This document shows positions 1 through 64,000 of a stretch of DNA of 64,000 nt, in pieces. The position numbers and the translations under genes are program-made. The notes beneath the pieces were generated by a model. That model made no database searches. It saw only the letters and a program-made list of their open reading frames with translations, and was not told the origin of the DNA. The stretch's first letter is position 1, and every line of letters begins with the position of its first letter. This stretch comes from Antedon mediterranea. Taxonomy: Eukaryota > Echinodermata > Crinoidea > Comatulida > Antedonidae. Where the stretch lies: assembly GCF_964355755.1 (NCBI RefSeq), contig NC_092678.1:7660922-7724921 (forward strand), written 5' to 3'.

Positions 1-300
1 AAAGAGATGTTTTTAGCGCCACATGTGCAATGCGCGTGGACATTTTTGACATGCTCAAAATGACATGAAACGAGTCGAAAGTTGATAAGAAATTAATTTT
101 TCGCAATTTCAAATTTTAAACACGCGCACACATCTACAGCTACAGGTCAATCTTATGACAAAGTTATACAATCTTATGTTGGCCAGAATTAGAGATACGC
201 TGCGAACAAAACTTGTGGAAAGAAAGAAGAATAAAGAAAAAAAACTGAGATCCTGACAATAACAAGGGGTTATCCGCCAAGTGCGGATAACCAAAAAACG
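1..300. repeat. Dispersed repeat copy 1, with a perfect hairpin
   Basis: The segment around 135-260 (an ACATCTACA start, ATTAGAGATACGCTGC, an AAGAAAGAAGAATA run, then ACAATAACAAGGGG) recurs in diverged form at 1440-1680 and 34640-35010. At about 267-291 a 10-bp perfect inverted repeat, GGTTATCCGC / GCGGATAACC, flanks a 5-bp loop. No coding exon was seen in 1-870. Confidence 0.5.
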
Positions 301-874
301 CAGCATTAATTAAAATTTGTTTAAATTTGACTTAAACGATTGGTCTCATTTTGTGAAAAGTTTCTCTTTTAGAAGTAATTCCCAGTGTGCTAATTTAGTT
401 GAGTACCTAAATCACCGTGTCTATTTATTCGTTCCAGTAAAACGACATGTATTATTGTCCTGTGGTACGTATTTCAAATCGCCAGTTATTTAACGCTGAA
501 ATTACAATGTATTTGAGAACCATCCGGTGGGCATGAGTTATTAAAAATCATACAAACGATCTAAAGCTAATTTAAATGATTTTTCGCCTAAATTAGTATA
601 TCTTTCCAAAATTCCATCACAAAACGAGAGTTCAATGTGTCAATGTTTCTTATTGTTAACAAAATATGCGGCGTTGTTGTATTTTACATTCAGAATCACA
701 GTAATGTTCATAATTTTCGTCTGTAAACATTTTTTTGCGTATGCTAAAAAAAGTACTATTATACGCCATGTGAACCACAATCTTCCAATCAAATTTCAGG
801 AATTTATTTAGGTGTTATATAATAAAAAATAATAATAAACAATAATAAAAAACAATAACAATAATTCACTTTAC

Positions 875-3800
875 CTTCATATCCATATGGTGTATCTACT
901 AAAATGAAGTCAATGCTGTAAACATTGCCTAAATCAACATACCAATAAGGGTTCTGGTTTTCTGAAACTTATAGTAAAAGAATATAAATTAACTGAAATG
1001 TTATATTTTTAAATAATAATAATTGTTTAAATACTTTACAGGATGAAGATGATGATGATTAATGATGCATGTAAGCTTTGATGTATTGCTAACTGACACA
1101 GACCAGGTCACAATATTATTTTATATTTGAGTGGCCATATGATGACGTCACAACATCCGAGAGGTAAATATTCTGTATGAATTCATATCTACAACATATG
1201 CTTATTATATTAAGTTAAAAATTGGAGGTCACTGTTAATTATTAAAAATAGGTAAATTTTGGCACAAATTTGCATTAAATTACCTATTCTTACGATTAAT
1301 AAAGTTCAATGTGCACATGCATCGTTATTGTGCCATTAAAGTTCATCAAAATAAATTTAATCTACTACAGAAGGTATGAAAACAAAAATCAATTGCAAAA
1401 ACCATTTGTCTAAACCTTGTATGAGATGTGCATACAAGTGTATGCACAAAACGCAAAAAATGTATATATAACATTTTGAAATGCTCAAAAAATGTTGGCT
1501 GCACATCTACAATTCAAAGTTATACAAAGTTATGTTCACAATTATTAGAGATAGGCTGTCTACAAAAATCATAGAAAGAAAGAAGAATAACAAAGAAGAA
1601 GATGAAAAAAAAAAGATGATGATCTCATACAATCACAAGGAGATTTACCTAATAAATATGCATCATAATACCAGAGTGTTTTTACATACTGTACTTACAT
1701 CATACTAGTACTTACCAACTGTACGGGAACATGAACCAAAGTTGAAATTATTTCGCGAGTTAAGATCAACAGCTAAACTGGCATCATATGAAATACCACC
1801 AGAAGAATAAGTTGTACTCTGGTAAGCAGGCTTGCCACGACTAATATAAGATGCTGCAGAAACTACAAAAAAAGAACAGTATATCAAACTGAAGCTATAT
1901 ATTATACATTCATTGATTTTGATGTACTGTATGGTTTCTTCATTCTTTTTTCCAATTTAAATTTCATCCTGTCTTTTTTCAATCCTCACCCTTTCCTAGA
2001 TTTCGCTCCAATTCAATAGACCTGCTTAAGTATAGGATGACAAGATAAGAAAATTCATAAAGCGCACATATCCCACAAAGTGCTAATACAGTCTTTGAAT
2101 CCAATCAAATGATTATTATGATGATGATCATTAAAAAGAAAAAGAAAATCATTATATCGTCATATTGCTCTTATTAAATCATGACGACATTTGATTGGAC
2201 GTGTGAAAATATTAAAAATAACAAAGACAAATAATCATTCTATAGGTCTAGAACAAAATGTTTTATGTAAAAAAAATGTACGTTCATTACAATTTGTTTT
2301 ATGTACCCACAAAATGTAAGCAATTTCCGCGGAACAGCGCGCAATCACAGAAAAACAGCTATTTTAGGAAGGTTTTTTCAATGTAAACTCTGTTGTTATT
2401 ACACTGATTTTTATGGCTGTTTCGGCATTATTATCACTAATTAATTACCTCCAGTGTCATTGTCATTGTCCAATATTTTTATTTCTTAATTTAAGAAACA
2501 CCGTTTGCATTGATTTTTAAAGTAAGATGATCTCAAAATCATCGTATGTTAAAGTATAGTCATATTCGTAAAATTTTTTTTTATCCTGATACAAAAACTT
2601 TTGACATAGTTCTCCAATTTTTATGACTGTTTCACGATGCTAAAACAGACCAATCAAATAATATTAATTAATTTGATTACTTGATATTGCTCATTAGCAC
2701 ACCCATTTTTTTAAAGTTCAGTGACCTGTTAAGAGCGATTGACTACAAATATCGACGTATCATTAAAAAGTGGCAAAATGCCAAACTTAATACTTTGGTA
2801 ATTAATCACACTTTAGGAAAATAATATAACAAAACTGAAATATTTTTGAAAAAAAAATTATTTGTTGCCATGTTAACAGGTAAATTGTTTTTGTGAAATC
2901 TTTTTGTACCAGTCTTGCTCTAATGTAAAAAAAAAATTTACGTAAATCAATTATTGAATTTAGGAGATACCATTATTTTTCTTATGAGTGTTTTCAGGAA
3001 TTTCATTCAAGGGAATTTGTGTATGTTTTTCAAAGAGCTATAACTCCAATGGTAACTCTTCAAAAGCAACCATGGTTGATAAAATGGTTGAAATTTGCAT
3101 TTACTCATGTTATTTGTAATATAGAAATAGGTGGGTATAGCTTTTTCAGTCCAAAATGTTTTTTTATTGTTGTTAAAACATACTAAAATATAGGCCTGTA
3201 TAGATATTAGTATCTAAAAGCTACCCTGGGTTGTTTATTAGTACTTACTTTATTTTCCATAAATTAAAAATTGCTGCCATTTGAAAATTTTTTCCCTAAT
3301 TTTTTCTTTAATAACAAGTTTTTGTAAAGAATGTTTTAAACACATACAAACATTATTCTTAAGATTCAGAATAACTAATTTAATTTTGCCTTTGGAGTCT
3401 AGGTCAAAGGTCAATTTATTACACTATATACAATTATTGTATATCTTAAAGACCCCTTCCCTGCAATTTTGGACGTTTTTTGGAAAATAATACATATATA
3501 TCACTTTAAAAACATTAAACCATGTCATTCCTTGTCTTAAATGTACGTTTTATGGTAAATTATGATAAAAAGTGAGAAACAATGCACTACCTAAGTAGCT
3601 TGCGCCGATCGACCTCTCGTGGACGGTCTCAGGCCTAGCCTAGCTAGGCTTAGTTTTGTAGGCCTAGCTGGTAAACATCGGTAAGGTACGAACATTGTAC
3701 GCTAGCTATATACCTAGCCTGACGTTGTATAGTTGCTGCATTAATTATCTTTCTATTTTTGCCAGACTCCGTTGACACAAATTGGGGAAAACCCGGTATT

Positions 3801-6800
3801 TTCGCTGAAAAGTTAGGAGTCTTCCATTTGTTTTGGCTTCACGATCGATCGAAAAGTGGGCGAATTACAGGTGAAAAACAACAATATCAATCCGCGCGCA
3901 ATGCATTTTGGGATTTATAGCGGGCCGCTATAATTATTAAAATCGATTTATTTTTCACATTTTTAACCGTTTAAAGACGAAAAAAGTTATCGCAATAGGA
4001 CCATATAGTATTATTTTTACATTAAATATAGTTTGTGATCTTAAATTAGATCTAAAAAACGTAGGGAATGGGGCTTTAAACTTGAGTATTTTGAATAAGA
4101 ATTTATTAGGTAGAAATATAAATGTGGCCTTAAAGCTTTAAAATAACAGTTAATCTGTGCTTTCTTTTGGAGATACAAATTGTTTAAGGTCAAAGGCTTA
4201 AATGACCCCCACACTTTTTTTTAATTATTGAATAAGCCATTTTAATGTTAAAATAGTTATTTACTTTGACAACAAAAATTGATGGAACGAAAAATTATTT
4301 TTTAACCTAATAAAATCATAATTTAAAAAAGAGTTTAAACTCAAGCCCATTGTCGGTTTGTATTTCATTTACTGTTTTTTATTTTTTATAAGCTAAATCA
4401 TTATTTTTTAAATAACCTGATTAAAACTACAAAATGACTTTGCAATGTTTGATTTTAGTATTCTTTTATTCTATTTTTTACATAAAAAAGAAAGGAACTG
4501 TAAGTTATAAACGTAATAATATCCTTTATAGTATCCGATTAGAAAGGATTCAAATTTAGATTTTCACTCCAATGAAGTACATGGTGACGGAGTTGTTCCA
4601 TCCAACCCAATATATTTATAGAAAAGACAACTTCAAAGAAGGGACACAGACCAATGCTATCAAGCTGTTTGATAGCCTTGCACACTAGACTAATGAAAGT
4701 GGTCTATTCTGTTGGCCAGGGAAAAATTAACAGAAATCAGGAGACACCTCAACATCTTGTGAGTAAGTTCTTAACATGGCCACAAGTTGAAGTAGTTACG
4801 GGTTACAAGCAACAAAATAGAGTACATGGGATATGAGAGGTCTACACTACCTAAATTTTTTGTTATCTTTATGTATGCCTACCTATATACAGTGAACACA
4901 AAAATCGATTTTCGATCGAAAAATTCTCATCCCTAAGGTGGGATTTTTAACGCATTTCTAATTATACCAATCAGTTCCACAGTTTTGGACAATTTTACAA
5001 TAGACGTTGTGAAGCTCCAAATTTTGGCCAAAATTAGATTTTTTAACCACAAGTAAAAACACCCCCATTGAAAATAGTACGGTCTATTCCCATGTCTGAC
5101 CAAACATTTTTTGCTTTCAGTTTGTTTATAAGTCTTTCATCATCTTGTACTAAATTTCGTTTTGAAATAATAGGAAAAATTACAAGAAAATGCTATAATT
5201 TTTTAAATTGCCGTTTCTATGGCAACAAGATACAAATATCAAAAATATTTTTATCTTTGCATGTTTCAACCAAACCTCTTTCATTGTGCAAATTTTAAAG
5301 AAAATCTATTTTTTTGACTTGGCCACCTAAGGTCGAAATTTATAGACAACTGCTCTTAAGTGTTAAAAGATAATAGAAGACATTTTCAAAAGTTTAACAT
5401 AGTGAAATTGCATTTTTAATTTTAAAATATAATTTGATTTAATGTACGAGTAGCTTCAAAAAACCCCATTTTGTTTGTGGCATTTTGACGGATGTGTTTA
5501 TTAAACTAACTAGCATGATTTGCTGTTGGTGTGGAATGGAACAAAATAAAAGAACAGTCCCCACACACCGTTGAATTTAGTTAGTACAATTGTTCCATTG
5601 CCAACTGAAACTATTATACAATTAATGTTATTAAATTTAAGTACCAGTCATTGCTTATATGATTCTGTAAAACTTACATCTCAGCATGGTTAATTACTGT
5701 CACCACGATCTTTGGAGATGATCAAGATAAGAACACAACTAATATTAAACCGGTCAAAAAAAGCAAACAAATTGTAATGTATTTATCCAGATTGTTCAAT
5801 TGAAAGAATATATATAATAACTATAAAATTGGTATGAAATTACAGTAAATAACCATATAATGTAATTCAGTTTGACTCTAATTTAATAAATTTATATTCA
5901 TATACCTTGATACTCGCATCTGTCTCCTGTATATCCATTTCTGCATGAACAGCTAATAGTACTTTCATCAGAACCAAGACGACACCGTCCATTTAGACAA
6001 GGATTGGGTGAACATGGATCTAGTTTAGTTTATTTAAATTAACATGAAAAAAAAAAACAATGAAGACAGAATATGAAAAATTAATGCAAATAATTAAAGT
6101 TATATTACTTTAAAAACATTAAACCTACTTGTCTTACGTTTTGTGGTTATGTTAAATAGAGAAAAATAATTCAGTACTTTAATGTTGAATTTCCTCTTGT
6201 GGACGGTCATAGTCATAGCCTACGTGGCCTTAAGTTTGTAGGGCTAGTTGGTAAACAGCGGTATTATACGAACATAATACTTTAAGCTATAGGCCTAGCC
6301 TGGCGTTGTCTAGTAGCTGCATTAATTGTCTTTCTTCATGATCGATCGAAAATGGGTAGATCACAAAAGCTAAACGAAAATACCAATCTGTCCAATGCAT
6401 GCTGGTATTTTTAGCGGGCCGCTTAAATGATTAGAATTAAACCCTTTTACAGTTTAAAGATGAAAACATTATCGCAACAGGCCCATATAGTATTTATTTT
6501 TACATAAAATGCAGTTTGTGACCTTAAATTCAATCGAAAAACAGAAAATACATTCAATACAAAACTAGTACATAGTAAATACAACTAGTACATCTTACGA
6601 AATAACAATTCCATAACTTTAAAAAACCAAAATATCTGCCAATCTGTCAATTATTTTTGTTTTTGTAAATAAAAGAGATTATTACAGTATATGTGATTGT
6701 CAAGTTTGTACTTAAAAAGTGTACAGTAGTCACTATTCAGTTCAACAAGTATCAAAAGTTACTATTACTATTAGTATTAGTAAAGTCAATATAGTGAAGA

Positions 6801-9800
6801 TTACACGATGGTTGATTTCCTTATCACTAGGCAAATCTCATTTACTTAATTGCTTAAGTATGAATGCTTCACCAAAATATGATGCCAGTTATGGAATTTC
6901 CAAATTCATGAAACACCAACAAAGACAAAATATGTATTGTTCATTTCAGCTGCCAGAATTGTAATTATTGTTGAATATGTATGACACGCCATGTGTGTTA
7001 AAATGTTAATATTTTACTAAACTGAATCAGCAGCCTTCAATTCCAGAAACAGCAGCGATATTTATGGTGTGCACATTGCCATCACTACAGTGAATATTAA
7101 TGATATTTTCAGCAAACTTTGCATTCTCCGTTTATAATGTAAGAATATGTTTATTAAACCTAATACATTTTTGTTCTCAATTTATTTTACAGGTGCCAAG
7201 AAGTATGTGTGCTTTTTGAAATTTGAATTTTGTTTTATTTTGCAAATTGTATTATTTAAATGACGGAAATTGGTTTAGATGTTTTATAAATTATTTACCA
7301 GTATTAATACTTTTTTTATTTTATTCCAGCGTTACGGACGTACAGTTTGAAGACTTTTGTGAACTGTATTTTGAAGAGTAATATATAAAATATGATGAAA
7401 TCTTCACAGAATGTTTGTCTTATCCTATTAAGTAAATCCTTAAAATTTCATTCAGGAAGAACAAACCCTTGTTGAGAAAATTGCTAAAACCCGTGCGTCA
7501 TGATAAGAAATTTATTTTTTCTAATCAGTTAGTTTTAACTGTACATTCTATCAAATATTTTTATGCCAAACTAAAGATGTCTTTATTTTCATCTTAAAAA
7601 CATATAACATTTTAAAATTCTGATAGTGTTTGACTATGTAAATGCATTTTCAAGGCAGGATTTGTATTCAACTACTGTTATGGACGTACAGAATTTCTGT
7701 TATTGACGTACTGTACACTATCAACCACAATTCATTTGTACAGTATACGGACAACGATGCTTGAGATGTGTGCAAGTTTGACATACAAACTTTATTTAAA
7801 TGGTTAAAAACATGAGTACTGTTGTGGTTTAAAGATTTTCATTTTATTATACTTCCAATATTCAATAAACAGTTACATTTCAATTTTGCTATTAAACACT
7901 AGCTTTACACACATTATTTATAACAAAAACAACAAAATTCATAAAAGTTCAACTAATATTAATACTCTTTAAAATGTCACCATTTATGATTTTTCAATTT
8001 ATATTTTTGTTGTATTGGGTGACCTTTCGTTATAATTGCCCCAATAACAACTTAGGACATTCTTTCTGTGCCGCACCTATCAATCTAATATTTTTTCTGT
8101 TTTATACCATACAATTCATACGTACGTACCCTCACTGTCAGACAGATACCGGTACCTTTTATTACATTTGTGGATAAAAAATGAAACAAATACAATAGAA
8201 AAAAGGGAAATATTGTGTTGAGTCTCGTTTGGGGTATGTATAATAATAATTTTCAGGAATAAGAAATATAGAATATAGTTGAAAAATCAAAACATTAAAA
8301 CTAGTGTCTCTTATAAATACTTTAATTGGCTACTTGTTGTGAATGATTATGGTAAGACACTAGCCTATACATTCCAACTGTTAGACGCTTTCGCCGGCAG
8401 GATTGCCCTCTTTTCGGCACATTAAAAACAATCTCATTTGCCGACTGATATGTAGGTCTATACTACGCAGTTTTACTTATGTATAGCTTGTATAAATGGG
8501 TCAAAGGTTATAAATTATCGCATTTATCCGATAATTATCTGATTTGAAAGAGATAATTATCAGTTAATTTTTCTTGAGTGGAATCAGTTAAACCCCGTTT
8601 CCACAGGCTGTTTATCGGTTATTTTTTATAGGTTAATTTTTGGCTGCGGAAATACAGCCTGCGTCAACGATAATTGTTAATTATTGTGTTAATTATTAAT
8701 AATCAAATTACCGTTTTTAGACATTTCTCTCATTTCAATCTGTTTTAATTGCACAAATAATTCGAAACTTAGAAGAATCTGCCAAAATAGTTTCACTCCA
8801 CAGACAGAAAAAAAAAAACCCTCCGCATGATTGATTGAAACCCTCAACAAACAAACAATGCATTGTACATCATCGCATGTTTATTGAAATTTAATATGAA
8901 GTGCTAAAAGAATACCACATTGTAACAAAAAAGATACGCCTACTTGTTTAGGGCATAACTGTTTAGCGTCAGATTATTAGCCCTCTTTTGTTTTGTAAAT
9001 AAATATTTTATGAGCTGTTAAATTCATGAAACTCCAAAAAGGACAAAATATGGCATGATCAGTTCATTTGCCCAGTATGGCATGCTAAATTGAAATAGCC
9101 AAAAAGAAATAACTGTACAGTATTATAGTATTAGTAAAAACTAGAAAGCCACTCCGAGTGCGCATACCTTCGTCTGCTGTAAAATTCTTCTACATAGATT
9201 TCTCTGCAAAAATATACTGTATACCTGTATACTGGTATATTTGTGTGTGTCTTAATGCTGTGTGTGATTTTACTTGTTACTTTAAAATTCTGTCCTACTG
9301 TATTTTTTAACACTAGCATGTCTGAAAATAATACTAAAAAGTGGTCCAGAATTGGGACTGTGGTCCGAATTGCCTTTAAAATTGAATGGATCGAGTGGTC
9401 TTGATCACATATCTATATGTATTTTCATTTTGGTAAAGATCTTATAATTACTTTTTTAGTAATCCTGCTAAAACAGAAAGACAAACACATGCAATCGACT
9501 ACATTATACCTCCATGGCAGAGGTAAAAAATAACATTACTAAGTCTATGGAACGCCACAGAGGCCACATAGGCCACATAGAAGAACTATGACATGATGTA
9601 TTCTGTTCGCGAGATGACATTCGACACGAGTTACTTGGGTACAGTTAGTGCATTGCTTTTCTCATTTATCGTAATTAACCATAAAACATGCTTTTAAAAG
9701 AAGGAATGACCTGGTTTAATGTTTTTAAAGTAATATATAGGGCCTGCATTATGTTTACAAAATATCAACAACTGTAAGGAAAGTGTCTTCAAATTTACCC

Positions 9801-12800
9801 ATTGGCGAATGCACAATAGTTTGACGGCACGGTTTGACAGACGTCGTAAAACAAAGTTTGTTGAACAACTTCACATAAATAAAGGTCTATGTATGTTCAA
9901 GTTATAGAGTTCGGCGGTGTGACGTCACAACAATATGCATGTTGCTAGCCAACCAAAAAATGTGTTCAACGAAGTGATGTAAAGCCAAAGTCTGGATGTC
10001 AATCTACAATGTTATTGTTCAAAAAGTGATTCTCCATGGAGAGGAAACCAACAAGATGACGGCTGCAATCGATCAATCAGATAAGCCCTACGCAGTACGC
10101 ACTGCTATACGCCTGTGTTGAGCATATCTGTGTGAGAACGATAGGCAACGCAGCGTATTAAGCGTATAAAGATAAGTAGGGTACAGTACATTACTACGGA
10201 AATATTTAAATGTAATAATTATGGACAAATCAACAACCCATGTGACGGGGTTTTCTACAACAAAGTGTGTAGTGGCCTTTAAAACTTTTCAGTCTGGAGT
10301 ACGCCCTCTAGCCTCCGACTTCTCACTGCCTTTGGAGCAGTGAGGTAAATCCGAAGGATAGAGGGCGTACTCTAGACTGAAAAGTGATTCCAACAGGAGG
10401 GGGAACCAACAAGATGGCGGCAGTAAATGTGTTCAAAAACATTATTTAATATAAAAAATAATAATCTATAATACATTAAGACCACATAAATTACAACACA
10501 TAATCTTGTCAAAGCAAAGTTTTTATAAAATTAAATATAATTATTGTTAATAGCAATAGAATGAATAATTTCTTGGTAATCTAGCATTTTTTGTATACGA
10601 GGATCATATAGAATGCGTTCGCGTTTATACGCTTAACACGCTGCGTTGCGTATTGTTATCACGCAGATAGGCTCAACACAGGCGTAGTAGTGCATACTGC
10701 GTAGGGAATATCTGATTGGTCGATTGCAGCAGCCATCTTGTTGGTTCCCTCTCCATGGAGAATCACTTTTTGAACTGCTATAACATTGTTCTTTGTGATC
10801 TAGCCTTCGGAGAGAGATGTAATAAGAACACTAGAGGGCATACTCCAGACTAAAAAGTGATTCCAACAGGAGGGGAACCAACAAGATGGCGACCGTAAAT
10901 GTGTTCAAAAACATTATTTAATATAAAAAATAATAATCCACAATAGACCACATAAATTACAACACATATTCTTGTCAAAGCACAGTAAAGTTTTTATAAA
11001 ATCAAATATAACTAGAATTTAATTCGTCACTTTGACGAATTATAGATGATCATTTTACTGAAATAATTTTTTTTTTACTTGCACGTACGTTAACATACGA
11101 TCGGAAAATGTTGATGTATGCCATCCTATTATACGCTTATAGTGCTGAGTTGTGCCTTATTATTATTATATGCCATATATAATATGTACAGTATTATATA
11201 ATGTATATCTATATACGGGACACACATGTTCTAATTTTTTGGTATGATGGAATTAGGGAGTTTTCGCCATCTTATGAATACGATAACGAAAACGGACACG
11301 TCACGCACACGTATTCGTTTTTCGTAAGCCAGTAAAAATCTGTTTCGCATGGCAACAAAATATTGAGGGCGCCGTCCAAAATATGACTGCGGTAAATTTG
11401 AGCAAAGCGCAGGTTTATGTTGCTTGGCTGCCTAGGCCTAGCGTAACAACTAACATCAAAGCGAGAAAGGACTTTAAAAACTGCTATGTATCAAAATTGA
11501 CCTGACATTTTAGTAAATTACTTTAGTAAATTACTTTCAATAAATCTATAATTATATAATCATGAATCATTCCTTATTCAAATGCAAAATAGAAGATCAA
11601 AAACTATAGTGATTGTAGTTACGAATATGACTGGTGATATTCGTCAACACGAATACGCTTTACGAATATGAAATGGGGATCAGCTTAAAAGTTTTATAAA
11701 TGTGTGATGTATCTGTTTTCATTATCGTATTCGTAAGGTTGCGAAACCTCCCTAATTAATTTGCGCATTTTGTCATTTTGAACCTGCTCGTATAGCGTTA
11801 TTTTATATCGGAACTGACTCAAATTTGGTGAATGTACTAAGGATGGTGAGTAGAATGCGATTTGTAAAAAAAAATTCGTATTTTTTTACGCTATTTAAGT
11901 AACGTGCGCACAAAAAATTTTGTTTGCGCAGTAATTTTTTGAAACACACAAATGGCCTAATTCATGCTCTAAATTGATCAAAACTTAATTTTCAGGTTTT
12001 TAAATTTTTAAAGCGTTATTTTTACCTTGACCTGAAGTTTACGTGATAATGAATTATGGAGATATGATTGATAATGTGATTTCACAAAATGGCGTATAAA
12101 CATGGAGTATGGTATAAATGACATCATGAATGAGTGATCACGCTGAAAAGCTTATTAGAATTAAGTTATATTATTTGAAAGATATTGTGAAATTTTGGTA
12201 ATCATTGACATTAAACTTTTTGAGATAATTGTTACACAAAATAGTGCCCAGAAACAATAACAATAAAGATTTGATACAATAACAATAGGTGATCATTTTA
12301 TTCTAAATGATCACCTAATTATTGTTAACCGCAATAAAATAAATAATTTCTTGGTAATCTAGCATTTTGTGTATACGAGGATCATATAGAATGCGTTCTC
12401 ATGCATAGGCTCAACACAGGCGTAGTAGTGCGTACTGTGTAGGGAATATCTGATTGGTCAATTGTAGCCACAATCTTGTTGGTTCCCTCTCAATGGATAA
12501 TCACTTTTGAACTGCGATGACATTAAAAGATTGCATCCAGGCTTCGGTTATTACAAATCACTGGGTTGAACACATTTTTTGGTTGGCTAGCAACCACGCA
12601 GCGCCACCTACCGCCATGACTTCAGCACCGTATATTAGAGAGAAACACCATCCTGACAACCCAACCAACCACAAATACCAAAACAAAATAAACATGTATT
12701 GTAACACGAGAAATCGTATACAGTATTACACGTTGAAACACTAGGCCTACTCAATAGCCAGGGTTATTTGCTTAGCCAAACGAATTGAGAATTAGGGGTC

Positions 12801-12891
12801 TTGACTCACCTGTCGTTTGAGATGAGCATAATCTGAAACATTGTAGAAGTAACAGAATCAACGTTATCACCACACACTTTTGATCAAACAT
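875..12891 (-). CDS. Gene D: 5' part of a paralogous EGF-FTP membrane protein (3' end beyond window)
   Basis: Four exons are visible: signal 12810-12891 (MFDQK start, LILLLLQCF core), EGF 5906-6019, FTP exon 1 at 1716-1862 and FTP exon 2 at 875-967. They total 436 nt and stay in phase 1. The EGF keeps six cysteines (DPC, NPC, GRC, ISC, SC, GDRC). FTP pieces read GKPAYQSTTYSSGG and NPYWYVDLG. No CUB was seen in the 6.8-kb first intron. FTP exon 3, HYR, membrane and tail exons must lie left of the window if present. The first-strand motif AVDLNSRNNFNFGS differs from A and B, where it reads AVDGNRDRDFNSGS or AVNGDIDRDFNSGQ. Confidence 0.76.
1440..1680. repeat. Dispersed repeat copy 2
   Basis: Related to 1-300 and 34640-35010 through the ACATCTACA, ATTAGAGATA and AAGAAAGAAGAATAA segments in the same order. 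It lies in the gene D intron between FTP exons 1 and 2. Any short ORF here is incidental. Confidence 0.45.
3505..4060. repeat. Dispersed repeat pair, copy 1
   Basis: Shares an ordered series of blocks with 6108-6535: TTTAAAAACATTAAACC, a GACGGTC...TAGCCTA stretch, GTAGGCCTAGCTGGTAAAC, GCATTAATTATCTTTC, a TAGCGGGCCGCT block and CAATAGGACCATATAGTAT. Two diverged copies in the same gene D intron region indicate a transposon family or local duplication. The rest of 2000-5900 is non-coding intron with nothing recognised. Confidence 0.55.
6108..6535. repeat. Dispersed repeat pair, copy 2
   Basis: Second copy of the 3505-4060 repeat, in the same orientation, starting next to the EGF exon of gene D. 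It has the TAGCGGGCCGCT block and the ACCTTAAATT-type end. The flanking 6540-9130 shows no exon or named repeat. Confidence 0.55.
9131..9529 (-). mobile_element. Short non-autonomous element, partial copy
   Basis: Reverse-complement relative of 17319-17985. It begins ACTAGAAAGCCACTCCGAGT and ends near TACCTCCATGGCAGAGGTAA, with the shared AAAAAGTGGTCCAGAATTGG core. It lacks a coding region. Family name unknown. Confidence 0.5.
11012..12315 (+). mobile_element. 1.3-kb element with terminal palindromes, short copy
   Basis: Begins CTAGAATTTAATTCGTCACT, forming an AATTCGTC/GACGAATT hairpin, and ends in the palindrome GGTGATCATTT-TATTCT-AAATGATCACC. Comparison with the uninterrupted unit copy at about 10537-10560 shows it split the sequence ATATAATTATTG and duplicated TAA. 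The same ends occur at 56642-59714. It has no ORF and so is non-autonomous. Confidence 0.65.
11255..11753. mobile_element. Inverted-repeat element nested in the 1.3-kb element
   Basis: Terminal inverted repeats of about 60 bp start AGGGAGTTTTCGCC on the left and AGGGAGGTTTCGCA on the right, reading inward, continuing through TACGAATACGATAA. AATT flanks both sides as the likely target duplication (11251-11254, 11754-11757). No ORF. Confidence 0.6.
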
Positions 12892-12955
12892 CGTATTTTT
12901 TCATTCCTGTCGAACTTTTCCTTAACACCTTTTTACTTTGATTTTTCCCAAAGTT

Positions 12956-12979
12956 GTTTCCTTGTATAATAGCGCCCTC
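12956..12979 (-). promoter_or_regulatory. Shared upstream motif of gene D
   Basis: On the minus strand, 65 bp before the start codon, the sequence AGGGCGCTATTATACAAGGA is close to the motif at the same place in gene B. Conservation across otherwise diverged 5' flanks suggests a core promoter or 5' UTR element. The role is inferred. Confidence 0.35.
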
Positions 12980-13487
12980 AAGAATTAGAGAAAATATTAT
13001 CAATGGTGCCTGGTGGGCACCCAACCGTGTACCTGGCTAATGCAACGTATTATAATTTCAATAGAGTTTCCAAGATTTAACCCGACGCCAAGTAGATGAC
13101 ATCTTCGGGACCCAACAGTAATTTTCCCGGTCATTAATAGGGGTGACCTACCCTAAGGACACTAACCAAAAACCGAAATTGTTCCTTAATAGGTACAGTT
13201 TTGTAGTGGAAAAAATCAAAACAAAAAACAAAACGAACAATAATCGATCTGGACTCACGAATGAGAAGAATTAAAAATTTAGCAGCCAGCGTTTCAACAA
13301 TGGAAAATGTCAAACCAGAGAAAGTATCATAATAATTATAATATAACGATATAAATCTAGTCGTAGTAATTTTCACCAGTAACTTTTTTGGGGAACCTGT
13401 GCCTTTGTCCATTTTTCGCCGCTTGTCATTATTTTTGTTGTTACTTTTTGTCTTTGGACGTAAATAAATATTTTCTGAGACGGGAAA

Positions 13488-16400
13488 GGGATTTACGTTA
13501 GAAACAGAATAAAGTCAATGAAAGATGGAAGATAATTAATGTCAGAGAACAGAATGAAGTCAGTGAGAGACTGGAAGAGAATTCACGTCAGAAAACAAAA
13601 TGAAGTCAATGATAGACTGGAAGAGAATTCACGTCAGAACACAGAATGAAGTCAGCGAGAGATTAGAAGAGAATTCACGTCAGAACACAGAATGCAGTCA
13701 GTGAGCGACTGGAATAGAATTCACGGCTGAACACTGAATGAAGTGAGAGACTGGAAGAGAATTCACGTCTGAACACTGAAAGAAGTGAGAGACTGGAAGA
13801 GAATTCACGTCTGAACACTGAATGAAGTGAGAGACTGGAAGAGAATTCACGTCTGAACACTAAATGAAGTGAGAAACTGGAAGAGAATTACGTCTGAACA
13901 CTGAATGAAGTGAGAGCCTGGAAGAGAATTCACGTCTGAACACTAAATGAAGTGAGAGACTGAAAGAGAATTCACGTCAGAACACAGTATAGTCAGTGAG
14001 AGACTAGAAGAGAATTCACGTCTGAACACAGAATGAAGTCAGTGAGACTTGAAGAGAATCACGTCTGAACACTGAATGAAGTCAGTGAGAAACTAGAAGA
14101 GAATTCACGTCAGAACACAAAATAAAGTTAGTGAGACTAGAAGACAATTCACGTCTGAACACAGAATGAAGTCAGTGAGAGACTAGAAGAGAATTCACGT
14201 CTGAACACAGAATGAAGTCAGTGAAAGACTACAAGAGAATTCACTTCAGAACACAGTATAGTCAGTGAGAGACTAGAAGAGAATTCACGTCAGAACACAG
14301 TATAGTCAGTGAGAAACTAGAAGAGAATTCACGTCAGAACACAGGATGAAGTCAGTGATAGAATAGAAGAGAATTCACGTCTGACCACAGTATAGTCAGC
14401 GAGAGACTAGAAGAGAATTCACGTCAGAACACAGAATGAAGTCAGTGATAGAATAGAAGATAATTCACGTCAGAACACAGTATAATTAGTGAAAGACTAG
14501 AAGAGAATTTACGTCAGAACACAGAATGAAGTGAGAGACTGTAAGAGAATTCACGTCTAAACACAGAATGAAGTAAGAGACTGGAAAAGAATTCACGTCA
14601 ACACAGAATGAAGTCAGTGATAGAATAGAAGAAAATTCACGTCAGAGCACAGTATAGTCAGTGAGAGACTAGAAGAGAATTTACGTCTGAACACAGAATG
14701 AAGTCAGTGAGAGACTAGAAGAGAATTCACGTCAGAACACAGAATGAAGTCAGTGAGATACTAGAAGAGAACTTGCGTCAGAACACAGTATAGTTAGTGA
14801 GAGACTAGAAGAGAATTCACGTCAGAACACACAATGAAGTGAGAGACTGGAAGAGAATTCACGTCTGAACACAGAATGAAGTGAGAGACTGGAAGAGAAT
14901 TCACGTATGAACACAGAATGAAGTCAGTGAGAGACTAGAAGAGAATTCACGTCTGAACAGAGAATGAAGTCAGTGAGAGACTAGAAGAGAATTCACGTCT
15001 GAACAGAGAATGAAGTCAGTGAGACTAGAAGAGAATTCACTTCAGAACACAGTATAGTTAGTGAGAGACTAGAAGAGAATTCACGTCAGAACACACAATG
15101 AAGTGAAAGACTGGATGAGAATTCACGTCTGAACACAGAATGAAGTGAGAGACTGGAAGAGAATTCACGTATGAACACAGAATGAAGTCAGTGAGAGACT
15201 AGAAGAGAATTCACGTCTGAACAGAGAATGAAGTCAGTGAGAGACTAAAAGAGAATTCACGTCTGAACAGAGAATGAAGTCAGTGAGACTAGAAGAGAAT
15301 TCACGTCAGAACACAGAACGAAGTCAGTGATAGAATAGAAGAGAATTCACGTCAGAACACACAATGAAGTGAGAGACTGGAAGAGAATTCACGTCTGAAC
15401 ACAGAATGAAGTGAGAGACTGGAAGAGAATTCACGTCTGAACACTGAATGAAGTCAGAGATTGGAAGATCATTCAGTGATGAATGAAGTCGGTGAGAGAC
15501 TAGAAGAGAATTCACGTCAGAACACAAATGAAGTCAGTGAGACTAGAAGAGAATTCACGTCTGAACACAGAATGAAGTCAATGAGAGACTGGAGGAGAAT
15601 TCACGTCAACATAGAATGAAGTCAGTGAGAGACTAGAAGCGAATTCACGTCTGAACACAGAATGAAGTCAGTGAGAGACTAGAAGAGAATTCACTTCAGA
15701 ACACAGTATAGTCAGTGAGAGACTAGAAGAGAATTCACGTCAGAACACAGTATAGTCAGTGAGAGACTAGAAGAGAATTCACGACAGAACACAGGATGAA
15801 GTCAGTGATAGAATAGAAGAGAATTCACGTCTGACCACAGTATAGTTAGGGAGAGACTAGAAGAGAATTCACGTCAGAACACAGAATGAAGTCAATGAGA
15901 GACTAGAAGAGAATTCACGTCAGAACACACAATGAAGTGAGAGACTGTAAGAGAATTCACGTCTGAACACAGAATGAAGTGAGAGACTGGAAAAGAATTC
16001 ACGTCAACATAGAATGAAGTCATTGATAGAATAGAAGAGAATTCACGTCAGAACATAGTATAGTCAGTGAGAGACTATAGAAGAGAATTTACGTCCGAAC
16101 ACAGAATGAAGTCAGTGAGTTACTAGAAGAGAACTCACGTCAGAACACAGAATGAAGTCAGTGATAGAATAGAAGAGAATTCACGTCAGAACACAGTATA
16201 GTTAGTGAGAGACTAGAAGAGAATTCACGTCAGAACACACAATGAAGTGAGAGACTGGAAGATAATTCACGTCTGAACACAGGATGAAGTGAGAGACTGG
16301 AAGTGAATTCACGTCTGAACACAGTATAGTCAGTGAGCGATTAGAAGAGAATTCACGTCTGAACACAGAATGAAATCAGTGATAGAACAGAAGAGAATTC

Positions 16401-16675
16401 ACGTCTGAACACAGTATAGTCAGTGAGAGACTAGAGAGAGAATTTAGGTCTGAACACAGAATGAAGTCAATGAGAGACTGGAGGAGAATTCACGTCAACA
16501 CAGAATGAAGTCAGTGAGAGACTAGAAGAGAATTCACGTCAGAACACAGTATAGTTAGTGAGAGCCTGGAAGAGAATTCATGTCAGAACACAGAATGAAA
16601 TCAGTGAGAGACTAGAAGAGAATTCACGTCCGAACACTAAACTAAGTCAGTGAGACTAGAAGAGCATTCACGTTC
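13488..16675. repeat. 46-bp satellite array
   Basis: About 70 tandem units of 42-46 bp with consensus GAATTCACGTCTGAACACAG then AATGAAGTCAGTGAGAGACT and AGAAGA. Short units lack CAGT and are 42 bp long. A variant marker, CAGAACACACAATG, recurs at 14823, 15087 and 15353, giving a ~265-bp higher-order period in part of the array. Peptides in any frame simply follow the 14-codon period of the 42-bp form, so no protein is called. Confidence 0.93.
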
Positions 16676-17318
16676 ATTCAGAGATTACTGCAGAAAGGAA
16701 TCCACCCAACCCACCTTATACTTATGCATTTCATGCTTTGCAGGTGGTCATTCCAATACTATTATTCAATATTGATTGGTTTTAAAGATACAGAATTGTA
16801 GTAGTAAGAGTTTATACAACAACATATCTTAATCTCTCAACGAATATGAAACAAGTATTTGTCTGAAATGTTTGTTTCTAATCTTATTTTTTTATTTATC
16901 CATCTATTCAGGGAAGAGTAAAATTACAATTACAGTAATTACTCTTCTCTTATTTATTCTTCATTCCTTTTTGCTTCTGTTCACAATTTCAGTCAATGAT
17001 TAAACATCTAAAAAAATACGACATAATGTTTTTCATAATTGTATAATTATAAATACAGATAGTATAGCTACAATGTCAGTTATTTGCTATGTTGACTGAA
17101 GATGCAAATCATTACCCTTTATCTTAAAGTAATATTTAATTTATTTTGGACACACTGAATATTAGAAATTACTCTCATTAATTTTTTTATTACTACAGTA
17201 AATTATTCTATTAATAGAATTAACAATAACTTATTTCTGTGCACAATCTGAGTACGTATTCGTATTGTTATAAATTTTATTGGAATACCATGCATCATAT
17301 ATTATATTATAATTTACC

Positions 17319-17985
17319 TCCGCCAAGGAGGTATATGTAATCGGTAGCGTGTGTTTGTTTGTTTGTTTGTTAGCAGGATTACTCAAAAAGTAATCACAAG
17401 ATCTTTACCAAAATGAATAGACAGATAGATATGTGGTCAAGGACCATTCCATTACATTTTGGGACCATTTGGGACCACAGTCCCAATTCTGGACCACTTT
17501 TTAGTATACTTTTTCAGACCTGCTAGTGTTAAAAGATAGGACAGAATTTTTCAAAAGCCGGCGAGCAGTCTTAAAGTAACAAGTAAACTGAAATTGCATT
17601 TTCTCGAGAACTACTTGTCCAAAAAACTTCATTTTTTAACAAGAGGCAAGAGTTATAATTTGTGATTTGTAATTTTAAAACATAATTTGATTTAATGTGC
17701 ACGTTTTTTGATGCGAGTAGTTTAAAAAACCTATTTCTTTTCAAATTCACTCGTTTGATTTTCGCGTTGCTGTTCTGTTGTTAGTCAACTGAAGCTATTG
17801 TTAATTGAAAGGCTTGTTACATAACCATTACACCAAACTCGCATACACATGCTTGTAATGAAATTAGCCTAATCAAAAACAGCATTAAGACTAAAAAAAT
17901 ATATTTTTTTTTTACCGGAGAAATCTTATGTAGGAGAATTTTACAGTAGGCGGAGGTATGCACTCTCGGAGTGGCTTTCTAGTTA
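17319..17985 (+). mobile_element. Non-autonomous element with CCTCCGCC...GGCGGAGG-type ends
   Basis: Starts TTACCTCCGCCAAGGAGGTA with a GTTTGTTT run, contains GGGACCACAGTCCCAATTCT, and ends GGAGTGGCTTTCTAGTTAT. A second inverted partial copy is at 9131-9529. It is non-coding and lies between the satellite and gene A. The flank 16676-17318 and 17986-18850 shows no gene. Confidence 0.5.
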
Positions 17986-18850
17986 TTATATTTATTATTC
18001 TATTCAAAAATTATTTCTTTTGCAGTATTATAGAAAATTATATTATTTATAGCTAGCTTACCATGTGTAATCAGTTGTTTTTTTTTAGCTGCCTGATTTT
18101 TTTGCCCAGTATTATACCAAATATCAATTATTAATTATTTACCTTGATTACCCTGTATAAACTAATTTATATTTACTACTGATTATTGCAAACATTAATG
18201 TATTTGTTCTGTTTCACGAAGTGGAAGAACGTGTTCTTCTATTTCTTTTACGTTGCTTTTCATTCATTTACCAAATCAGCACTGTGGTTTCGGTTCCATG
18301 TAACAGAAAAGGTGTTACTCTTTATCCTGTATAAGCCTTTTTCTTTTAATCATTTGTTGCATGAACTGAGCATTATACATTTTATTTAGTAGAACCGCTC
18401 TGCATTATACTGAATAATATACTATAATTCTTATTGGCTTAAATCTGTAGTTTATTATCAATTTATCTAATTGCATGAAAAATGCCAACTTAAATATAAT
18501 ATTGCTTTCTGTGTACTGTAGTGGATATTTTCAATAATTTACAATTTAAATGCTTGGAGATGTCTCAGATAACTAGAAATTTAAACTTAGGTGCTTTACT
18601 GTTTTAACAGTATAGAGAACATGTGGGTATGTACATTAATCTCAACAAATTACACTCAACTATGTGACATTATGTGAAAACTTGAACAGTGATGGGTCAT
18701 ATACTAAACACCATACGCCATACATAATACATGTAGTACCACATGTGCCTAGGTTACAAACCCTAACATACCATGCATGGTTCGTTATGTATAGTGTGTT
18801 TGTGATGTATAGATGTGACATGTGGTGGTATGGGTTTAGTAGAACCACCA

Positions 18851-18990
18851 CTGGTATGATGGATGAACAAAGACAACACAATTCACTACCAAATACACAT
18901 CACACTATGACTTCGTAAACGGTCTGTCCAGGTGTTCCCTGCAAGCGTATACCTTAAAGACAAAGTGTAAACCAATAAAATAGAAAGTAT
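18851..18990 (+). repeat. Duplicated block downstream of gene A
   Basis: Matches 30704-30835: AATTCACTACCAAATAC, ACTTCGTAAA, GTCCAGGTGTT and CCTTAAAGACAAA in order. One copy follows the 3' end of gene A and the other the 3' end of gene B, so it was probably duplicated with the gene unit. Confidence 0.6.
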
Positions 18991-19293
18991 ATCAAACTTG
19001 AATCAGGTCGTGTAAAGGGCAAAGATACTTGATGCAAATTTTGAGAAATTATCAGATTATAAGTACTGTAGTCAAAGGTACTGTACTATTTTTAACTTGA
19101 ACATTTTGTATACAGGCTAATTCATAAAGGCCCATACTGCCAACCGAAACCCTCCCCCTCCCCTTCCACATTTCTTCTGAAAGTTCCTAACTTGAGCTAT
19201 TACCAAACTGGTTTAAGTATAGAACAGCTGGTATCAACATTTAAAACATCATAGATACTTAACTTTTATTAGTTGTGGCTACCTTTTTAGTTT

Positions 19294-29391
<10,098 letters not shown>

Positions 29392-30703
29392 TGTCTTCTT
29401 TCCAACAAACATAAACTTGAGAGCATGAAACTTTCACTGTTACTGTACAGTTGTGTACTCAGGGAGTTGTTGAATTAAAAATTATTTCCTGGTACTTTAA
29501 ATTTCTGGTCTCTTTGTTCTGAAATAAAAAGAATTTCTTCCGTTTTATGTTGTGCCAAGGCTATCACACCAAACAAACAACCTGTCACACCCTTTCATTA
29601 CATATAGGCCTACAATACATTTATTCAGCTATCACGCTTGGTAAAACCATGGAGGAATTGGGCTAAATTTACCACATGCATATACAGTACTTGGTTGTAC
29701 AACAAAATATGCGCACCACTGGTTGTATACAGGGCTTAGCTAGAGTTAATCTATCAAACCAGTTCTATTATGTAACAGACTTTGTCATCTAAAACAAGAC
29801 AGGCAAGCAAATCAGTCAAGAAAATCATGCCTTTAGTATAAATAATGTCTAAAAAATAAATGATTTTCTCTATCACAAGCACAAAATTATACCAATGCAA
29901 TGAAGTGATGCATCAAACAAAAATAAATAATAAAATTTAAAAAAAAACAAAAACATTTAAAACTAAATTGCTGTTTTATTTTAAAAAAGAAGAACATTAT
30001 AAATTCTAAATTATTCCTACAAATAGCTTACATTTGAATAACTAAATTGCTATGTAGCCCGAATAAAAATGCAATCATAATCATAAAAATATACTGTATA
30101 TATTGTTTTTATGTTTTTGCACAGATAGAGTATTGAAATTACATTATATTTAGCTGGGTTACCATTCATTGGCTTATACACTGCACCTGCTATAATCTTG
30201 ACTTATTTTTATATATCATAAACTGAGTACAGTACTTAATGGTTGATTCAACCCATATCAAGGGGACAATATTTTTTGTCCATCACAAAATCAAACAAAA
30301 AAGACTAGATAATTATATTCATTTATATCTATACAAAAATGGATATCATAATAATGTTGGCTGGTAAGTTTTCTTGAGTCCAGTTCATTGTTCATTTTGG
30401 TAAGTTTTTTCCAAACCCAATCTTTTTGGGTCCTGTAGGTGTCCCCAGTGGTTCTACTGTATTAACTATTGTTTTAACATGAAGAAATATTGTAAAATGT
30501 ATAATGTATCAAAATCTAGTAGGATATTAACTCGATATCTCCAAATCAGCCCATTGTATTCACAGAATCCAGAATATTTGGTTACTGTTTTTAAAAACCC
30601 CCCGAATTGTTAATTTAGAATCATTATATAACCATAGACTTATTTTGATATCTTTAGTTTAGTTTCATTCTGCTATAAGAAAACTCAGACCAGACTACTG
30701 CAT

Positions 30704-30835
30704 GATGGACGGAGAAGATCAACAATCAATTCACTACCAAATACGCATCACACTACTGTATGACTTCGTAAATTGTGTGTCCAGGTGTTTCCTGCAAATG
30801 CCCACCTTAAAGACAAAATGCACATCAACATAATA
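30704..30835 (+). repeat. Duplicated block downstream of gene B
   Basis: Partner of 18851-18990, with the same ordered segments. It lies 1.4 kb past the gene B stop codon. The remaining A-B gap, 29392-32243, has no exon that I can support. Confidence 0.6.
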
Positions 30836-31010
30836 TAGTCTGGTTTACGCATGCGCGATCACATCCCATGTAATTCCCACTATCAAGCAGAGGACAGTGT
30901 AGAATCACAAACTTCAACTTACAGGTAAGTCTCGTTTAATTGTTTAAATATATGGAATTACAGTGTTTGTGAAATTTATGTATATTGATCTTTAACAGAT
31001 TTTTTGACAT

Positions 31011-31136
31011 TTTTAGTCGCGTGGAAGCGACTAAAAATAGTTCACTATGTCGGTCGGTCGGTCTGTCTGTCTGTCTGTCGGTCTGTCTGTCGGTCTGTCT
31101 GTCGGTCTGTCTGTCTGTCTGTCGGTCCGGTATCAC
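31011..31136 (+). repeat. Hairpin plus TGTC/CGGT microsatellite, copy 1
   Basis: An 11-bp inverted repeat, TTTTTAGTCGC/GCGACTAAAAA, precedes AGTTCACTATGTCGGTCGG, a GTCTGTCTGTCG run and GGTCCGGTATCACTATGC. The start and end of the block are repeated at 31709-31790. Confidence 0.75.
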
Positions 31137-31708
31137 TATGCGTTTTATCGCTTTCTCACTTTATCTTGATATCAGTTTAATCTAGCTAGGTCAATTTTTC
31201 ACAGTATATTCCGTATGGCCAGGAATCAATGTGGTTATGTTTTCACGGTGCGCATTAAAAAATTACGCGGTCTACGCACGATTTAACGAAATCACGTTTG
31301 TAATCATATCTTCACAACCATGAATCACAATTAAATAAAATTTGGTACTCATAAATTTCAGGGCATAAATCATCATATGGCAATACAATTATGTGCGTAG
31401 TGCATGTAACGCATGCGTACGCGCGCTTAACATTTTCAAAATTTATTTTCGATGAAATAAGAGTACATTTCAGGCAATTTTAAGCGTTTACAAAATTGCC
31501 ATGAGTGCGCATATTTTTGCGCGCGCACTGCGCGTTAAATGTTATTGCGCACTCTTTTTGCCGGATTTCTGTTTTCTTGAGTTACTTTTCAACTCGAAAT
31601 TACGTTATACGAGCACGTCGAAAGTGACAGGCTACGCACGTGTAAATTTAAAAAAAATAAATGTTTTTAAACATTTCAACATTTTTAAACATGTTCAGTA
31701 ATTTCGGT

Positions 31709-31790
31709 CAGTATAGTTCACTATGTCGGTCGGTCGGTCTCTCTGTCTGTCTGTCTGTCGGTCTGTCTGTCGGTCCGGTATCACTATGCA
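31709..31790 (+). repeat. TGTC/CGGT microsatellite, copy 2
   Basis: Second copy of the unit at 31011-31136, without the leading hairpin: AGTTCACTATGTCGGTCGG, a shorter CTGT run, and GGTCCGGTATCACTATGC. Confidence 0.75.
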
Positions 31791-32243
31791 TTGTAGCACG
31801 CGAATTAATGGCTGTTGGCCTTGTTTAAATTGGTACAGGTGGAAACATTATAGTTGTTTAAGCTTTCACTGTACTATCATGAATAGGCCTAGTGTTTAGC
31901 TATCCCTAAAATGCACTGACTGGTTTATTACTGCTTTCAACAATGTTGTCAGGTAGGGCAGAATTGCTACATCTGAATTTTGCCATGTAACACTTAGTAT
32001 TTGAGCCACAATTTTTAGGCTTGTTAATAGCCCCCGCCTAAATCTGCTCCTGATAACACAGCTATGCTGCTATGTAAGTGATTTTAGTTTGTGTAAGCTT
32101 AGCTAGCCATTGTAGCTTAACTGAAATCTTGTTGTGCTGTTTGTTTTGGAGGGTTGATAGCAGCTACATTGCATGATGCTTAGTATATAGCTATACGCTA
32201 TAATGCGGCTAGTATGTAGTACTGATGGTTAACATTTAAGTTT

Positions 32244-33268
32244 TTAATAAATATGGTTCATACCAGTATTATGTTGTAAGTCTTGCAGCACTGTAGCATC
32301 ATCAGTAATGCCAGTAGATGTCATGTAGCTTTCAAATCCTGCATTATCACGTCCTGTTGGTATGTTAATATCTTCATAATTACCTATGTTCATCTTTGTT
32401 GAAATATCCAATGTTTGGTTCTTTTGAGAATGATAAATCCTACCAAAAGAAATTTTTATTTTAAGGTACTCTGAAAAATGTTGATGGCACAAAAGAACGA
32501 TAATATTAATATCAGTAGAACTTTGTGATATCTTGAGGTTATGGAAATGAGGAGCAGTTTTTGTAATCTAATTTTCTTATTAAAATAGTAGTGCTACTAT
32601 ATAGTATTGGAAAATGTTGATTTCAATCTACACATTATAAAATTGGTTTTTCCAACATTAATTTTTGAAGTTTAAAAAACAGATAATATAGATATAGGAT
32701 AACAGATAATGAATTAATGTTTAATCTAGTCTAACGTAACCATATACTGTAGTATACACAAAACCCAAGGCTTTTGAAAAACAAAGCATTACCAAATTCT
32801 GACCCAAGTTTTATTTGAAAAAGTGTTATCTAAAGTCTATTGTCTATTTTAAGTTGTTAGTATTCTTTTATGTGAACCACCAGCAGGCATTTCGATTTTT
32901 TGTCTGTAACTTGATTCCAGCTCAAGTATACAAATATGGGCCGACATCTTCCTCAATTTACCAATAATAAGCAGAATCGCCATTTAGAACCTAGACTATG
33001 TTTGAATGTGTACGTGTACCCCACTATCATTTATTTATAGAAAGATTACAAAGATACCACTAGTATAATTGTTATTTAGTATCATAGACAGTTTACTCAG
33101 TATGGATGGTAACCAGTAAAGGCCTGAGTGATAGTAAGTATTTTAAGGAAATAAGTGGATATGTATGAAGTACAAAACCAAACCTGAACAAAGCTGCAGA
33201 CATCACCATTATAATGGTAGCAAAAGTTACTAAAAGTGCTATCAGATAAACAGGTACAGATGGACTGC
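32244..33268 (-). CDS. Gene B exons 14-15: transmembrane segment and cytoplasmic tail
   Basis: Exon 33184-33268 encodes VPVYLIALLVTFATIIMVM. The terminal exon 32244-32439 encodes a 65-aa tail with GNYEDINIP (YxxPhi type), GFESYMTSTGITDDATVLQD and a NTGMNHIY end. Compared with gene A, substitutions cluster in the membrane-proximal part, while the distal 30 residues hardly change. Confidence 0.85.
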
Positions 33269-33542
33269 CTTCAAATGTAAATAAAAAAGGAAAATATCCA
33301 CAGTAAATCAAAATTGATTAATTTTTTTAAATATCTACAGTAGATATTCTATGATTGGTAGAGAATTTAAAATGGTATTTCATCTGTGCTTTCTTCAACC
33401 CCAACAGGGCTTTTGACCTTGGACACTGGTCCCTAGGCCAGCTAGGTTTAATAAGATCTACACACCACTTCATTAACTTCCACCATAATATCATTTACTG
33501 TTACATCAGTATGAATGATACAAACAACTTCAAAATTGTCTA

Positions 33543-33578
<36 letters not shown>

Positions 33579-36500
33579 TTCACTTTTAGTTTATCAAAAG
33601 GTTTTTAAACAAAACTGACTTACTATCAACAATCTGTACAGTAAATGTACAGCTTCCTGTATTACCAACAGTGTCCATAACAGAACAGGTGACATCAGTT
33701 GAACCAATATTAAATGATGAACCAGAAATTGGAGTACAATTAGCTGACAGACACGTATCAACATTGTCAGTGACAGAAGGTTTATTCCATGTTACTTGAT
33801 TCCGATCAGTGTCAGAATATTCTTCAATATTTTCTGGGCAGATCACAATGGGGGCATAAAAGTCTACAAGAAAAACAGTAGTTTCAAGAAATTGTTTTTT
33901 AAATACAGTAAACAAATATAGAAATATGTAAAAACATTTAATATTAGTTTTAGAAACATTATTTTATTTAACAAAACAAAGTGAAACTTCAAAATAACAA
34001 TCATTATAAAAAAAATGTGTGGAAAATGTAAGTATAGCAATCAATTATAAATGATATTACCATCAACAGTAACTTTAAATACACAGATTCCTATATAACC
34101 AGCAGTATCCTTAGAAAAACAAGTGACATCAGTTGAACCAACTTTCCATGATGAACCAGAAGGTGGATTACAAGTTGCATTCAGATCAGTATCAACATTG
34201 TCAGTAACTAAGGGACTATTCCATGTTATTATGGTTTGGTTAGTGACATTTTTTTTAATGTTTCCTGGGCAAGTCACAATGGGTGCATCAAGATCTATAA
34301 GAAATATTATATTATATACTATTATAAAAAATAAATTAGAAACACTAGTTCTATATTTTGAAACTTTCTGAAATGTAAATTTACTTTTAATAAACAAATA
34401 TTGACAGGATTGTTAATTCTTACTTCACGGGAAACAATACTAAAAATTACAACATATATAAAATAAAATCTATACCATTTGGCCAAAATTGCAGCTTGGG
34501 ACATATTATATGCAAATGCAAACCCATTTAAATTTGTTCAAATTAGTTTCAACCATTCATGTTGAAGTATTTTTTAATTACGGACTGTACCCTTTATGAA
34601 AGTGAATTTTATACTTTTCGAGTTATGTCTAGCTCTTCAAGGGGAGCAAGTGAAAAATGTGAATTTTGAAATTTTCAAAATGGCATGAAATGTGCAGAAA
34701 GTTTAAATGATTTTTCGCATTTTTAATGGTTTAAATTTTTATTTTACATACTCGCATTATTTTGTGTGCAAAACGCCGTTTTTACTTTATAGAAAGTTGA
34801 CCCTTGATATGAATTTATTAAGTTTCAGTTTTTAAATTATAATAAATCATATAATTTTATAAAATATAATCTAAAATTGCACATCTATACTTAGAAGTAA
34901 ATCTTCTGACAATGTTCTGTTTACTAAAATTAGAGATACACTGCCAACAAAAATTGTGAAAAGAATGAAGAATAGCGAAAAAACAATCCTAACAATCACA
35001 AGTTAATTATAACCAATAACATACAATACGACAAAGAGATGTAAAATTCTGGACAGGGGCAGCCTAAGAAAAATACATTGCTTAATTTCAAAAGAGTCAT
35101 GCTACCCGAAACATCTTTGCAATGTTTGTATTTCTTTGATTTCTAGACAGATGCTTTAATTGAAAAAAATATATTACCATTATTAATAACGACTGAAAAT
35201 ATACAGCTTTCTGTATTACCAGCGGTATCCATAGCAGAACAAATAACAGCAGTTGAACCAATATTAAATGATGAACCAGAAGGTGGAGTACAAGTAGCTG
35301 ACAGACCAGTATCAACATTGTCAGTGACTGAGGGGTCATCCCAGGTCACTGTATGTTGGTCTGTGACTGAATTTTCTTTAATGTTTTTTGGGCAGGTCAC
35401 AATAGGAGCTTCAATATCTACAAGAAATAATTCAGATTTACAAATACAAATTAAATCAACAAATTACAGAAACACAACACGATATTGCATGACTACTTTG
35501 ACTTTTGTCTTTGTTAGACATTAGTTATACAATTTTTTAGAATAAATATCCTGGTCGCAAATTCAAATCTAGTTAAAAGTTGTTACTACTAATCACATAT
35601 TTTAAACAAGACAAGATAATATATTTACCATTATTAATAGTAACTGTAAAAACACAGCTTCCTGTATTTCCAGTGGTATCCATAGCAGAACAAGTAACAT
35701 CAGTTGAACCAATATAAAATGATGAACCAGAAGGTGGAGTACAGGTAGCTGACAGACCAGTATCAACATTGTCAGTGACTGAGGGGTCATCCCATGTTAC
35801 TGTATCTTTGACTGTGTTTGAATCTTTTTCAATGTTTTCTGGGCAGGTCACAATGGGAGCTTCAATGTCTACAAAAGATGGTTTAACAATACAAATAAAA
35901 TAGTGTAGTACGTGCTTTAAAAAAATAGTTATTCAATAAGCGCCTTAAAAGCCTGCCATATACAAATTGCACATTTTGTTTAATAAACTTTGCTAGTGGG
36001 TTAAACCATAGTGTTCCCAATAAAACAATGTTTATTTTATTCTGCTGAAATATAAATTATAATTTAGTCAAGATTGCAATTAGCTTTTTAATTTTACAGA
36101 TCACAGACTGTTCCATCTACTGAGAGGGGTGTTCAATGAATTGACTTTTTTTTATAGTCATATCTCACTCTTTGAGGAGAATAGTCTATATTATTGATTT
36201 GTCCAGGTAAGCTAGGCACACAACAGGCTATATTTGCCAAAACTAAAATAGATTAGTTTTTGACAGATTAATCTACAGGAATTAAATGAAAACCCATTAG
36301 GCCAACCTAATTTTGACAAATGAATACAGACAAGCTGACTGGAAGATTTATAAAGCAAATTAATGTAAATAGATGAAAATCAAAAAGTGACATAAACTTA
36401 CTGATAACAATAACTTTTAAAACACAGCTTCCTTTATAACGAGCAGTATCCATAGCAGAACAGGTGACATCAGTTGAACCAGCATTAAATGATGAACCAG

Positions 36501-39500
36501 ATAGTGGAGTACAAGTAGCTGACAGACCAGTATCAACATTGTCACTGACTGTGGGGTCATTCCAAGTCACTGTAACTTGGTTCGAGTTTGTAACTCTAAC
36601 TTGGTCTTCAGGACATACAAGATTAGGATTCTCATTGTCTAAGAATCAATGTGATATTACAATTACAATGGTTATATATTATGTTAACTAATTTCATAAA
36701 AAGTTCTTAAATTATAGATAGTCAATATCAGGACAACACAATGCTACGCATCAAGTCGAGTAATATGGGTGGTCGTTTTTAATGGTTTTTTTTAGCAAAA
36801 GTTATATATTTTAATCTATTTAAAAATATAAACAGTTTATTCAGCGCTATCCAGCATAAACAGGGCCTGTGAAAACGGCAGTGGTCTATGGTACTTTTTT
36901 TACATGCTGTAATCGGCATAAATTCGTAATATAAGAAGTAAGTAAGTAAATTTTGATTGTCATTGGTAAATATATAAAAAACATTTACAGTGAATTGAAT
37001 TTGAATGGTTTCGGCTAACAACAAATGAATAGAACTTAAACTACATGGTGAAATTATCCCCCGCCGGACACATCCCGGTATTTCTAGAACTGGCTTTATA
37101 GAAAATTAATGAAAAACAAAATGTACTTACGATTCACAGTAACTTTAAAAGTACACAATGCTGTTTTACCAGCAGTATTTATAGTATAACAAGCAACTTC
37201 AGTTGAACCAAGACTAAAATGTGAACCAGAAGGTGGAGTACAAGTAGCTACAAGATCAGCCTCTCCATAATCTTGTACAATGGTGTCATTCCAGGTCACT
37301 ATAGTTTGGTCTGTATCTGAATACTTTTTGATGTCCCTTGGGCAGGTTACAATAGGGTCACCAATCCCTACAAGCACAAAAATACATTCATATACTAATG
37401 CATATCGCCTATATTATATGTTAGAGAGAAGTTTTGGTCAGATGTGGTGTTGGGAAAGGTTATGCCACTAAGATATATTATCAATAAACCTCTAAAACAC
37501 AGGACCTATCCTCTACACTACTATTAGTTTCATTCAGGGAGTTACTCAAGATGTGTTTAGGTTCCTGCCAGTAGATATCAGTTAAGTTAATGAATGGAAG
37601 TAGTGTAGCTGTAGCTTGGTGATTAGCGTACTTGCCTTCCAATCCCATGGTTCTGGGTTCAATCCTGACCTAGTGTCAGGGTTGCTTTTGGATGTGTAGA
37701 TATTTTTTAAAAAGTATAAAACAAAATGTTTAAACGTGTTAAAGCATCAATACTTACAAGTTACATTCACTGTAAATGTACAGTTTCCTGTATTGCCAGC
37801 TCTATCAGTCGCATTACATATAACTTTTGTTGAACCAATAGGAAAGTATTGCATAGAAGGTGTACACGTAGCTGACAGATCAGAATCAATATTGTCAGTG
37901 ACAGAGAGGTCATGCTCTAGTATATATGTACCACTTGAAGACTTTGCTAATACCATCTTATCTTGGCATACAACAATTGGTTTTTCATTATCTTGAAAAA
38001 AGTATATTGTCACGTGAAGTTGTGACTGTGATGTATTTTATGCATACAAGTGACGAACTGTATTATGATGCAAATTAGTGAACGACATTATTATGCAAAT
38101 CATTGAATTGTGGTATAGAAAGGACAAGGAGACAGTATGGAGCAAAGCATGAAACTAGCAAGTGGCAGCCAAATGTCAGTTCTTGAAGGAGGAAACGTAT
38201 GAGGCTTAGGCGAAGGCAAACTTATTAATATACATACCAGGAGAGAAGGCAAAGAAATCATTGCGATTGTGGTAAACAGCCAAGAATTCATTGTAATTGT
38301 GGTAAACAGCCAGGAATTCATTGTAATTGTGGAAGACGGCAAAGAACTCATTGTAATTGTGGTAAACGGCAAAGAACTCATTGTATTTGTGGATGGCAAA
38401 GAACTCATTGCAATTGTGGACGGCAAAGAACTTGTTGCAATTGTGGTAAACGGCAAAGAACTCATTGCGATTGTGGAAATAGACCAGGATGTAATTGAGT
38501 GGACATTGTGGTGGACACTAAACGTAATAATAAAGAAGTTATTAGAGAACGTTGTTTGGAATTATGAATTGGGGAAGCTGCCGACCAATTGTGGACTATT
38601 GGAACATTGTAACTATGTATACTTTGGTTTATATGTTGAATTAAAAACCTTGTATGGATTTATGCTTTGTAATATGTTTTAATAATTTACTTTGAAATAT
38701 ATTTTGACATATATATATATGTTATATGGATATGAATTATGTAGTTATTTTTTTCAAAATCAGCCACAATTCAAATACACTATTTACAGAAACACAGGAA
38801 TGGAACATAACTCTGTACCCTTGTCATTTGATTAGATAATTTGTTAACACATGCCATTCAATAATAGTTCTATCACACAGTAAAAGTTCTATTTAATGGT
38901 TCTATTAAATTATTATATTACACAGCAGCTTTTTGTAAAAAATGTGTGCGCTACAGGGGATTAGGGATGAATTTTGAAAACGAATCTCGCATAGCCTTGG
39001 ACATTGGTTAAAGATATAAGCATCAGAATTGAATACAATTTTAATTTTAATAATAGTTTTTATAAAACAAGCATATTTTATTCTTTAAAGTCAATCTTTG
39101 AAGAGAAATTACAGGCTTTTAACTACATGATCTATAAAACAAATATTGAGTAGTGTTTTAATATTAAAATTATTTCATTATTGTATTATATCTTGATAAA
39201 ACTAAACATACCTTCAGCAATAAATTCTACAGAAAAACTACATGCACCAGTATTAGCATCACTATCAGTTGCAGTACATGTTACAGTAGTAGGACCAGAA
39301 GGAAATGAAGAACCGGAAGATGGAGTACAGTTAGCAATCAGCCCAAGGTCAGTGTCATCAATTACTGTGGGTGGATCCCAGGTTACATTAGAGGGTGTAC
39401 CTACCATTACAATGTCACTAGGACAAGTCACAATTGGTATTAAAGCAACTAGAAAAAAACAAATCAATATGTTAAGTTACATCTATATAAAAAGATAATA

Positions 39501-42500
39501 ATCATTTGCTTATGTAAGGATTACTGTCTTTTTATATAGATACAAGTTCACTGGTGGCACAGAATCTTGAACCCAATAAAACAATTTAGCTGTAAGCAAT
39601 ATGTTTGATCAGTGATCACTGAACTGTGACTTACTAACTCTTAAGCTCTGTCTACGCTATCACACTTTATGTGACAAAAAAATGTGCCCATATGGACATG
39701 ATGATGCCATATCCCATATTTGGAAATATCGCTACCATTGGGAATATCACCACCGTATTTGGACACATATATTTTTGTCAAACTGGTTTGATAGTGTAGA
39801 CAGAGTTTTATGGCGCAACATTATTGTTTTTATACAAATGACTTTATTATTTACTCAGTACATTAACAATGATGGTAGTACCTTTTGTGGCTGAGCATTG
39901 CTGACCACCGAATAGAAAAACCCTCTTTTAAAAAATCAACTTACTTCCATTGACGTTTACATAACAAACAGTGATCTCATTACTTCTCCTTTGAAAAAGA
40001 AAAATAAATCGTCCATTACTAGGTTGAATAAAATCTATCCAATAGTAAGTATATTTAGAATCAAGGAATCCACATCTGTTACTGGCATTTAAAGGTGAAT
40101 CTTCACTATCAACAACATACACCTCTATTCCATAATTACGTACTAAAATAAAAAGATAATGAAAATTATCTCAACCACTAATTACAGTAAAATCCCATTT
40201 ACATTGTACTTTTATCAACTTTTCTGAATATGTTTAGTGCAATTTGTAACATACAAAGCCAAAATATGTTTACCTATACTAAGGATATTTTATGTCTGTG
40301 AAGTTGGTTACTAGTTCCTAGTTCCTAGTTCCTTATTCAAATTAAATTAAAGGGACAGTCACAAATATTTTTAAAAACAGATTTCAATACGTAATAACTG
40401 TCTAATTGAGTTGTTATTGCATCGACATGTTAGTCTTGACCTCCTCTACTTCTTCCGGTCAAAGCTCAATAACATTTTATGCATTTACGCCCTCTACGGC
40501 GAATAAGTAACTAGCTTTTACGAACGTTATAACACTTGACCTACTTAATTTTTTCAAAATATTTTGGTATGGATCGATCACCCTTGACTTACTCTATCGT
40601 TTTCTACCCCAGTTCCGCGAACTTTTTTGCGTCTACGCCCTCAACGGCGAATAAGTAACTGGCTTTTTACGAACGTTATAACACTTGACCTACTTAATTT
40701 TTTCAAAATATTTTGGTATGAATCGATCACCCTTGACCTACCCTACCATTTGCCACCCCAGTTCCGGGAACTTTTTTGCGTCTACGCCCTCTACGGCGAA
40801 TAAGTAACTGGCTTTCACGAACGTTATAACACTTGACCTACTTAATTTTTCCAAAATATTTTGGTATGACTCGATCACCCTTGACCTACTCTACCATTTG
40901 CCACCCCAGTTCCGCGAACTTTTTTGCATCTACGCCCTCTACGGCGAATAAGTAACTGGCTTTACGAACGTTATAACACTTGACCTACTTAATTTTTTCA
41001 AAATATTTTGGTATGAATCGATGACCCTTGACCTACTTTACCATTTGCCATCCCAGTTCCGCGAACCTTTTTGCGTCTACGCCCTCTACGGCGAATAAGT
41101 AACTGGCTTTACGAACGTTATAACACTTGATCTACTTAATTTTTTCAAAATATTTTGGTATGAATCGATCACTCTTGACCTACTCTACCATTTGCCACCC
41201 CAGTTCCACGAACTTTTTTGCGTCTACGCCCTCTACAGCGAATAAGTAACTGGCTTTTACGAACGTTATAACACTTGACCTACTTAATTTTTTCAAAATA
41301 TTTTGGTATGAATCGGTCACCCTTGACCTACTCTACCATTTGCCACCCCAGTTCCACGAACTTTTTTGCGTCTACGCCCTCTACAGCGAATAAGTAACTG
41401 GCTTTTACGAACGTTATAACACTTGACCTACTTAATTTTTCCAAAATATTTTGGTATGAATCGATCACCCTTGACCTATCGTAACTATTATCACTCAATG
41501 AATAGTGTGCGCTTTTTAATTGTTAATATTAACGGTAACAGTATTAATGAATATGTTAATTTTGCTGTTATAAGGTAGTGTAAACTGTTTTTAAGTAACA
41601 GTTGCTGTAATGACATTTTAAAAAAACATTAGTTCAGCTTTGTTTTTTTTGTTCGCTTATAGATGGGTACTGTAAGATGATGTCATTGTATGTGGGTGAT
41701 TTTTTTAAACATTCTAGGTCTACAGTGGTAAAATATTTAGTAATTTATAGATTTTATAATGAAAGACATTTATGCCGTAAACCATATGCGTAAGAACACC
41801 ATTTAAACAACTTAATGTGATGCAACATTTAAATACAATTATCTTCCTACATCATAACATGAGAAACAAAATGCAATGGGAAAAAAATTGCTTTTGACAG
41901 TTTTGAAAGAAATTATTGTATAATGTTATATAAGTTATGAAAGAGTAATAATAGGCATATTTAAATTGTTAAATAACAAATTATTTCAGCTACTTACAAT
42001 TCAACATTACATTCGTTACATTACAATTATTGTATTGTTTTTAAAACAACTTTCATCATCCAGGGAAGAATGTGCGCTCTTTAATTTAATAAAGGATTAA
42101 TTAGATGTTTTACCCTACTCTGACGTAATTTGTACTTTATACTAAGTACATTTGAGAATACTTGCGAAAAAAATCGCAAGTAGTTCTCGGGTGGGACTCG
42201 AACCCACAACCTCCAGATCACTAGCCTGGCGTCTAGACCACCGAGCTCGGTGGTCTAGAGGTATGAACGCCAAGTGTAAACTGTTTTTAAGTAGCAGTTG
42301 CTGTAATGACATTTATAAAAAACGTCAGTTCAGACTTGGTTTGTATGTGTGCTTTTATAGAATGGGTAAGTAAGCACGTTTAAAAAGATATTACATTTGA
42401 TCGATTGCAACTGTTGTAATTAACGAGAAAAAAAAGCCCGGCATAACATTTAATGAAGTGGGGCGGTATTGAATAACTATGCAGTATGTCGTCACATGTT

Positions 42501-45500
42501 GACGTAAGAAGTTATTTATTAGTTCTAGTTTATTTACTACGATAGAGCCTACTTTAAATGCTGTTTTAATTTCAGGTAGTCATGTTGTACTTGTGTTGAA
42601 AAGTTGTAATGAATAAAACGGAATAATAACTTGTGGTTACCGTTCATAACCAAACTGTTGTATTTGTGTTTGCTTCAGAAATTATCTTTTAAAATTGCAT
42701 GTTGTAACAAGTCAAAACAAAACCAAAATTAATTCGCCATAAAAGGACATAGGTACAAGTTCGCGGAACTAGTTTGGCAAATGGTAAAGTAGTCAAGGGT
42801 CATCTACCCATAACAAATTACTTATTCGCCGTATGCAAAAACTATTTTGAAAAAATTAAGTTGGTAAAGTGTAAAACGTTCGTAAAAGCTAGTTACTTAT
42901 TCGCCGTAGAGGGCGTAGATGCAAAGAAAATCGCGGAACTGGGGTGACAAATGGTAGTGTAGGTCAAGGGTGATCGATTCATACCAAAATATTTTGGAAA
43001 AATTAAGTAGGTCAAGTGTTATAACGTTCGTAAAAGCCAGTTACTTATTCGCCGTAGAGGGCGTAGACGCAAAAAAGTTCGTGGAACTGGGGTGGCAAAT
43101 GGTAGAGTAGGTCAAGAGTGATCGATTCATACCAAAATATTTTGAAAAAATTAAGTAGATCAAGTGTTATAACGTTCGTAAAGCCAATTACTTATTCGCC
43201 GTAGAGGGCGTAGACGCAAAAAGGTTCGCGGAACTGGGATGGCAAATTGTAAAGTAGGTCAAGGGTGATCGATTCATACCAAAATATTTTGAAAAAATTA
43301 AGTAGGTCAAGTGTTATAACGTTCGAAAAGCCAGTTACTTATTCGCCGTGGAGGGCGTAGATGCAAAAAAGTTCGCGGAACTGGGGTGGCAAATAGTAAA
43401 GTAGGTCAAGGGTGATCGATCCATACCAAAACATTTTGAAAAAATTAAGTAGGTCAAGTGTTATAACGTTCGTAAAAGCCAGTTACTTATTCGCCGTAGA
43501 GGGCGTAGATGCAAAAAAGTTCGCGGAACTGGGGTGGCAAATGATAGAGTAGGTGAAGGGTGATCGATTCATACCAAAATATTTTGAAAAAAATTAAGTA
43601 GGTCAAGTGTTATAACGTTCGTAAAAGCCAGTTACTTATTCGCCGTAGAGGGCGAAGATGCAAAAAAGTTCCCGAAACTGGGGTGGCAAATGGTAAAGTA
43701 GGTCAAGGGTGATCGATCCATACCAAAATATTTTGAAAAAATTAAGTAGGTCAAGTGTTATAACGTTCGTAAAGCCAGTTACTTATTCGCCGTAGAGGGC
43801 GTAGACGCAAAAAAGTTCGCGGAACTGAAGTGGCAAATGGTAGAGTAGGTCAAGGGTGACCGATTCATACCAAAATATTTTGAAAAAATTAAGCAGGTCA
43901 AGTGTTATAACGTTCGTAAAGCCAGTTACTTATTCGCCGTAGAGGGCGTAGATGCAAAAAAGTTTGTGGAACTGGGGTGGAAAATGGTAAAGTAGGTCAA
44001 GGGTGATCGATCCATACCAAAACATTTTGAAACAATTAAGTAGGTCAAGTGTTATAACATTCGTAAAAGCCAGTTACTTATTCGCCGTAGAGGGCGTAGA
44101 TGCAAAAAAGTTCGCGGAACTGGGGTGGCAAATGATAGAGTAGGTCAAGGGTGATCAATCCATACCAAAATATTTTGAAAAAATTAAGTAGGTCAAGTGT
44201 TATAACGTTCGTAAAAGCCAGTTACTTATTCGCCGTAGAGGGCGTAAATGCATAAAATGTTATTAAACTTTGACCGGAAGAAGTAGAGGAGGTCAAGGCT
44301 AACATGTTGGTGCAATAACAACTCAATTAGACAGTTATTACGTATTAAAATCTGTTTTTAAAAAAATATTTGTGACTGTCCCTTTAATTGAATTTGAATA
44401 AGGAACTAGGAACTAGTAACCAACTTCACAGACATGGATATTTTCTGAATTTGTGTTGGGATAGGTTTAGATTAGGTTTCAGGTTTAGTCCAGGAGAGAT
44501 GAGAATGTAACGTATAGAAAATACATAATTTGATTGAAAATTTTCATCTGGTTTGTAGTAATAAGTTATTAGAAATGTTATTTTTTCCAAACCAAAAATT
44601 AGTATATAAACTAACCTTGACAATGTATGACCCTGTCATAATACAGAATTGGCCCTCTAGAGGTCAATCTGTTTAGTGATAGATCGTCATTACTTCTGAA
44701 GAAGCTGTCCGATCAGGACAGCGAAACTGTCAAGGTTAGTTTATATATTTATATACTAATTTTTGGTTTGGAAAAAAAAAATTTCTAATAGAAAATACCT
44801 AGCAATCTAAATCATTCTGCAGCATATAAATATATAGTCTGTCAAAAATGAAGTTATATATTATGGCTTGCATTTCAAACTTTCACTTCAAATTGTTTAG
44901 AAGGTGTGTCCTAGAATTGTGAATAATGTACCATACCTTCGTATCCATATGGTGTATAAACTTGAATATCGCTAATGCTGTACACCATACCTAAGTCAAC
45001 ATACCAGTAAGGGTTCTGGTTTCCTGAAACTTAAGAATATTAAAGATGTATTGTCCTCCAAAAGCAGGAAAAATTATGATTAAAATCAGACTTAAGCGAT
45101 TTTGCAGTTTTAATAAAGTTAATCACTTCCCTAGAAAAAAAGTTTCACTTATAAAAGACTTTTTTTTTTCAATTCAACCAAAAACCCATCAGGCTGGCAG
45201 TCAATCTATCTATCTAAGTTTTTTTCAGGTAAATAACTTTTGTTTTATCCAAATTTTTGTCAAAGTGAATAACTATAATGTGACTTTAAAATGGCAAACC
45301 AAGGGACAATATATCTTAAAAGTATTACATTTTTTTTCAATTCCAGTTTTTGGAAGAAAAAAAACACCCATATTTCTGCCTATTTCCTTTAATATCAATA
45401 GGTAAAAAAATAATCTTATGTTAAACTTTAAAGTTGAAGCTTCATAGATTTAGTAAAACAATATTTGATTTGATTTATTCAACTTTTGCACAACAAAAAT

Positions 45501-47509
45501 TACAAAGTAAACAAAATGGCAATAATTGTAAAAAGCAAACTTAATCAGATTCAGCCACTGATACCCACAGCATTGTCATTTTTTCAGTAATTTGCATTTG
45601 GATTTAAATATAATTTAAGATAAGATAAGATAAGATAACTTTTATTGATCCTCAAAATCAATCGTCATAATAACAAAGAAAACACTATAAAAACAAATAT
45701 AGCATAAAACCATTCATATAAAAACATCTAAAAAATTACGATATAAAATTATCTTCTTGACTTCCTGTTGTACTGGATGATACCGGAGGGAATAAAGGAT
45801 TTAGCAAATCGATTTGTTTTCACACTGAGGAGCCTCAATCTACCACTTGGATTAAGTTGGTCTATGATCACTTTGTGGAGAGGATCCCATGAGAGGCATC
45901 CGACTCAATGCGTTCGAAATCTTTCTGGAGGTTTCTAGGTGCACATCGGTAAAGGAAGGCAGTTCCAGACCAATCATTTTACCAGCCCGACGGGCTAATA
46001 TATTAATATTATACTGTATATATTAATATTTAATATAAATAAGTGAAAATAGTGTTGACAAAAGATTCAAATTCTTAACAATTTCCAATATCAAAACATC
46101 ATTTGGTGGTTTAAAATATAGTCTAAAGAACACATTTAGTGGAAACCATGGTGTAACAAAAACTATTGTTAACATCCTCTACCACTCTTTCTATACTGAG
46201 TGACCTCTTCATCACATGGACAGCTCCCACATGTATTGCCAGCAATCCAAGTCTTACTTCTTTGAATACAAATCTCTTACTCCTGACTTAGGAAGGAAAA
46301 GATTACATTTATAGTTAATAACATAAGTACTTTACTTACCAACCGTACGGGCACATTGACCAGAGTTAAAATCTCTATCAATGTCACCATTAACAGCTAA
46401 ACTAGCATCATATGAAGTACCACCAGAGGAATAAGTTGTACTCTGGTAAGCAGGTTTTCCAGTTGACAATGTAGATTTTATAGAGACTACATAAAAATTA
46501 ATAATGCAATACATTACATTTAACAATCTCACTGCCCTCTGTTTGAAAACTGTGCAATGATGCTCAATCAATAAGAGAAGTAAAAGAAATATAGGCAGAA
46601 CAAAAACCAAACTAACTTTATACTACAAAAAATGTGATGTGCCCATATATGGATACGATGACATATCATTACCATGTTTGGGCAAATCACACCTTTTTTG
46701 TCAAACTAGTTTGATAGTGTATATTAATTAAGTTCATATAAACAAATAAAAATTGTAAAAAATAAAAAATCATCAATTTCTATCATTGAACAATTGTGAT
46801 CATACTGTACCTTGATACTGGCATCTGTCCCCTCCAAATCCCTGTACGCAGGAACAGTTGTATGTGTTTTCATCATAAACAAGGTAACATGATCCATGAT
46901 TTAGACAAGGATTGAGTGAACATGGATCTAGTAATAATATGAGAGAAAAAACATTATAACTCATTCCAGGCAATGCTGTCTGCCCATATATCCACAAATA
47001 TTATACAGTACAAGACAAACGTAGTGACACTCTATTATTTTACGATACAAATAATTAAAGATTAATGGTACGCATATACATTTGCTAGTAACTGCTATAA
47101 CTTGGAATAAGAGGGATTATGGTAATAGTAAAGACTTGGTACAAAAACAATATCTAATTGTTAACTTGATATACCGGTTTAGGTTCATAAGGCCTTCATT
47201 TCTAGGTCTACTATCTGTATGTGTATAATCCCATGCTCAAGTATAATAACACCCCCTGATTTAGGCTAAAGCAGGATATAAACATTTGGTAAATTCCATA
47301 CATGTTAGCAATCTCACTATTAAAATCCTTCCTCAATTTTTCCAAACTACATACCTAGGCCCCTTGGGACTATTAGGTCATATACGGTTTTAAAAGTGAT
47401 ATTGAAGGGAACTGCTATACTCACTTGGGTTATCTGTTATTTGGAATGAACATATAAAGCATTGCAACAGGAACAAGATCATAAAACATACAAATATTCC
47501 ATCAAACAT
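32244..47509 (-). CDS. Gene B: EGF-FTP-HYR(x8) single-pass membrane protein
   Basis: Complete spliced gene of 15 exons: 47425-47509, 46811-46927, 46340-46486, 44937-45029, 39945-40142, 39212-39448, 37758-37991, 37131-37367, 36402-36638, 35629-35868, 35178-35417, 34061-34294, 33624-33863, 33184-33268, 32244-32439. They total 2820 nt, 939 aa plus stop. Start is the MFDGI ATG with a hydrophobic signal peptide. Order: signal 1-24, EGF 29-67, FTP 68-213, eight HYR 214-846, transmembrane about 850-874, tail 875-939. It has no CUB and two more HYR domains than gene A. It is the head-to-tail neighbour of A and its tail is nearly identical. Introns hold a 4.1-kb foldback element, a LINE fragment and several short inverted-repeat elements. 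All splice sites are GT/AG and the frame closes exactly. Function beyond cell-surface recognition cannot be assigned. Confidence 0.86.
33541..33574. repeat. (ATT)n microsatellite
   Basis: About 11 tandem ATT units just downstream of the last HYR exon of gene B. Confidence 0.9.
33624..39448 (-). CDS. Gene B exons 6-13: eight HYR domains
   Basis: Eight phase 1-1 exons at 39212-39448, 37758-37991, 37131-37367, 36402-36638, 35629-35868, 35178-35417, 34061-34294 and 33624-33863, each one HYR domain of 78-80 aa. The first four pair one to one with the first four of gene A by sequence (for example PSDIV...TPSNVTWDPPTV in both first domains, and NPNLVCPEDQ in both fourth domains). The last resembles the last HYR of A (VQIVDS against VHIVES). 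The extra domains therefore lie in the fifth to seventh positions, where near-identical copies occur. Confidence 0.9.
34640..35010. repeat. Dispersed repeat copy 3
   Basis: Diverged copy of the repeat at 1-300, including AAATGGCATGAAA, ATTTTTCGCA, ATTAGAGATACACTGCC and ACAATCACAAG. It lies in gene B between the sixth and seventh HYR exons. Confidence 0.45.
37600..37690 (+). mobile_element. tRNA-derived SINE head
   Basis: A-box-like GTAGCTTGGTGATTAGCG and B-box-like GGTTCTGGGTTCAATCC at 37649-37665, typical of tRNA-derived SINEs. It lies in the gene B intron between HYR exons 2 and 3. No closed cloverleaf is seen. Confidence 0.45.
38260..38682 (+). repeat. Minisatellite with a repeat-encoded ORF
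   Basis: Tandem 27-30-bp units (GGTAAACGGCAAAGAACTCA then TTGTAATTGT) from about 38260 to 38480 sit in an ORF at 38269-38682. It could encode ten-residue VNGKELIVIV-type repeats and an unrelated C-terminal part. It is antisense to gene B and inside its intron. In-frame units explain the openness, so I do not call a gene. Confidence 0.5.
39644..39807. mobile_element. Short TIR element with TTA duplication
   Basis: A 164-bp element with inverted ends AGCTCTGTCTACGCTATCA and AACTCTGTCTACACTATCA (right end read inward), flanked by TTA on both sides. The 3-bp TWA duplication fits PIF/Harbinger-type elements. A diverged fragment sits at 46623-46720. Non-coding. Confidence 0.65.
39945..46486 (-). 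CDS. Gene B exons 3-5: FTP lectin-like domain
   Basis: Exons 46340-46486, 44937-45029 and 39945-40142 encode the FTP domain: GKPAYQSTTYSSGG, NPYWYVDLG, then VYVVDSEDSPL and a GRFIFLF...CYVNVNG end. Exon lengths and phases match gene A (147, 93 and 198 nt against 147, 96 and 198). The Arg-x-Asp fucose contact is again replaced by YTPYGYEG. The intron between exons 4 and 5 is expanded to 4.8 kb by the foldback transposon. Confidence 0.82.
40501..41480 (+). repeat. 148-bp tandem repeats, left arm
   Basis: About seven units starting with GAATAAGTAACT at 40501, 40649, 40798, 40946, 41093, 41240 and 41388. Spacing of 147-149 bp shows the period directly. Confidence 0.92.
42176..42259 (-). mobile_element. 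tRNA-like sequence with a perfect 28-bp palindrome
   Basis: On the minus strand, GTGGTCTAGACGCC (A-box region) and GGTTGTGGGTTCGAGTCCCA (T arm and B box) form a tRNA-like head. The A-box region is part of a perfect palindrome at 42232-42259, TCTAGACCACCGAG/CTCGGTGGTCTAGA. It lies in the centre of the foldback element. The anticodon arm is irregular, so it is a tRNA-derived repeat rather than a confident tRNA gene. Confidence 0.55.
42830..44260 (-). repeat. 148-bp tandem repeats, right arm (inverted)
   Basis: About ten units, reverse complement of the left-arm units, marked by recurring AGTTACTTATTCGCCGTAGA. The first, at 42740-42900, is truncated and diverged. Confidence 0.92.
44567..44795. 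mobile_element. Inverted-repeat element with a hammerhead-like core
   Basis: Two ~50-bp arms (left CCAAACCAAAAATTAGTATA, AAACTAACCTTGACA) are reverse complements around a ~110-bp centre. At 44695-44727 the order CTGAAGAAG, a CTGTCC/GGACAG stem, then CGAAACTGTC resembles the hammerhead-like terminal motif of Penelope-like elements, and a similar motif ends the Penelope copy at 58440-58475. Origin from that family is an inference. Confidence 0.45.
45044..45316. mobile_element. TTAA-type MITE, copy 1
   Basis: Inverted ends AGATGTATTGTCC... and ...GGGACAATATATCT, next to TTAA on the left. Same family as 47880-48194 and 52545-52835. Non-coding; it adjoins FTP exon 2 of gene B. Confidence 0.65.
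45628..46000 (-). pseudogene. LINE 3' end: C-terminal reverse-transcriptase-ORF remnant and tail
   Basis: On the minus strand the fragment encodes the typical end of jockey/CR1-type LINE ORF2, with NPSGRLRLLSVKTNRFAKSF then IPSGII and a stop near 45750. Upstream the frame is shifted. It continues to GGATCAATAAAAGTTATCTT and an ATCTT-repeat 3' tail at about 45628. A dead fragment in gene B between FTP exons 1 and 2. Confidence 0.65.
46623..46720. mobile_element. Fragment of the short TIR element
   Basis: Shares ATGTGCCCATAT, a GATGACATAT stretch and TTTTTGTCAAACTAGTTTGA with 39644-39807. It lies between the EGF and first FTP exons of gene B. Confidence 0.5.
46811..46927 (-). CDS. Gene B exon 2: intact EGF domain
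   Basis: A 117-nt phase 1-1 exon encoding DPC-type EGF with six cysteines in normal spacing (first NPC/SLNPC, last GGDRC) and a Cys-Gln-Tyr-Gln end. It follows the signal exon after an intron of only about 500 bp that has no room for a CUB pair. It serves as the reference for the broken EGF in gene A. Confidence 0.85.
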
Positions 47510-47558
47510 GATGCGCCGTTTTCTTTCTTTCAATAACTTTAAAATAAATTTGTGATCA

Positions 47559-47580
47559 GTTTCCTGAATAGTAGCGCCCT
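47559..47580 (-). promoter_or_regulatory. Shared upstream motif of gene B
   Basis: On the minus strand, 50 bp before the start codon, AGGGCGCTACTATTCAGGAA parallels the motif upstream of gene D. Gene A lacks it. A core-promoter role is inferred only from this two-copy conservation. Confidence 0.35.
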
Positions 47581-47879
47581 TGTCAATTAACCACCAACAT
47601 TTCCTATTGCCTTTGTATTACCTTCATATTATAGGTATACAAGCACTATTTATATGTTAACAACTTCCGTATTAGTGTCTGTATTTACATATAAAAAACA
47701 TGGTTGTAAAATACAACCTATCTGGCCAAGTTGTAAACAATACAAGTGTTCCTGAGTTATGTACTGTATTGTAGTGAGGCTTACAATGAAAAGACCGGGT
47801 TCAAATATTCATTAGTTGGCAGTACAGTTATATATCAGATAGACATAAAACATATTGTATTAACACTTTCACTTTACTA

Positions 47880-48194
47880 AGATGTATTGTCCCCAAAAAC
47901 ATGAAGATAAATTAAATCAAACTTTTAATATGTTATTTTGTAGTTTTAATCAAGTTAACCACTTCCGTAGAAAAATCAACGGAAAAAAATAATGTTTTCA
48001 CAAATAAATGGTTAAATTCAACCAAAAATCTATTGGCTGGCAGCCACTTTGACCATTTTCTGCTTTAAATTACAGATTTTTCAGGCAAAAACATTTTGTT
48101 TCGATCCAATTTTTGTGGATAACTATTATGTTACATTAAAATGGCATACTCAACAAAAATGTTAAGAAATATTTGTTCAGGGGACAATATATCT
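47880..48194. mobile_element. TTAA-type MITE, copy 2
   Basis: Ends AGATGTATTGTCCCC and GGGGACAATATATCT, TTAA on the right. The interior shares ATTCAACCAAAAATC and TTGGCTGGCAGCC with copy 1. It lies upstream of gene B. Confidence 0.65.
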
Positions 48195-49002
48195 TTAAAT
48201 CAATCAAAAATTTATAAAAACAAAGACATTTCAACAAAATGATGTTTTATTGTAAAACTACTGTGAGCATAAAAGCAATTTGAACTCTCACCTTTATATT
48301 TATCATAGGCTACTCAATGGTAATTGGTGCAATCATAAAAAGTAAAAACAATAAGAAAAAAAGCTAAAGTGCATGTGCTTCACTAAAACAAAAAAGGTGG
48401 AGGTAGATAGTTTAAAAAAAAACTTCAAAACAAACAAATATATAAAATAAAACAAAAATTCCAAAAAAGCTTAATCTAATACACTTTACCAAATTTATCA
48501 AAAAAATAATTTTTGCATTTGAGAATCCTATGTTTAAAAAAGCATATGATAACAATTTTTAAATATTCACCATCTAATTCCTTGGAAACATTTGTTGATA
48601 CTGCAAGTTTATTTAAACAGAATTCAACTGCATACGCTAGTATAAAGTAACGTTTGGGGGTTTCTCTATTTAAAAAAAAAAATTGTTGGTATGGCCTCAT
48701 TGACTTGTGATTAGGTATCTGTAGCGGGGAAAAATGTTATCAAGTAAATACAAGTTTTTACCATGGATGGTAAATCAAGATAGTCACAAATTATCTAATT
48801 ATACGAATACCTGAATTATGATGAATGATTAAATCATGAAGAACCATTATAAAATTGATGAAGGATAAGAACCACAATAGATGATAATTATCAGTGATAA
48901 GAGTCATGTTAAAAAATAATCATGTGAATATAATACTAATGATAGGTATTGCAACAATAATGATAAATGATAATTGTGATAACATTCATAGATGTTAATT
49001 AT

Positions 49003-50010
49003 AATAATAACAATCTTAATAGATAATATTTATAATAACAATCTCGGTAGATGGTACTTATAATAAAAATCTTGATAGATGGTAATAATGATAGCAATCT
49101 TGATAGATGGTACCATGGAGAAATAAGTTAGGATAACTTATTTCTTCATGATGGTACTTATAATAACAATATTGACATCATAATGATAACAATCTTGATA
49201 GATGGTAATAATGATAACAATCTTGATAGACGGTAATAATGATAACAATCTTGATAGATGGTAATAATGATAACAATCTTGATAGATGGTAATAATGATA
49301 ACAATCTTGATAGATGGTAATAATGATAACAATCTTGATAGATGGTAATAATGATAACAATCTTGATAGATGGTAATAATGATAACAATCTTGATAGATG
49401 GTAATAATGACAACAATCCTAATAGTTGGTAATAATAACAATATTGATAGATGGTAATAATGATAACAATCTTGATAGATGGTAATTATAATAATAGTCT
49501 TGATAGATGGAAATAATGATAACAATCTTGGATGGTAATAATGATAACAATCTTGACATAATAATGATAACAATCTTGATAGATGGTAATAATGATAACA
49601 ATCTTGATAGATGATAATTATAACAACAATCTTGATAGATAGTAATTATAATAACAATCTTGATAGATGATAATTATAACAACAATCTTGATAGATAGTA
49701 ATTATAATAATAATCTTGATAGATGGTAATAATGATAACAATCTTGATAGATGGTAATAATGAAAACAATCTTGACATAATAATGATAACAATCTTGATA
49801 GATGGCAATAATGTTAACAGTCTTGACAGATGGTAATAATGATAACAATCTTGATAGATGGTAATAATGATAACAATCTTGAAAGATGGTAATAATGATA
49901 ACAATCTTGATAGATGGTAATAATGATAACAATCTTGATAGATGATAATTATAACAACAATCTTGATAGATGGATATAATGATAAAAATCTTAATAGTTA
50001 AGGTTAATGG
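49003..50010 (+). repeat. 28-bp minisatellite, first block
   Basis: Tandem units GATAGATGGTAATAATGATA plus ACAATCTT, with AT-rich variants. Because 28 is not a multiple of 3, all frames stay open across units, which explains the overlapping ORFs. No protein is called. The flank 48200-49000 holds nothing recognised. Confidence 0.93.
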
Positions 50011-50014
50011 TTAA

Positions 50015-50347
50015 ATTCGGGATTCCGAACAATAAATGATATCATTATTAATAATGAACTAATAACATACCAAGAGTTGTTTCCCAAGTTGATTCATAAA
50101 GAAAATGGTTTCATAGAATATTTCTCAATTATCAATGCTATACCAAATAAATGGAAACAAATAGTAACATCATCAATTGTTGAAAATGTAAATGATAAAT
50201 ATGTAGATATAAGTTTATTTTATAAGAAAAACAAATCTTCAATATTTTATAGACACATTGTTAATAACAAAGCATCCATTCCAATATCTCAAGCAAAGTG
50301 GGAATTTGAATTAGGTGTTGAGTTAAATTGGCATAAAATATGGTTTA
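50015..50347 (+). pseudogene. LINE ORF2 C-terminal fragment inside the minisatellite
   Basis: Reads GFRTINDIIINNELITYQEL, then NAIPNKWKQIV and a KWEFELGV...WHKIWFNL end, the pattern that follows the reverse transcriptase in L1-type ORF2 proteins. The frame runs without a stop until it enters the minisatellite at about 50348. About 110 aa remain, with no catalytic domain. It separates the two minisatellite blocks. Confidence 0.6.
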
Positions 50348-51065
50348 ATCTTGATAGATGGTAATTATGATAACAATTTTGATAGATGGCAATTATAATG
50401 ACAAAAATCTTGATAGATAGTAATATAATAATGATAACAATCTTGATAGATAGTGATAATGACAACAATCTTGATAGATGGTAATAATGATAACAATCTT
50501 GATAGATGGTAATTATAATTACAACAGTCTTGATAGATGTGATAATGCTAACAGTCTTGATAGATGGTAATTATAATTACAACAGTCTTGATAGATGTGA
50601 TAATGATAACAGTCTTGATAGATGGTAATTATGATACCAATTTTGATAGATGGCAATTATAATGACAAAAATCTTGATAGATAGTAATATAATAATGATA
50701 ACAATCTGATAGATAGTAATAATGATAACAATCTTGATAGATGGTAATAATGATAACAATCTTGATAGATAGTAATAATGATACCAATCCTGATAGATGG
50801 TAATAATAACAATATTGATAGATGGTAATAATGATAACAAATCCTGATAGATGGCAATAATGATAAAAATCTTGATAGATGGTAATGATGATAACAATAT
50901 TGATAGATGGTAATAATGATAACAATGTTGATAGATGGTAATAATTATAACAATCCTGATAGATAGTAATTATAATTATAATCTTGATAGATGGTAACTA
51001 TTATTAATCATGATAGATGATAATTATAATGATAACAATCTTTATAGATGGTAATTATAACAAAA
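50348..51065 (+). repeat. 28-bp minisatellite, second block
   Basis: The same GATAGATGGTAATAATGATA-type unit resumes directly after the LINE fragment, more diverged than the first block. After it, 51066-51500 is AT-rich with no recognised feature up to the gene C tail exon. Confidence 0.9.
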
Positions 51066-51512
51066 ATTAATAATAAATCTTGTAAAATTCAAATGTGCAT
51101 GATCAAGAAAATGAAACAACAGAAAAATTCACTAAAATATTTCAATCTACAACTTCATAAAGTCCAGTTTCTTCCTCATAATCACCTTTAAAAAAAATAG
51201 AAAAAATAATTTTAGATAATAATGTAATTCCTAATTGATTAAAAATTCTATGACACCACATGTTTGATTGTTAATATTGAATGAATATGATTGGTTTATT
51301 AATTAATTGTCCATCTCACCAGTCTTGACACCTATTACATTGTAACCCTGCAGATAAACAAATAACAGTATTTCTGAGTGTGTGTAATTTTTTTTTGTAT
51401 CTGCTATGGATTTGTTTTAAAAGAAAAAAAAATAAATAGTGAAAAATATTTTTCCCAAATGAGACTACTGTTAATTGTTTGCGCCATTTTGCTTAGTGGC
51501 TTTTATTTAAAT

Positions 51513-54500
51513 TCAACCAAGTTTCTTACCGGTATCCGGTGCCTGTGGTACTGCAGCATAGATAATGCCAGTGGGTGTAATGTAGCTTTGAAATCCACGT
51601 GGTATGGTAACTATGTCATAAGTAGTGGAATTAAGTTTCTTTCGGTTCTCCCAATAAAAAAACCTATAATAAAATACAGTGTCTTTTATTATATAAAAAA
51701 AATAATAAAAGATTGAGAAAGGAAAAACATATTTTTAACAAAAATTTATTTCAGGCAAAATATCTGGCCATAATTAATATTTTTTTTTAGCTTTATCTAG
51801 TCCAGCGTTCCGCAAACTGAACTAAAATTATCGTTCCGGGACTGACCTGCGGCCCAACTACCCAGTTGTACCGACTAAATGAAGGTAATGAAAGACCGTT
51901 ACACCTCAGCTCCAACCGTGGTGGGGCTGAGGCAAGAAAATTTAAGGAATATGATGGACCCCACGTCCCGGGAAATGACATTGTCAGTTTGTCTTTGAAG
52001 GGTAAAAATTGTGTCGATGATCCGGAAAAAATCAGCTCAGCCTCGGGGTTTTCCTTTTTTAACGCACACATGCCAGTCTTTTACATTACATTGCAATGAT
52101 CAAAACTTTAGCCACACATATGGAGCGGAGGTATAAAACACAGGACATTTTTTGGAGGGTAACAAACCGTACATCAAACATTTTCAGCAACATCAAGATG
52201 TTAGAATGAAGGCGCTTACGATGGTTAATTATCAGGATTTTTTTCACAATTTCTTATAAAGCCACCCCCCAGCCCTTCAAAAATGTTTCGTCGATCTAGT
52301 CCACTACCAATTATGCAGTTAAGTATACACATACAAACCCAAGCAAGAAAAACAACCACAGCCTGAACTGATAATGCACTAAAGTGTTTTCATTAGTTGT
52401 TCATTCTAGCTCTCTGTTTTCTCTACATAGTGGTTGTTGCTGCTCACTATCCATGTTTACAAATGTTAGTTACAGTTAAGATGAAGAAGTGCCACACCTA
52501 AAAGAAATATGCTATAGCAACCAGCAATATAGTTGTGATATTAAAGATGTATTGTTCCCCTGAAAAAATAGTTCTTAACAAAATTATTTTTTGAATATGC
52601 CATTTTAATGTAACATAATAGTTATTCACTTTGACCAAAATTGGATCGAAAAAAATGTATTTACCTGAAAAAACTGTAATTTAAAGCAAAAAATGGCCAA
52701 ATGGGCTGCCAGCCAGTGGGTTTTTGGTTGAATTTAAAAAAAACTAAAAAAAAAAAAAAAAAACTACAAAATAATATATTCAAAGTCTAATTTAATTAAT
52801 CTTCATTATTCATGATTTTGGGGGACAATACATCTTTAAAATTAGAAGTAAAGTATTTGTAATAATTGGTATTTTGGCTGGTATATTAGAGAATTACCAT
52901 CACCTCTATCCTATTAGCTTGTATGTGTGCAACACATCCACCACCTGCATATTTATTATTTATGTCATCAAATTTAATTCCTACAACCTGTCTGTGCACA
53001 AAGAAAATGTATGAACAGGCCCGTAGCCAGGGGGGGTTTTTATGGTTCGGGCGAACCCCCCTTTACAGCGAACCCCCCTTAACCAACTGCGAACCCCCAT
53101 CCCCGACATGCCCAATACCTCACCCTCATCTCCAAAAATCCTCCAAATACGTGCCCCACAGTACAAAAAGTTGTTTGTAAATTGAAAAATTCGTAAACTT
53201 GTTCGTGAACCTTCTTCTCTGTATGAGCGTCAACTAGTGATACGTGTCTGTAAATTTCTAAAAGCTGCAAATGAATTGCCGATTTTAACCTGAAAAATAA
53301 ATGTTTGGTCCCTGCATGTAACATGATATTGACGCGTCTCATAGCGAGCTGGCGCACGAACGATTCGTACAAAGGACACCGCCAGACAACTGCGTACCTA
53401 TTGTTTAGATCACTGGCAGTCAGGCAGCATGCATAAAGTATATAGCCTTCCGACGTACATCAGTATTTATGTGTGAATTTGAAGTATAATGTATCATAGA
53501 GGATTATAGTGAATATTAATATTTTACACTATAATATCTATGGTATCAAGTACTGTAGTTCACATTATGGCATCCGATTATTTTTTTCTAGACCACCAGC
53601 CGATACGTAGGCCTACTAAAATGTATCAATATCAGTGGCGTATCCAGGATTTTGAAGTTGGGGGGGGGGGGGGGCGGGAATTGCCAATTTGCCGACAAAA
53701 TTGGTGTCATTATCTGTACATACTTTTTCTCTGATCAATATATGTTCTAGGATTACATAGTCATATTGTCTTATATGGGATAACGATGCAAAATTAAAAC
53801 CAAACCAACATTATCTGTTAGTATGTTGTATTCATATTACAATAAAGAAAGAATTAGAAAAATCGTTTTTAGCCACGTACGAAAGAAGTACGGTAAAACA
53901 ATTTGCGGCCTCAGTCGACAATTCTATTAACTACGCCATTTTTTGTTAAAATAATTACATATAATTACGTTTTTTAGTAATTTATTTTATATATCACCAT
54001 TGGAAATATCAATAAAACATGTTATTAAATGCTTATAAAATATATAAAGTCGTTTACTTAACGGAATTCGGACAAATTCATTGCTCTAACTTTGTGTAGT
54101 AACGATCAGAGAGATTCATGGTACACGCGCGAGAGAAAACATTCCGCTGCGGATGATTCGCATCCACCAATCAAATCAGCTAGAATCCTAAATCATTCAA
54201 CCGTGAGCAATGCCAATCGCGAGAAAGCTCAGCTTTGATTGGCTTACGATGACATCATATCACAAAATGGTGGTTTTGTAGTTGAGCCTCACGGAATATT
54301 CTGTTCCAAAAATGAAATACATGGATATTTTTATGGTATATGTGCTTTTTCTTTAAAGATTTTGAATAATAAAGGCCTCATATCGAGAAAAAAAATCGGG
54401 TTTTTGGCACTTATAATAAATATATCTTAGACAAAAAAGCACATGGCATGTGGAACTATATAATCTCTTAGCGTAGGAAGACATACAAATCTCAGGTCAT

Positions 54501-57500
54501 GAGAGGCTCAACTGCATGCAAAAACAAGGTTTTAGGGTAAGGTCAAAGACTTTTGAGTAAACAATCTACCGCGTACGGCCGTATGTACGTGCTACACATT
54601 TTTAACGTGTTTCGTTTGATGTAATGAAAATAAAAAATAGTTGATCTGAATGGATCAATGATGATACGATATGTAGGCTAAAACAAACACTCAAAAGAAT
54701 TATGTTTACAGTTCAATTATTGTCAGAATAAATAGTTTATTTTTTTCCCCGGCACCTTTGTTTGCCGACGGCCGCGATGATGTGCCGACGGAAACGAAAT
54801 CAGGGCCCCCCCCCCCTACTGGATACGCCACTGATCAATATCACCTATTTACATATTTATATTCCTCAACAAATTGCTGTAAATAAATATTATAGATAGA
54901 GCTAGCAAATAGTATTTGCCTTCACCCAGTGTGCTTTTTTCGGGGCTGCTCCTAGATATACGTTCGCATTGAACTTGAACGCAAAACCAAATACGGAGTA
55001 AATGATCAAACAATCGGCGGTTCCGCACAGAGCACCATCTAACATACGGCAACAAATAGTTATCGTCATTTAAATTATCGACGTGTTTGAGGAGGAGGAA
55101 AAAGTACGATCTTTTTGCTCATTGGTTATATAGAATGCTGCACGAGAGTGTCTTTTCCGGCCATCTAGGGGTGTCATTTAACAAAATTCGCATCGCATCA
55201 GGCTGGGGGGGGGGGGGGGTTTGACCCAAATATTTAGTGTCCGAACCCCCCCTTGACAGATCCTGGCTACGGCCCTGATGAATTAACTTCTGTTTTACAT
55301 ATTGTAGCTAAAGTTAGTTAAGGCAATTGGATGCTTTTTGGCAAAATTTATTGACAAAACAACACCTGAACAATGCTGTAGACATCACCAAAATGATGAA
55401 AGCACAAATTATTATAAGCACTATCAGATAAACAGGTACAGATGAATTACCTTAAAAAATAAATAGAAAAAAAAATGATAAACTATGTTTTGGAAGTTAA
55501 TTATGCCGCTTTGCAATAAACCTCAATCAAAAATTGCTATAAATACAAAATATTAATCAAGTTATACACACATATTTAATGGGGGGAAAATGACTATTCA
55601 ATTAAAAAACACACACATCATGAGAAACTCCCATTACTTTTACATGAAACATCAGCAAAAATTGATTATTCTCAAGGATCAATATCATTTAGTTTTCTTT
55701 CGCCTTCCCAGAGTTTCTATATGTAATTACACCACTTTCCTTTTTAAAATTACAAAAGGAACCTAAATACATACGGTAGCTTGAAATGGTTGGGAATAGG
55801 CAGTAAATCTAGGGTAGCAAGACGATTTGGCCCTGGACGATTTGCCCTATTTATTATTGTTGACTTTGCAATGATGTATTTTATAAACTTAATAACAATT
55901 TTTTTTGTTTTTGCATTTTCAGAGAGACTATGGGGTAGTAGTAGTGCTAGGGATTAACAATGCAATAAACCAAACATTTCTGACTTGTTTTGAAAATATA
56001 GGGCTTAAAGAATTGCCAAATTATTTTTCGCAACATATACGATGTATACAAATAATACCCTCTGTTGGCGAATGCATGAATACGAAAGTTTTTAAATAAT
56101 AATTACATTATTATTATTAAATGTTATATCTGTTGTATATACATTGTATATTATTTGGGCCAAGAGCCTTGTGTAATGAGGGAAGAAAGCTGTTCTCTGT
56201 AGTTTTAATGTTGCATTGATTCGACTATGTCGCACATGAATGATTGGAATTTTATTGTTTCTTTGGTTTTTAGGTAGTTTTTTCTTTTTTATATTTCATC
56301 AAACATACTTATGACTTACCATTAGCAACCCACACTGTAAATACACATGTTCCTGTATTATTAGCAGAATCTGTAGCAGTACAGATAGCATCTGTAGAAC
56401 CAGCAGAAAAATATGAACCAGAAGGTGGAGTACAAGTAGCTGACAGACCAGTATCACCATTATCGGTGACAAAGGGGTCAAGCCAACTCACACTGACCTG
56501 ATCTGTGTCAGAATTTTCTTCAACTTTTTCTGGGCAAATCACATTGGGTTTACCAACATCTAAAGAAAAAGTTGAACAAACAAAAACTAATTAATCAGCT
56601 AAGTAAGCCTATAGCAAAATATTAACAAATTTAAAATACAACTAGAATTTAATTCGTCACTTTGACGAATTATAGGTGATCATTTTTATAATTTTATTGA
56701 CATTAAAATTTTTTAAACATGCACGTATGTTAACATACGATCGGAAAATGTTGATGTATGCCATCCCATTATACGCTTATAGTGCTGAGAATTGTGCCTA
56801 TTTATATGCCATACATTATGTACAGTATAAACTACTACTACACTACTTGTACCCCCACGTCGGACATCACACCAAGAATTTACTGCACACCAAAAATCCA
56901 TAAAATGAATAATCCGTTACGTCCCATAGTCGATTATACGGGATCCATTATGTACAATTTGTCACGAAGCTTAGCCGACATTCTCGTACCACTAGTTGGA
57001 AACAGCATCCATCATGTTACTAATTCGCTTGAATTTGTCAATGACATAAAGGACATTAAGTTACAGCCAAATGAAACATTGGTCTCTTATGATGTTGTGT
57101 CATTATTTACCAAGACACCAGTCAACAAGTCTCTCAAAATAATTGAAGAACGCTTACACTGTGAAAAACAACTATCAGAGAGAACGTGGTTACATATCAA
57201 CGACATTATGGAATTGCTTCAATTGGTTCTCACCACCACATATTTCAGCTTCAGAGGAGATATCTACCAGCAAAATTCAGGTATGGCCATGGGTAGTCCA
57301 TGTTCTCCGATTGTTGCGAATTTATTTATGGAATGGCTGGAAAATGAGACAATAACTACAGCTCACACCGACATAAAACCGAGGATATGGAAAAGGTATG
57401 TAGATGACATTATAACAATAATTCCCAAGGATGCGACATAACCATCATTACAACACTTAAACAAAATCGATGATGACATTAATTTCACTTGCGAAGAAAT

Positions 57501-60500
57501 GTCCTTAACAGACAACTCTATCCCATTCTTGGATACGCTAATTTTAGTTGATGGGGAAGGCAACATCAACACTAAAGTTTTTAGGAAAGCCACCCACACA
57601 AATCAATACTTGGACTTTAACTCACATCATCCTCTACAACACAAGTTATCCGTTATCCGCACACTTCTACACAGATGTAACACGATAATCACAAATAATG
57701 CAGACAAACAGAACGAAACTAAGATGATACATACTTCACTTAAACAATGTGACTACCCAACATGGACGATTAGAAAGGTACAACGTAACTTAGATAAACC
57801 AAAAACGGACACACAACCCGAAACAGAAGACATAAGAGGGTCGATATCCATCTCATATATTCAAGACCTGTCAGAGAAAATCAAGAGAACATTTAAAAAA
57901 TATAACATACGAACATACTTTAAACCATCTAACAAAATTAAAAACTTAATCGTCCGACCGAAAGATAAATGCATGCAAAGGAGATTCCTGTGGTGTTGTC
58001 TACAAATTGGGTTGCACCAACTGTGAGATGGTGTACATTGGGGAAATGGGTAGGGCACTCAAAACCAGAATTAAAGAACACAAGAAAGATGTTGAGGAAA
58101 ACACACAGAACATACAGACGCGTGCATCACGGAAAGTTTCGTCCTCCATTTTACATAAATCAGCAATCACGGACCATATGACCACACACAACCACATACC
58201 TAACTGGGATAAGATAGAGGTACTACACAAAGAACAAGTTTGGCTTAAACATAAAATGAAAGAAAGCATCAGTATAAGAAAGCAAAATAAAAATACAAAG
58301 ATGAATAGAGACGAAGGCACGCACCAACTATCTCATATTTACGATCAGCTTCTGACGACGACTGGTCCCCTAGGCTACACAACAAAAACATCTAGTGGCT
58401 GGAAAGGAGACCAGTCGGCGTCATAACGCATCATAGCAACTGAAGAAGTCAAGCTGACAGCTAGACGAAACTGTCTTGCCAACGTAAGTTTTATTGGTTT
58501 ACTATCAAAGAACTACTTATATCATTATACGAATCGAAACCAGAAGAAATGTTTTCATTACAGTATAAACTGTATATCTACAGTGTAGCATTGGTGAAAT
58601 TACGGACACACATCATGTTCTAATTTTTTGGTATGATGCCGTTGTCAAAATAAACCTGAAGATCACAATTTCGAAAGATAATGAATTGAGCAAAAAATTA
58701 TAAGATTTGGAAGAAAATTTGGCAGGTAGAAGCGCACTGCACGCTCTTTGAAATTTTTATAAATTTGACGAAAGAGAGAAAAAAACTACTTTTTAACTTC
58801 AACTGGCCATTTCATAACGTCAAAACATCTGATAGGCCTAATTTTTATATGAATTCATATCTACATTTCATCAGCTTTCATAATAAATTATAATCATCAA
58901 GGTCACATTTAATTCTGAAGAGCTGTAAGGTATTCAAATGTATGGTGTAGGTGAAATTACACAACCTACGTTATTCAAGTTTTTACGCGTGATAACGTCA
59001 TAAAAATGAAAATGTTGACAACTCATGAGAAAGATGATTAATTGAGCAATCATATACTAAAATTTTAGCGAAAATCGGGCACAAAATAACCGAGATGCGC
59101 TCTGTTGAATGTGATAATCTATGACGAAAGAGAAAAAAACCTAATTTTTAAATTCGCGTGGCCCTTTGGTGACGTCACAACATTTTGTACGTCAAATGTG
59201 TACATGAATTCATATCAAAAACTCAATGGATACCAGAATAAGTTAAAAAAATTGGGGGTCATCGTGCATTTTGAAGAATTATTTTAATTTTAAAAATGCC
59301 TTATTTTTCACCATTTTCATCACTTTGATGCAATTAATGTGCGCATTTTGTCATTTTTAACCTGCTCGTATAGCGTTATTTTAAGTCGGAACGGACTCAA
59401 ATTTGGGGAATGTACTAAGGATGGTGAGTAGAATGCGTGTACAGTAGTAAATTTCATTAATATGTGATAATGAATTAAGGAGATATGATTGATAATGTGA
59501 TTTCACAAAATGGCGTATAAATGACGTCACGGATGAGTGATCACGCTGAAAAGCTTATTAGGACTAAGTTAAAGTATTTGAAAGACAATTTTGGTAATCA
59601 ATAACATTAAACTTTTTGAGATATTTGTTACACAAAATCTGTACAGAGAGAAATAAAGAAGAATAAAGATTTCATACAATAACAATAGGTGATCATTTTA
59701 TTCTAAATGATCACTCAGTGAGTGAGTGGCCGAGCGGTTAAGACAGTGGAACCGTAATCACGTAGCCATAACATCGGCAGGGGTTCGAGGCTCACTCACT
59801 CCATGGTTCTGGTGGTAGAACGAGTCTTCTCGGATAAGGACTATAAACCGTAGGTCCAGTGTACACAACTTGCTCGTGTGCACTTTAAAGAACCTAGTAC
59901 ATCTTTCGAGACGAGTAGGGGGTTACCCCGGTGTACTAGTACATCACAGCCACTTATCACCAACTGGGCCCTCTGGGAGATCAGTCTTTGACTGAAGAGG
60001 TCACCCAGTATAAAGATAAAACAAACAAACAAACCTAATTAATTGTCCATATAGAATTGCAATTATTTACAGTATTGTATTCATATCAAATCAACCTATT
60101 TATGACACTATCATAATGATGTTCCAGTGTCTGTGTGAGGGTGTAAATTGTACTCCTCCGCATAGAATAAATAGGACGGGACAATTTACATGTTAGTCCA
60201 GTTTTATGACACTGGTTAATAAAAAAATAAATAAATAGTGTTACATAAATATTTATTATCACGGTCTAATATGGCATTTTTAATGTATGGGTAGATAATG
60301 TGTTAAGCGGAATAATCCGCACCCATTACGCGTATTCGTCGGAGAATGGTAAGCTTGGGATGATACCTGATACATCCTCTCTCCTTCGGACGCTTGCATC
60401 GACTAGACGTGTATTTGCCTAGCCTGTTAAACAATTTAATTATTTCTTTTTGTTGAGAGCACATCGTTTGATCTTGATGTAATCTGTAAGTTTTAAATAT

Positions 60501-60936
60501 TGTTTAATTTATAATATGTTTAGGTTAAATACAGTTTAACTTATTTAAATTATAATATAACAACAATTTAATTTAATGTTTGTCTAGCCTAGAAGATATC
60601 AATGGAAAAATCTCCTAGGCTGGGTTGAAGCATCAAACCCTGTAACTTTTATTATAAAAGTTGAAATGTGTGCATGGAAGTGTTACATACCTATTTTAAT
60701 ATCAACTGTAAATTCACAGCTTCCTGTGTAACCAGCAGTATCCGTAGCAGAGCAGTTAACATTAGTTGAACCAACATAAAATACTGAAGGAGAAGGTGGA
60801 TTACAAGTAGCTGACAGACCAGTATCAACATTGTCAGTGACTGAGGGGTCATCCCACTTCACTGCAAATATGCCACTTTCACTGTCAACAAAGTGTTCAA
60901 TATTTTCTGGACAGATCACAATTGGGGGATTAATAT
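51513..60936 (-). CDS. Gene C: 3' part of a paralogous HYR membrane protein (5' end beyond window)
   Basis: Four exons are visible: HYR 60691-60936 (82 aa), HYR 56320-56559 (80 aa), transmembrane 55366-55450 (SVPVYLIVLIIICAFIILVM) and tail 51513-51663 ending in TGA. Splice phases agree with genes A and B, and the combined frame is open. The tail is only about 50 aa: it keeps TYDIVTIP and GFQSYITPTG but diverges after that and ends DTGKKLG. AATAAA at 51502-51507 immediately follows the stop. Signal, EGF and FTP exons were not found up to 64000 and should lie to the right. Introns are swollen by nested transposons (a 2.3-kb nest between tail and transmembrane exons, a Penelope nest between the HYR exons). 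It could be a decaying copy, but no stop or frameshift is seen. Confidence 0.72.
51790..52085. other. GC-richer island with open frames, unidentified
   Basis: A block of higher GC than its surroundings, open on both strands (for example + 51866-52099). One edge, CAGCGTTCCGCAAACT, resembles hAT terminal repeats of the CAGNGGTTCNCAAACT type, so a transposon fragment is the simplest reading. It is within the gene C tail intron. No domain recognised. Confidence 0.3.
52545..52835. mobile_element. TTAA-type MITE, copy 3 (perfect target duplication)
   Basis: A 291-bp element with ends AGATGTATTGTTCCCC and GGGGGACAATACATCT, flanked on both sides by TTAA (52541-52544 and 52836-52839). TTAA duplication is the piggyBac signature; assignment to that superfamily is an inference from the target only. 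Confidence 0.7.
53016..55277. mobile_element. Outer TIR element in gene C intron
   Basis: Ends CAGGCCCGTAGCCAGGGGGG and, read inward from the right, CAGGGCCGTAGCCAGGATCT. ATGAA is repeated on both sides (53011-53015 and 55278-55282). Poly-G/C tracts follow the ends. It carries the hAT-like element at 53633-54833. No transposase ORF. Confidence 0.65.
53633..54833. mobile_element. hAT-like non-autonomous element nested in the outer element
   Basis: Ends CAGTGGCGTATCCAGGA and CAGTGGCGTATCCAGTA (right end read inward), with a perfect 8-bp duplication ATCAATAT at 53625-53632 and 54834-54841. An 8-bp duplication with CAGNG ends is diagnostic of the hAT superfamily. The 1.2-kb interior has no transposase. 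Confidence 0.78.
56834..58558 (+). mobile_element. 5'-truncated Penelope-like element (RT plus GIY-YIG)
   Basis: The insert is bounded by a perfect 13-bp direct repeat, TACAGTATAAACT (56821-56833 and 58559-58571), absent as a pair in the related short copy. Content in order: reverse transcriptase from the TPKIHK motif on, a GIY-YIG endonuclease, then a 3' end with a hammerhead-like CTGAAGAAG...CGAAACTGTC. The first part of the RT domain is missing, as expected of 5' truncation. Confidence 0.78.
56864..58426 (+). pseudogene. Penelope-like reverse transcriptase/GIY-YIG pseudogene
   Basis: RT motifs are visible: YCTPKIHK, SYDVVSLFTKTP, GMAMGSPCSPIVANL and the catalytic YVDDI. A TAA at 57439-57441 interrupts the same frame after DAT. 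The frame then resumes to SIPFLDTLI and HYNIRTYFKPS-type sequence. Near 57970 the frame shifts by one base before the GIY-YIG part (CGVVYKLGC, EMVYIGEMGRALKTRIKEH). Penelope-like elements are retroelements whose RT is related to telomerase. This copy is inactive. Confidence 0.82.
59716..60034 (+). mobile_element. tRNA-derived SINE with ACAA tail
   Basis: The head GTGAGTGGCCGAGCGGTTAA resembles a Leu/Ser-type tRNA. A B box GGGGTTCGAGGCTC follows and the 7-bp acceptor pair GTGAGTG/CACTCAC is kept. A ~220-bp body (CGGATAAGGACTATAAACCG, GGTGTACTAGTACATC) ends in AAACAAACAAACAAAC. It abuts the palindromic end of the element at 56642-59714. Body fragments occur at 28333-28390 and 61149-61206. Confidence 0.72.
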
Positions 60937-61148
60937 CTAAAAGAAACACATATATTGTATGAAAATATCAAATGATGAATGAATAAATGTGGTGGTATAC
61001 CACAAAGAGATCAATGTTTGCAACATATTAAATGTGTGTTATTATATAATTTTTCTCTACGTGATTTATTTTGCTTATTTTCTATTCATTTATACTGGGT
61101 AACCTCAAAAAATGAATCTCCCAGTTACGATCATTTGCTGTGTGTGTA

Positions 61149-61206
61149 ATAGTACACTGGGGTAACTCCTGCTTGTATCGAAAGACAGTCGTGTACACTG
61201 GACCTA
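61149..61206 (-). mobile_element. SINE body fragment
   Basis: Reverse complement of part of the SINE at 59716-60034 (GTCCAGTGTACACGACTG, CCAGTGTACT). It lies upstream of the first visible HYR exon of gene C. The region 61210-62080 is otherwise unassigned. Confidence 0.5.
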
Positions 61207-62079
61207 TTAGTCATTAACAAATATTTGTTGCTTTTAAATTTATAATCGGTGATAGATATTCATAAAATCGCGCGTAACTTATGCTACACTTTAGATTTGG
61301 AATGTACCATTCACATTTTGGTGAAGTGCTTGGTTCGTCGGTTGTCAATTTTGAAGTTTATAAAATAGATATAATTTAAATTACATGACAATTTCAAAAC
61401 AATTAGATACTTGGATTTTTGAATTGGAAGACGCGTTTATTTAATGGTTGGACCACAACTTTGTCATGTGTCAAAATATTATAGCAGATATTCTTAATCT
61501 TAGTTTCAGTTACAAAGACAATATAAAATGAAGTTATATAACTCAATAATGACTTTTTTTTCTCTTAATTTCATAATTAATCATACATTTGATACATACA
61601 CTATTGAAATGAAAAATAGGGTTGATCCTGAGAATTCTTGCGATCTATATAAATTTTAAAATGTAGCATATTTTCACCATTTTGTTAACTTACATGTGCG
61701 TAGCCTGTCACTTTTAATGTTGAAAAGTGAATAAAATATGATAAAATTGACAAAGAAAGGTTGTAAAATAGAAATCATGCAAAAAGAGTGAGCATAATAG
61801 TTCTGCGTACTCATGGCAATTTTTAAATGCTTAACATTGCCTGAAACGTACTGTAATTTCATCGAAAATAAATGTTGACAATTTTTAAAATTGTAAGCGC
61901 GCATACGCATAAACTGGAACATCTGGGTGTTTAGAAATTACTATATGAGGAGCAGATTCCCATTTACTTGCTAGTTTCTGTGTACCTATAATGTGTTTAC
62001 GTTGTACAAATACACGGTCACCAGGTTCTAAGACAGCATCAATTGTTCCTTTATCATAAGTTTGCTTTCGTTTACGTCA

Positions 62080-62890
62080 AGCTTTTTTAAGGCAATCTGT
62101 TGCAGTAGTATAAGATAATTTGAGGTGATTTCGCAACTGGTTACCTATTCTTCATAGGAATCTGGGTCGGAATCGAATTTTAGGCCGAGAATGACGTCGA
62201 TTGGTAATTTTGGGTGACGGCCAAACATTAAATAAAAGCGAGTTGAATCATGACGAGTTGCATTGTATGCATGAACCACAGGGCTCACAATTCTTTCCAG
62301 TTCAATTTTTCTTTGGTATATAAAGTACCTAACATGTTTAACAAGGCGCGGTTGAATCGTTCAGTTTGTCCATTACACTGAGGATGGTAGGGTGTGGTTT
62401 GGGATTTTTTAATGTTACCTAAATTGCAAAGTTCCTTTAATTAAATTGCTTTCAAAGTTTCGACATTGGTCTGTGTGAATTTTGGTGGGAATACCATAAT
62501 GAAAAATAAAATTTTCCCATAATATTTTGGCTACGGTTTTGGCTTTTTGATCGAGAGTAGGGTAAGCTTGAAAATTTTTAGTGAAGTGATCCGTTATTAC
62601 CAGTATATTTTCATACCCGCCTTTGGACCTTTCTAATTTTAGAAAGTCCATACCAATTATCTCCATAGGGTCTGAACTAGTTATGTTAACCATAGGGACT
62701 CTAGCTCTAATTGTCGTCTTTCTAACGGAACAATTCTTACAACTTTCAACCCAACTTTTGACAAATTCAGTCATTTGGGGCCAAAAAAATCTACGTTGGA
62801 AAAGTTCGAGGGTACTTCTATGCCTAAATGACCACCATTATTGTGCAGGCTTTCCAGAGAGAGTTTGCGCAAACTCATGAGGTAACTAAC
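62080..62890 (-). pseudogene. Ty3/gypsy integrase remnant
   Basis: Minus-strand fragment with the HHCC zinc-binding region (HNNGGHLG, SCKNCSVRK), then the core domain: MDFLKL and IHTDQCRNFES supply the two Asp, and GQTERFN the Glu of the DDE triad. The segments are in at least three frames (breaks near 62800, 62430 and 62300), so it is dead. No reverse transcriptase, protease, gag or LTRs could be recognised between here and 64000. Confidence 0.72.
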
Positions 62891-63299
62891 ACTAATAACC
62901 ATTTTCATATTTTAAATAGATTAGAAAAAAAAAAGAGGAAACAGAGGGATGTAATGTAATGATATAATATATAATTGAGAAATCAACCTTTTTATTACAA
63001 ATCAATTGAGTTAACCACTTTGCACCAGAAAGGTCCAGTGAAGAGGTTGTCCAGATGTTTCAAAAAGTCCCTGGACAGACTTAGGACCAATCATTAACCT
63101 CAGAGATGATGTAATGACATATGCTAATGAACAGAAGTCAATATACACTCACAGACACTTCTTCGAAAACACACCTTACTGACTTTAATTGTATCTACCA
63201 ATTAGGTCAGCTGCTGTTGATTCCTTGTTTTAATATACTTTATTTGTTTATAAAATTATATATTTATTTTAGTTAAGGTCATGGGACTGCTGACTCTTG

Positions 63300-63395
63300 T
63301 AGTTACAGTAATCGTATTACTTTAGCAGTCCCTGACCAATTTCATCTTTGTACATTGTATATATGTTTTGTTGGTCGAATAAATAAATGAAATGA
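63300..63395 (+). mobile_element. LINE 3' tail
   Basis: TTGTACATTGTATATATGTT, TTGTTGGTCGAATAAATAAA and then ATGAA-type short repeats resemble the 3' end of CR1/L2-like LINEs. No upstream ORF in the same orientation was recognised, so it is a short dead copy. The remainder to 64000 contains no feature that I can support. Confidence 0.4.
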
Positions 63396-64000
63396 AATGA
63401 ATGTACGCAGCTCTCACAACATACAGAAATTAAAAGAGTAAAATTGATGTTTAAAGTACTTCCTTTAATATGCACCATCCACAATAATGTCAAATCAGGA
63501 CAAAGGAAAACAAAGGAGAACAGCACACTGTGCACACTTGGCAAATAATATGTAAAGTAATATGTAAATGAGAATGCAACAAAATAAATGAATATTCAAG
63601 GAAAAAACTTAATTAAACTTAGATCAAAAGAAACTAAAGTAGTAATATAAATAACTACATGCAAACTGCAGTAACACCGACACTTCCTCAGAAGCATACC
63701 TACAGCCAAACCTCACCTACAGCATCACTCTTATACTTGTTCCTGTTTCTGTATAATTATATTGTATTGTGTATTATAATGTATTATTGAATAAACAACT
63801 GTGATATTCAATCAACCAAGCAAGTAGAGTCTTTAATACAGTAAAACCTCCACACATTATATTACAAAACTATGAGAAAAACGATGGGAAATGGTAAAAG
63901 CTTTATGTTTATATTCGGCATAGCAACTGTCTACTAATGGTGGAGGAACGAGGTGCATATAGAGCGTGCGTCATTCGATCCCACAGGGGTGATCGTGTTT

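Follow-up and report, generated by a model that had tools for sequence, protein, structure and literature searches.

A tandem array of putative cell-surface receptor genes with HYR stalks and F-type-lectin-related heads in the crinoid Antedon mediterranea

The 64,000-nucleotide stretch of Antedon mediterranea DNA analysed here (the window) carries four minus-strand paralogues, A, B, C and D, whose gene models read end to end once flanking DNA is included. The array of four proposed by the first-pass annotation stands in number and strand, but C and D exceed the window, and their models were completed with the flanks. Position 875 is the base just before the donor of the second FTP exon of D, and position 60936 is the first base of the first HYR exon of C. 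Past the window start, D continues with its third FTP exon, seven HYR exons, a membrane exon of 82 nt and a tail that matches the others in type; at the other side, the flank supplies C with its MFEK signal exon and with five exons encoding EGF. The features are as follows, the four genes being assigned from the models and Pfam.

32244..47509, minus: gene A, complete model, 939 aa: signal, EGF, FTP (three exons), eight HYR, TM, tail
19294..29391, minus: gene B, complete model, 894 aa: signal, CUB (two exons), degenerate EGF, FTP (three exons), six HYR, TM, tail
1..12891, minus: gene D, 5' part, continuing to -31807; 868 aa in total: signal, EGF, FTP, seven HYR, TM, tail
51513..64000, minus: gene C, 3' part, starting at window coordinate 96801; 458 aa in total: signal, five EGF, two HYR, TM, tail; no FTP found
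47425..47509, minus: A signal exon (MFDG...)
46811..46927, minus: A EGF exon
46340..46486, minus: A FTP exon 1
44937..45029, minus: A FTP exon 2
39945..40142, minus: A FTP exon 3
39212..39448, minus: A HYR1 (94% identity with B HYR1; introns beside it at background)
37758..37991, minus: A HYR2
37131..37367, minus: A HYR3
36402..36638, minus: A HYR4
35629..35868, minus: A HYR5
35178..35417, minus: A HYR6
34061..34294, minus: A HYR7
33624..33863, minus: A HYR8
33184..33268, minus: A 85-nt membrane exon; weak donor GTTTGG
32244..32439, minus: A tail exon and stop; YEDI motif
29304..29391, minus: B signal exon (MFDK...)
28515..28734, minus: B CUB exon 1
27997..28130, minus: B CUB exon 2
27482..27586, minus: B EGF exon, degenerate
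26858..27004, minus: B FTP exon 1
26171..26266, minus: B FTP exon 2
25098..25295, minus: B FTP exon 3
24690..24926, minus: B HYR1
23660..23890, minus: B HYR2
22824..23057, minus: B HYR3
21848..22084, minus: B HYR4
21317..21556, minus: B HYR5
20620..20853, minus: B HYR6
20312..20396, minus: B 85-nt membrane exon; weak donor GTGTTA
19294..19492, minus: B tail exon and stop; YDDI motif
12810..12891, minus: D signal exon (MFDQ...)
5906..6019, minus: D EGF exon
1716..1862, minus: D FTP exon 1
875..967, minus: D FTP exon 2
60691..60936, minus: C HYR1
56320..56559, minus: C HYR2
55366..55450, minus: C 85-nt membrane exon; weak donor GTGTTG
51513..51663, minus: C tail exon and stop; YDIV and YAAV motifs

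All four models share a signal segment, EGF, HYR repeats, a membrane helix and a short tail. Unbroken runs of predicted joins that keep AG/GT and agree in phase comprise 9 in C, 13 in D and 14 each in A and B, with no internal stops, which is more than chance would give; the donors of the membrane exons are weak in every gene (GTTTTT in addition to those listed). Each protein has a hydrophobic segment close to the C-terminus (19-aa Kyte–Doolittle values of 2.56-3.23), and the putative signal segments, judged by hydropathy alone, reach 19-aa values of 2.52 in A and 2.12 in D but only 1.41 in B and 1.57 in C. A, B, C and D look like intact cell-surface receptor genes with predicted exon joins. 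An orphan signal exon was found besides the gene models, and the introns hold transposon-like ORFs.

The members differ by module, with two to eight HYR and one to five EGF domains. A profile seeded with the six HYR of gene B finds 16 HYR domains inside the window, each on a single exon (8 in A, 6 in B, 2 in C), and HYR stretches pass the Pfam cut-off individually in all four proteins (8 in A, 6 in B, 6 in D, the model of which has seven HYR exons, and 2 in C), in agreement with the earlier description of these domains. The MFD signal exon was likewise recovered in A, B and D, where it had been reported. Other elements of the first description hold for part of the array. The membrane exon is of 85 nt in A, B and C and of 82 nt in D; EGF exceeds the Pfam cut-off in A, C and D but is degenerate in B, where the sixth cysteine is missing in the model and the score is 20.7 against a cut-off of 21.5; the three-exon FTP domain is present in A, B and D but profile searches find no FTP exon in C, which has five EGF instead; and CUB, by Pfam scan and profiles, was found in B only. 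The F5_F8_type_C_2 model also exceeds its cut-off in B alone among the four. Phase 1-1 exons number 12 in A, 10 in B, 11 in D and 7 in C; because most ectodomain exons are symmetric in this way, modules could be gained, lost or skipped without a frameshift, and it is by such modules that the members differ.

The four genes belong to a larger family. The first FTP exon has 11 strong places genome-wide, four on C9 (three of them inside the window) and seven on C6, and a search with the third FTP exon is consistent with these. Gene G on C6 has signal, EGF, FTP, HYR, TM and tail exons in the same order, as located rather than spliced exons; its FTP3 reading frame begins some 18 residues too late, and in gene E the second FTP1 exon is broken. 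The proposal of a surface-protein family growing by tandem duplication is supported by the type I models and by the wider family on C9 and C6, and tandem duplication has probably expanded it in two clusters. No named family with this domain order was found in the open-licence literature among the matches listed, as the first-pass annotation had supposed. The tektins of this genome point indirectly to an echinoderm or a relative, with one result against: two of three queries are closest to chains of 8snb, a sea urchin sperm structure (L033 at 238.5 bits to 8snb_8J against 146.7 for the next chain, L030 at 170.9 against 135.2), and the third, L031, is closest to vertebrate Tektin-3 (207.7 against 121.1 for the best 8snb chain). 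A COX1 family model, a bacterial-type cellulose synthase model used as a tunicate marker and an exact ascidian spliced-leader pattern found no match, which are weak negatives because long models may miss and the pattern allowed no variation.

Paired exons of paralogues are 71–94% identical, whilst 64 of the 69 intron flanks are at background. Among the longest 22 of the 42, 40 and 51 BLAST alignments (A-B, B-D and A-D, respectively), similarity is limited to exons and the few tens of bases around them. As a control, the introns upstream of the duplicated EGF exons of gene C share 92-99% identity in all 10 pairs, but the flanks downstream of the same duplicates score above every background value in only 4 of 10, making this a one-sided control in which upstream sequence is retained and downstream sequence less so. 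Exons differ in their level of synonymous change (chi-square P 0.00012, 2.6e-7 and 0.00013). Exon-limited sequence exchange among paralogues is likely, though not proven, as the cause of this exon-confined similarity, the apparent unit of such swaps being the single exon. Alternatively, the genes could be decaying duplicates, mostly non-functional, as might be suggested by the broken FTP1 copy in E, the degenerate EGF of B, the shortened FTP3 frame of G, the orphan signal exon and the transposon-like ORFs. Decay is highly improbable, given four complete open models, splice positions identical across A, B, C and D, and introns that have diverged while similarity persists in the exons.

The head of the proteins resembles a known fold. 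In a structure-sequence homology search run with the D head only, residues 10-146 align with 3cqo (FBP32) at a whole-sequence E of 8.8e-22, and 1k12 (AAA) is matched at E 4.8e-7. On these alignments, the FTP head is related to the F-type lectin domain over ~140 aa, nearly its whole length. The fucose motif of F-type lectins, HX24RXDX4(R/K) (PMC5712786), is found in none of 10 aligned FTP copies, even with loose spacing, and in this they differ from AAA and FBP32; Arg replaces the motif His, within [SQ]C[SA]RT. The cation motif h2DGx (PMC5712786) fits six of the 10 copies (B, G, L019, L020, L021 and L022) but not A, D, E or F. F-type lectin domains joined to other domains and to membrane segments are described in PMC5712786, which includes Drosophila furrowed and CG9095, with an F-type lectin domain and a predicted transmembrane domain, and reports CG9095 to be likewise without the canonical basic residues. 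Those two proteins carry C-type lectin and CCP modules, of which Pfam lists none at E <= 0.001 in the four proteins; EGF and HYR are found here instead.

At the other end of the molecule, a plain sequence search recovered the tails of A and B alone, and a single family-wide tail at that level was rejected. The C tail was found by profile (15.5 bits), that of D by pattern and by eye, and those of F2 and G by profile; a search for a tail of gene F on C6 found none. The related tail first noted in A, B and C is borne out by profile and gene models. The six tails contain 12 YxxΦ motifs against 4.42 in shuffled tails, with a P of 2e-4 that is optimistic because the test was post hoc, framed once the tails had been seen, and because the six tails are related. 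ITIM-like sites number five against 0.72 in shuffles and occur in the C, D, F2 and G tails; A and B have none, and one YxxΦ each. These tails fit signalling or endocytic receptors. YxxΦ is also an AP2 endocytic signal, and the proteins could alternatively be ordinary adhesion proteins or extracellular-matrix anchors, with structural HYR stalks and tails used for trafficking only. HYR domains are indeed very abundant in this genome, with 1417 first-look candidates, of which 150 were scored and all 150 were above the cut-off. A lectin-like head lacking the motif in 10 of 10 copies would be odd for structural proteins, however, as would unequal gain and loss of domains, a dN/dS of 0.63-0.73 over paired exons and exon-confined similarity; a purely structural role is quite unlikely.

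The FTP domain has a dN/dS of 0.82-1.23, which raised the suspicion of positive selection. Fisher tests do not support this: pN and pS of FTP do not differ (p 0.47-0.89), nor does FTP differ from HYR (p 0.14-0.32), so diversifying selection is unsupported. This bears on gamete recognition, in which the array would encode egg- or sperm-surface proteins like EBR1/EBR1_5 or oyster bindin, changing fast by sexual conflict. Several likenesses speak for such a role. Sea urchin Ebr1 has CUB, TSP and HYR repeats (PMC8403831); EBR1_5, an egg bindin receptor-like protein of sea urchin, is a membrane protein with HYR repeats (PMC5521101); and the bindins of oyster sperm belong to the F-type lectins, owe their diversity to selection and recombination, and in some isoforms are without the fucose triad (PMC5712786). 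However, PMC8403831 describes Ebr1 as without a predicted transmembrane domain, whereas a membrane segment and an FTP head are present here; EBR1_5 has a SEA domain, and the passages on it in PMC5521101 do not mention an F-type lectin head. Oyster bindin is acrosomal, with one to five F-type domains, and HYR or a membrane segment does not figure in the passages on it in PMC5712786. At E <= 0.001, Pfam lists in A, B, C and D neither the TSP repeats and the ADAMTS or other metalloprotease domains expected of an EBR1-like protein nor the SEA domain of EBR1_5; the pN of FTP is not above pS, and adhesion of gametes would not need tyrosine-motif tails. A gamete role is unlikely, though by no means negligible.

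The array probably encodes a family of surface recognition receptors, a role suggested by sequence, with a lectin-derived head, an HYR stalk and a tyrosine-motif tail. The head would be derived from an F-type lectin without the classical fucose site, or replaced by EGF repeats in C; HYR modules would form the stalk beneath it, followed by a single membrane helix and a short tail bearing the tyrosine motifs. The head may bind a ligand other than fucose, carried by a microbe or by another cell, and the tail may recruit SH2 or adaptor proteins or drive endocytosis. The sequence itself shows the domains, the predicted joins, the membrane segment, the size of the family, the missing fucose motif and the exon-confined similarity; expression, exon exchange as the source of that similarity, ligand, signalling and an immune or self-recognition role are what we infer, as is the recognition of microbes, gametes or self first suggested. 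The Hydractinia Alr-type allorecognition receptors have Ig-like ectodomains and allele-matched binding; no Ig-like family is listed by Pfam for the four proteins at E <= 0.001.

More tentatively, these genes could represent an unreported recognition-receptor family of an echinoderm or near relative, in which a fucose-lectin fold has been re-tooled for another ligand and joined to HYR stalks and tyrosine-signalling tails. Gene conversion confined to single exons would both homogenise and reshuffle its members, the exons serving as exchangeable cassettes for a self/non-self or pathogen repertoire. Apart from the Toll, NLR and SRCR families, invertebrate recognition systems are, to our knowledge, little explored. 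If this possibility is correct, the family would provide a case of recognition-repertoire diversification in animals without adaptive immunity.

The four minus-strand paralogues of the array (A to D) were modelled in the 354.4 Mb, 18-contig assembly from exon profiles seeded with exons from the ORF list, with splice borders read directly off the DNA and the two window-truncated genes, C and D, completed with flanking DNA. The window is C9:7660922-7724921; in its coordinates (negative or above 64,000 in flanking DNA), the models are:

Gene A: 47509 to 32244, minus strand, 939 aa, 15 exons
Gene B: 29391 to 19294, minus strand, 894 aa, 15 exons
Gene D: 12891 to -31807, minus strand, 868 aa, 14 exons
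Gene C: 96801 to 51513, minus strand, 458 aa, 10 exons

The first-pass annotation had placed four FTP/HYR membrane receptor-like genes at 875-60936, and this is partly confirmed: exons for the F-type-lectin-like head (FTP), the HYR stalk repeats, EGF, CUB, the membrane segment (TM) and the C-terminal tail were all located by profile inside that span. The models contain no internal stops, and AG and GT are present at all predicted internal joins. Ectodomain exons are of phase 1-1 (12 in A, 10 in B, 11 in D and 7 in C), the exceptions to this phase being B's CUB pair and the signal, TM and tail exons. The TM-exon donor is weak in all four genes; nevertheless, the exon border falls at the same alignment position. 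Every model has a hydrophobic segment close to its C-terminus and an N-terminus that resembles a signal peptide, the likeness being stronger in A and D than in B and C; a few extra internal hydrophobic peaks occur in A, B and D (e.g. B residue 633). A Pfam scan found HYR in all four proteins, CUB in B, and EGF above the cut-off in A, C and D and below it in B. For F5_F8_type_C_2 (cut-off 27.8 bits), B passes at 35.6 whilst A (26.9) and D (20.9) fall below.

The introns of gene C also carry open frames that look like mobile elements: some similar to a Penelope-type reverse transcriptase, including a GIY-YIG-like portion (window 56755-58426, plus), one like the integrase of an LTR retrotransposon (62415-62837, minus) and a long BEL/Pao-like one (C9:7740256-7744992, minus). 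Directly past gene C lie two long plus-strand frames resembling rhodopsin-class GPCRs (C9:7759969-7760880 and C9:7764824-7765807). In the ORF list, repeat arrays in which several reading frames stay open appear at C9:7605577-7608647 and, on the minus strand between A and C, at window 49138-50997. Tektin exons of the assembly are closest to 8snb chains (sea urchin) in two of three queries, by margins of 92 and 36 bits, and closest to vertebrate Tektin-3 in the third; this is compatible with an echinoderm or another ambulacrarian and in line with the first-pass annotation, though no proof.

Comparison with solved structures (FBP32 3cqo, E 8.8e-22; eel lectin 1k12, E 4.8e-7) puts D's FTP domain with the F-type lectins. 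The fucose motif of these lectins is given in the excerpted text of PMC5712786 as HX24RXDX4(R/K). It was found, loose spacing included, in none of ten aligned FTP copies (A, B, D and E on contig C9; F, G and L019-L022 on contig C6), G's third exon being incomplete in the open frame; the C6 copy L018 was omitted, the fetched stretch having yielded no exon of it other than FTP3. In these copies arginine, within [SQ]C[SA]RT, occupies the position that is histidine in the lectins. The same review records F-type domains without the triad elsewhere, so loss of the motif has precedent. The open FTP3 frame of G (C6:425119-425280) lacks roughly the first 18 residues present in the related genes, the exon being shortened or damaged.

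The family extends beyond the array. Of 20 candidates scored in a genome search with the FTP3 exon, 12 matched at E <= 0.01 (four on C9, seven on C6 at 252-473 kb and one weak on C1). FTP1 gave 20 at E <= 0.1 among 25 candidates, 11 of them at E <= 5e-7: four on C9 (A, B and D from the window and E from beyond it) and seven on C6. Of the other nine, one is a damaged additional copy in E and eight are weaker hits. FTP exons were not found in two family members, C and the C6 gene F2 (430-436 kb), and HYR is so common in this genome that it cannot define the family alone. In G, located exons give the full order of signal, EGF, FTP, HYR, TM and tail. Gene E has, next to its intact EGF and FTP1 exons, an additional copy of each, the FTP1 one with a broken frame (window -65184 to -65044; C9:7595737-7595877), a decayed internal duplication. 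Between E and D, an orphan signal exon (MFGG..., donor GTAAGT; window -41699 to -41616; C9:7619222-7619305) may be what is left of a vanished gene or may serve E as an alternative first exon.

Similarity among the genes is largely confined to exons. The twelve paired exons of each gene pair are 71-94% identical, whereas only 5 of 69 adjoining intron flanks score above the 5% threshold set by mismatched flanks, where 3.5 would be expected, and one, the A-B flank upstream of HYR4, exceeds all mismatched scores. HYR1 of A and B is the sharpest case, with 94% identity, four synonymous changes in 59 sites and flanks at background. As a control, EGF duplicates within gene C (pS 0-0.15) have upstream introns 92-99% identical in all ten pairs; their downstream flanks exceed all mismatched scores in just four, which may mark the end of the duplicated block, and the control is thus valid on one side only. 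Intragenic duplication produced the five EGF exons of C (window 64604-86651, right flank), of which EGF2 and EGF5 encode identical protein and have alignable upstream introns. On C6, certain introns of L020, L021 and L022 rise above background and others do not; no other pair (with F, G or L019) exceeds the top mismatched score of the C9 test. Exons within a gene pair also differ in their amount of synonymous change (chi-square P 0.00012, 2.6e-7 and 0.00013, or 0.015, 0.00063 and 0.0017 once the signal exon is dropped). Constraint on synonymous sites is a possible source of such patterns, as is rapid intron turnover, but exon-limited gene conversion would best explain the exon/intron contrast together with the uneven synonymous change.

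Pairwise NG86 dN/dS on paired exons (excluding B's CUB, A's HYR6-7 and D's HYR6) is 0.71 for A-B, 0.63 for A-D and 0.73 for B-D, and for FTP 0.93, 0.82 and 1.23, respectively; in these comparisons, FTP pN does not differ from pS, nor FTP from HYR.

Six tails (A, B, C, D, F2 and G, first ten residues excluded) contain 12 YxxPhi motifs against 4.42 after shuffling (P 0.0002), five ITIM-like motifs against 0.72 (P 0.0002) and seven plain YxxL/I against 2.50 (P 0.006), all P values being too optimistic since the motifs were selected after the tails were read and the tails are related. The tails of A and B have one YxxPhi apiece and no ITIM-like motif. F2's tail (C6:430147-430404) carries YYDI, YQDL, YSSM and YTDL; YQDL and YTDL lie nine residues apart, a distance inside ITAM spacing.

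No description of this domain order was found among matches listed in the open-licence literature, a weak indication that the order may be new. The parts of these genes fit a set of receptors for recognition at the cell surface whose lectin head has been re-tooled. A role in gamete recognition is kept alive by similarities to sea urchin EBR1_5, a transmembrane protein with SEA and seven HYR (as excerpted in PMC5521101), and Ebr1, with CUB, TSP and HYR (as excerpted in PMC8403831). Given the tails and the copy number, however, we prefer a role in immunity or self-recognition.
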